Origin: Beroe forskalii
Taxonomy: Eukaryota > Ctenophora > Nuda > Beroida > Beroidae
Reading direction: 5' to 3'
DNA length: 64,000 nt
Assembly (NCBI GenBank): GCA_011033025.1
Contig: WFMF01000366.1
Span: 1-64,000, forward strand
Shown: piece after piece, positions 1 through 64,000 of the stretch
Position numbering within the stretch: the first letter of the stretch is position 1
How the letters are laid out: the number at the start of each line of letters is the position of its first letter
Translations under genes and position numbers: made by a program
The notes under the pieces: model-generated
What the model saw: the letters and a program-made list of their open reading frames with translations, nothing else
What the model was told of the DNA's origin: nothing
Databases searched by the model: none

Positions 1-419
1 CCCATTTTTGGCTTATTTTAACAAACAAACTCCTAAAAATTTTATTTTTTCGGAAAAAATGAAAATTTGGTCATTTTTGATGCTTCACCAGAACAGAGTT
101 GAATGAAAATCAAAGAAAAATCATTGCTGCTGAACTTCAAGCCTTCACTACTACTGTAAACAACTCCCAGATGATTCCAGAAGTTGAAATCATTTCTAAA
201 ATTCAACTTGAAAACAATTGGGTAAATAGCTGCATATATACAGCTATTTGCTAGACACTTATCATTAATGTGTAATGATTTTGTCGCGAAATACACCATA
301 ACACCGCGTCTGGTCTCAACTATCGTTGAAACGCGGAGTTCCGCATTAAAACTTTGAAAGTATTGAGCAGCAATAGACAATTACATGTGATCTCTATACA
401 AGAGATTCCAACACAGCAG

Positions 420-465
420 GGGCGTAGCCAGGGGAGGCGACACAGGCGGTCGCCTCCCCTTTTTG
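420..465. repeat. Short palindrome, MITE-like
   Basis: A near-perfect inverted repeat: AGGGGAGGCGAC at 430-441 pairs with the reverse complement ending at 460, with a loop of only a few bases. The preceding GGGGCGTAGCCAGG is a phrase I associate with abundant short inverted-repeat elements in marine invertebrate genomes; that link is from general knowledge, not from a search. No coding content. Confidence 0.5.
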
Positions 466-1199
466 GATAGATGATAATATGGAAATTTTGTTAATTTTGA
501 TGAATCACAGATACCACACTTCGGAGCGACGCAACATGCGTCTAATAAGCTAATTAGTGATAAGTTAACGTATCAACTATCTACCAGTAACATTAACATG
601 GCTTGGTATCATCCGGAACATTGAGCAGTGAGCTGCATTCATTCCACCATGTACTACTAAACACAAATACTCTCAAAAATCCTCGCTTGCAATTTTACAG
701 TCATCGATCAGCGAGTTGCTATATATTTGTAACACGTCTCAATATTGCGGATTCCTTTACTCCTTAGTCCACGCTACACAACAGCAGTTTTCTCTTGGTT
801 TTGTACGCATTGGTAGTCCATTCCAACATCAAACGGTATGATTTAACAATTATTGTATTTTCTTAAACGGTTTCCAGCGATTGATTTGTTCGAAGTCGCC
901 AGATATATTGCCATCATTGATATCATGGTCCCCTGGAAAAGGCGAAACTTTGAATTCAGCTTAATTTGGATTAGATCCGTGCTCACTCAGACGTTAATAT
1001 CAATACCGCTGTAGGGGTGCCCTGAGTATTCCTGTAGTATCCCAGGGCATAATGATATTCCTGTACATTCCTTTGTGGAGGAGGAGAAGGAGGAATTAAT
1101 GGTATTTTAACAATGACAGTGGTAAACCTAATTCAATGCCAGCAGTATTCCACTGTGGCATTGTATTACCTGCACTCTGTGTTGACGGTGCTCTCTGAA

Positions 1200-1520
1200 C
1201 ATGCCCACTACTCCACCCTACTCCTTCATCAAATGCTCCACCCTACTCCTTCATCAAATACTCCATCCTACTCCTTCATCAAATGCTCCACCTCATTCCT
1301 TCATCAACTACTCCACCCTACTCTTTCATCAAATACTCCAGTACTCCACCTCTTCCTTCATCAAATGCTCCACCCTACTCCTTCATCAAATACTCCACTT
1401 TACTCTTTCATCAAATGCTTTACTTTATTTCTTCATCAAATGCTCCACCTCATTCCTTCATAAAATGCTTTCCCATACTCCTTCATCAAGTGCTCCATCC
1501 TACTCCTCCATTTATTGCTT
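1200..1520. repeat. 25-bp minisatellite (about 12 copies)
   Basis: Tandem copies of roughly CTCCACCCTACTCCTTCATC plus AAATG, with point differences and some shortened units. All three plus-strand frames stay open for long stretches because the unit is pyrimidine-rich, which explains the overlapping open frames here. Unlike several arrays further right, no exon is recognisable at either edge. Confidence 0.85.
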
Positions 1521-3969
1521 GGACGCTCAATTCCCTCCTATTTTCTCTGTCTCTTCTTGATAACTGTTCAGTTCCTGCATTTAGTTCTCTGCTTAACTTT
1601 GCTAGTTGCTGCTCTGAATATTATGGTTATCGTTGTAGTTGTATATGATCATTAACTCACCACTTTGCCGTGTTATTTGAGACTGTTGTTCAAGTTATTA
1701 AATGCTGAATATACCTGAATGCACTGGTATTCGAAATTGGTCTAATTGCTATAGTATGGATATGCTCCCAGTTCTTAGCAACCAACAAAAACAATCTGCA
1801 TTTGCAGTGGGTTGCATCCTTGCGTTTTGCGATTTTGTTACTGAAGCTCCTGCCGTACATTCAAACATTCGTAATATGTTACTGTGTTAGTTACGTTTAA
1901 CAGCATTTTTAAATTAAATTCATTGTTTCCCAAAAGTCAAAAGTAAGCTCAAAAGTAATATCAAAAGCAAACTCAAAAGTAAGTTCAAAAGTAACAGCTT
2001 ATGAGCTTAACAGCTTTCCATTTTTATTATTTTATTATATAGTAACTTAATAAGATTTAGCCCATTGTTTTAAGCCTTCGCTTGGCTACGGGCGCTTGCC
2101 AGCGCCGTGATTTTGAAGGAATTGCACGTTCAGCAATGTCTTTCTATAAAAGGCAATTTCTTAAGTGAAAGAATACATTTGGTCTATTCAAAATTTCCAT
2201 AGTTATCGAGTTATCGACAATCGGTCACTTCAAACAGTTTTGTTCGTCATCTTCTGAATTCTATAAGGGCGTGCTGATAGCTGATGACTGTTTTCCACCC
2301 TCCAGATAGCACTTTAACAGGTGTATGCGCTCTTCTTGATAACACTTTATAACACTCATGGTCCTGACTCCCGTGTGACAAACATTGCTTCTACAGCTGT
2401 GATAATCCTGGTCCTGACTCCCGTACCCACAACACCCTACGCGCACGTCATCCCAACACCCAAGCTAAGCAGTGTATTCTGTGTGACAAACATTGTGTTC
2501 TGTGTGACAAACATTGCTACTACAGCTGTGTCTGAGTCGCTGAGACTAACGAAAGAACGCTCTTGAATGGTATCATAACCTTGCCAATACCCACCCTTAT
2601 ATTCAGTAACCATGATGGTAATCGAATTCTCGTCGGCAATCAATAATTATACCCAATTCATCGGTATTCGGCAGCAGAGTTTCTGGTCAACTCTTAACGT
2701 TACCACAGCGGGAAAAGGTGAAAGGTTCGTTTATATCAAACGTGTGTCTTTCGATATACGACACTGTTTACAGAAAATCACATCGTTTTATAACACAAGC
2801 TTCATCAGAAGGGCTCTTGAATTTACCTAACCTTGTATGGCCCTGTTCATTATAGCTCGAACATGATAATTTGATATCTCTAACTCCAGGTGGTCCTTGT
2901 TCTCAAAATAAAATGTCCATCATTTGATGCGGTCTCTATAATATTATCTATAAACGTAGTTTTGAAGGTCCTATGACGTCTTCTTCGGTTGCACTTTGCT
3001 CTAAGACCGTCTTTAATTTCAATACCATTGTTCTTTTAAATACAAAATGTAGTCGGTAGGCCATGGCATGCGATGTTCGGAGGACCAAAGCTTTCTATAA
3101 TTGGTAAGTGTTTTCAAAACTTCTCTTTAAACCTTTAAACGTTTTCAACTTACTCCCTAAAGTGTTTACTGTTTAGTTCTTCTCACAGCTGAGCTCCTAT
3201 TTTTAGCTGTTTCGCAGCAGCTGTGCACCTTCACATCAACTGTGTTCTTTTGTTACTAATAAAAATTCATGAACCACAAAAATTTTTGTTGCGCACCCTT
3301 GTTTTGGAGCCCATTCTTTTTGTTCACTGTGCATGATTCAGAAGATAATGTCTATGGCTCCCCTCAGATCTTTCGTGTGTTCTATTTATAAGTTTTTTTA
3401 ATCTCATACTTAAAATATCACGCAAATACGTATTTATTGCGAAATAACACACATCTAAAAACTTATAAATCATCCTTGCGTTCTGCCGAGCTCGATATGT
3501 CTTAGTATTTTCTCCGGACTTTGGCAAATTTTGAGCGACAAAGAATCTTATGGTGATTCCTCAAACGTACCCTCTCAATACTATGGTGAATGGTTCCTCT
3601 ACAAAGAATATATGAAAGACACGCGCCTATCAGGTCCATTTTGGTATACTTCCGAGGGTGTAGCCCGAGGGATGTATCTGTTTTTGATCCGCAGCCCGAA
3701 GAGGGAACGGATAAACTAATAATCAATATTGGCCCGATTAGGCAAGTGTCTATGTATCGTAGACACCGATGATTCGATGAAAACGTCAAAAGGTTCTTTA
3801 TTATGAACTTCAAGCTACAGCGTGATTAAGATTCCCAGGTATTCTGTTGATTGAGTTCGCGGTGTTTTTCAATTTAACTTCTCGACTACATCCCCCTCTT
3901 TTGTCCTGGGGTGCAATGTCCAACCAGGGGAGAGTTCTGTACTACCAAGTAACACACGTTCAATCTCCG

Positions 3970-4467
3970 TAATTCGGGGGGGGGGATCATGGATTAAGTG
4001 CAAGACACGAGGGGTACTAAGTGATTTTTTGCCCAATTTTGAAATACCACCCACCACCCCTTCAGATAATCCCATTAACTAAGTGATATTTGGCACCATT
4101 TGTAGTGACCCACCCCAAAATTAGCATAAAAACCTATCCAAGCGGCAGATTTTCCCCTGTACTAACTGATATTTGTCACTATTTGAAGGTACCCACCCCT
4201 AAAGGAGCATAAAACGCTGCAGATTGTCCCGTGTACTAACTGAAATTTAATACAATTTGTGGGGACCCACCCCAAAATTATGACGTCATCTGGCAAAAAA
4301 GTGCCCAAATATGGAAAAATATGCCATTTGGACTAAGTGATTATGATTTTCCCATAAGGTGACCACCTCAGTTAGTACAGTGGACTAAGTGATTTCGCCA
4401 AGGGCCAAACACCACCCACCCCGGCCTCGTGTCTTGCACTTAGTCCCTGTTCCCCCCCCCGCGTAAT
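3970..4467. mobile_element. Non-autonomous inverted-repeat element (about 500 bp)
   Basis: The left end reads AATTC, a G-run, then TAAGTGCAAGACACGAGG. The right end is its reverse complement: CCTCGTGTCTTGCACTTA, a C-run, then GCGTAATT. Between them are about three internal repeats of roughly 110 bp, each with 'actaactgatatt' and 'gacccaccccaaaatta'-like blocks. No transposase frame is present. This is the structure of a MITE-type DNA element with long G/C-run termini. Confidence 0.75.
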
Positions 4468-5259
4468 TAGCAGTCTATTTCCCACACACAGGCTGACTAC
4501 TGCAGTTCGTGTTTTCTCAAATATAACACGTGCTATGTTCGTGTCATTGCCGTCCGAGTTCGTGGAATCAGGTACATCTCATGTATAAACATCAGCTGTT
4601 GTAACACGTAAACAAAGGCTCGGCGCGGATTGTCTTACCTACCGTTAGCCACGTCTCTCTTGGGTTTGTATTGCTGAAGGTGTTTGAGGTTGCTGTGCCG
4701 TCTTATTTTGCATTTAACGTACATTGTTTTAGTGCTGTAGTTCCTTTTATTCCTTTCAATACCATGGTAGCACCCTTAAATAATAGGTAATTTATATGTC
4801 AGGTATCCTCATTTACTGGATAATTTCCTGAATAATCTGGCAGTGCACACGACCAACAATCCTATGGAAATATGGAAACGCTGAAATGACTTTCTTCAAA
4901 CTTTCAAATGATCTTTAATGTGCTATAAAGCGCCTCGCTAATCGAATAATGACCTATTGTACGTAGGTTATTAACGTACTAAATAAGTTTAGAGTAATAA
5001 ATCTGTAATAGCAGAATTCAACGCTTACTACGCATAATATTCGAATACAGTCGTAGTTCTGACATAAAGTTCATTATCTGTATGCGCAGTACTGCAATTT
5101 TGACTCGTATTTCAATACTACACAATACAATTCATGAATCCATATATAATAATATGCACGATTTAGAACACAACATGTGTATTTGTCAGATCACTCCCCG
5201 CATGCTTGTCTTGCCAGTCTTTGTGTTGTTCTGGTTGCTCGGTCTATTGTACTCCTGAG

Positions 5260-5600
5260 TTCGGTGTGCCCTGTTTAGCTAGTTTATAGTTTTATGGCCA
5301 CGGGTAGTTCCCTATTCCACTCAATTTCGTAGCAATGTGAAATAGCTATCTCTTTTAGGCTTTAGATTGAAATATCCTTCATTCAGTATTCTGATCTATT
5401 TCGTAGCAATATGCCCTATTTATCTGTTTTAGCTGGTAGTACTCTATTCAGCTATATTTCCTTCCAATGTGCAATATTTATCTCTTTTAGGCTTTAGCTG
5501 GAAGTGCCCTTTTTAGTATTCTGATCTATTTCTATGTGCCCTATTTATCTATTCTTTGCTGGTAGTACTCTATTCAGCTATGTATTTCGTAGAGGGTTGT
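5260..5600. repeat. Degenerate repeats, period about 110-120 bp
   Basis: Blocks such as 'ttcgtagcaat', 'tatttatctcttttaggctttag', 'agtattctgatctatttc' and 'tggtagtactctattcagcta' recur two or three times in the same order. The copies have diverged. No coding signal is visible. Confidence 0.5.
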
Positions 5601-7786
5601 CTTATTTATTGACTCTACTTCGCACATAGTCAACATTGCTTTACTTTGTAGCTATTCCCAACCTAACTATAAGCTTATAAGCAAACTGATGTTTTCTGAG
5701 CTGAAAAATATCATGGAAATCTTAGCATACAAGTTCTAAAATTAGTGTCACTCGTTGCACCTGCCCCTGTTTTGTTATTCTTTCTACGTGTTTAGTCTAA
5801 ACGTGCTGCTCTAATATCACGTGATATGTTCAGATGTCGCTCTTGAGGAGCTGCCAGAGACTATAATACAGTGTTATATAAAGTGTTTGTGTGTTTGTGT
5901 GTATGTATGTGTGTGTGTTTTATAACAGTGCGTTATGTAGAATCTCTGCTTGTTATGCTCCTGATAGTTATCATATTATACGGTGGTATTGTAATATTTT
6001 ATGCTTCTTGTTGTAATATATTATGTGTTATATATGTGTGTTGTTGCTTGTGTTTGTTATTCCTCCACAACATCCTCAATTTATAACAATGCTCCACCCA
6101 TGGAACTGTGCGTGTGTTTGCTATTTTGGAATGGGTTACCGGGAGTTTTGCTTGTTTTATTAATTGTTTAACCGCTGTATAAGGATGATATGTTCGTACT
6201 TGATATATCTAAATATTCTTGACTTTGAGATTCGAGAAGAATTTCAGAAAAAGTGCTTGCAAGAAAATACATCATGATTTATTTGATCTGGTGTTCGTTA
6301 TGTTCCCTATAACATGAGTATAACATGCTAGTTTGTTAGCAGTTAGGCTATTACCAGTCTGCAGATCATTGTACACAATACAGACGATAGGTGCGCGTTA
6401 AAGCGTTAACAACTGATAACCGGTACATTTCCCAATCTAATACCCGGGCGGTATAATAGGTTACTCTTGGAGTAATACGATAGTTTAAAAACACTCGTTA
6501 TCTCTCCCCCTGTTCTCCTGCACAGCTTTATGTTATGTAAATTGTACACTGCTGACTGCATTTGACTATCACTGGATATATCACTGTATAATATGGTTTT
6601 GATTTACTCTCTTCTTCAACTTGGACGCTTTAACCCTAAAAGTTGGCATAGTTTAATTCATACTGTGCGACATACTGTGTGATCCCTGGATAGTTTCTTG
6701 CATCCATCACGTCTTGCTTTTGCGTTTGATTCTATACCCAAACAATTTCTATTTCCACTGCTGAACTTCACCAGCTGTGGAAATTGTTTTTAATTTTACG
6801 TGCCCTCACTTCAGCTCCTAGATTCATTTCTGCCGAAGAATTTTTTGTCCTATTCCGATAGATTCGGATAGATTTCTGATTAAATATTTGGTGTTGTATT
6901 TTTTCTCCTTTTTTGGCACTCATGCCCATCATCGTCATTAAATTATTGTGATGATTTTGTGTGATGATTTCATCTACCTTGAATTTTGTAACCTTGAATG
7001 GAGTGACATAGTTAAATTAGATTTTGTAACAACCGCTTGTGAGTTGTCTCGTATAACATTAGATTTCAAAATATTCAAATACCTAAATAAAATATAAAAT
7101 ATTCAAATACCTAAATAAAATATTTGATCCATGTTTAGGTCGTCGATATTTTCCATGTTATAATAGTCTCTACGTGTTATGTGGTTCAATTTCTCCGGAA
7201 ATTAATCCCCGAAATCCATTTTGATTGCCCGGCTGATTAAAATGTTTCCGAATTATAAAATCACAGTAATAATAGTATCATTGATTTTAGTGGGGAAATG
7301 TTTCAATTATTCATCGATGCTCTGCTCTTATTATTTTAACTGTCAAGATGGAATTTTTCATCTGTTTTACTGTCACTGCCGTATGTCTATTTACAACACA
7401 ATTATATTCATCTATTGACTTACTAATTTAGCTCACAGACCGGCACTATCGTTTCCTGAAGATCGTATTTCAAAACCGACCGTTTTTCATTACAGAATTT
7501 AGTTTTAAGTTGTTTATGCCAACGTTTACTTGATTTTTTATTTTGACCAGCTTTGACTCGTCAACACTCGCCATATTGTAAATTGTTACACTACCGCATA
7601 GCCCTATTGGCCGATTGTATTAATTATGAAAATGCACTTTGGACCGCGTACATTGCCCATCGTCATACAATGTATACATTGTATACTTTTCAATACAATG
7701 TATGGATTATTATAAATTGTACGTTATTTTGACTGTACACACTGTAGCTTGTGAGTTTGGGATGTAGACCGCATGAGAACATACAG

Positions 7787-8456
7787 CTGGTGACCAATAC
7801 AGCTCTGAGAGAAGAAGACAGACAGTACTTACAGATAGTGTGTCTGTGCTGTGAAGGAAGACAGACAGCATTTAGAGAGTGTCTGTTTGGTTGTCATGGA
7901 ATGAATGGCCAATGGGAGCTCCTGAAACGCAGACGATCCAGTACCGTCAGCTTCAAATCCCTCAATAAAATACCCGGAGATGGCAACAAGCCAGGTATAT
8001 ACATTATACACAGTACACGATGATATTCCTGATTGTACACAGTACATTATATACATTACACACAGTACATTGTACATAGAATGTCAAGTAGACTGTCTCT
8101 GTGGTTATAGTACACTAGTTACTGTCAAATATAATAAAGATTCTATTGTCTTACTTATGGAGAATTTCTAGCTTGTGTACAACTAATTCTAGCATTTGGT
8201 AATTTAGTAATACATTTCAGAGGCAAGTATACACAAATGTAAATCTAACTATACACAGTTTATACATTACACGTTGTACCACAGTGTACGACCCATGTGC
8301 GTGATAAAATGTGAATGATACAATTGAAATGAACGGCTAATAGTTTCGTGATGCTATTGAGGAGTACAAATGATAATGATCTGCAAGTACCTCCTCCTTC
8401 CCCTTCTCTCTGTTTCTCTAACAGATGGGCCATATTCCAATACACCTGTGAACTAA
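7787..8456 (+). CDS. Probable last two exons of an unrecognised gene
   Basis: I infer an exon at 7787-7994 (an alternative acceptor lies at 7835) ending CCAG|GTATAT in phase 1. A short terminal exon at 8425-8456 follows the acceptor TCTCTAACAG. Joining them gives ...RRRSSTVSFKSL...GDGNKPDGPYSNTPVN and a stop. Exon A is Cys- and Arg-rich, and an RRRSS cluster looks like a kinase site. The hydrophilic C-terminus would fit the cytoplasmic tail of a membrane receptor, but this is a guess and I do not recognise the family. AATAAA at 8803-8808 could be its poly(A) signal. Support comes from GC content above the surroundings, good splice signals and matching phase. Upstream exons are not identified. 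Confidence 0.4.
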
Positions 8457-10760
8457 CGACGCGCCCAAGACCGACCCGTCATTTGCCTGAGTTACAGAGG
8501 CATACTCCATCGTTGAGTGTTTAGCCAGGTTCTTAAAAACCATTTCCAAATTACAAAATACTCTCTTATGTACTCTCGGATACGTTTCTTCGAGTAGTAA
8601 GGGATTGTATTTGTTGTGTTCTTGTAATGCATCATTTTTGTGGTAGATCACGTGTTTCTGTAGTCTTTGATACCTGGATCATTCTATTGTGTGAAGTGTG
8701 GTGTGTAGAATGTAGGCTGGAGATCGTACTGGAGATAGGATCTCTTCACTACAATGACATGTCAGCTTAATTGTGTGTAGGGGCATGTTAAGTTTCTCCT
8801 CTAATAAAAAGGAGTCATGATAATAAAATGTGGATCATCACCATAACAAAAGCCATTATAAGCTTATCAGCCAATCTACCCCCTACACCTCGACTTGTAA
8901 GATCTATATAACCATCCAACAATAATGGTAATGATGGTAATAATGGCAATGTAATTCCTGCAATTCTGTTGGTATTTAACGTTTACTTTGCAATTTAATA
9001 GTTTGTGGTATTGGCATTATTACTTCCTCCTTTTAGTAGAACTACTCTACTCGCCCTGTGTCTCACACCACCACGGCGGCACGCCCTCTATGATATTTCC
9101 TAGTATTGGTGAGTTCAAATATTTAGTGTGCTGTAGACACCCCCCACAGTAGCTACACTCCTGCAATGGTATAATGGTATGTACCACACCTTTCTATCAG
9201 AAAACACGGTACACTCTGTGAACTGCGCGAGAGTGTTATTAATTGCAACCACTTAACATCCAAGAAGCTGCAACTATAGATACATATTTTAAATGGATTC
9301 AAACAGCTGTTACACGACACTTCATGGATTCAACCAATCAACTCGCTCCAACTGAAATCTTCATATTTTCCTGGAATCGCACAACGGCTTTACCTTGACG
9401 TCATCGATGTACTGAAAGAAATTGAAGCAGTTTATCCAAATTAGTATCATGCTTCCTGAGGCATCCGCTTTCTTGTAACTTGGTAACGCTTTCGAAATGT
9501 CTGACTTCCGCATTTCGAGGGGCTTGATAAAACCCAGGCACATGAATGCAATCATATGCCAAATCACAAGTGCAGGTCACAGTATTGGAACATTCCCAGA
9601 CCCATGCCGGTGTTAGGAAGTCATGAAAAGCAAGTCTAGAAAGCGTGTGACGTCATCGATAAAAGCAGCTAAAATACCCCCTTTCTCTCCCCCTCTGTAG
9701 TCTGTATTTGCTGATCTACGTTACATACCCTCCCCTTTCCTCCTTCTGCAAACAGTGTATCTACCATCTCACTCCTCAGTCAACCCTTCCGTTGGAGTAG
9801 CGTTACTGTGCTGCGTTACTGTGACCTTCTGCACCCTGCCACTCCCCCTTCCTCTCTCCCCCAACTTGTGCTACGACTCGGAGACAATCTGCTTTATCGT
9901 ACATTCGAAAAATATATATAATTTGCAATATTATTAAGTCATCTTCTTTACGACGCGAACACCTCTAATAAAATATGTCTTTGAATGATATGTAAATTTA
10001 CGGAAACGTTGGCCATATCATATTCCAGTTTTATAACATGTGTTCCAGAGTGTTTCCCACTCAACATGTGTGCGAGTGTGTGTGGTGGTGTTAGATTTTC
10101 ACTTCTATAATATTTTGTGTTCGGTGTTTGATGTTTTAGAACTGTATTTCTTCTGTGGAAGCGAGAGTTTCGTTAACTCGTGATTCCTTCCGCTCCGGTC
10201 TCTAACTGAGTCCCTAGTTCCCTCTAGTTACAGTTAGGTCTCTAGAGCTGCCTCCTCTAGTTAATTAGGTCTCTAGAGTTCCCTCCTCTACTTAATTAGG
10301 TCTGTATATCGGATTTACAATATAAGGAGGGGTGGTGGAGGAGTATGGTGAGGAGGAGAACTTCGCTTATTGGGGATGTCATTACGGAGGTGGATGCGGA
10401 GAATTGCAGCAGTGTCATGTGTCTCAACACAGGTCTTACAAGCCCACAACAACCTAGTCCTGTTCCTTGTTGTCTGTCTTACAACCCCACAACAACCTGA
10501 AAGTGTTCCTTGTTGTCTGTCTTACAACCTCACAACAACCTGAAAGTGTTCCTTGTTGTCTGTCTTACAAGCCCACAACAACCTGAAAATGTTCCTTGTT
10601 GTCTGTCTTATAACCCCACAGCAACCTGAAAGTGTTCCTTGTTTTCTGTCTTACAGCCTCACAACAACCTGAAAGTGTTCCTTGTTGTCTGTCTTACAAC
10701 CCCACAACAATCTTCGTGTTCCGTGTTGTCTGTCTTACATTCGAATCTTTGAAATCAATC
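8457..10760. other. Intergenic stretch with short tandem repeats
   Basis: No convincing coding sequence. It holds three copies of a roughly 35-bp unit with 'tctagttaattaggtctctagag' at 10205-10305 and the 43-bp array at 10430-10735. CRE-like TGACGTCA cores occur near 9398 and 9650. The open frame at 9567-9361 (minus) has no splice or start support. Confidence 0.5.
10430..10740 (+). repeat. 43-bp minisatellite upstream of DENND4
   Basis: About seven copies of a unit made of CTTACAACCCCACAACAACC, TGAAAGTGTTCC and TTGTTGTCTGT. Each copy carries a pyrimidine-rich stretch followed by TTACA; one copy reads CTTACAG. The array stops about 40 bp before a TATA-like motif and about 300 bp before the DENND4 start codon. 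Confidence 0.85.
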
Positions 10761-10764
10761 TGCT

Positions 10765-10900
10765 CTGTAATATAAAACTCGACGCATTAAGATAGTGCCG
10801 GCTTGGTCACGTGACCCAAAAATTTGGGCAGCCTGAGGAACGCCGTCTCATCTTCTGCGGACCTAAGGCGCCGGTGGGCTCGCTATAGTACGGCAATCTT
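10765..10900 (+). promoter_or_regulatory. Probable DENND4 core promoter with E-box
   Basis: TATAAAA at 10771-10777 is followed by the palindrome GGTCACGTGACC at 10805-10816 and a short GC-rich block (GGCGCCGG) up to 10870, standing out from AT-rich flanks. GTCACGTGAC is the extended E-box bound by bHLH-zip factors of the USF/MiT type. Placement just upstream of the untranslated leader and start codon suggests a promoter. The transcription start has not been seen. Confidence 0.45.
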
Positions 10901-10902
10901 TC

Positions 10903-11049
10903 GGGTTGCCTTAAGTTCCTACAAACAGTAGAATTGACAAATGATGTTTCAGGTTGCGCTGCGTTCCTACAAACAGTAGTTAACAAACTGTATTTCAGGT
11001 AGCGCTGCGTTCTTGCAACATTACCTTTCTGACAAATGTTATTACCGGA
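10903..11049 (+). repeat. Triplicated acceptor before the DENND4 start exon
   Basis: Three tandem, diverged copies of a roughly 50-bp unit begin near 10903, 10950 and 10995. The last two read TTTCAGGTTGCGCTGCGTTC and TTTCAGGTAGCGCTGCGTTC; the first has lost the AG (TTTCGGGTTGCC). The last copy lies about 45 bases before the start codon, so it could be the true 3' splice site of the start-codon exon. The pattern matches the larger splice-site arrays further downstream. Confidence 0.55.
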
Positions 11050-13289
11050 ATGGAAGGAGGAGAATCGCCCTCAGTAGCAGACTACTTTGTTGTAGCTGGA
11101 CTTGATGACAACGCTACACTTCTTCAACCTCCCGAATACGTGAGAATGAATCTATATTGTTCTGCATTCCATGTCACTGGTATTACATCATTCTCTCAAA
11201 TTAAATTGCTAGTGATGGTTGTATCAATTTTAGACTCATGTGAGACTGAATATTGGAACAAAGCCAAATCAAATAACCCGATCAGACAGTAATGAAGGGT
11301 TTAGTAACGAGTAAAAATTACAAATTACTAAACGTCATATTACACACGAGGGCCGAAGGCCCGAGTGTGTAATATGGCATTGAAAAACCGAGGCCGAAGG
11401 CCGAGGTTTTTTAATGCTGAGTTTAGTAATTTTTACGAGTTATTAAACTGAATTATGCACCGACTTTACTCGAAAAAATGGCAATATTTTCAAACACAAG
11501 GAAATGTTTTAAATTAAGATTTGAAGGTAAGTTTGCTCAACTGTGCGAAATAACTTATTACGCACTGTTCTACTGCACCATAATAAATTATTATGACCTA
11601 CAGTGCGTAATAAATCCGGATATCGGCACTACAGTGCGCAATAATTTATTGCACACGGTACCCTGGTGTCTATAGGGTTTTTGAATACATAGCATAAACA
11701 CGCCTGGAAGGTGCATGATGAATGAATAAAACGAGAGGACACATATTCAGAATTATCAGATAACTAGATTAAGTCAGAAAGGATTGTGTTAGATCAGCAA
11801 TGAAAGGGTGATTCATGAACAAGATGAACAGTGCTCGGTTACTCTGTGTACAGATCATATTGTGTAGTGTTTCATGTATTTCATAATCTACAAACTACAG
11901 TACAGAATTGCTGTAGTTTGGACCGTGCATATCTCAGGGTTAGGAGAGAACAACATAAAATGAACCAATATGTTTGAGGGGGTGCAGTCTACTGTCTACA
12001 CTCTACATGAACACACATTGCACATAATAATTAATATAAAGTATTATAGTGTAACATTTAGCAAAGTACACCCTCACCCATGAGACACACAAACACACAC
12101 ACACACACAAACACACATATCACACTCAGTAAGTTCGCACATTTCTCACCACCTCTCGTAGTGTTAATTATATCATTTCAACCGTGTACTAGATGTTACG
12201 CCCTTACTATGCGGTGTACATTTTCATGTAATTAAGAAGAAAAGCTATTAAACTCCATAAAACAGGTTAAATATCTACCTGTTTCTCTTTCTATAATTTT
12301 CTGGCAATGTATTCTATTCCAGGGTATATAAACGATTTCATACCATTATTTCAAATATCTTAGTATTTTAGATTCTCAATCTCCAATTTCATTCTGATTT
12401 ATAAGTCAGGCCCTATCTCCAATTTCACATTAGCTCAAAATCACACCATTATTCTTTGATAACCAAAACCACGCCCTTTACTGCTGAATTTGGAGGGGGA
12501 ATCTCCCGGCCACATTTAACCTCTTGTGAGTCACTAATTTGCCCCCTTAACGCAGTCACGACATTGGCCCCGGATCACTTAACCCTTGGCCTATTTCCGA
12601 CGGGGAGGATTGGCTCCCATCGCATCCATAACCCCTCTCCTACGCAGCCACGAAATCTCCCAGATTACTTACCCCTGGACAAATTCCGAAAGGGAGAGTT
12701 TACTTAGCTCTTTCCTATATCCGAAAGGGAGAGTTGACTTACCTCTGTTCTATTTCCGACAGGGAGAGTTGGCCCCCATTGTTGACCTGAAGATCGTGCT
12801 ACCCCTGGAAAACGAGCTGTGTCCTGAACCCTGGGAGTATGTGAAGCCCAGCACGGCCCTCTACCCGGCTAACTTTAACTGGGTCAACCCTGCCCAAGTT
12901 CCCGTGTACATCATCTTCCGACGGGGATACGACCTCAAACCCATCAACGAGATAGAGTGAGTTAATTACTCCTGAGATCACATGGCTCTCTGATGATTTG
13001 CAATTCAAAAGCAGTACGTTCTATTTATGTTGATTGGTTTATTTCAACAATTTAATGTTAAGTTTTCAACCAAGTACCTTCCAGCATACAATTTATCGAA
13101 CGTAAAGACCGACCAAAGCCCGAGTTCACCTACATCAAGACATCGATTGGCGGGAAGCCAGTGTCCCTGAATGGGCACCTGAACCGGCCTAACAAACACG
13201 TGTATGTTGGGTACAAAAGGGCTATGGTCAGTTCGTTCACTGACGCAGTGACAGTCCTTCACCATACTACCAGCAAAAGGGAAGACCTG
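11050..13289 (+). CDS. DENND4: DENND4 exons 1-3: N-terminus and MABP domain
   Basis: Exon 1 (11050-11139) encodes 30 residues including VADYFVVAGL and ends TAC|GTGAGA. Exon 2 (12763-12956) opens with GELAPIVDLKIVLP and carries ANFNWVNPAQVPVYIIFRRG. Exon 3 (13085-13289) has IGGKPVSLNGHL and HVYVGYKRA. These are the repeated beta-prism motifs of the MABP domain, which in DENN and ESCRT proteins is thought to contact acidic membranes. Phases run 0, 2, 0. Intron 1 contains a hairpin element, and exon 2 is preceded by degenerate copies of its own acceptor. Confidence 0.93.
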
Positions 13290-16200
13290 GTCAGTTACAA
13301 TTAATTCGTTAATTCTACTTGTTTGTGACTCGTAATAATATGGTCAATCATTCGGGAGAATGACCTCATCGGCCAAACTATTGATTGAACTTCATTCTTT
13401 TACACTTCCATGGCACAACTCATTGTCTCTTCATTTCGTCACCTCTACGTCAGCCGGAGTGTGACGTCTACCCTCATTAACTGTTTTAGGAATTTACTTC
13501 AATTTGCTGTGGCGTCAACATGACAATAGAATTATCACCTCGATCATTGCGTGTGTACTAAAACAATGACCCGTGCTACTACAACAATAACTATGATAAT
13601 GATGGTACCAAATTTGAACAACATGTTTGGAAGGCGCTAAGTTACTCTTAAGAGTTTTCATGCGCGTTCGCGCGCATCATGGTTGTTTTTCGCGCGCGCA
13701 CAGATCCGCCGGCCGTATATATTGATAATATCGATCTTATCTGTATTGATCGATTGGCATTTATAGTCCAACGGATTTTCGCATAAAAATGGGCTGAAAT
13801 TAAAATCGAAAATAACAAGCTGATTTCACCTGGATAAGTTCCCATTGGGTCCCCTGAGGTCACACAAAAAAGTCTACTTAAATCTGAGTGGGGCAAATAT
13901 GATTTTTTTCAAATTTCCCTCAGGCGCGTAGGCGCGTATATTCAAAATAGGATATCTCAGCTTCTGAATGAGATACGGACCTCCATGAGCACCTCAAAAT
14001 GACCGCAATAGTCGAATTATGTTGGGCGGACGAGGTTTTTCGGGTCCCAAAACCTTTACTTTTTGAGATATGGTTAAAAACCAATATGCGGCTAGCATAT
14101 TTGAGTGATGCAGGTGAAAATGTGCATTTCAGTCCTAGAGATTCTTACCTTTACTCCTAAGAATAGAAAATAATGAGCTAATTCCACATTTATAAGTAAC
14201 AATGGCCCCTGAGGCCATAAAAAGTTCATCAATCAACCAAGTGAGGTAAAATGTGTTTTTACAATTTTCCTTAGAACACAACCATTCAATGCCATGTAAG
14301 TCCAAAGTATGGAAAACTTGTATTTTAGCTTAATAAGATCGTGCAGAATTCATCATTGCAGCTCATTTTTTTGCTTTGACCATGATTTATTCAAATTGAG
14401 AAGCCATCACATTTATCACCTCAACAGCAGAGGATTGAAGGGGTTTTCAAATGCTGACAGTAGCTGACAGGAGGAAGTAGGTCAAGGTTATGTCAGCAAA
14501 AATTTGGAGATTTTTCATCTACAATATTTCTAACCCAAGTAGTACATTTTGGGCAGGGGGTAAGCCAACACCAGGGGGAGGCTTCTCAATACCCAATGCT
14601 GACAGAGGAGAGGGAGGGGGTATGAAATTGCCAACAATTACTTGAACAATATATGTGAGTATATGACAGCTCCCAGATTAATTGGCACATGAACTTATCT
14701 TATGATAATGCACTCTTTGAAACTATGAAAATTTATCCAACTTATTGCTTTATTGTACACTTTTGGTAAAACGTGCTGCACTTGCCCAGTTGCACAACAT
14801 GAATAACCCCATTGTGTACTCTTATCTTGGAATGGATTATGGACTCTTCAACCCTTCAATAACCAAAACCTTAATAGCCTTGAAAGCTTTAATAGGTCAT
14901 CAATACTAATGTGAATCAGGAGTGAAAAGATTCAGGGCAGTCACAGCCTTGATAAACTCTTAGATTGGGGTGTTGATGTAGGCATCATGTCTGCGAAAGT
15001 GACATCTAAAATTAATTTGGAGTTTCCTCAGGCTTTTCATGATGTGTAGGAATTCTAGGGGTGCAGAATACTGTATGACATTGATAACAACACTTGCAAG
15101 TGCTGAGCTCACTGATTACAATCTGCAACCTACTCACTGAATAAATTTATCCAAGCAGGTATATTTCTAGCTGCACAGTAATCATTTATAACTTATAATG
15201 GCTTATACTTTCTGGACTTTGCCCATTAGGTCCAGCTGAACCTCAATCAATATCATGAACATATTTATACATTTATTATAAAGTTTAACTGGGATGAGTC
15301 AGAGTCAGTAGTTTGCTGAGTGAAATAGCCAGGCAATTTGGGAGATGGCCAATAGCCTTCTTTGGCTCATTTTTGACTAATTTTCTAAAAAGCCTACACT
15401 CGTTCAACAGTATGATTGAAATCATGATGCACATGCTCATTTGTGGATTGCAAAATCTGTGTGGCTCATGAATGGTGAAAGTCTTGAATTGTGCAAGCAT
15501 CTCAGTCACTTGATTAAAGCAACTCAAATGAAATACTAAGAGTATAAGAGCATCACCAGTGATCTTCGATGATGCTATATATGATTTCCTGGCCCAAATG
15601 GATAGTGGATATTGAGCAAACTTCTTGAAATAGTTTACTAGTTTAATTACCATTCATGCATTCATGGCCGATGAATATTGAATATGATCTAGTTCTGTTG
15701 CAAAATTGAAGCATAACATCCCAGTTAATTATCATTGGGATAATGAGCATCACAACTTCATAAATGCAAATATCTATTTCTATGATCTTATTTCATAACT
15801 TAGATTTTATTTCACAATCAGTGTGTGCCAACTGCCACGAAAATCTCAAAAATTTTGCTGATGTAACCTTGACCCCCTTCCTCCTGTCAGCTACTGTCAG
15901 CATTTGTAAACCCCTTCAATCCTCTGCTGTTGAGGTAATAAATGTGATGGCTTCTCAATTTGAATAAATCATGGTCAAAGCAAAAAAATGAGCTGCAATG
16001 ATGAATTCTGCAAGATCTTACTAAGCTAAAATAGAAGTTTTCCATACTTTGGACTTACATGGCATTGCATGGTTGTGCTCTAGGGAAAATTGTAAAAACA
16101 CATTTTACCTCACTTGGTTGATTGATGAACTTTTTATGGCCTCAGGGGCCATTGTTACTTATAAATGTGGAATTAGCTCACTGCTCATTATTTTCTATTC

Positions 16201-19200
16201 TTAGGAGTAAAGGTAAGAATCTCTAGGACTGAAATGCACATTTTCACCTGCATCACTCAAATATGCTAGCCGCATATTGGTTTTTTAACCATATCTCAAA
16301 AAGTAAAGGTTTTGGGACCCTAAAAACCTCGTCCGCCCAACATAATTCGACTATTGCGGTCATTTTGAGGTGCTCATGGAGGTCCGTATCTCATTCAGAA
16401 GCTGAGATATCCTATTTTGAATATACGCGCCTACGCGCCTGAGGGAAATTTGAAAAAAATCATATTTGCCCCACTCAGATTTTAGTAGACTTTTTTGTGT
16501 GACCTCAGGGGACCCAATGGGAACTTATCCAGGTGAAATCAGCTTGTTATTTTCGATTTTAATTTCGATGCAAAAATCCGTTGGACTATTAGGCAGATTT
16601 TGTTATATCGCAAGTCCCGTTGTAAATATGTTAATAAGGTGCGTTGTTGATAAGGTACTGTTACTTATGGAGTACCATTGTTAATCATGTACCGCTGTGA
16701 ACAAGGTACCGTTGTTAATAAAGTACCGCGTGATTACAGAAATTAACTCAATCCTTATTACAGAGACAAGGTTTCAAGAGTATCAGACTGCACAAGAGTA
16801 CGTTTGGTATGGACACCTTCATGTCGTACAAACTAAATAAACTGCACGCTACCACTGGCATCTTCAAGGAGACCATTCTGGACTGGTGAGTCTCGAAGGA
16901 ACTCAATTAATAATCTCCATTTCTAAAACTCTCGGCGTTTTTACATGCTTTTTTAAAATATAATTTCTATAAAATAAAATATACATTTTTACATGCTACT
17001 TCTTGAGGGTATGATACCTGAAATTGACTCCACAGCTCCCTACCTCAGGTTTCCCAAGCGAGACAACCCTTCCTTTCCTCTGGACGTGAAGAATACCCCA
17101 GCCTTCTGCCTGCCCATGGGAGTACAGATCGAATGGTTTAGGAACCGAGACGTGAAACCCACCCCTCAATATTCTTCATTTGTCCTCACTAACGAAAAGG
17201 GGGCAAAGGTAACGTTCACAAACCGTTTTTATTGTAGTTTGGACAGTTGTGACTTCAGTCAAAATGGTTTTGACTAGTGGCTTTTCATCCAACCCTTGTT
17301 CAACCAAAATCACCTTACTTATGGGCCGTATCAACCGGCCCAAAGAAAACCATATTTTCCTTGTTTTCCCCAGGATTCGGACAAAATTTGCAAATTCATA
17401 AATTGATCTTTGACTGGTTATAAAACACTTAATACTTAATTGTGTTTTGATCAGACTTTCTACTCAATCATAGGAAATTGGATGCAGCACAATATCATAA
17501 GCGATACAGATAAACTAGTTCATTTGGACACCCCAGGACACACCAATATATCACATAACCCCAACATCGCAGATGTACGGCTCATCCTTGACGTTCTACG
17601 AACTGATTATCGGGACCGCCAAAATCCAATCAATCTCTGACAACTACCCCAAAGACACTGATCTCTTCCCCTATGCTACGAAGAGTATTTGTATTCTCTC
17701 TCGATGGCCTTCCTTCTTTGAGACCTTCGAGAAGTGGCTGACGGAACTTTACGAAATCTCAGTCGCTGGACTTGCTCTAACTATCCCAATAGAACGGTAG
17801 GGAACCATTTTCGGAGACTGGAAAAATATTGTATCTACTTCTGATCAAATAGAGGATGAAATGTAATGTCTGTTTGGACAATGTGAGGCATCATATATAT
17901 GATTATTACCCTACTTGATATATTTAGCAACTGCATTTCGACAGGATGATATCTAACATGCTCTACGATGTTCCCTTCCCCACTCTACACAAACCTACGG
18001 TGGAGCTCTCAATTGGAAGCAAAACTATTCAGTTCGAGCAGCCCCTCACTACACAGATCCCAACCAGGTTAGCTCCAAGAACAGATGTTTCTGAGTTCCT
18101 TCCTTTAGATATCTCAGAAATCAACTGATACGAAAGAATTGTAATCAGAAGCTTTCGAAAATCTTTTATATATTGTCTCAGAAACTTTTCATATGTGAAG
18201 GTCTTCAAAGCACATCCGTCATATTCATTACCCACTGGACCATTCATTGTTGATATGTTATATGAAGTATCAAAGTATAAACTCCACGATGAACAATGAA
18301 CCTGCTGACGACGATCATCACATGATATTCGATGGCTTCTGATATTTTAATCCCTCGAATCAGTCAAACGTTTTAACTTCTTCCCCTAAATGCTGATTAC
18401 CCATTTGACCCTCTCTCTCCTTTACAGCGGCGGGACTCTCACGACGCTGCTCCAGTGCCTGGACCCCTCCCACCTCCTCCAAGTGTTCTTCCAACTCCTG
18501 CTAGAGGAGAACGTGCTCTTCATCTCCTCCTCCTCCACCTTCCTCACCGCCACAGCCGAGGCTTTCTGCTCGCTCCTCTACCCCTTTAAGTGGATGTCTC
18601 CTTACATTCCGCTCCTACCCAGACTAATCGGAGAGGAGTTGTTCGCGGACTTCGAACTCGACTGTCCCGTCCCTTTCATCATAGGTAGGATCTTATTGTA
18701 ATGTCTGTTTCTGTGTGAGTTCGTGTGTAGCGTCGTCCTGTTTGCAATCTCGGACAGTTTTTAATTTACCATCGAGATGAACCTGAGAAGTATATCTGGG
18801 CGTGGAAGTTAATTACTTTTCTGTAAATTCGGAAATATAATTGTTGGAAAAAAAACTCACACAGACTACCTGATGAGACTTGTTACATCTTCAATTTGAC
18901 CGTCTTACTGTTTTAATCTAATTGGCTATCGCAACTTGTTAGGCGTGACACTTCACTGACAGGAGTTTGAGTATCTGACTCCGGCTTCCTTGCACTTGCG
19001 GTTAACAGGTTGTCTGTGAAAGGTATTCCAGACACCAAAGATCACCGTGATATGTAATGTAATCTGACACCGACACTGGTCAATATGGACATGCGATATG
19101 ATAAACGCTGGTGTTCGGTGTTGTTGATTCAGTTGCAACATTTTGATTCTGATCACAATTTTTGTGAGGGCTTCGCTCTCATTCTCAATCGCTAATTATG

Positions 19201-22200
19201 ATCTCATGTGTGACATGATTCACTATTTTTTCCCTCCCAATTGGCCTTTTTGTAAAACAAAAAGGCAAATAGGAGGGTTGGCAGAGATCGTGGTTTGGGA
19301 AGGTGAGAAATAGGATATGTGTATATGAGGTCCAGATTTGCAATACAACTACTGTAATTTCTGGAAAGTGCCCGGATTACTCCTTTATAATATCAGTCGC
19401 GAAAATGCCCCATGTCCGATTTTGAGTAGAAAATTTCCCAGATGGCAAAGTGCATAGGTGATTTGAGGCTTAATGAAGCTGCTTCGTATAAACATTCAGG
19501 AAAATACAGCGCGTAAATGAACAGTGACACAATCTGATGCGAAACGTAAACCAATTCAGCAAAATGGCGCGAAATCTACAACGAACTGAGTACAAAAACT
19601 TGGTAGGTACGCGCGCGCACAAGAATTTTAGAAGAAATGGCACGTGCCAATGCATGTTCTCGGTGGTCGCGCGCAGCAGTGGAGCGATATTTATACTTTT
19701 ACTGCGAACGACTGCGTGTTGTATCATGATGCAAAGGTTACAACAAGCACCATGGGGGAGGGAAATTAAGCGCCTGCATACGAGAACAATGGTCAAACAA
19801 GAATTGTGCCGGCAGGCGCAATTCTTGTTAAGTTTCTCCTTGCTAAATGATAACCTGAGTTTTTATCTTGATCTTTTATTTGAGTTCGAACTTTGCTTTC
19901 TACTTTTAAAACTTTGCAATCCTGTCATCTGCCGTCGTTTACCATAAATTCATACACCAGTTTACTATAAGTTTTACTGATCTCCTGAGAAGTGGAATAA
20001 AATCTAACTTTAAACCAACATAGGCTTCAATGTGCAATGAGTAAACCAAAGGGGGATCTGACTAATCAATAGCTGATGCAATGCTTGGTGATCAATCATT
20101 GGAAAGGATCCAATCAGTTCCCAGTGATGACAGCCCCTTTCCTCTTGAGGTTTCGGTCCATCCGAGTGAGGATTTTGTTGACCATTTTGTTGACCATTTC
20201 AAAGATCGTTTATGTGAATCATATTTAATGGGATATACAGCCGAAATGGAGCACCGGAAAAACTTGGCATTCATTTTGAACCGTTTGAGTAAGTCGGGGA
20301 GCAAATCCACGAAGAAGTTCCTGGTAGATAAAGGTATCGCAAAACTGATGATCCGTGAATGTTCCCGTTGTACGGATCGGGATGAAATGCGCTGCATCAC
20401 CGACACTTTGATTAACCTGGCTTCTAACAACAACGCACATAAGCTTCACTTCGTTAAAAACGGCTATCTCACCATTATTCCGGAGATTCTAGAGTCTTGG
20501 CACGGAGTCGATGATGTGATCGCTTGTTCGGTGATATCCACGCTAAAAATCATGCAAGTCGCACTGATGTCAAGGAGGAGATAGCAAGATTGATAGTCGG
20601 GGATCGAACCAAAAGCGTCAACATTCCTGAACTGATAATTTCACTGTTGGTGAACTCAACAAGTACCGTTGTTGTGGAGAATATTGTTGATTGCCTCCCC
20701 AATTTGATCTCTCGTACAATGGTATTACACGAGCATTTTGCCTCGCAGCAATTTATTGATACTTGCTTTGAAATCATGAAATCCAATTCCTTATCGGAAA
20801 GCTACAACTACAAAATACTGAGGTATATCTTGATGCAGTTGCTGTGCAATAACCCTCCCGTTTTCTCCAAATTGATGGTAAAGCATATCCATTTTATCCG
20901 GGAGACGGCAGTTCTCAGTGAGAACAGCCGAATGTCTAAATTCGCTGCTGATATCATCAACAAATATTTCAGTTGTTCAAAAATTAGACACAATTGCCGT
21001 TTAGTGGATAATTTCTTGCTTTTTGGGATACTAAAGTTTAGTTTGCTATATCTTCTGGATATCGTGTTAGATATCAAAATAGGTGTCGAATCGGTCTTGT
21101 CCACCAACAAATCTATTACGTACGAAGGATTTGGGATTCTGATATTCTCGATCATTCCAATGATTTACATGAACTATCAATCTGCCATTCTATACGACAG
21201 ATCATGTTTTCACTCAGTTAGTGTCGATCCTGTCGTTTCTTTGGATGGCAGTTGCAGGGGAAGACTCCTCAAGTATATCTTTCCTTGGAGGTTTGACTCC
21301 ACAAAACACGTTCTCTTTAACGTCCTAACGCTCCTTCAACAGCACCCCATCATCACAGCTGTGGAGCTTGCTCTGCATCGGAGCACGAGTGTGAGCGCCC
21401 TGATTCAGAAAAGATTCCATTTTGTCTGCTTGGCAGTCCAAGAAAAGATCTTAGAGAACGTTCCTTGTACTTTGATAAAACTGATCATCCTTTATAAGAC
21501 AATCCATCTTGCTGACGGACAGATCTCCCAGGACGATTATACCACGATATTTTCCACTGTGTACGGTATTGTAACTCTCACGTACAAACTCTCCTCCTTT
21601 GAGAAACTGTGCAGGGAGGCAGATGGTAAATGTTGTACCCTTTCGGGGCTCCAAACTGCGCTTCTGTTTTTGGGAAACTTCACTGCCGTCTTGTCGCGAA
21701 TTATTGTGTGTTTTCTGCTCTACGTCCTATCGGAGCAACTCGATAAAAGAACTTGGATCTTTGGTGCAGCTATCAGTTTCCATCTGTTTGTGTCGTTGTT
21801 GTCTCATCTCCTTGCATACCATGAGCGGTATGACAGTCACCAACTCAAGTACACTGATCGGATGTTCGTCACTTGGAACTTTATCCAAAAACAAGATATC
21901 ATAACAAATTCTATTCCAGTTAAATTGGGTAGATCAGCTTTGGTGATGTGTTTATCTTGGAGCGAGGGTTTTATCGTGAATTTACGACATCCGATTGATT
22001 TACTCTCCGGCGATTTTCCAGATACGAGACATCTGAGATCTTTCCTGTTTTTCTCCCTTATCTACACTTTTCATCTCTTCGAAGTTATTTGTGTCGTGGT
22101 TCTTACTATCAATATCGGTTTTAGTGGTCAGAACCCCACTAAGGAAGCTTCTCCTCATGCTGATTTTATGAGCGGCCTGGGTTTCTCCTCCATTGCAATT

Positions 22201-25200
22201 TATTTCTTGTCTGGGATACTTTTTCTCGTATACTTCAAAGTGTTGAACTCCGGAACTTCTGGAAAACCCTTGCCTACCAGTATTAACTCACGGTTCAAGC
22301 ATATCGATAACAGCATTTTCCCGATTGATCGAAGGTGGTTCCAATGTCGGATTACCGATTCGAAGAAGCTGATGAAAATCAACGGAGAAAAGTTATTCCT
22401 ATCGGAGGATTATAATCACCGACTTCAGGTCATGGAGCCGTGCCTCTCCTGTGTCCTCGGACAGAAACATGTCCACAAGAAACGAAGAACAGAGAGTGAT
22501 CTACGAGAATCATTGGGTCTTGAGAAAAGAACATTTCTACCAAGGGACTACAAGGAAATGAGAACTAGCCATACCTTATTGAGTTCCTCAAAATGTTGCC
22601 AGTACATGTATTGCAATCGAGACGAGATGAACTGGTTGATGAAGAAAGTGAGTTGTTATGACTGCGTTCACTATGATCTGACTGATATTCTGCCGGGAAT
22701 TGACAGCATCACCGATAGAATGTTGAGTCCAGGTGTGTCAGAAAACTGTGAAAAGGTCAAACGTAGAATAGAGTCCTTATATAGCGAATTAGTTGAGAAA
22801 AATAACTCTGATGATGTTATAGTTCCTGGCGATATTCCTGAGACTGTTTTCGAAGATTTTCGTGATATTTGCGAATCTTATTTTTCCCTGAAGGAAGCTG
22901 AGTGGGAGGAAAGATGCCTGATTTGGTGCCAATTGGCCCCATCTCATTTATACAGCAAATATCACCGATCCAAGTGGAGAAGTGCCGAATTTAGGAAAGA
23001 AATTGAAAAGTGGGTGAAATCTATGGAAACAATTTCCACCGAAGTCAGTGAACATTCTAGATTTAAAATAAACGGCCATTTCATGAATAGTGCTCATAGC
23101 AGTAATAGTGATAGACAGTTACAAGCTGAAGATGGAAGAAAAGGAGGAATAGACTCCGAGAAGGTTATTGAAAAGTTTTCCAGTGGCCAAAGTTCATTTT
23201 ACATTGACGGCAAAAGGATTGGGCGAAAAACAATTTAGGTTTTTCGGGCATTGTCAGATTTAACTGGTTAACTTCGGGCATGAAATGCTTCTTTGACTGA
23301 TTAAAATGTTTCAATCTGCCGGGGAATTAACTATGATACTTTTGAAACGCGACATCTTTGATCTACGCCATGGCAAACAATAAAATTACATTCATACGTC
23401 TGCTTCTATTTTTAATTGATATTAATTGCCTATCCGTATATTCATTATTATCTATATTAATCTATATTAATAATTTCAAAGTTTTCGAACGTCTGTCCGT
23501 AATAAGTTTATAGGAAGTATATGTAATATTTATCATCGGTTTTCTGCTGCAAAATCTGCACCTGATTAAGAGGATCATTGATACTTTGATATTCAAAATA
23601 TATTTTAATTGGACTATTGACAACTACGATGGTGATATAGGTAACATTACATTTATAGTTTATACGTCTGCTTCTATTTTTTTCCCTCTCCAATTGCGTT
23701 TTTGTTTTATAAAAAGGCAAATGAGAGGGTTAGCAGAGATCGTGGTTTTGCGGATTGTGGGAGAATTTGTGTGTACTACCTTCCGTCTCCCTCACAGGAA
23801 TGTAAAACCCTCTCCCTGCAGGGATGTAAAACCCTCTCCCTAGCAGGGATGTAAACCCCTCTCCCTGCAGGGATGTAAAACCCTCTCCCTCGCAGGGATG
23901 TAAAACCCTCTCCCTCGCAGGGATGTAAACCCCTCTCCCTGCAGGGATGTAAAACCCTCTCCCTCGCAGGGATGTAAACCCCTCTCCCTGCAGGGATGTA
24001 AAACCCTCTCCCTCGCAGGAATGTAAAACCTTCTCCCTGCAGGGATGTAAAACCCTCTCCCTCGCAGGGATGTAAAACCCTCTCCCTCGCAGGGATGTAA
24101 AACCCTCTCCCCGCAGGGATGTAAAACCCTCTCCCTCGCAGGGATGTAAAACCCTCTCCCCGCAGGGATGTAAAACTCTCTCCCTCGCAGGAATGTAAAA
24201 CCCTCTCCCTGCAGGAATGTAAAACCCTCTCCCTCGGAGTATGCGACTTTTTATCCCCCGACTTTTTACCACCCTAAGTATCATGTGCGACTTTTTACCC
24301 CCCGTCTTTTTATCCCCATAGGTATAGAAATGGAAAGTGTTTTGTAAAGTTCAACCATAAATCAATAATGTATAATATAATCTATAATGCTATTCAAATC
24401 AAACAAATTACAAATAATTACGGATGTACGTCTCCTTGCGTTTATCAGGCAACAAGGCATAAACACAAGGAACCGTAAACCTTGTGTTCTTCTGTCCGAG
24501 AACTGTGTAGAGCTTGGTCCATAGCTATATGAGTACCATGATACAACGTTATATGAGTATCATGATTCGATTCTTGGTACCTGACACCATTGCTCGAACG
24601 GGATAGCATCACGTCAGTTCCTCCTCGAAATGTGATCCAGGGGGGGGTAAAAGATCGCAGTTCTACGGTTAGGTACGACTGTTCATCCCCATCGAAGCTT
24701 GAACGGGGATAAAAGGTCGCAGCTGTGCTGTTGTCTGCGACCTTTTATCCCCTTGCTTCAAACCGAGCTCATTTTCAATGGGGGATAAAAAGTCGCAGTC
24801 CATGGCAGAAGTGCGCCTTTTTATCCCCCTCAGAATACAGTACAGATCAAAGGCAAAGCAAGGGGTAAAAGGTCGCACCTGTACCCTAGGGTGGTAAAAG
24901 GTCGGGGGATAAAAAGTCGGGGGGTAAAAGTCGCATCACCCTCCCTCGCAGGGATGTAAAACCCTCTCCCTCGCAGGATTGTAAAACCCTCTCCCTCGCA
25001 GGAATGTAACACCCTCTCCATAGCAGGGATGTAAAACTCTCTCCCTCGCAGGAATGTAAAACCCTCTCCCCGCAGGAATGTAAAACCCTATGCCCCGCAG
25101 GAATGTAAAACCCTCTCCCTGCAGGGATGTAAAACCCTCTCCCTAGCAGGGATGTAAACCCCTCTCCCCGCAGGGATGTAAAACCCTCTCCCTAGCAGGA

Positions 25201-28200
25201 ATGTAAAACCCTCTCCCTGCAGGAATGTAAAACCCTCTCCCTCGCAGGGATGTAAAACTCTCTCCCTGCAGGGATGTAAAACCCTTTCTCCCTGCAGGAA
25301 TGTAAACCCCTCTCCCTCTCAGGGATGTAAACCCTCTCCCTGGCAGGAATGTAAAACCCTCTCCCCCGCAGGAAAGTAAAACCCTCTCCCCGCAGGGATG
25401 TAAAACCCTCTCCCTAGCAGGGATGTAAAACCCTCTCCCCGCAGGAATGTAAAACACTCTCCCTGCAGGGATGTAAAACCCTCTCCCTCGCAGGGATGTA
25501 AACCCTCTCCCTCGCAGGGATGTAAAACCCTCTCCCTCGCAGGAATGTAAAACCCTCTCCCTAGCAGGAATGTAAAACCCTCTCCCTAGCAGGGATGTAA
25601 AACCCTCTCCCCGCAGGAATGTAAAACACTCTCCCTGCAGGGATGTAAAACCCTCTCCCTCGCAGGGATGTAAACCCTCTCCCTCGCAGGGATGTAAAAC
25701 CCTCTCCCTCGCAGGAATGTAAAACCCTCTCCCTAGCAGGAATGTAAAACCCTCTCCCTAGCAGGGATGTAAAACCCTCTCCCTAGCAGGGATGTAAAAC
25801 CCTCTCCCCGCAGGAATGTAAAACCCTCTCCCCGCAGGAATGTAAACCCTCTCCCTCGCAGGGATGTAAAACCCTCTCCCTCGCAGGAATGTAAAACCCT
25901 CTCCCTAGCAGGGATGTAAACCCTCTCCCTCGCAGGGATGTAAAACCCTCTCCCTAGCAGGGATGTAAACCCTCTCCCTCTCCCCGCAGGAATGAAGAGA
26001 GAATTCCTGGACATGTACCACTGTCCGGACCGGGTAACGGAAGTAGATCTGGATAACAACACAGTCCGACTTCCTACCACCTTCATGAACCCGGCGGACT
26101 TCCTGCCCAAGACGGTCATCAACAACCTGCGGAACAGCTTAACGTGCATCTACAACCTGTGTGACGACAACAACAACGGTACGTGCTGAGAGATGTGTAT
26201 TTTGTATAGAACTGCATTTACTTTTGTGTACAATTAACAAGCTTATACTGTGAAGTTACAACAGTAATTGTTCGATGTTTTGCAATCAGCATTTTGTGTA
26301 TACTGACATTCATTGACATAAGTGCAGTGTATTGTGCAGTGCACTGAATAACTGAATAATCATGGATAACATTGATTTTGTCCAAAAGGTCAACAACACC
26401 AAAAACTAAAATCATATCATGCAATGCAACATGCTAAATAACTCATATACCTTATTGGCCTTTATTTAGCCGGCCTTTATTTAGCCGGCCTTTTTTTAAC
26501 CGGCCTTTTTTTAACCGGCCCTATGGACAAAAAATGAATAATTTTTGAACCATTTTAACCGGCCCCTTGGACAAAAATTTTTCTGGAGGTTGCCAGATCA
26601 AGGATTTTTTGCTCTGAAATGACCACTAAAACCCTTTCTTACTTGATAAATTGCATCAAAAGACCCAAATCCCGGTCTGATATCATGATTTAGGTCGTTA
26701 TCGTGTTATAGGTAATGACTTTCCAGTGAATTTTGCACTATATAAGCCAATTCATAAAAGTTTCATTTGACCTAGATTAACTGGCCTTTAATTTGACCCA
26801 CTTTAACCGGCCTTTTTTTAACCGGCCCTTTGGACAAAAATTTCAAAGTCGTTTTTGTCCTTAAGGGCCGGTTGAATAAAGGTTGAATAAGGTAGAATGA
26901 TTATAAATATTAAAATTTTAATAAATGCATCCTTGATCATTCTATGCCTTAGAATCTATGGTTTAAAATTGTATGGTCTAAACATATATTATCATCATTA
27001 TAACATCTGAAAGTGACCAGAAAGTGGTCAGACAGTAGTGGTAAACAGAGAGTGACAAAGGGATCAGTATAGGGTCACCACTCACCAGGGGTCATTGATA
27101 CACGGGTCTGTGAGTTCTTGAAAAGAGAAGCATCCTGAAATTTCGAGTCGAACTTCACCATGTATGAACGTGTTACATTGTTACATTGGTTAAGTGAGCA
27201 TGACTTACGTACAAATGGCGGTCGTGCGGAAATTTCAGAAGGCGTTTTCAGAACTCACGACATCTACGGTGTGCTTTCATTCGACCAATCATTTATAAAG
27301 ATTTGTTCTTGTAAAATTAACTCCTTGTATTGTCATTATGATACAGATACTTGATCTTTAAAGACAAAACGTACTTATGGCTATGCTCGTATGACTTATT
27401 ACCCCCAAATTAGTTGCATAACTCGATTTTTCATGCGAAATTTTGGGATTTTAGAAGCTATAGTTCCCATATCTTTGTGATATCACAGTTCCGAACATTA
27501 CAAGTAATAAAAGTCACATGCAGATATCCGCCGTAAGGTACAGCACACGTCTAGTTGTTCCAATATTTCTTCTTGAGAGGTGGGCCTTCCATGTCAGTGA
27601 ACTCGAACCACACCCATTGGACAGGCATCCAGTACTGGTAGACAACACTTATCTCTGCCTTGCCCAGCTGAAAAGTTGCTAACGATAACATCGAGTTGAA
27701 CTGTTGCTGTGATCAGTGTTGCTATGAAATATACATGGTAACATGTTGCCATGGACGATGTTGCTATAGTAGATGTTGCCCTAGCAAGAACGGCAGCAGG
27801 ATATGTGTAACATTTTGATAATGGTCCATACCATCACATTACTGTTGTCTGACTGACAAGACCTACAAGGCTACAACTTACACTATCGAGGTCATCGCAA
27901 TTCTTGTACGTCACCAGTCCATTGTCCTCGTTTGCTTTGCAGCTCGGATCACTCGTAATTCCGATGTCAATAAACACTTCGTAAAGCCGTCCTTGAACCC
28001 CCTGCGTTATGTTAAAACTGTTAACCCGGTGAGTTCAGGGTAGATAGTAATTGAATTAATAACGGAAAATTATTTAAGAGTCGTATTTTTATCTACATAC
28101 TACAGTACGGAAGTGCTAATCATGATCAGCAATCACCCGTGTCTCAATAGAATAAATGTTTTTCTATAAATGTTTTTCTATAAATAGAATAAATGTTTTT

Positions 28201-31200
28201 CAGTATTCTCTTCATGGCTCGGCGAAGTGATCTTGCAGGTCACTGCACTTTTGCTACGTATGTGATAACAAACGAGTTTTAGATAAATTATTAAAATGAT
28301 TGCTTCTCAGCACATACAAGCGAACGTTTACAGATGCGCGCAGCACTCGGACATTTAGACGGTTCTTGTTCCGGCTGTGGTACAAAGTGCGCGCTACGGA
28401 GGGTAGGGAAAGACCGCACTAGGGTATTACCAATTATATAAAACTTCCGGAGAGTACTATTGAAACTCACTACTCACTGTCATCAGAACCTCGTCCACCT
28501 CCCCAATAATGATCGTTTGATCGGGTGTCATGGCCTTGTTGGCTCTTAACTTGAATTCCTGTATCACTCGTTTTATTGCCTCGATGATAAGGGGGTCGTG
28601 AAACTGTGCGTGGAAGGTACCGCCTGCGGATATTGGGTGTTTTTACTTGGTCTTCTTCGATATGAAGAAATAAAGAGATAAAGATAGTTCCCTTTCCGAG
28701 TGATTGAAATCGAATTACTCACAAAATTTGATCGTCATTGAGCTTTTGAGATCCTGTCATTGGTCATGTTTTCAAATGTTAATAACAATCAACATATCAT
28801 CCTCAATTAATAAACCCCTGCTCCTTAATAACTATTATGTTACAGTGACTAGATGAATGAGGATATCAGTACCTACAAGTACGTCCCTGGCTTCGCTGAG
28901 TTTGCGTCGTCTCTTGGTCAGAGCGTCCTTGAGCGTAACGCACGTGTACTTGGTTTGATCCGCGCAGTGGTTCTTGATCCTCCGCTCAATGCTCTTGCAG
29001 CTCCTCCTCTCTGTCAGAGTCAAAGTGTTCTCTATTCTATCGTACTTGAAATCCGGGAGCAGCTCTCCTGACCTCTTTGTTTTCTTATTCTTCTTCTTCT
29101 CGGTATCAGCCTTCTTCACCACCGTGTTTCGTAGGTCGTGCGCGGACTTCTTGCCGTTATCTCCCAGTGATATTCTAGTTTGTATCCCTGCTGATTCTCT
29201 GCCCACGTTGCTATCTCCTCCTTGACCCACTAAGTGGGCATTCTGACCCGTTATCTCCGTTTCCTCTTCGAAACCAAGATACTCGATGGCAAAGTGTCGG
29301 GCGGCACATTTGATCCACTTCACTTTGTAACCTGACAATTATTTATCAAGTCTTTTTCACTTTTAGGCTTCGCCGTGTTGTATCTTTTCATAGTTCATAA
29401 ACCCTCTCAAATGTGATAACACTTAGAATAAACCAGGGCTATCGGTTTATCAGTTGCAGCTTCTAATTATAAGAGGAGTTTTACTATATTCAGTATCAGC
29501 ATTAATTCACCTACGTATCTTTTTCAAAATCCAAATGATGGCACCTAGGAATTAAATCGAAAATATCCTAATCACAATCCGGATAATAAGAACAAACCGT
29601 AAGCGATGCATGATTCTAGTTGCATGTCAAGACTGCCACATTTCCTTGGACTAGACTTCAAGGAATGGGAGGTGGTATAATAAGATACGGACAGAAGGAG
29701 AAAAAACACCAAGGCCATCGTAACTTTAAAATTCCAAAGATAATTCAAGAATTCACGGATCGTTATGAACCGATCTAAAAGCAACCTCTGATATTCATAC
29801 TTTTAAAATCCATTTGAGTGCATTTTATTACCCTACCCCTCTACGTCAATATTGCTTCTACCAAATTGATAGATAATGGTCCCTTAGTCCTTAAGTAGCA
29901 CGCAATATTTCAGTTATTGCCAAATTTAAATGCCCAGTGGAATAATAGTGGAAATGGAGGAATGGCAAACCCGAACCTATTTGAGTCAAATCCAAAAGCA
30001 AAACATTATTAAAAGTTGAAATTCACAGCTGGGGCCATAATGTTTGACGCTGTACGTAAAGCGCGTACGTAAGTATCGCTTAAGTATCGCTTATCATTGT
30101 GGTGGCTTGGTGGGCAGAATTTTGGTGAATTGTGTGATTTTTCTTGAAAAATCCTCAAATTTCGGACAAACATCCCTCAAAAGTGCGGTATGTGAAACGT
30201 GTCCCTTACAGTTCGGAAGCGAGCGGTGGAGTTGAGTATCCAGGAGATGTTCCTGAAGTTCCAAGCGCACATCCTCAAAGGCTACACGGACTACCTGCTG
30301 CCGGTCAAGGAGTCCAAGGACAAGAACTTCTGCAACGCCGAGAACCTCTTCGACATCGATAACTTCATCCTGTCCCGCGAGGAGTACCAGCGACCGTTTT
30401 ACAAGGTTTGGGCGCAGCAGGTCAGCAGGCTTCTGATTTACCCTCTAACAATCAGAAATTATGAAAAATAAGCTGCATGACATGACATAAATATTGCCCC
30501 TTTCAAGTGTCAACAATAGATTCCTTGGAAGGAGAATTTTGGTATTACGAGCTGATAAATGTTCATAGTCAAAAAATAGGTGGCATTTCATATGTAATCT
30601 TTCATTTTTTGTGGTAAGCTCTTGAAAGTTTGTAGATATAAAAGAAGATTCTTGTGAAGTGTGATACTTCTCCCTATGATATTATGAACCTGCTCAATTA
30701 GACCAACCTCCATTTTCTAACGTCAAAGAAGCCAACTCGTTGCCTAGCTCCTCACACCTCCTCCCTCCACAGAAGTTGTTGTGTACGCAGATGTTCAACT
30801 GTTTCATCATCGCCCGGTCCTTCATCTCGGACGCTGACGAGACTCTTGAGTTCTTTGACGGGTGCATAGAGCGGCTGGAGGAGAACGCCCCGCTGCTCCA
30901 CGAGACGGACTCCAACAAGGGCGTCACTGTGGTCGTGCAGACGGAGAAAATGTCGAAAGGTATAACGAGCGGTGCGCGTGTGTTTTATAGCAGCTTACAT
31001 TTGGAATAATATCATGTCCTTGAATAAGGATATATCCCATGAATCCATAAGCTGTGGCCTGTGTGGCTTTTAGCAGATATTAACTATCGTCTATCAGAAT
31101 ACCCCTGAACCATTTGATTTGTGATGATTTTCCTTCCCACAATACCTGATTCACACCTTGCTACTCTCTCTTCCTTGACTAAAACTCCCCCTCTATCAGG

Positions 31201-34200
31201 ACTAAAACTCCCCCTCTATCAGGACTAAAACTCCCCCCTCTCCCTGGACTAAAACTCCCCCCTCTCTCAGGACTAAAACTCCCCCCCTCTCTCCCCCTCT
31301 CTCCCCCTCTCTAAAACTCCCCCTCTCTCTCAAGACTAAAACTCCCCCCCTCTCTAAAACTCCCCCTCTCTCTCAGAACTAAAAGTCCCCCTCTCTCTCA
31401 GGACTAAAACTCCCTCTCTCCCTCAGGACTAAAACCCAACAAGTTGTACAGCTACCCTGTCTTCGTGCTGGATCACGAGCTCTTCTACGATGACCTGCCC
31501 GAGGAACGTCCTGGCCAGGAACGCTCCGTCATCTCCCTCCGCACCAAGGTACTGCTAACTTCTCACGTTCAGAGCTGTGCAGTTACTTTCAGATCAAGAT
31601 TTTGGCGAAAGTGACCAAACCGAATAACTCAGATGCGTATATTCTTCCCCTGTTCATTATTGGTTAATGAATCTCACAAACAGCATGATCTCTCCTGATC
31701 AGATTGATCAAATTGCGGCACTTCTGCACTGTGGTTCATTGATAATTACCATAATAACAACTTTCTTCTTTCCTGCAATCACCCCATTCCGTAGCACCAT
31801 TACAAGCAGTGAAATCCATATAAACTACAAACCCCTATTACCCAGGTTGAGAAGCAGAAGATGATGAAGCGCGCGCAGGCAGCCAAGGTGCGCAGCAACA
31901 CGATGTCGTGGGCGCGGTGTCTACTGCAACACGTTTACAGCGTGTGGTACCTCTACCTGCCGTCTCTCATCACCATCCTGGAGGGAGGGGAGGAACAGAG
32001 GGAGCAGCTACAGACAGCGCTACACATCATACAGACACTTAGGACGGAGAGGAACACCAACCTAGAGGAGGTAGTCTAGTGGTGTCTCTCTACCTGTCTA
32101 ACTGTCTGTCTACCCGTCTGTTTGTCTACCCGTCTGCCTGTCTACCTGTCTGTCTGTCTACCTGTTCGTATATCTGTCTGTTTGTCTGTCTGCAACTTCA
32201 CCGTGAGCAGCTGCAGACAGCGCTCCATATCATACAGACACTTAGGACGGGAACTTTCTACTAAATTGCAGTCTAGATATCATGGAGCGAGAAGTTTGAT
32301 GTAATCTGGTTGTGATATTTACGCTCCAACTCTTCATTAACTCTTATTCTCTCAGGTGTGTTACAGGATACTGATATCTCTATCTGGTTTCTACGACCAT
32401 CCCCAAGTTGCCATGGAAACGTTCACTCACATGCAGGAACTTAAGATGAACATCAGTGCTGTTACATACGGACACTATCACAGGGCTGTGCTGTACAACG
32501 ACACAGAACCAGAATCAAACACAGCTCTCTCCAACTGGAGAACACTCAGACTTTACATCATCACCTCCATCGCGTTTAAGAAGTTCAGGAGGAAATCAGA
32601 AACTGCCATAGTCCATACCAGCTCCCTCGAGAGCATTCAATCGAGCGAGAAGAACACGGAGTCCCCAACGGGAACAGGACGGTTCTCTTCCATTGGGATG
32701 TCAGATTCAGGGATCGACCTGGACAATCCTTTGTCAGGTCTGAAAACGAACTCGTTAGAAAAGAGGAGCAGCAGTGAGAGTAAAGCGAGCAGTGCTAGTC
32801 CCCCTTTACCCCAGATAGTGACGCCCCAAAGGCCCCCGGTTATCCCGAACAGAACTCCCAAACGGGGCCACACCCGTAGCATATCAGACGTGTCGATGTT
32901 ATCAGTGCAGAACGTTCATTACAGACAGTTATCTGACGACGCTGGCTCTAAGAGTCTCTCTCGTCTCAAGTCGCCGCGCTTCAAGCGCAGCAGCCTCATG
33001 GGTCGGACAGTGGGCGACTCCAAGGGCTTGTCAAGTGGCGGCAGTGACAACGGCAGCTTCAAACGGTCCCGGAACACGATGACAGCCAGCAGTTCTTCGT
33101 ACAGCGTCACCTCGTTAGAGCCCGAGGAGGACCCGGACGAGTTCTACCAGCGGGACTTCGTGAACCCGAGCCCCATCAAGTTCACCCTGCCCCCGGAGTG
33201 CGGCGAGGACCTGGACTCGGAGTCGGAGCTGAAGGTTAAGATCTGGAGCTCCTACCCCTGCTCCCAGTGCCAGCTTACCATATACGATGAGCAGATCCTA
33301 GCGGGGTGGGGGTTCGAGGAAAGCAACCTCTCCACCACCTGCCCTTACTGCGACATGCCGTCCGTAGCACAGCTCTCTATAGAGGTCAGAGTGTCATGTG
33401 GGTGGTGAATATCCGGACAAATAACTATTCGTCACTTATCTATACTGTTGTTTAACTCTTCACAGTCAAACTGTTATTTCTGACATATTCTAGTGCTTGG
33501 CCCCCTAATGATTGAGTGTTCCTACGAGTGCTGATTGAGTGTTCCTATGGCTCTATGAGTACTGACTACGCCTCTTCATCAGGTCAGATACCGGTCCTCA
33601 AGACAGCAGCAGACGAGGACGATACAGAGCTGGAGGGGAAGCCTCGACAACACCGGGAGAGCAGCATCACTAAGAGCCTGCCCCTCGATACCAACAACAT
33701 CCAGATATCCCTGGAGGGAGAGGACGACTTCATCAACTCCTACGAGTCAGGTAGATACCCCGGGGTTAGGTTGTCGTGTGCCGAGAATGGGGATAATATT
33801 ACTACTGCTCCAGTGTTCCATTTAATTTCCTAGAGTTTCTACTATCTACTGTTTGCAGGAAACATTTCCTTTGCGATGCCTGAGCCCATCAGAAGAGAAC
33901 GGAAGACGACCCGAAGTGGTTCGATAATAGCAGCCATGAACCCCAGAACCATGAAGAAACAGGAGGAAGAGGACAGAACCGAGAGGATAGAGGTCCCCTA
34001 CCTGTGCCCCATTGTACTGAGGAAAGAGGTTTGTGCCTGATTATCCCCTGTTATCAATGCTCCATGGTGGGGTTCATGCTCCCTATCTCTGTTCAGAAAG
34101 CAAGGAGAACTCTTTGGAAAGGAGAATTCTTCCCAAGAAAGATATTTCAATAAACCCGTTATGTTAACTTAAAACTCTCAGCTCACTCTTCCCTCAGGTT

Positions 34201-37200
34201 GAGTGCGTGTGTGAGAGTGATGGCCCCGGAGAGATGGTAAAAGAGGACCTGGCGACCTCCCACTCCATCCTCTTCTGGAACATGGTGTGGTGGTTCTGCA
34301 GGGAGAACTTGCCCTCGTCCCTGCCCCTCAACATCCCCCAAGCCTTCAAACACCTCCACCCTGACGGAAAGGTTATTAGTCTGACAGGAGCTGCTTAGTG
34401 CACACTCCACCAGATCTCGTAGATCATGCACCTTATTTTCTGACAATTCGTCCTATTTAGCTAAGGCGATTCCCCCGAAATTCATGTAAACAACATGCAA
34501 TATCTCAGTGCGTCGTATTGATTCATGATGATTAGCTTCATGTAACACTCTTAACTAACGCACGTTGTCTGTCCGCAGTTGCCGCAGACAGTGGAGTTGA
34601 GTACAGAGTGGAGTAACACGTCCCATTCCCTCTACAACAACTTCTCCGAACTCTCACTGCACAAGGAACTACCCCAGTGTGCCCAGCTGTGGAGGGTCGT
34701 CGAGCACTTCATGCAGGACGAGCTGAGTGTAAAGGAGTCTTTGGTCGTGTTCTGGGGTGGGATGATAATATGCAGAGTCATCTTCTTCTGATTTTCTCAC
34801 TTACCAAATCTTCAGTCACTCTAAGTTGATATTCCCCTCAAATCGCACTCTATTATTACTCATTAGACCACACTACCACAGTACCACAATCACTTCACCA
34901 ACACCTCTATTTTTACTCCCCTCTATCCTCTTTCCCCAATCCCCTACTCCCCTCACACCCCTCTAGTCCTACTTCCCTATTCCCTCTACTTCCTGTCCCT
35001 CAATCCTACTCCTCGCCGACAAAATTATTCTGCTCCCCATAATTGGAACCACCTCAAATCATCTCGGTTCATACCTTGATAATTTTGTGCCGGCCGATAA
35101 AACCCCCAGCTTAAAACCATAATATTTAACTGAAATGAATTAACACAGTCCCCAACTGCAAAGTGCTGTTAACACCCCTCTTACAATTTCAATTTAAACC
35201 AGAACAATAGCTGCAAAGTGCTGTTAACCTCCTCCCTCCAAAGCAAAGTGCTGTCACTTTCTCCCCCTTTGTGTGAAACTATGGAAGCACTAGTTTATAT
35301 TTTGATTCTCCCTTGATAGCTGCAAGTGTCATTAACACCCCTCTCAAAGCAGCGGACCAGTTTGAATAACAATTCCCGGCTGCAAAGTTCTAACACCCCC
35401 TGTGTCTCATGATCATCATTATCATTTCAAAACAAAATACGCCCAAGCTTAGTTTAATTTGAAATTTTTCCAAACTGTTTTAAGCGTTGTTACCCCCCTC
35501 TCTCACGTTCAAACTTCTGTCTCCCCTGATTGATACTTCAATTTGTATTTAACAAGCCATAGCATATGGCTGCTATATACAAATGAGGGAGGAAGTGGTC
35601 TGCAAGCAGTGTACGAAATCTGCCGCAACTCTGCTGCAAAAGTGATTTCGAACACCCTATTCTAGTTTGTGGAATCATCTCAAAGCAAAGTGCTGTACAT
35701 TGATCTTCCACAGCTGAGAAGTGTTGTTAACACAAAACCCCTCTCTTCCAGCTGCAAATTGACGTCTAAAATTGAAGTAAATTTATCGCCGATAATTATC
35801 GGTATCGCCGATAATTCACAAAAAGTTATCGATTATCGCCGTTAAAAAATTTCGACCGATATTGGAAACCCTATCTACTACCTGTCTTCTCAGCTCCAAA
35901 CACCCACCCCTCTCTTCCAGCTGCAAAGTGCTCACCCTCTCCAACCACCTCCAAGTCCATCTCCCACTCCCCCACTCATACCTTGATCAACCTCTCACTT
36001 CCAGCTGCAAAGTGCTGTTAACACCTCTCCTCTCCCAACTGCAAAGTGCTGTTAACACCCCCTCTCTCAGCTACAAAGTGCTGTTAACACCCCCTCTCTC
36101 CCAGCTACAAAGTGCTGTTAACACCCCCTCTCTCCCAGCTGCAAAGTGCTGTTAACACCTCCCTCTCTCCCAGCTGCAAAGTGCTGTTAACACCCCTCTC
36201 TCTCCCAGCTGCAAAGTGCTGTTAACACCCTCTCTCTCTTTCTCTCAGCTACAAAGTGCTGTTAACACCCCCTCTATCCCAGCTGCAAAGAGCTGTTAAC
36301 ACCCTCTCTCTCTCCCAGCTGCAAAGTGCTGTTAACACCCCCTCTCTCCCAGCTGCAAAGTGCTGTTAACACCACCTCTCTCTCAGCTACAAAGTGCTGT
36401 TATCACCCCCTCTCTCTCTCTCAGCTGCAAAGTGCTGTTAACACCCCCTCTCTCCAGCTGCAAAGTGCTGTTAACACCTCCCCTCTCCCAGCTGCAAAGT
36501 GCTGTTAACACCCCCTCTCTCCCAGCTACAAAGTGCTGTTAACACCTCCCCTCTCCCAGCTGCAAAGTGCTGTTAACACCCCCTCTCTCTTCCAGCTGCA
36601 AAGTGCTGTTAACACCCCTCTCCCAGCTGCAAAGTGCTGTTAACACCCCTCTCTCTCCCAGCTGCAAAGTGCTGTTAACACCCCTCTCTCCCAGCTGCAA
36701 AGTGCTGTTAACACCCCCTCTCCCAGCTGCAAAGTGCTGTTAACACCCCCTCTCTCTTCCAGCTGCAAAGAGCTGATAACCTGTTAACACCCCCTCTCTC
36801 CCAGCTGCAAAGTGCTGTTAACACCCCCTCTCCCAGCTGCAAAGTGCTGTTAACACCCCTCTCTCCCAGCTGCAAAGTGCTGTTAACACCCCCTCTCTCT
36901 TCCAGCTGCAAAGTGCTGTTAACACCCCCCCTCTCTCTCCCAGCTACAAAGTGCTGTTAACACCCCCTCTCTCCCAGCTGCAAAGTGCTGTTAACACCCC
37001 CTCTCTTCCAGCTGCAAAGTGCTGTTAACCTGTTAACACCCCTCTCCCAGCTACAAAGGGCTGTTAACACCCCCTCTCTCAGCTGCAAAGTGCTGTTAAC
37101 ACCCCCTCTCTCTTCCAGCTGCAAAGTGCTGTTAACACCTCCCCTCTCTCCCAGCAGCAAAGTGCCGTTAACACCTCCTCTCCCAGCTGCAAAGTGCCGT

Positions 37201-38007
37201 TAACACCCCCTCTCTCCCAGCTGCAAAGTGCCGTTAACACCCCTCTCTCCCAGCTGCAAAGTGCCGTTAACCTGATGGTGGTGCACCGGACAGAGGACCA
37301 TGTTAACCTGTACCGGGAGCTGCTTTACCTGGGCTGCCGGTACAAGAACAACTTCTCACCCCAACAATTCGACGAGGAGTACTCGGCCTGCCTCGCTAAG
37401 ATACCCCAGGTACATGTTCACCTCGTCCCTTCCTCGTTTAGTCCTGCTAGTTGCCTGTTTGTTGTGTTCCACGTTCAACCCACGAGGAACAGGGGGTTGA
37501 GAGTGACCGTGGTGTCCCGACCTTTTGAGGTGTGACGTATTACGCCGCGCTTGGGTGCTTTTTTAATGAGCGTTACATTGAAAGTACTTTGCGTGCTGCC
37601 ACGCGCAGCAAAAAGCCAAAAAGTAACCTTACCCAGGCGCGGCGTAACACACCGCAACTCAAAAGGTCGAGACACCTTGGTAACGCCAATGTCAGCAATT
37701 GATGATGACGGACAGCCGCTTGTTTGTGTGTGTGTCAAAATAATACCAGTTTGTTGGGGGTTTTAGCTTTTTAAACTTCTCGCTATACTTCCTTTTAACT
37801 TTGAAGCTATTCACTAAATACCGTGTGATATTATGGTGTGCACTGTCCTACGGACTATTTAAAACTGTTTGATTAACGAACATTCCTGTTGTGAAGGTGG
37901 ATCGCCAGCTTCCATTCGAAATGGAATTGTCCGAAATGATACACGCCAGATCTGGACCCTTAAATAACGACGAGAAAATCAAGCAATTGGTATTGGAACG
38001 ATTATAA
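11050..38007 (+). CDS. DENND4: DENN domain-containing protein 4 (Rab GEF)
   Basis: About 20 coding exons give roughly 1430 residues, against about 1860-1900 for vertebrate DENND4 proteins. Exons: 11050-11139, 12763-12956, 13085-13289, 16764-16885, 17049-17208, 17573-17796, 17945-18067, 18428-18684, 25990-26178, 30212-30405, 30773-30959, 31427-31548, 31846-32070, 32356-33397, 33583-33750, 33859-34028, 34198-34371, 34579-34756, 37254-37409 and 37897-38007. Domain order is MABP, uDENN/cDENN/dDENN, a PPR-like motif, a CxxC zinc knuckle and a conserved C-terminal region. The start MEGGESPSVADYFVVAGL matches the family N-terminus. Known family role: GDP-GTP exchange on Rab10 for polarised membrane traffic. 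Phases agree everywhere except exon 18 (phase 1) to exon 19 (phase 0), so a small exon or another donor is missing there. The exon 14 donor (33384 or 33397) is chosen by phase. Two other genes lie in its introns. Confidence 0.95.
11298..11449. mobile_element. Compound hairpin MITE in DENND4 intron 1
   Basis: GTTTAGTAACGAGTAAAAATTA at the left pairs with the TAATTTTTACGAG..TTAAAC arm at the right end. Inside are two further perfect hairpins, one around GAGGGCCGAAGGCCC with TATTACACAC arms and one around CCGAGGCCGAAGGCCGAGG with A/T-run arms. No coding capacity. Confidence 0.7.
12586..12762 (+). repeat. DENND4: Degenerate acceptor repeats before DENND4 exon 2
   Basis: The true junction is TATTTCCGACAG|GGAGAGTTGG. 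Upstream copies read CTATTTCCGACGGGGAGGAT, AATTCCGAAAGGGAGAGTTT and ATATCCGAAAGGGAGAGTTG. At protein level the same frame shows YFRRGGLAP, NSERES, YPKGRVDLP and finally YFRQGELAP. Two decoys keep an AG. This is an old, eroded version of the larger arrays. Confidence 0.7.
13764..16588. mobile_element. DNA transposon relic with 750-bp terminal inverted repeats
   Basis: The tips TAGTCCAACGGATTTT and AAAATCCGTTGGACTA are perfect inverted copies. Both are flanked by TTA (13761-13763 and 16589-16591), which looks like a 3-bp target duplication. The arms run from 13764 to about 14516 and from about 15837 to 16588 and are highly similar. The roughly 1.3-kb centre has no transposase-like frame; the longest open frame (15653-15285, minus) is unrecognised. 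TTA duplications fit PIF/Harbinger-type elements, but the family cannot be fixed without a search. The element lies in DENND4 intron 3, within the MABP-coding region. Confidence 0.85.
16600..16763. repeat. Degenerate 20-bp repeats before DENND4 exon 4
   Basis: Variants of 'gttgttaataaggtaccgt' recur four or five times just upstream of the exon 4 acceptor TTATTACAG. The unit itself does not contain the acceptor. Weak, decayed tandem repeat. Confidence 0.45.
16764..18684 (+). CDS. DENND4: DENND4 exons 4-8: end of MABP, uDENN and cDENN
   Basis: Exon 4 (16764-16885) completes the MABP region. Exon 5 (17049-17208) begins WFPKRDNPSFPL and has PAFCLPMGVQIEW, the uDENN signature. Exon 6 (17573-17796) carries MYGSSLTFYE and ICILSRWPSFFETF. 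Exon 7 (17945-18067) has LYDVPFPTLHKP. Exon 8 (18428-18684) is the cDENN core, with LLEENVLFISSSSTFLTATA and PFKWMSPYIPLLP. Phases are 2, 0, 2, 2, 1 and all junctions fit. This is the catalytic fold that grips the Rab GTPase. Confidence 0.95.
18685..20080. other. Left part of DENND4 intron 8, likely XKR-like promoter
   Basis: Non-coding apart from short frames. It holds the first of two direct repeats (19223-19296) and a CG-rich patch at 19555-19690 (GCGCGCGCAC, GGCACGTGCC) that could be the promoter of the nested gene starting at 20081. The open frame at 19537-19947 overlaps this patch and has no recognisable motif. Confidence 0.4.
19223..19296. repeat. Palindromic repeat, left flank of nested gene
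   Basis: About 75 bp beginning 'ctattttttt ccctcc' and ending GGCAGAGATCGTGGTTT. CCCTCC..TTGGCCTTTTTGT folds back on ACAAAAAGGCAAATAGGAGGG. A second copy in the same orientation lies at 23673-23748, so the pair brackets the intronless gene between them. Confidence 0.7.
20081..23238 (+). CDS. XK-related membrane protein with ARM-like N-terminus (frame break)
   Basis: One long intronless gene inside DENND4 intron 8, same strand, about 1050 residues. The first part (20081 to about 20550) is helical and ARM-repeat-like (KNLAFILNRLSKSG, MRCITDTLINLASNN). It then continues in another frame. That frame has the XKR family layout: LLDIVLDIKIGVE with IFSIIPMIYM (about 21040-21170), AVQEKILENVPCTLIKLIILY (about 21430-21495, the 'FEtaPQLvLQ' helix), TLTYKLSSFEKL, and paired membrane helices at about 21650-21830, 21940-22110 and 22170-22260. 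A hydrophilic tail of about 300 residues follows. XKR proteins are lipid scramblases or their relatives; scrambling here is inference. The frames overlap at 20515-20584, and a 1-base change near the A-run at 20544-20548 would join them. AATAAA lies at 23379-23384. Confidence 0.72.
23379..23384 (+). promoter_or_regulatory. Poly(A) signal of XKR-like gene
   Basis: AATAAA 141 bases after the stop codon at 23236-23238, in AT-rich 3' flank. It supports a separate transcription unit within the DENND4 intron. Confidence 0.5.
23673..23748. repeat. Palindromic repeat, right flank of nested gene
   Basis: Second copy of the 19223 repeat, same orientation, roughly 85% alike by eye, ending TTAGCAGAGATCGTGGTTTT. 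It lies about 430 bp after the XKR-like stop and just before the minisatellite. Confidence 0.7.
23789..25989 (+). repeat. DENND4: 25-bp acceptor minisatellite abutting DENND4 exon 9
   Basis: About 60 copies of CCCTCTCCCTCGCAGGGATG plus TAAAA (variants CTGCAG, CTAGCAG, CCGCAG; GGGATG or GGAATG), interrupted by a transposon at 24236-24940. The array ends CTCTCCCCGCAG|GAATGAAGAG, the real exon 9 acceptor, so each unit is a pyrimidine tract plus CAG plus the first exon bases. Exon 8 ends in phase 1 with G, so any decoy would read G|GA-ATG-TAA or G|GG-ATG-TAA, a stop in the third codon. Confidence 0.93.
24236..24940. mobile_element. Inverted-repeat element inserted in the minisatellite
   Basis: The left end carries ATGCGACTTTTTATCCCCCG and CTTTTTACCACCCT; the right end carries the reverse complement (AGGGTGGTAAAAGGTCGGGG .. 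AAAAGTCGCAT). The inside is built from many forward and reverse copies of GGGGATAAAAAGTCGCA. No protein coding. Its edges lie within repeat units, so it landed after the array had formed. A shorter copy occurs at 61579-61857. Confidence 0.8.
25990..31548 (+). CDS. DENND4: DENND4 exons 9-12: cDENN end and dDENN
   Basis: Exon 9 (25990-26178) has REFLDMYHCPDRVTEVDLDN, equivalent to the conserved 'DSRYFDL..PPxDVVCVDLDTN' block. Exon 10 (30212-30405) has MFLKFQAHILKGYTDYLLP. Exon 11 (30773-30959) has MFNCFIIARSFISDADETLE. Exon 12 (31427-31548) has YPVFVLDHELFYDDLPEE. Exon 9 directly abuts the 25-bp minisatellite and exon 12 abuts a 26-bp one; in both the repeat unit contains the acceptor. Introns 8 and 9 host the XKR-like gene and the antisense secreted-protein gene. 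Confidence 0.94.
26448..26894. mobile_element. CCGGCC-rich inverted-repeat element
   Basis: The left TACCTTATTGGCCTTTATTT / AGCCGGCC is matched by the reverse complement of the right end (GGCCGGTTGAATAAAGGTTG / AATAAGGTA). It has internal repeats of TTTAACCGGCC and CCTTTGGACAAAAA. In DENND4 intron 9. A diverged, inverted relative lies at 51283-51562. Confidence 0.75.
27551..29718 (-). CDS. Secreted basic precursor, possible cystatin-like C-terminal domain
   Basis: Five exons on the minus strand inside DENND4 intron 9: 29718-29598, 29331-28873, 28623-28478, 28001-27882 and 27667-27551. All phases fit and the product is 320 residues. It starts MALVFFLLLSVSYYTTSHS, a signal peptide. A Lys/Arg-rich stretch (KKKNKKTKRSGE) contains a furin-like site, and a Cys-containing region (RRSCKSIERRIKNHC, KYTCVTLKDAL) follows. 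The last 130 residues have the order of a cystatin fold: a long helix (IIEAIKRVIQEFKLRANKAM), a GVQGRLYEVFIDIG strand hairpin reminiscent of QxVxG, two Cys flanking DPSCKANEDNGLVTYKNC, then SVVYQYWMPVQW near the usual PW loop. The cystatin assignment is by eye only. The rest is unrecognised. Confidence 0.68.
31171..31426 (+). repeat. DENND4: 26-bp acceptor minisatellite abutting DENND4 exon 12
   Basis: About ten copies of CTCTCTCAGGACTAAAACTC plus CCCC. The array ends TCTCCCTCAG|GACTAAAACCC, which is exon 12 itself. Each unit therefore repeats the pyrimidine tract, the AG and the first about 10 exon bases. Spliced in phase 1, the nearest decoys run into stop codons downstream. Confidence 0.9.
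31846..33397 (+). CDS. DENND4: DENND4 exons 13-14: PPR motif, linker, zinc knuckle
   Basis: Exon 13 (31846-32070) carries NTMSWARCLLQHVYSVWYLY, as in the family segment after dDENN. Exon 14 (from 32356) begins VCYRILISLSGFYDHPQVAM, a pentatricopeptide-like helical pair. A Ser-rich disordered linker follows, with GHTRSISDVS and many SxS/RSS sites likely to be phosphorylated. It ends with CSQCQLTIYDEQILAGWGF and TCPYC, a four-Cys zinc knuckle. The exon end is uncertain: 33384 has the better donor, but only 33397 (CAT|GTGGGT) keeps frame with exon 15. Confidence 0.92.
32095..32252 (+). repeat. DENND4: CTGT tract and partial copy of DENND4 exon 13
   Basis: A (CTGTCTAC)-type microsatellite follows exon 13. 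At 32204-32252 lies a second copy of the 3' part of that exon (GAGCAGCTGCAGACAGCGCT .. CATACAGACACTTAGGACGG), a few bases different from 32001-32050. The copy lacks a donor in place and ends in stop codons, so it is an intronic partial exon duplication. Confidence 0.8.
33583..38007 (+). CDS. DENND4: DENND4 exons 15-20: C-terminal conserved region
   Basis: Exon 15 (33583-33750) is acidic linker. Exon 16 (33859-34028) ends VPYLCPIVLRKE. Exon 17 (34198-34371) has SILFWNMVWWFCRENLPSSL. Exon 18 (34579-34756) ends SLVVFW. Exon 19 (37254-37409) has VNLMVVHRTEDHVNLYRELL. Exon 20 (37897-38007) ends QLVLERL and TAA. All match the conserved DENND4 C-terminal blocks ('VPYLSPLVLRKE', 'IFWNLVWYF', 'INLL...LYREILFL'). 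Between exons 18 and 19 the phase does not fit, and the block equivalent to human 'WRNFNSE...' is missing, probably a small exon hidden in the repeat-filled 2.5-kb intron. Confidence 0.92.
35150..37253 (+). repeat. DENND4: 34-bp acceptor minisatellite abutting DENND4 exon 19
   Basis: About 36 good copies from 36000, preceded by decayed copies from 35150. The unit is CTGCAAAGTGCTGTTAACAC plus CCCCTCTCTCCCAG. The array ends CTCTCTCCCAG|CTGCAAAGTG, the start of exon 19. The penultimate unit is 33 bases (37221-37253), so splicing to that decoy would add 11 codons in frame; other decoys reach TAA. Two units near 36780 and 37030 carry an extra CTGTTAAC. Confidence 0.92.
37505..37682. mobile_element. 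MITE in DENND4 intron 19
   Basis: The roughly 45-bp inverted ends are GTGTCCCGACCTTTTGAG .. TTACGCCGCGCTTGGGT on the left and ACCCAGGCGCGGCGTAA .. CTCAAAAGGTCGAGACAC on the right, with a short centre. Open frames across it on both strands mirror each other and are not genes. Confidence 0.8.
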
Positions 38008-39790
38008 AACTCGCTTTTATTCATGAAACTTCATTGTACTGATCATCATAATCATGACAAAAGTGATGCCTAATGACAACTTATTACGTTTATATGTGCA
38101 AATCGATCGAATGTATTAAACTGAGGGACAGAAAAATACGCATGATCGAATAGAAATACTGGCTGCCTGTGTGCAGACACTTCTGAGAGAATTTCTTGAG
38201 ACCTTCTTGCCTACATAAGCGATCGATATGCACACTTTACCGAGATACCATAAATGCATCTGTATGTACGCCGTGCCCTGTGCCCGAAAAATAGGCTGTG
38301 AGATGTTCTGAAGTTCGATAATACTCACACCTATTTCTCTTGTACGGTATCCAATCTGTGTACACCCATGTGGATGTTAGGCAAAGAGACGCGCAGAGTG
38401 CTAGCATTATCAGAGTCTGGCACCATCCCTGAAGTTCGGGTTTTTCATGGAATGATCTATAGGATGTGCTGAATGGTCAATAATTCGATTTAGTAATTAG
38501 GATTAGGGTTTGAATCAATGGTCACTGGTCATGGTAGGGTTGTGCTTATGGCCTGGATAGGGTGAGAAGTGAGGGTTAGGAACTGGGCAATACACTCCTC
38601 AACACAGACATTTTATAATTACGAGTATGGTCGGGCTTCATGGATGCTGCCCAGAGACCACCATTTTGAAATGCCCACTGCGCGGCTCTGTGTGCTAACA
38701 ATGTCATCTTACCACTTCTCAATGCTGTTATTCATTAAATTTAATCTCTCTGTTTATTGCTGAGCTTTGACTACACGTGCGCATGTCTGTTTGTGCTGTT
38801 ATCTCCGTTCTGTGTTGCATGTTCTGTTAAATCACCACCAAAGTGCATGCAAATACCGTATTTCAGTCAATACGCATATAATTGTGTTATAAAAGGGCCT
38901 GCAAAAGATCAAAGCGTTGCCCCGGTTCAGACTGTCTCCCATCTAGCTCGATCAGTTGGGAGAGAAAAATTCGGGGCTGCACCGGCCATTTTTACCATCC
39001 TTTATTATATGCGTACTGGAATATACTGTACCTGTTTCGTATCAGTTTTTAATTTCTGATAACATCGGAAAGGCTAATCCATCGCATCGACCTTTTAGTA
39101 TTTCTGTCAAGATTCAGTGGCCTTCAATTTTGAAATATAGCTTTGAGAACCAGGTCTGAAACATACGATTGAATTCAATTATTATTGTAGTATTGTATTG
39201 GAACAATACAATACAATGATTAATGATTATTAATGAAATGTTAATTGTACGCAATGATATATCGACTTATCGATGGATGAAGGCTGGATTTCGTGGCAAC
39301 CTATCTGTTATCGGTAATTTTGCAAAATTGTGCTGGTCATTTCGGCAGCTCTTCAAATTTATGCTCTTCCATCATCTTAACCTTAAAAATTTTGATATCT
39401 CACTAATAATAATTTTGATATCTCACTAGTAATATCCGGCAGATATCCTCGGAACACCTGAGAAAAGACGACGTACCAGTAAAGACATCAGAGAAACACT
39501 GCCGTCAGATGTTTTCTTGGCTGGGACTCACTATTTGATATCTTGCCAATTAGCCCTGTTATGATCGGTATGTTATCCCCAAACATTCTGATTTCTTCAA
39601 TCATCGTCCTCGTCAATTTAGAGAGGACAATCCTCTCTCGTATCATCTACAAAGAGGGAGTGAAATCCTGGAGAAAATGATGGCAAATACTGTTCGTTCA
39701 CGGCAAGGGATATCCCAAGTGTACCAGTTCAGAGTCTTTTCTCCTGGATCAAATAACTTGTGATCACTCGTGCAATGGATCGGATGAAAT

Positions 39791-39972
39791 GTGATAGAAT
39801 CAATCATCGTGTGAGTGAATCACTCATTGTGTGATTGAATCACTCATTGTGTGAGTGAATCACTCATTTTGTGATTGAATCACTCATTGTGTGAGTGAAT
39901 CACTCATTGTGTGATTGAATCACTCATTGTGTGATTGAATCACTCATTGTGTGATTGAATCACTCATTGTGA
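39791..39972. repeat. 20-bp tandem repeat (about 9 copies)
   Basis: Copies of GTGTGATTGAATCACTCATT, alternating with GTGTGAGTGAATCACTCATT. Each unit contains the small palindrome GATTGAATC/GTGATTGAATCAC. No unique spacers, so not a CRISPR array. Confidence 0.9.
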
Positions 39973-41215
39973 CAGTACTCCCGGTGTGGCAAATCACACA
40001 CCGAGTCGTTTTTGTGTCGAAATCTGTTTTCTAATTCGTTGGAGCTATAATTTTTGTTGGTTTCAATGTTTTTAATTGTTTTTATTGCGGACTGGGGGAT
40101 TTTGCCCATCTTTTCAATAATATTATTCGTCAGAAGAATAAAACTTCTATAAACGACTCCTTTATCAGCAGTAGAATGAATTTAATATCTTTGTTGCTGG
40201 ATATCAGGTACAATACTTTCAATGTTTTAAAAACAGGACAATTTTTAAGTTGATGTACCATTAACCAATTAAATGACAGTTATATCAAATTAGTGTTTCA
40301 TGATATGCATGCGCGTCTTTTTGAATGGTTTTGCTGACCAAAATCATATCAGGGAACTTCAGAAAGCATTCAAAAAGTTGCGCATTCTTAAGTTATTCCT
40401 GATCCTGTCATACACTGTAACATGAAATATACAAGTAACAGCGAACTTTTGACAAATTTACATAGTTTTGATATTTCCATCGGAATTTTAGCTTCTGGGA
40501 TTTTTCAACTTTTCTTCAGTTTATTATTCCTACCGTGTAATCCTATTCCATGATGGTATAGGTATTCAGTACCAACTCCAATTGAAATCTTTTCCGTACT
40601 GTAAGATGTACGGATTTGACATCCCTGTTTAGAATTATCATCATCGAATTTTACAAGTAAATTATCATTTAAATCTAATAGACTAATAGTTGTTAATATT
40701 ACACTCTTTCTATCCTCCACTTTTTAGGGGTAACTAGGGTGCTGCTCATCAGTATCCATTCAATGCACACGGATAATATTAGTTTTATTAAATTTAATAT
40801 TACTGCCATAAGTGTAATTCAGAATAAGCCAGGTGGCTGTGTGCTCGAGTTCTTTATTCTGGAAAATTCAGTGTTCACCATTCTGCATTCCACCATGTTT
40901 TGTGTATAAACCACATAGAAATGCCTGTCACTACAACCTCTCGCCACGTGATGAACCCAACCAGTAACGTGATTAATCTCGTGATGAAGAAATGCCCACG
41001 TAAATTTGTGACACTGCCAAGTTTTTATAAAAGCACGTTAGTGATAGTCTTCCAGTGAAGCTGTTTGATTAATTTATTTGTTTTTATCTTTGTAAATAGA
41101 GTCTAATTATTAAATTTGATTTTAAATTTTGTTTAAATTTTTCTAAAGTCTAAATCAATAGCGCAGATTTTTAGATGAACTTGTACTCGAGCGAAAATCT
41201 TGCCGCATGCTAAGG

Positions 41216-41500
41216 GGCCATCCAAAAATGAGCTCATCACTTGGGTATGTATGTATGTTTTGGAAATGATGAGGTAGTATGTATGTAGGTTTGCAAAATT
41301 ATGAGCTCATCACTAACACTTAGAGGCGAAATTTTGACATCAACCACTCCTTGTAAAATTGGACCAATGTTGGACCTAAGTTAGAATTTAGATGATCTAA
41401 CTAAAATTGCATTTGCAATAGTGACGTCATTTCAGCCTTTGGGGCCATCCAGAAATGAGCTCATCAAAAATCGGCCTTTTTGAACATACATACATACCCT
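41216..41500. repeat. GGGGCCATCC element
   Basis: GGGGCCATCC(A/G)AAAATGAGC-TCATCA occurs at both 41216 and 41444 in direct orientation. TATGTATGTATG near 41246 is mirrored by CATACATACATA near 41490. Probably a small non-autonomous element or two pieces of one. No coding. Confidence 0.5.
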
Positions 41501-41909
41501 CCGCCGCGCGCAATTTTTTTACGCGTCTGCATTCTGCAACACGACCCTCCAAATTTCCGAGTGTTGCGCGCTAGCAGCTAGGGATGCAGATGGGTAAAAT
41601 CCATCTAACCTATGCGTAGTCCTTAAAGCGCTAGGTGCGCTTAATTTTATTTTTCTGAGTGACGCCATTGTCATTTCCCCTAACCAGGGGTGTCTTGTCA
41701 GGCGTTGCCTGACCCCCTCGCGTCAGACAAGGGGTGTCGTCGTGTCGATACTCCGTGCGCGTAACCAGGGTCCTGGTTAGGGCAACATTGTCATATGTCA
41801 TAGATAATGAAAGATCCCGTTTTTTTTAATATGGGAGACCGGCCTGATTTTTAGGGTTTTGGTTAAGTTTAAGATACAGAAAATTGACCTTTTGATCGGA
41901 TCTGTGATT

Positions 41910-42053
41910 CCTAAGCCCGCATAGGTGTGTGTTTGTTATCGTCGCGCGGGGCGCTTCCTCAGAAGCGCGCGGCGCGTACACACACCTATGCGGGCTTAGG
42001 AAGGTGTGTACGCGCGCGGCGCTCCTGAGGAAGCGCGCCGCGCAACACAAACA
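41910..42053. repeat. Three-armed hairpin cluster
   Basis: CCTAAGCCCGCATAGGTGTG at 41910 pairs perfectly with its reverse complement ending at 42000. The GCGC-rich middle arm (GCGCTTCCTCAGAAGCGCGC) can pair instead with 42001-42053 (CGCTCCTGAGGAAGCGCGCC). The three arms offer two mutually exclusive hairpins. Likely a MITE or nested MITEs. Confidence 0.7.
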
Positions 42054-42848
42054 GGGATATACGTGTTTAGCAAGATCTGTGACGTCACTCAGCCCGGTTT
42101 ACATGGGAGACATACCAAAAATCAAAAATACTCAGGCGCAGCGTTAATGGTTGAGTGTTTTAAGCCGGGCCTCAAAACTCAAATGTGGTATCATTTGAAA
42201 TTGAACAAATTCTAAAAACAAAGTATTTATAAAATAGGGTATCGAAATGAAAATTTACAGAAATGAAGTCAAATTTTATTTTTACAATGGAAACTTGGTA
42301 CAACTACATCTACAAACTTGGTACACAAGCTTACACCCAGACTCTCTGACTCTGGAATAGATGGGTTAACTTGACTTAGAATATGGGTCAGACAACGTCT
42401 GGCAATGAATATTTCAATCGATCGGCAGGTGTTACAACATCAATGATTCCGACAATTTATAGAAGTCTCAAGTCACAAGCTGTTCGGTTGCAAACACGGT
42501 TGACGGTGACTTGCAATGTTTATATGACGTAAACTTTAAAGTTTAATAAGAATGATTCGGGGAGGCTTCTCGTCACGGAATTAAAGGTCATGGTTGCGAA
42601 ACAGCACTGATGCCGGACACGGAAACGGGGAGAAATGAACAATTATCGAATATGTTCCAGGATCAGATTTCCACTTTAAGATGTTAGTGATTTCTGATGA
42701 TAATATCATTAACTCTTTTCTGACTTCACACGAGAGCTCCATAATTGTGATACACTGTTCTACAAAGCTACATTGTTAGAACCCAGATAATGACAATTGA
42801 TTTACCCCTCTTAAACCAGTCCTTGGACTTCACTGCAGGTACCCCTCC

Positions 42849-46455
<3,607 letters not shown>

Positions 46456-47495
46456 GGCTACTCAAATTTGATTGTATAAATGAATATATGAACTGAAATG
46501 AAAAATAATTTCGAATTTTCAAACTGTACTCGCTTATCAATGGACAAAACATGCGAAGTAGAAGAGTTGATGGGAGAGAGATCAGAAAATTCGAGTGCAA
46601 TGAACAATAATAATCGGGCGCGCACGAATAAATCAATGGAATAAATGCGCGCAGCAGAAAGTGGTGACAATGTTGGCTTGGTAGTAAAATTCAAGTTTCT
46701 GAGAAGACCCTTTTGGAATATTTCCAATATTTTGTGACCGGTTTGGCAAGTTGACGTGTAGTGACAGGGCGGGAATTTGCAGTTATCAGACAAACGCAGC
46801 CGTGAAATACTATCAATGACAAATGATTAAGGGCGCCAAAGCTGTTATCAACTTACAACTTCTATAGAGACTTGCTGGTCAGTTTTGAGACGGGATAGCA
46901 AATTGAAGAATAATGCACAATGTTCTATAAAAATAAGAAACTAATATCAACAGATTGATAAACAATATGCCTTTTAGAATAAAGATTACACGGAAACAAA
47001 CGGCATAAAAGCCTTCATTAACATACTTAAATGCAGATGCGCAGGAAAATTATTGTTCATGATAATTTAAGATATAAAAAACAACTCTGAAAATATTTAC
47101 AAAACATTTGAAGCTCGGATAATTCAGAAAACAAACATGTCCAATGATAAAATCAAAACTAAACCTGGCAGCTGCATTATGCATGACCATCTTATTATCA
47201 AACTTTTATTTAAATAAAAATAAAGAAAACCTTAGTCATTGTTAGTGTATAATGAATCATAATAAAAAGATAAAAGCTTGTGGACACTTTCTGAACCGCT
47301 AACCATTTACCATTCCATTGGCACAGCAAACTGAGATCGATCAACAATTCCGCAACTGATCATTGATCATCGGCCAAATAAAACAACGAATCGAATGGAT
47401 CCCAGTCCAATGATCACACATCTTAGTTCCTACAGGATTCCATAGTTTCTGTAACAATGCAGGATGATGATCCTCACTTGAGTCCCACCTACTCT
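46456..47495. other. Spacer between KAT5 and the four-pass protein gene
   Basis: It contains the 5' flank of KAT5, with a modest CG-bearing patch at 46615-46650 (GGGCGCGCAC, GCGCGCAG) that could be its promoter. AT-rich DNA follows without genes. Confidence 0.4.
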
Positions 47496-47723
47496 CTAAA
47501 AGGAGCAAGGCGCCTCTGTGCCGGGAGGCCCTGTTTTCTGAGGTAGAGGCGTCTAAAAGGAGCAAGGCGCCTCTGTGCCAGGATGCCCTGTTTTCTGAGG
47601 TAGAGGCGATTAAAAGGAGCAAGGCGCCTCTGCGCCGGGAGGCCCTGTTTTCTGAGGTAGAGGCGTCTAAAAGGAGCAAGGCGCCTCTGCACCGGGAGGC
47701 CCTGTTTTCTGAGGAAGAGGCGG
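47496..47723 (-). repeat. 57-bp repeat spanning a stop codon (4 copies)
   Basis: Four copies of a 57-bp unit (19 codons) start at 47496, 47553, 47610 and 47667. On the minus strand the unit encodes PLPQKTGPPG(A/T)EAPCSF and a stop. The copy at 47667-47723 is the real C-terminus of the upstream gene; the other three lie in its 3' flank. In-frame copy length means loss of the stop would extend the protein by further units. Confidence 0.9.
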
Positions 47724-48443
47724 GGCCTGCTGGTCCGAGTACGCTACACCACTCTCTGTAACAGGAGGCATGCGGGAGCTACTCCCGGGCTGCTCATCTG
47801 TCCGGTATGTGACAGTCTCAGACTGAACAGGTACCATCGAACCGGGCTGGTTAACGCCCCCCGTCACTATGACTTGCGGCACGAGAGCTGAGCGTCTGCA
47901 ACTGACACAGCACAGATCGTTGCACACCAAAACAAACATCATCATTTGGGGGATGAGGGAGAGGATTACGAGCATGTAGCACACGTTAGCCATGATCTGC
48001 ATGATATCCAAGGCTCTAATACAGGGGGAGGTGTCGCTAGCTCCGTTCACCAACAAGTAGTGGTGTCTGTCGTAGGCGCAGGTGCACCGCGTTTTGGAGG
48101 TCTTGTAGTTGTGCTGCACGTAGCACGGGTACCGGTCGTAGATCTCCGCCTTGTACGGCGGCATGACGATCATGAAGGCGCACGCCGCCACCAGGAACAG
48201 GAAGAAAAGCGGAAACCAGATGCCGAGGGGCCACCTCTTATGCGATCTGGCAGCTTGAAATGTGGCGAGTCCTTGGAGAATGAGCGGGATAGCAATCCAG
48301 TAGGGCGCGAAGATGTGGATTTCAGAGAAGTGGTACTTGGCAGCGACACCGGACACAAAACATAGTCCCAAGATAGCAAGTCCTAGGATGAGCTGCGTGT
48401 ACGCTAGTCGCTTGTAGTAGATAACATCACGTTTCTCTAACAT
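47667..48443 (-). CDS. Four-pass membrane protein, unassigned family
   Basis: An intronless frame of 258 residues from ATG at 48443. Hydrophobic segments lie at residues about 12-36 (AYTQLILGLAILGLCFVSGV), 44-62 (APYWIAIPLILQGLATF), 72-94 (LGIWFPLFFLFLVAACAFMI) and 150-172 (MANVCYMLVILSLIPQMMMF). Between TM3 and TM4 is a loop with several Cys (YPCYVQH, TRCTCAYD, TSPC), as in four-pass proteins with a disulphide-bonded outer loop. After a CCVSC cluster, possibly palmitoylated, the C-terminal tail is Pro/Ser-rich. The layout resembles MS4A/sarcospan-like tetraspans, but I cannot assign a family. The stop codon sits inside a tandem repeat. Confidence 0.72.
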   Translation of the reverse strand: MLEKRDVIYYKRLAYTQLILGLAILGLCFVSGVAAKYHFSEIHIFAPYWIAIPLILQGLATFQAARSHKRWPLGIWFPLFFLFLVAACAFMIVMPPYKAEIYDRYPCYVQHNYKTSKTRCTCAYDRHHYLLVNGASDTSPCIRALDIMQIMANVCYMLVILSLIPQMMMFVLVCNDLCCVSCRRSALVPQVIVTGGVNQPGSMVPVQSETVTYRTDEQPGSSSRMPPVTESGVAYSDQQAPPLPQKTGPPGAEAPCSF

Positions 48444-48624
48444 AGCTACGTGAATACCGAATAGTTAGATCACACCAAACTCCGCCATTACACCGGTATG
48501 TGTGTGAAGAAGCATTGAATCAACATTCCAAACGGTATTGGATGCAAGTCACACGAAGTACAGAAAATACAATGATATGTATTGCAAAATTCAAACAAAA
48601 TACTGAGATATACATCTGCATTAT

Positions 48625-50520
48625 ACATTATACATGCACACAAAAATGTATAGACACACAGGCATGTACAGACACACCAACATGTACAGACACACAAACA
48701 TGTACAGACACACAAACATGTACAGACACACAGGCATGTACAGACACACCAACATGTACAGACACACAAACATGTACAGACACACAAACATGTACAGACA
48801 CACAGGCATGTACAGACACACAGGCATGTACAGACACACAAACATGTACAGACACACAAACATGTACAGACACACAGGCATGTACATTCACACAGGCATG
48901 TACAGACACACAGGCATGTACAGACACACAAACATGTACAGACACACAAACATGTACAGACACACAAACATGTACAGACACACAGGCATGTACAGACACA
49001 CCAACATGTACAGACACACAAACATGTACAGACACACAAACATGCACAGACACACAGGCATGTACATTCACACAGGCGTGTACAGGCACACAGGCATGTA
49101 CAGACACACAAACATGTACAGACACACAAACATGTACAGACACACAAACATGTACAGACACACAGGCATGTACAGACACACCAACATGTACAGACACACA
49201 CAAACATGTACAGACACACAGGCATGTACAGACACACCAACATGTACAGACACACAAACATGTACAGACACACAAACATGCACAGACACACGGGCATGCA
49301 CATTCACACAAACATGTACAGGCACACAGGCATGTACAGACACACAAACATGTACAGACACACAAACATGTACAGACACACAGGCATGTACATTTACAGA
49401 CACAGTGGCATGTACAGACAGATAGGCATGTACAGGGACACAAACATGTACAGACACACAGGCATGTACAGACACACCAACATGTACAGACACACAAACA
49501 TGTACAGACACACAAACATGCACAGACACACAGGCATGTACATTCACACAGGCGTGTACAGGCACACAGGCATGTACAGACACACAAACATGTACAGACA
49601 CACAAACATGTACAGACACACAAACATGTACAGACACACAGGCATGTACAGACACACCAACATGTACAGACACACAAACATGTACAGACACACAAACATG
49701 TACAGACACACAAACATGTACAGACACACAGGCATGTACAGACACACCAACATGTACAGACACACAAACATGTACAGACACACAAACATGCACAGACACA
49801 CAGGCATGTACATTCACACAGGCGTGTACAGGCACACAGGCATGTACAGACACACAAACATGTACAGACACACAAACATGTACAGACACACAGGCATGTA
49901 CAGACACACAAACATGTACAGACACACAAACATGTACAGACACACAAACATGCACAGACACACAGGCATGTACATTCACACAGGCGTGTACAGGCACACA
50001 GGCATGTACAGACACACAAACATGTACAGACACACAAACATGTACAGACACACAAACATGCACAGACACACAAACATGTACAGACACACAAACATGTACA
50101 GACACACAGGCATGTACAGACACACCAACATGTACAGACACACACAAACATGTACAGACACACAGGCATGTACAGACACACCAACATGTACAGACACACA
50201 AACATGTACAGACACACAAACATGCACAGACACACGGGCATGCACATTCACACAGGTGTGTACAGGCACACAGGCATGTGCAGGCACACAGGCATGTACG
50301 TTCACACAGGCATGTACATTGTACAGATACACATGTTTGTACAGACACAGTGGCATGTACAGACAGATAGGCATGTACAGGGACACAAACATGTACTGAG
50401 ACACAGGCATGTACTGAGACACACAGGCATGTAAAGACACACAGGCATGTACAGACACACAGCCATGTACAGACACACAAACATGCACATTGTACGGACA
50501 CATTAACATTTACATTGTAC
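48625..50520. repeat. 18-bp minisatellite (about 100 copies)
   Basis: Units of ACACACAAACATGTACAG and variants (CAGGCATGTACAGACACA, ACCAACATG, ACATTCACACAGGCGTG). The variants form a higher-order pattern of about 280-300 bp containing the 'acattcacacaggcgtgtacaggcac' block. The 18-bp period and lack of stops leave long open frames on both strands; these are not evidence of protein. The array begins about 180 bp upstream of the four-pass gene's ATG. Confidence 0.93.
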
Positions 50521-51282
50521 AATGTACAGAACACGTGTATGCTTGAATGACGTTTGACCAAGTTTCTTTTGCATGATATACTAACAAGCATAATTCTCAA
50601 ATATCCGTTTGAGAACCATAATTATGAAACGAAATATGAATTAAATCCTAATATAAGAAAGTATAAAATCTATGAAGAAAATAGTCTCAATGCTTAAAAA
50701 AGGAAAGAAAGTACAATTTGTATAAAAAAGAGTTTTTAGACAAAGAAATCAAGATTACCAAACTGAGCCATTATAATTTGAAATGAAATTCCCATCAAAT
50801 TTTTGCAGCACTTTGGATGGTATTGGTATTCTCATGGAATGAAAGATTCTAAAAAATCCTGAGTAGCAAATCATAACAATTCAACGGAAGGAGTGAAAAA
50901 ATATATGAAGACAAAAACACAATAGTGAGTGGAAAATAAATAAGAAATGTCTTGAAAAAATCTTGTAATCCGTCAGACGCAGGGCCGATCATTGAAATCC
51001 CTCAAAATTTGATCACACATGAACAATGAATATTGCCATATGCCAATATTTCCGGTAAGTGGAGACGGTGGCAAAACCAAAAGCGAAAGCTTATGTTCGA
51101 TACTTTATTATAGAATATGCCATTTTACATGCCGAACAATCTTAACACATTCTTGTGAGGCTGGTCTACTAATATTTCAAACTCAAGTTGTAAACTAATT
51201 TATTGACTATAAACTTAAACCTGATGGCCCTAATAAAGGACAAAAACAACGTTGAGATGGAGAAACAGTTAAAAATACCGGT

Positions 51283-51562
51283 TAAAGTGGGGCCAGTTGA
51301 AAAAGGTCAAATTGAAATGCCAGTTGAAAAAGGTCAAATGAAAAAGGTCAAATGAAACTCTTGGCTTATACAGTGTCTAATTTACTTTAACTTCATTATA
51401 TGACACAGGAAAGACCTAGCTCATAAGATAACATCGCCTTCGCAGTATTAAAACCTTGACCTAGCAACTGCCTAATACATTTGTCCAAGTTGACAGTTAA
51501 AATGGTTCAAAAATGATTCGATTTTTGTCCATGGGCCGTGCCGGTTAAAAAACAGGCCGGCC
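51283..51562. mobile_element. Decayed CCGGCC-family element
   Basis: Reverse-orientation relative of the 26448 element. It shares CCGGTTAAAGTGGGGCCAGT, GGTCAAATGAAACT..TTGGCTTATA, GGTTCAAAAATGATTC and TTTTTGTCCATGGGCC..CCGGTTAAAAAA. Ends are eroded. Confidence 0.65.
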
Positions 51563-53534
51563 AACGTATGAAATTAAGCCATGGAGCCAAAGTACATTAT
51601 TTCTCAATATACATTTTACAATGTAAATTAAATTGCAATGATACAGTGAGTCTGTAACCTGTATACATAGAACCGAAATGTACATTGTACATCGGTATAA
51701 ACTATAAAAGATACAATGTACTGTACCGAGTGCTCTCTGAAGGACAGTGACATTTTAAAGGCAATTAGATGCACAATTACCTAATCAGCACGCCTAATAA
51801 CCCCACTTAATCTGATTGGTCCAACTCATATTTCACAAGAGTAATCTTAAACCAGCCATCACTTTGACTCTCCAGCTAATGATGTGACTGATTAAATTCC
51901 GATATAACTAATTACACGACGACTGCCTTTGAGCGTCAGATTTCATGAATATGACACATACTTCTACGCTGTGGTATGGACCTAAAATACATAATATCAA
52001 ATTGTATACATAACTCAAAGATCTCATCCCAAATGACTTGTTTAATAAGGCAATAGCTATTTCCTTTCTAGGTTAAAGATTTTCTATCTAAGACAAATCA
52101 GTCGATCGAATGAAGTTGATCGATCGACCACTTTCATTCGACCGACCGATGTGTTATGGACAAAGAGATATGGACGGATCAAATCTTAGCACTTCTGTAC
52201 TGGGTTTAAAATATATACCCCTCATCTATGATGTATTTATCATGCTGGTGGAGCTCCATTTTCGGTGGGAAGAGTGTGAGACGAGAGTTAAACCTGTGAT
52301 AGGAAATAGGAATATAAACACGCTACATGCCTATGTCAAAACTTACCACAAAACTTTTCTCTTTACCGTTCACTGTCCCATTACTGTTCAAAAGTATAAC
52401 ACAGAAAATTCAGTACATCAATAATGTGTGGGTAAGGTTGTAGAAAAGTGGGCGCCGTTTCGGTGGTCCTTAAGGCGAGCGATATCTTGAATTAAATGAA
52501 TTTATTCGACAGAAACTACATGGATGTGGCGATATTAAATGTCCCTAAAATGCCTTTTCTATCAAGGGATATAATCATGCTGAATAAATGGGACTGGGTA
52601 GATTGACCAAAAGCAATCAGTTTACGAACATTTTGATGTGAGGTAAAATTAATATTCAATTCAAAATAATAGAACTAGACATATATCTGTTGCCTCATAT
52701 CATGTAGATAGTTGTTTAACGTCAACTCATACGGATTATTGAGGAATAAGCATTTATATGAATATTCTTAGCAACCAAATATTGTATTTTTGAGATTTTG
52801 CATTTTTGACATACAGCCTTAATCATATTTTGTGAAAGAGCAATGAATCACCTTCTCCATTAATAATTTCATAAATCCTCTTGTTCCTTCTTACCGCTCA
52901 ATCAAAACTGTTCAGATTTTCCCCATTTTACCAGTTCATAAAACTGTCAAGCCATGCAAGGGTGGTTGAAACACCTAGGGAATGTTTCTGCTTCATTATA
53001 TTCAACCAGTTCTTTTTTCAAGTATGAAACTACTAACTGACTCACCAGAGTCGGATAGGCTTCAAGAGGAGAAATCAGAAGCTCAATTTCCAAACATTAC
53101 CTTATCACCAGAGCATCAGGATCTCACAATGACACTTCATCTTTGACAACACATAATATCATTATCATTACTCGACACAAAAATAATCTGCAACCGATAT
53201 TTACTAAAAACACCCGACTCACATCTCGCAAATGTTGATTAAAAACCAAATCTTGCCCACACTAACACTAACTGATGAAGTTTGCTGAAACAACTGAAAG
53301 TTATGTGCTTGTTAAGGCGAGGGGGGTGGGAAGGGATCGAGGGGGTAAGAGGGGGCGAGTGGGGAAGGGATTACAAGTAGGGATTGCGTCTGTATGATGA
53401 TACCTGATGAAGCTTCTCCTCCTCTGGTCAGTACTGAGCTAGCAAAGTCAGTAGAGAGAGCAATATAATCACACACGCACACTGCACACGTTGAGATGGC
53501 TCAACACATTGTCCTCTACTCGCATATTACTGGC

Positions 53535-53640
53535 CGAGCCGTGTCACGTGACTGACTTGTCGCGTCACATGACCCACATTATTCCATAGATGGGCAACGC
53601 TCCGCGGTCACGAGGCAGCCGCATTATGCCATGTAGGGGA
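53535..53640. promoter_or_regulatory. Promoter-like patch with E-box
   Basis: GTCACGTGAC followed by GTCACATGACC about 20 bases on, then CTCCGCGGTCACGAGGCAGC, in otherwise AT-rich DNA. The E-box is the same 10-mer as in the DENND4 promoter. No transcript start or neighbouring first exon is identified, so the role is uncertain. Confidence 0.3.
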
Positions 53641-55364
53641 TAAACTGTAGCACGCAGCAGCAATATCTATAAATCTAATTTCCTTTGTAAAATATATTGC
53701 TATGGCAATTCTGAGCACCGCTAAGTGAGGCTCTCACGGCGAGCATGAAATGGATTGGAGGTATAAGCCACTACGATGTTAAGATGATAAATACTGAAAA
53801 TACTGACATCTCCCGAGTGTGAAAAGAAATTAGGCTGTGACCTTACTGTAACCAGCGACTCACAGTCGAGCACCTTAAAATACCCACGTTTATCGGTACA
53901 GTTCATGAATCGAGATTTATGCCAGATGGGATTAATTTCTATTCTAAAAGAAGCCTAACGCATTTAATAAGATATGGATAATACTTCTACTTATCAACCC
54001 AACCGTATTTTTATACCAAAACTCAAAAAGGTGAAATTCTGTAGATGTACTATTACAAAATAGCGGATAACGTAGTTCAAAAAATCAGGGGATACAGAAA
54101 TAACGGAACTGAAGAGGAAATGGAATTCTACATTCACAAACCTCAAGACAGGCGGAGATCACATCTACTACACTCACAAGAGACAGGCTTTTGACGAAGC
54201 ATGTTCGGAGGGGTCATCTTGATCCAGGAGACCAGTTCACTCAGCATTCATCAGGATGGATAAAAAATCAATCAAGAATCTGCGTTCCATTCAGATAAGA
54301 ATATCTTCAGCTTCTACATTTTTTCTTTAAACTGGCTTTTGCATCCCGAGAAAGGCCGAGATCCAAACAGTGAGAAGATTCTAGCGAGGTTGTGCAGTCT
54401 TACAGAAGATATGCCTGTGTGCTGAACGGCTTGGTTTCAATGGGTAAATATAATTCAAGGGAGTTTTCTCTTCAAGGGAGTTTTCTCTTCGGGAACTTTT
54501 CAATTCGTAAGGATTATTCGGCTTTCGATAATCTGCGATGATAATTTAGCTTTGGTGCCTGCTATTTACATGAAATTATTCTGACTTGATTATGGAAGTT
54601 TTGCGAAATATTGATTTTCCAGGCAGTTGAAGCCACAAATTATTAGCTATACAGAATTATACCAATTTTCGAATTTTTAAGCGGCGCAAACTGTTATTTG
54701 AGGATCAAAAGAAGATGGCATATCAGTAAGTATAATGCTTTTACGTGGTAATTGTATTTATCAAAAAATTTGAAGAGCAAATGGGTATCGCTAGAATTTT
54801 TATAGCAGTTCACCAGCCAAAGCTAAAGTACAATCGCAGCACACTGAGCAAAAGAGAGGAATCGCGCGTAGCTTAGGAAAGATGAGTGACGTCACGCACG
54901 AATTTACAGGCGTTTGGCTACTGCTAGCAGGCGTTCACGCATTTGTATGTGTTTCAGCGTGGCTTGATGTACATCAGTGCCGCTACGCCATTTGAAAAAC
55001 GTTGCTGAGATGGGATCTTTTTTGCCAATCCATGGTTATTGAAGGTTCCCTGGAGGTCTGTTTAGCTCGTGTTTTCACTGTTCTTGTCTTCTTTCTTTGT
55101 GGAATTGCTCGAAATTGAAAATGGATTTCCGTTGTAGCTCGTTCTCGCTCGTCGATTGATTCTGAAACAATGCCAAAGGATTGTTATTGGTCTGCCAGTC
55201 CACTTAATTCATTTGTTAATCATTTTCATTGAGATCATGATACAGTTACCCAATTCATCTTAAATTGGAGTCATAGTTTTTTCAGTAGTTCACAGTTATT
55301 TGTTGGAGCTATTCCTTCACGACCTCAGTCCAGAATACAGGGTTTGGCCTGACACTTCACTCCC

Positions 55365-55870
55365 TTCATATGTTTTAGCTGCTATCTCCAGAAATTGTTG
55401 CTTCAACTTGGCCTGACACTTTATTCCCTTCTGTCATATGTTTTGACTTCAAATCTTTCCAAATTGCTCGAACCTTAAATTGATGTGAATTTTTGTGCGT
55501 GTCGTTTTGGCTGCTAACTCTAGAAATTTTCGCTTTAGCTTGGCCTGACACTTCTCTCCCTTCTGTCATATGATCTTTTGACTTCAAATCTTTCCAAATT
55601 GCTCGAACCTTAAATTGATGTGAATTTTTGGGCCTGTCGTTTTAGCTGCTAACTCAAGAAATTGTTGCTTTAGCTTGGCCTGACACTTCTCTCCCTTCTG
55701 TCATATCTTTTGACTTCAAATCTTTCCAAATTGCTCGAACCTTAAATTGATGTGAATTTTTGGGCCTGTCGTTTTAGCTGCTAACTCAAGAAATTGTTGT
55801 TTCAGCTTGGCCGAAAACATCATTCCCTTCTGTCATATGTTTTGACTTCAAATCTTTCAAATTGGGCCTG
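55365..55870 (+). repeat. Roughly 130-bp tandem repeat upstream of ATMIN
   Basis: Four copies of a unit with TTTTAGCTGCTAACTC, TTAGCTTGGCCTGACACTTC, TTTGACTTCAAATC and CGAACCTTAAATTGATGTGA, ending about 300 bp before the ATMIN start. The unit contains pyrimidine-TTTAG strings that could act as acceptors for a 5' untranslated exon, but this is unproven. A TGACGTCA (CRE) lies further upstream at about 54888. Confidence 0.8.
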
Positions 55871-56172
55871 TCGTTTTAGCACTTTAGTTTCGGCCTGTAG
55901 GCTTTAGGGTTTATCGTTATTTTCTATTCTTACATTCCGGCTTTTGAGGTATCTATACTCAGGGATTTTTTGCTTTATTAGTTACGTCTAGTTTACGTCT
56001 TTTGTATTGACACAGCCTTATAAATAAATCAACACGGACTAATGTTATTGTGATTATCACACAATTGTATTCTGATAGTGATATATCTCAAATTCAGAGG
56101 AATATTGATTCTCTAAAAGGTCAAATCATCTGAGTTGTGATGTATTCCTGATATTATGTGCTGCTAGATTGC

Positions 56173-57648
56173 ATGGCAAATGTAGAGGACCATCTTACTA
56201 TAGACGAAGATGATTTACTCCGCAAGTCTCTCACTTGTTCCAAATACCAGAATATCTTGTACCGAAATGTGCAGCCAAGTTGCAAGGCAGAGTTCAACAC
56301 GTGGGTTAAGTTAAAGATTCATGTTAGGAGATCTCACCATTCGAACTGTATCCCTTCCAAATTCAAGTGCCCAGCTTCAGAATGCAAGGACTCCGATAAG
56401 GTTTCTCCAGACTCCAATTCCTTCAGAACCACTACGATTGCATCCACCGTCAAACTCAAGAGTTTGTGTGTGCTGTGTGCCAGAAGAAATTCTCCAGTTC
56501 CAAGTCCGCAGCTCGTCACGAAAAGGACTGTCGCTCGGGGTTCCTGAACTGCAAATGGTGCTCTCGGAGTTTCTCACACAATTCATCCCTGTCAAGGCAC
56601 TGCCGCAGTGATCACCTTGAGGAGTTGAAAGCATTGCCAGAACCTAAAACCCGGAGGCAAGGAGACTCGAAAGGCAAAGAATCCGAGGATAATATCAAGT
56701 ACATTCTACTAGCCTCTCTCCCCACGGCATCAGAACTTGGCGACAATGGTTGTATAAAAGTAACACCCCTCCACCCTAATATGCAGACTCTGACACCCTT
56801 AGTACGCATCCAACCATCCCCTGCAAAACCTGGTGAAACACAGAAATCTGTTGGAAGCGAAAAACGATGCACAGAAAGCCAGCAAGTTACGATCCAGCAA
56901 GTGTCTGCCAGCCAGCAGCCCTCCACCCACAGTATATCAACCCAATCAGAGGAGACCACGCATCAGGTCTCCACCCATCAGGTCTCCACCCACCAATCCA
57001 GACAGAATGTCTGGACTGAGTCCGGCATGTGGGACAGTGTGTCCCATCTTCGGAGAGAAGGACTACTGCACCACTTCCTGGAATGACAGTGTCCTCTCCA
57101 ACTCCTACCCGGACTTATCACGCCCTGCTGCCGGCAGCGAATATAGCTCTGACGACAAGCAGCTCTTCTCAGCCCTGGACCACATCACTACACAAACTGA
57201 CGAGTTCTGGGAGCTCAGCGAGTTCTCCACCCAGACATACACCGAACACAACTCATTCGGAACCCAGACGCGGTGCCCGGGGGACGATGTGCTGGACTCC
57301 TTCATGGGAGCAGGAGACGACCTTGTGGAGTATCTGGATGGGGAGGTGCAGACAGACACAGACCACCCAGACAGTGCCAGTCTAGCGCTCCAAACCAACA
57401 TCTGCGAGGAAGAGGAGGGGGAGGCCGGCTTCTCCAATACTCGGGGGTGCGGCGTGGACCGACTGGACAGGGACTGTCAGACCTATTACTTCAAGAACAG
57501 CACCCACACCCAGACGAAGATGACAAGGGAACGGGCTCTGGTGGTGGTGGACGGCCTGAACTCCCACACCCAAACAGCATCGCCTCCGGATACCAGCCAA
57601 TCACTCTACAACGAGTCATTCACTCAAACCATGGACGGATTCACCTGA
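56173..57648 (+). CDS. ATMIN: ATMIN/ASCIZ-like zinc finger, LC8-binding factor (two frame breaks)
   Basis: Apparently intronless, about 490 residues. The N-terminus carries C2H2 fingers: CKAEFNTWVKLKIHVRRSHH, FKCPASECKD..FSRLQFLQNHYDCIH, FVCAVCQKKFSSSKSAARH and LNCKWCSRSFSHNSSLSRHC. A Ser/Thr/Gln-rich region follows, then at least six TQT plus related VQT, LQT and CQT motifs (TQTDEF, TQTYTE, TQTRCP, VQTDTD, LQTNIC, CQTYYF, TQTKMT, TQTASP, TQTMDG). This is the ATMIN plan: DNA-binding fingers plus an array of dynein light chain (LC8/DYNLL1) docking sites; in vertebrates it activates DYNLL1 and is fed back on by LC8 binding. The frame moves by -1 at about 56400, inside finger 2, and by +1 between about 57000 and 57080. 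Both sides of each break are conserved, so these may be base errors, decay or recoding. ATG at 56173 is the first in frame; GTG at 56158 is also open. Confidence 0.85.
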
Positions 57649-58131
57649 GAGTTTCACCTTTCCAATGTCTCTGGATAAATCTACATGGAAATTATGTTCA
57701 GAGGAATGAACCGATGTTGAGACAAGAATCGATCAAAAATTATGATAATTTTTGTTTTCAAGTTCTCGAAAATGACGATCAAATTTAAATGCTGTGACTG
57801 TCTTGTAAATACTATTTTGTTACAGTCGGTGTTTGATTTGCTAATGTACTTTTCTATTGTAGTTAGTTTCATATCAGTTTTATAAAAATTATTTTCTTGT
57901 TTATATTTGTGATGTTCGCTGGTTTGTTTTCTTTGTTTGTGTTTTTAATTACCAATGACGAATGCTGTATATTTTCATCATAATTTATCCATTGGCATTG
58001 CTTTTAAGCTTTTCAAAGTACACATTTAAGTTACAATTTGTCATTCCCCATCCCTCTAACAACACTAAACTATTTGAGGCTTATGTATCATATTATGTCA
58101 ATAAGCTGCCCTAAGGAAGTTACCCCTTTAA
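57649..58131. other. ATMIN 3' flank
   Basis: T-rich DNA without coding signal, presumably 3' untranslated region of ATMIN and spacer. No canonical AATAAA is evident. Confidence 0.4.
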
Positions 58132-58900
58132 ATGGTTATGACAAATTTGCCTGAAAACCTGTGGAAAGGAAGCCCAGTGGATTCCCTCAAGAATGGTGGA
58201 ATAATGAAGAGTGAAACGGAACACATCTATGGAAACCTCTCCAATCTCGGCCACATGGGTACGTGTAGTTTGTACAGTTTTGTTTGGTTTATTTCGGCAA
58301 GTTTTGATATCCGCTAGTTCTGTCAAGTGGTCATCCAATTTTGAGACGGAGGAAATTTTTGGGGAAAACAGCTCAGGAAATTTTCATCGGAAAGCTTTTA
58401 GAAAAAAATTGATTGAACACGTACACCAATCACTGTGTTTTACCCGAATCGTATTCGAATTTAAGACATGAAATTTCAAATCATTTAACAGTTTTCATTC
58501 AACAGTTTTCAGTGATAATAATTAGTATGAATAACTTTAAGGGTATAAGTTCGAGAAAGATATTCAATGTGGAATGTGCAAATCGAGCCTGCATGCACAC
58601 AGTCTGAATCGTCACTTTCAGAGGTATCATCCCTCACAGGACTCATTTGAGCACCTTCCCAAAGAGAACAAATTGATTCAGATGCGAAAAACTTTGAAAA
58701 TTTTTGCCTTCGGCGGGCTGTTGTCATCCAATTATGTTATCAAGACTTCAAGACACAGTCTCAGATATAAAACTACTTATCAGAAATTTTGCCTGCGTCG
58801 CTCAGTGAAGGACAATAGGGATCCGAATTCAAAAAGTCTACATGCATTGACCGAATGCTTGAGCTTTCACAATTGTATCAAAATAATTAATTTTGCTTAA
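58132..58900 (+). CDS. Small protein with one C2H2/BED-like finger
   Basis: Two-exon model. Exon A (58132-58258) begins ATG, encodes MVMTNLPENLWKGSPVDSL .. and ends CACATGG|GTACGT in phase 1. Exon B (58560-58900) starts after AG with AT, giving D and then IQCGMCKSSLHAHSLNRHFQ RYHP, a CxxC..HxxxxH finger. A basic tail follows. Product 155 residues. The finger resembles those of ATMIN next door and the BED fingers of domesticated hAT proteins; I cannot choose. The acceptor has a poor pyrimidine tract (TTCGAGAAAG), so exon B could start elsewhere. Confidence 0.4.
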
Positions 58901-60117
58901 TCATAATCATTAAAAAAGGAGCTAATTTTGACGCCTGCTTGCTTCGCTCGAAAAATGAAGTCAATTTCACTAACGAAGCGAGTGAACCACGAAGTAGGCA
59001 AACATTTTGCTAGTGAATCGAGCGGGCTGCAAAATTGGCAAAAATTTCTGGTTCGGAGGATTTTTTGGAAATGGTCCTACGAGTAACGAGAAATACTGAT
59101 ACTAAAGCGTTGATGAACGGACGTTTAATCGATACCTGTTATGAGCGATGCAACGGTCCTCATTCGCTTCCTTTTCCCAATCTGGATTTGTGTCGAAAAA
59201 TACACTATGTATAAACCGACATTGGACACAATAGCTGTTCCCCGCTTCGGTTCCTTGTTTAACATGCCGTTAAGCAATAATATACTCTGAGTTCGCCAAG
59301 CTAGGCTTATACCCGAACAACTATGTGACAAATGCTGTAACGGAAGATATTTAAGATATTGTGGTTGAGCTTCACCTTTTTTATCTTATCTTTATGTGAG
59401 AGAACCGACCATCAACTACTACCTCACCGGACTACAGTTTAAATCTGGATTTGTGTTGAGAAACACACTTTGTATAAACTTCGTTTGTATCACCTTATTT
59501 GAGAACTACCTGATTCTATAATCCAGCATTATCGCCATAACAACGGTAGTGTTAACTGTTTAAAGTCTAGTCACATCAATTTTCCACTCGGGCCAATATA
59601 GCCATAACATCATTTACAAATAGCATAGGGGCCATAAACAAATAGCGTAGGGACATCCATAAAGGACGTCCGCAAAATTTCGGCCATTCTAGACCCCTCC
59701 CTCCCCCTTCTTCTTCAAACTCAACTCCTTTCCAACCCACATCTACTTTCTGGCTCCAATAAGGATCATGGCACCAACAACAATATCACACCTCTTCGAA
59801 ATTTTTCGAAACGCTTATTGTAATTAATATTTGAACCAGCACTTTCCTTGGCATAGCAATCCCAAGTACCTTGAAACAGATTAGCTGTTTTAAGATACAG
59901 ATTGGGTACATTATTAGATCCCAATTTCATCACTGTGTTGAGAATGGAGGGGTGCCGCCAGAAAAGACCTTTTTGGAATTTTTGTTTCTCGTTGAACTTC
60001 GACTCATAAACCATAATAAAATTGTTGAGGGCTCCGGCATATTCTATCAAATTAATTTCTCGTATTCTTCATAGCTATAGTTTTCCGGAGAGTTATTATT
60101 CTTAATTCATCAGGGAT
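58901..60117. other. Spacer before the secreted-protein gene
   Basis: AT-rich. It includes 'gaagcgagtgaaccacgaag'-type short repeats near 58940-59030, two related blocks with 'atctggatttgtgt..gaaa..acact..tgtataaac' at about 59180 and 59450, and a minus-strand frame (60050-59766) that I could not support as a gene. Confidence 0.4.
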
Positions 60118-60987
60118 ATGGAAATTGCACACTCCGGCCGGATGATTTGGATCCTTGCTTTTGGGATGACTCTGTTCATTGGAAGCACAGGAACCAAATC
60201 GAAGAAAAGCTGCGCAATCATTTCAGCAAAGTTGGACGGATTCTGCCAAGAGAAGGGTTATCCCCTTCCTGGGTGTCCAGGGAACGGAAAAAAAGTGCGC
60301 CGCAAAGTACAAGCAAGATGCAAGATACTGCTGCGCCGAGCGAACAAACAATGCGGCGGGTATCAGTGTGGAAAAGCTGCTGGAGATTGGGAGGAACTTG
60401 TGTGGCCAAGTCCAGATACACCGACTGGGAACCTTTACGGAAAACCTTACTGGGAAGCCAAAAGTTCGGGCGTTGCAGTTGATGTGGCAGCCGGAGAATC
60501 GGCGTTGTTTCACATCCGGCTGAATCCTTTGCCGAAAGAGGGCGGTGACGCGGAACAGTACTTTTATCTAAATCAAGCCACGGAGGGATTGGACGCTGAG
60601 GGAAATGTGGTTGCGACGGCATCGATCCTGTATAGTGGGTTCTCGTTCAAGGAAGGAGAACTTAGCGAAGTTGGCTATTGCCGGCTCGGTGTGAAAAGTA
60701 ATGATGATGGATGTAGCTTTAGAGAAGAGGCAGGGATTAACTTCAAAGCGCTGAAAGATATAAGAGAATTCACGACAACAGTAGATCTGGTAACAGGAAC
60801 ATTCGCTGCGAAAGGTGAAGGTCTAGATGATTCTCACTCCTTTGAGGACTATGCTGATTTCGGGTGTTACCAAGAGAAAGTGGAGGGCGTGAAACAAGTC
60901 AGAGTTACATTCAAAGCCACCGATAACGATCCATACCTCCGGGATTTCATCAAGATAGAAACGAAAGCGGAAGTTCAAAAATTGTAA
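60118..60987 (+). CDS. Secreted protein of unknown family
   Basis: Intronless, 289 residues. An N-terminal hydrophobic segment (GRMIWILAFGMTLFIGSTG) is a likely signal peptide. A short basic Cys-rich part follows (SCAIISAKLDGFC, GYPLPGC, RRKVQARCKILLRRANKQC, GGYQC), then an acidic, beta-strand-like remainder with no obvious membrane helix. ATG at 60118 is the first in frame and directly precedes the hydrophobic run. I do not recognise the family; it may be lineage-restricted. AATAAA at 61165-61170 could be its poly(A) signal. Confidence 0.65.
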   Translation: MEIAHSGRMIWILAFGMTLFIGSTGTKSKKSCAIISAKLDGFCQEKGYPLPGCPGNGKKVRRKVQARCKILLRRANKQCGGYQCGKAAGDWEELVWPSPDTPTGNLYGKPYWEAKSSGVAVDVAAGESALFHIRLNPLPKEGGDAEQYFYLNQATEGLDAEGNVVATASILYSGFSFKEGELSEVGYCRLGVKSNDDGCSFREEAGINFKALKDIREFTTTVDLVTGTFAAKGEGLDDSHSFEDYADFGCYQEKVEGVKQVRVTFKATDNDPYLRDFIKIETKAEVQKL

Positions 60988-62317
60988 AATGGATATATTT
61001 GAACTTTTTTTATTCACGTAATAAGATTAGCAACCTTGCTCTGTAGTTGATAATATAGTATCTCTTTGAACGGTTGTTTGTAATAGCACCAGCAGGGGCG
61101 GGGTGCAGCGTGACGGACTTAGTAGCGGGTAGCCCACTAGCCCTCTCCTTTCCTGATCAGGATTAATAAATAGAACTGAAAGATTTTTTGAAATCATTGT
61201 GTGGGTTTTTCTAGGACCAGGAACACAAAAAATACAGCAATCATCACAAAAAGCTTCCATAGTCTGTACTATAATCACAGCTTTATCATCAATGTCTGAT
61301 CATATTGGAAGTGAAGCAGGTCCTACGTCGCATGTTGGATGAAATTTGTCTCAATTCTCATATTTTGTTCTCAAGTGAGCAATCTACCTGGAACTCAGTT
61401 GTAGTATTGATTTATTATCCACGTTGCACACTAGGTACTTTTTGTACAGAGTTTGGACAAAGGAGAAATTACATTGAATGTTCATTGGAGTATTGTTATG
61501 GAAAATCGTTGTGTACACAAACAATACGCAGCGTATGCCGTATCACACTATACAGTATCCACTTAACAATACATCATCCAGGGGGGAAGGTCGCAGTTCT
61601 ACGGTTAGGTACGACTGTTTATCCCCATCGAAGCTTGAACGGGGATAAAAGGTCGCAGCTGTACTGTTATCTACGACTTTTTATCCCCAGCTTCATTCCG
61701 AGCTCATTTTCAACAGGGGATAAAAGTCGCAGTCTATCGCAGAAGTACGCCTTTTCATTCCCCTCAAATACATTATAGATCAAAGGTAAAGCAGGGGGTA
61801 AAAGGTTGGACCTGTGCCCCATGGTGGTAAAAGGTCGGGGGAAAAGGTTGCATCACCTACATCATTAAAAATACATCATACAATATAAGACAGGAAGAGT
61901 GACTTGTGGACTCGCTAATTGGGACACACTTGACATAGTTACTATAGGTGCACCATTGTACAATGTACAATACACCGGTCAGTCACCACTGAATTGTACA
62001 GTGAGGCACTATACATCAAATCACCATTCTGTACACTACACAGTTAATATGTACTGCACACATGAATAATTCTGCGCTAGTGATATGTTGAATACTGCAA
62101 ACGATGTGCAGTTGACAACTATACCTACACGCTGAACACAACGCTGTACAATGTACATTAACCCAATACACGGTTATTGGTTAACATGCACACTACACCT
62201 ACACCTAATACTCACTATACAATATACATGCACCTAATACTCTCTATACCTACAGTCTACACTTTGGTCCGTATGTTAGTCACTCACTAGGTGGTGACTC
62301 ACTAGTGAGTGACTACC
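60988..62317. other. Spacer before SETD1, likely holding its first exon
   Basis: It contains the truncated transposon at 61579-61857 and TGTACA-rich DNA (61960-62240). The visible SETD1 exons lack a start codon, so a short first coding exon may lie here or further left, but I could not pick it out. A palindrome (AGTCACTCACTA .. TAGTGAGTGACT) lies at about 62278-62314. Confidence 0.4.
61579..61857. mobile_element. Truncated second copy of the 24236 element
   Basis: Closely matches the right part of the element at 24236-24940: GGTCGCAGTTCTACGGTTAG, CCCCATCGAAGCTTGAACGG, CGAGCTCATTTTCAA and GTGGTAAAAGGTCGGGG, ending TTGCATCACC. The left third is absent. Confidence 0.8.
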
Positions 62318-62462
62318 AACACAAGGCTAATCTCCCTGTCCCTCAGTACACAAGGCTAATCTCCCTGTCCCTCAGTACACAAGGCTAATCTCCCTGTCCC
62401 TCAGTACACAAGGCTAATCTCCCTGTCCCTCAGTACACAAGGCTAATCTCCCTGTCCCTCAG
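62318..62462 (+). repeat. SETD1: 29-bp acceptor minisatellite abutting a SETD1 exon
   Basis: Five copies of ACACAAGGCTAATCTCCCTG / TCCCTCAGT. The last ends TGTCCCTCAG|TACACACGGAGC, the first visible SETD1 exon. Every copy therefore has the same pyrimidine tract, CAG and first exon bases (TACACA). Using the penultimate decoy runs into TGA within the exon. Confidence 0.9.
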
Positions 62463-63969
62463 TACACACGGAGCTACCCGAGGCTCAAGGCAAGAACTGG
62501 AAGCTGATGCTGGACCCCTTCATGAAGGCTAAGGGAAAGGGCGCCACCAAAGTCATCCGATATGGGGGCAGACTGGATGGCCCAGATGTGAGTACACCTG
62601 GTCACATTCCTCACCAAATATTTCCTCTTATTCGCGTTCCTCACGTGATATTTCCTTGTATTTACATTCTTTAGAGTGAGGCTGGCTAGTGGCTATGGGC
62701 CAGCAATCGTACAGACGATGATGAGTATCTGATAACACCTTTACCTTACAAGATCCATTTATTTTGAAAATCATTTCAGGAACTGCCGGCTGTAATCAAA
62801 GATCCGCGCTTTTTCCCGGTTCATCGTCAGAAAGAAGTTGACCTAAAAATGCCTAAATTCAAGGTGAGAATAACAGCTTTATTATCCATTTCTTGATTGT
62901 CAAAACTCAGGGCAGGTTCCTATTTTCTATGTAATAGTTGTTCTGTATTATATTAATCTCTGTGGAACATGCCATGTTCCACTCAACATGCCTCATTCTG
63001 TGGAACATGCCTCAACTGAACTGAACGTCACACTCCCCCTCAGTATGACAAGTGGTCTGTCGGGTCACCGCCCATGAAGTCCATCTTCATCTACGGACTC
63101 AACGACAACGTGAACCAGGAATTCCTGACGGACCAGTTCGAACCGCTCGGACAGATTGATCAGCTCAAGGTACAAGGGTCGTTCATAAGTTTTGAGCCCT
63201 TTTAATTTTCCGAAACTTTTAAAAATTCAACGAATTTTCTGTACGTAATTATCACCAGTAAAAACCTCCTGGTGGAGCGAACATTACGATGAAATAAGCA
63301 GTTGAATATAATATGTAGATTGTGATTATTCCCATGATCATAATGAACGAAAATTATATCTCTCAATCGCAGCCAAGCATAAAAACTAAAAAGCATAATC
63401 GTCCTCACATATAAATTATAATTATTCATGCTGCCACTAAAGACCACTCTGACTGATGGCATTGTCAGCCTGCAACTTCCTGTCCTTGTTGTAATATGTA
63501 ACTGTTGTTCTCTGCTGAGTAGCTCTTCCCATGTAAGGTATAACCAGCCCCCGTTGTCTGGTGTACGGGTGTACTCATTCAGCTTGAGTACTTCCATACT
63601 CGAGCATGTAGTCTCGTCTTCCTTCTTGCGCGGACGGCGGAGGTCTGCGGTTAAATGCTCCAGCCTCCATAGTCCATATGAACGTCATTATAAATCTATG
63701 GTCTGCATATTTTAGCTCGGACTTCCACCGCCATATTGGCCCGCTTTTAACTTTTTAAACGCTCCCACGTAACCAGGTATTTCCTTTGCCCCTGGACTTC
63801 ATGAAAACCCCTCCCCCTGCACAGGTATACTACCACCCGAAGACGAATAAGCACCTTGGAATAGCGTTCGTATCGTTCAGCAGCCCCAGCGTGACTAAAG
63901 AGGTCCTGGCTAAGTTCCACGGCACTTCCATCATGGGGAACATCGTGAACATAAAACCCGACCCACTGT
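62463..63969 (+). CDS. SETD1: SETD1 histone methyltransferase, 5' part (continues beyond window)
   Basis: Four exons in phase: 62463-62587, 62780-62863, 63044-63169 and 63825-63969 (phase 1, CTGT|GTGAGT). They encode KNWKLMLDPFMKAKGKGATK, VIRYGGRL, IKDPRFFPVHRQKEVD, MPKFKYDKWSVGSPPMKSI, then the RRM: FIYGLNDNVNQEFL, the junction into VYYHPKTNKHLGIAFVSF, and FHGTSIMGNIVNI. Order and spacing match the N-terminal 'W(K/N)L..DP...YRYDG...DPR...KFK' and RRM of SETD1A/B (Set1). Known role: H3K4 methylation in the COMPASS complex; the RRM region contacts RNA and partners. The start codon exon and all downstream parts, including the SET domain, are not visible. Confidence 0.92.
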
Positions 63970-64000
63970 GTGAGTATTGTGTAAAGTGCCCTTATTATTT

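Follow-up and report, generated by a model that had tools for sequence, protein, structure and literature searches.

Tandem arrays lie across the borders between coding exons and introns of Beroe forskalii more often than the density of arrays within introns would predict. Over the 267 junctions counted, 19 are straddled by an array where 4.5 would be expected, and at 12 an array ends 0-25 bp from the exon where 3.2 would be expected (joint p = 7e-8). The splice site falls inside the repeat unit because the array overlaps the exon edge, which is a matter of geometry; the test is therefore whether such overlap is too frequent. The arrays are probably ‘mirage’ minisatellites, that is, random local tandem duplications that chanced to straddle a junction and were then expanded and homogenised.

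Arrays over splice junctions in the window

The window is the whole stretch of DNA analysed, 64 kb in length. Tandem Repeats Finder (TRF) returned 60 rows from it, including the arrays named in the preliminary description of this DNA. Junctions were placed by splice consensus and reading frame. The 43 that proved usable belong to KAT5, SETD1 and DENND4, the last with 14 placed exons that make up part of the gene. Seven are straddled by arrays, five in DENND4 and one each in KAT5 and SETD1, against 1.0 expected. The straddling units are 24-46 bp long and include 5-30 exon bases. The preliminary description had held that at least six arrays end at coding exons with the splice site within the unit, and TRF and junction placement bear this out; all six that it named were found, but a DENND4 array at 12763 had been missed. 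In the list below, D2, D3, D9, D12 and D19 are DENND4 acceptors by coordinate, K4 is a KAT5 donor and S1 is a SETD1 acceptor.

10915..11012, + strand: D2, 46-bp array of 2.1 copies (TRF) over the 3' splice site of the DENND4 exon starting at 10999; 14 exon bases per unit
12665..12770, + strand: D3, 35-bp array of 3 copies (TRF) covering the acceptor of DENND4 exon 12763-12956, with 8 bases of exon in the unit
23786..24236, + strand: upstream block of the 25-bp D9 unit (TRF and unit analysis), separated from 24941-25994 by an inserted element
24237..24945, no strand: element of about 700 bp with terminal inverted repeats, inserted within the 25-bp D9 array
24941..25994, + strand: D9, 25-bp array of 42 full copies, ending 5 bases into DENND4 exon 25990-26178
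31177..31435, + strand: D12, 24-bp array of 11 copies (TRF) covering the acceptor of DENND4 exon 31427-31548, with 9 bases of exon in the unit
35994..37271, + strand: D19, 34-bp array of 36 full copies (TRF) covering the acceptor of DENND4 exon 37254-37409, with 18 bases of exon in the unit
43104..44673, - strand: K4, 42-bp array of 37 full copies (TRF) covering the donor (at 44644) of KAT5 exon 44644-44834
47495..47722, - strand: 57-bp array of 4 copies (TRF), straddling the stop codon (47667-47669) of a 258-aa open reading frame
62319..62468, + strand: S1, 29-bp array of 5.2 identical copies (TRF) covering the acceptor of SETD1 exon 62463-62587, with 6 bases of exon in the unit

TRF ends D9 at 25980, 9 bases short of the junction, and both its last copy and its place among the straddling arrays were assigned by eye. 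Inspection by eye also finds more decayed copies upstream of the TRF array of D3 (12763), and decayed copies of the D19 unit scattered from about 35150. The element with terminal inverted repeats that interrupts D9 has a partial copy (89%) at 61587-61845. Exon bases make up 30 of the 42 bases of the K4 unit. Every copy of the 57-bp array carries a stop, and in this single case the geometry of the coding/non-coding border is that of the splice-junction arrays. An Rfam scan of the window gave no matches at the gathering threshold. The DENND4 exon at 37254, the one exon tried, has only one match in the assembly and thus no allelic copy.

The genes were identified by database matches. For KAT5 the best PDB match is HTATIP and Pfam finds the MYST domains. 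Four joined exons of SETD1 have SETD1A/B (RNA-binding domain) as best PDB matches, the 42-aa exon piece searched alone being without a Pfam match. In DENND4 Pfam places a DENN domain at 18390-18698, and the remaining three pieces searched gave no Pfam match. The genome is 216 Mb in size. Its cox1 (contig C1134) is AT-rich and divergent, with TGA read as Trp and a conserved Arg encoded by AGA (mitochondrial code 4). This code is not a bilaterian invertebrate one and, together with nuclear genes of metazoan type, points to a non-bilaterian animal.

Frequency of arrays at junctions and make-up of their units

Profile searches with myosin, kinesin and SNF2 domains supplied exons, chosen regardless of repeats, from which an independent set of 224 junctions was assembled. 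The rows used were hand-picked (45 of 74 for myosin, 60 of 109 for kinesin and 16 of 38 for SNF2), mostly for few or no internal stops and a clean short match, and splice sites were called by a simple score. Arrays with a TRF score of at least 50 and a period of at least 12 were scored by the position of their exon-facing end. The background was the density of array ends 50-650 bp into the intron side, per base outside arrays, and amounted to 0.42 ends per kb; the straddling expectation was computed for a 35-bp stretch of exon, close to the mean period of background arrays (31 bp). At 15 edges no site was called (5 acceptors and 3 donors in kinesin, 2 acceptors and 5 donors in myosin), some of the myosin donors being profile ends left out deliberately, and one duplicate junction was removed. 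Two acceptors, L146 (mis-called, the true site lying beyond the array) and L102 (weak), were dropped from the straddling count and kept in the denominator. The call for the L147 donor is off by some bases, the true site still being straddled by the array. A few other called edges probably lie within exons, which lowers the straddling rate. Kinase loci, in which the limits of a domain in most cases do not coincide with those of an exon, were used for the exon-interior count only, and KAT loci were likewise excluded from the junction counts. At one KAT locus, L006, an array likewise runs across the donor that closes the match.

In this set 12 of 224 junctions are straddled, where 3.1 would be expected from intron array density (p = 6e-4), and at 11 of 224 an array ends 0-25 bp before the exon, where 2.2 would be expected; the joint p is 3e-6. 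These p-values assume independent junctions, though some are paralogous. The straddling rate is about 5% per junction, and array ends are roughly four-fold denser at junctions than in intron interiors. Thus two propositions of the preliminary description, that the pattern recurs in unrelated genes and that array ends should be enriched near junctions, hold for the sampled exons.

Of the 111 kinesin junctions, 5 are straddled and 4 have a near array, with a background that rests on a single array end; of the 30 SNF2 junctions, 5 are straddled (after inspection) and 2 have a near array. Myosin alone gives little straddling excess (2 against 1.2 expected) and 5 near-junction arrays against 0.9 expected. 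When near and straddling arrays of kinesin and myosin are pooled, p is 0.0014 for acceptors and 0.016 for donors, figures that include the weak L102 acceptor since dropped. No array lies wholly within an exon in 23,979 unique bp (143 exons), where about 10 would be expected at intron density, and none lies wholly within the kinase-domain matches (22,930 bp).

Base composition was considered as a cause of the junction excess and ruled out, the fold predicted from G+C being 0.96. Straddling arrays are G+C-richer than background arrays (medians 0.51 and 0.44, p = 0.005), as expected where the unit is partly exon.

The straddled acceptors are D2, D3, D9, D12, D19, S1, L047, L073, L077, L091, L136, L139 and L145, and the straddled donors are K4, L060, L081, L091, L146 and L147; L091 is one kinesin exon with arrays at both ends. 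Over this whole set the units are 22-58 bp long. Some are largely exonic, such as the 57-bp unit at the L146 donor (34 exon bases, donor gtgggt) and the 51-bp unit at the L145 acceptor (35 exon bases). The 28-bp unit of L081 ends CTCCAG|gttt and has copies also at the opposite end of the same intron (L129), so that array copies occupy much of the intron as viewed from both ends. The exonic share of the 19 units is consistent with random (uniform) placement (KS p = 0.30), and their lengths have no frame preference, 8 of 19 periods being divisible by 3 (some periods are rounded). A single spreading repeat family, which the preliminary description had also discounted, is ruled out: the 19 units are unrelated, with a best pairwise score of 25 against 17-34 for shuffles. 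Two kinesin paralogous exons that are 85% identical, L072 and L073, have the junction in common and the array in L073 only. In this single pair the array is therefore probably younger than the intron.

Origin and persistence of the arrays

Tolerance of local tandem duplication could account for where the arrays are found. Duplications within coding sequence would be purged and those within introns tolerated, whilst a duplication across a junction would be tolerated if the old mRNA could still be obtained. Straddling arrays may thus survive by virtue of the exon-proximal copy, through which an intact mRNA would still be made. At donors, the exon-proximal copy would have to win. At acceptors, a harmless unit would probably need a complete 3' site, made up of branch site, pyrimidine tract and AG; the last AG would then be reachable from a branch site downstream of the previous AG, and the spliceosome would pick the exon-proximal copy.

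YTRAY is a textbook branch-site motif that may not be the host species' own. Of ten acceptor units, seven have it 12-45 nt upstream of the exon, where shuffles give 1.6, and in six of the seven it lies at 16-22 nt; of three further acceptor units, two have it. In S1 the motif is CTAAT, 17 nt upstream of the exon. The D19 motif is made entirely of exon-derived bases, which end with GTTAAC 18 nt upstream of the next copy's exon start, and the L073 motif mostly so. YTRAY is absent from 4 of the 13 units (D3, D9, L145 and D12), D12 having only CTAAA, held in its exon bases 19 nt upstream of the next copy's exon start. In the ordinary acceptors of the genome (n = 109), YTRAY is found at -50 to -15 in 43%, and in 36% after shuffling. 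The frequency in the units fits a complete 3' site per unit, short of proof.

At the KAT5 donor, splicing via the exon-proximal copy would give a protein that continues into the following exon without inserted residues relative to human KAT5. This predicted colinearity argues that the exon-proximal donor copy is the one used.

Random placement with tolerance alone predicts zero excess at junctions, and an excess is observed. A second element of the preferred reading, shelter, would supply it. An array that abuts or straddles a junction would not be removable by a deletion running into the exon, as such a deletion also removes the splice site, and a pile-up at junctions could therefore follow from shelter alone. 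As between shelter combined with a tolerance filter and a larger number of births, we lean towards shelter and tolerance.

In the strongest form of the opposing case, exon edges would be true birth hot spots, with thousands of junctions lying in splice-module arrays and introns growing outward from them. At an acceptor the spliceosome would then settle on the last of as many as 40 or so equivalent sites, and at a donor on the first of some 40. Such a choice, made routinely, would be permitted only by recognition across the exon, and we regard this picture as doubtful. A junction-targeted mutation process is likewise rather unlikely. It would have exon edges raise the duplication rate through replication/transcription conflict, R-loops, nucleosome edges or bound splicing factors, and it would readily give an excess of similar size both across the edge and just inside the intron, at acceptors and donors and in three gene families, as well as one that G+C leaves unexplained. 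However, differences in survival yield a like pile-up in one genome, with or without a slippage hot spot, and the straddling excess at donors of kinesin and myosin, without SNF2, is not significant alone (3 against 1.2 expected, p = 0.11).

Outward copying from the exon, as the preliminary description had it, is not favoured either. Divergence between units is flat with distance from the exon in the longer arrays D19, D9, K4 and D12 (11-42 units), the only rise being in L047 (8 units); this absence of outward polarity also speaks against targeted mutation. The suggestion of a splicing-linked mechanism fares no better. The stop-codon array has like geometry, which tells against targeting to junctions as well, and in the independent set near-junction arrays that contain no splice site are equally enriched; a splicing-linked mechanism is therefore unsupported.

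Adaptive redundancy, in which extra splice-site copies are kept for better or regulated splicing, is very unlikely. The acceptor units do tend toward complete 3' sites, and in the long arrays splice dinucleotides are nearly invariant, with AG departing in none of 42 copies of D9 and 1 of 36 of D19, and GT intact in all 37 full copies of K4. This near-invariance could mean selection for function. In these same arrays, many non-splice columns are as unmutated as the splice dinucleotides, and D12, with 36% departure at each AG column, contradicts such selection. Adaptive redundancy is further at odds with periods that show no frame preference, with the equal enrichment of site-less arrays just inside introns of the independent set, and with paralogues (L072 and L073) that differ in the presence of the array.

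The birth of these introns by tandem duplication of an exonic AGGT, as in the Rogers model, is highly improbable. It would explain the L081 unit, in which CTCCAG is followed directly by GTTT, and copies that fill much of an intron (L081 and L129). However, the L072/L073 junction is present both with and without an array, an AG followed by GT is missing at the junction in many units (for example D3, D9, D12, D19, S1 and L073), and the units mix exon and intron bases rather than consisting of exon alone. Assembly artefact or sequencing stutter has an equally slight chance, since, although arrays of this kind are easily misassembled and one lancelet mirage is reported, in an excerpt of PMC3087553, to have been aberrantly assembled in a genome draft, the copies here differ in patterned ways, an element is inserted inside the D9 array, the arrays recur across many contigs, and re-sequencing of lancelet PGBD5 spoke against assembly error (PMC3902484, in excerpt).

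Local tandem duplication, sheltered and tolerated at exon borders, is thus our preferred explanation. If the splice sites of about one junction in twenty are multiplied, nature has in this genome set up an experiment on how splice sites are chosen: many nearly identical acceptors or donors follow one another, and apparently only the exon-proximal one gives the right mRNA. It would bear on recognition across exons as against introns, on intron growth and on the question of whether repeats are sheltered or seeded at exon borders.

Comparison with known systems

Several known systems share features with the Beroe arrays. Introner elements give many introns of one genome a common repetitive origin, and the Beroe arrays are like them in that many introns are involved; however, introners are one dispersed family, whereas in Beroe the unit of one gene bears no relation to that of another. 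Intron gain by tandem genomic duplication, with which Rogers in 1989 and Hellsten in 2011 are reportedly associated, also involves duplication of splice signals. There a new intron arises from exon sequence, whilst in Beroe an existing junction is multiplied (as judged from the one pair tested, L072/L073). Ordinary intronic minisatellites overlap the Beroe arrays in period range, and it is by touching the coding border that the straddling and near arrays differ from them.

The closest counterpart is the ‘mirage’ of lancelets, so that the preliminary description was mistaken in taking the pattern to be undescribed. In excerpts of two papers (PMC3087553, PMC3902484), mirages are described as minisatellite-like duplications of exon-intron boundaries, at 5' and 3' borders, with regular splicing reported as undisturbed. 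The loci given there are Adh3, the globins BflGb6 and BflGb9, PGBD5, troponin C and two further loci, of which PGBD5 is added and troponin C cited in PMC3902484. According to the same excerpts, haplotype differences and somatic instability are known. As in Beroe, the unit spans the exon-intron boundary and holds both exon and intron bases, and acceptors and donors are both hit. Unit lengths in the lancelet excerpts run from 10-72 bp in Adh3 up to about 160 bp, as against 22-58 bp in Beroe.

The lancelet examples, as far as those excerpts go, are single-gene cases in cephalochordate hosts, whereas in Beroe, a non-cephalochordate, 267 junctions were counted with a background rate. We do not treat such a host as excluding the arrays from the mirages, host range not being a structural criterion. 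Among the papers listed by searches of an open-licence library, there was no report of the pattern in a ctenophore or other non-bilaterian animal, nor of a per-junction rate. Its presence in a distant animal suggests that the mirage is a general by-product of a tandem-duplication-rich genome and not a lancelet oddity. Thus, the structure itself is already known, and what is new is the distant host, the per-junction rate of about 5% and an excess beyond that explained by G+C.

Insertion and open frame in DENND4

24237-24945: terminal-inverted-repeat element of about 700 bp, interrupting the 25-bp array
20515-23235, plus strand: 907-residue open frame, flanked by DENND4 exons

The element that splits the 25-bp intron minisatellite has termini formed by inverted repeats of the GCGACTTTTTATCCCC type, and a second, incomplete copy of it lies at 61587-61845 (89% identity over 263 bp). 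The 907-residue frame, for which a Pfam search gave no match, is perhaps a continuation of the open frame at 20066-20581.

Arrays elsewhere in the window

47495-47722, minus strand: 57-bp array across the stop codon of a 258-aa ORF
48637-50489: the 18-bp unit CACACAAACATGTACAGA, repeated in tandem about 100 times, not within the exons placed in the window

A stop codon is present in every copy of the 57-bp unit. The 258-aa ORF resembles a membrane protein; a Pfam search with this ORF gave no match.

Kinase and kinesin loci

Among the kinase loci (L009-L037), many of the best-scoring protein kinase profile rows, in a ranking that favours long matches, carry a complete 263-position kinase domain in a single intronless open frame. 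In three kinesin paralogues outside the window (L082, L093 and L094), 31-bp arrays lie about 12-39 bp 3' of the donor. Because their units are alike and their copy number varies from one paralogue to another, this array probably predates the gene duplications.
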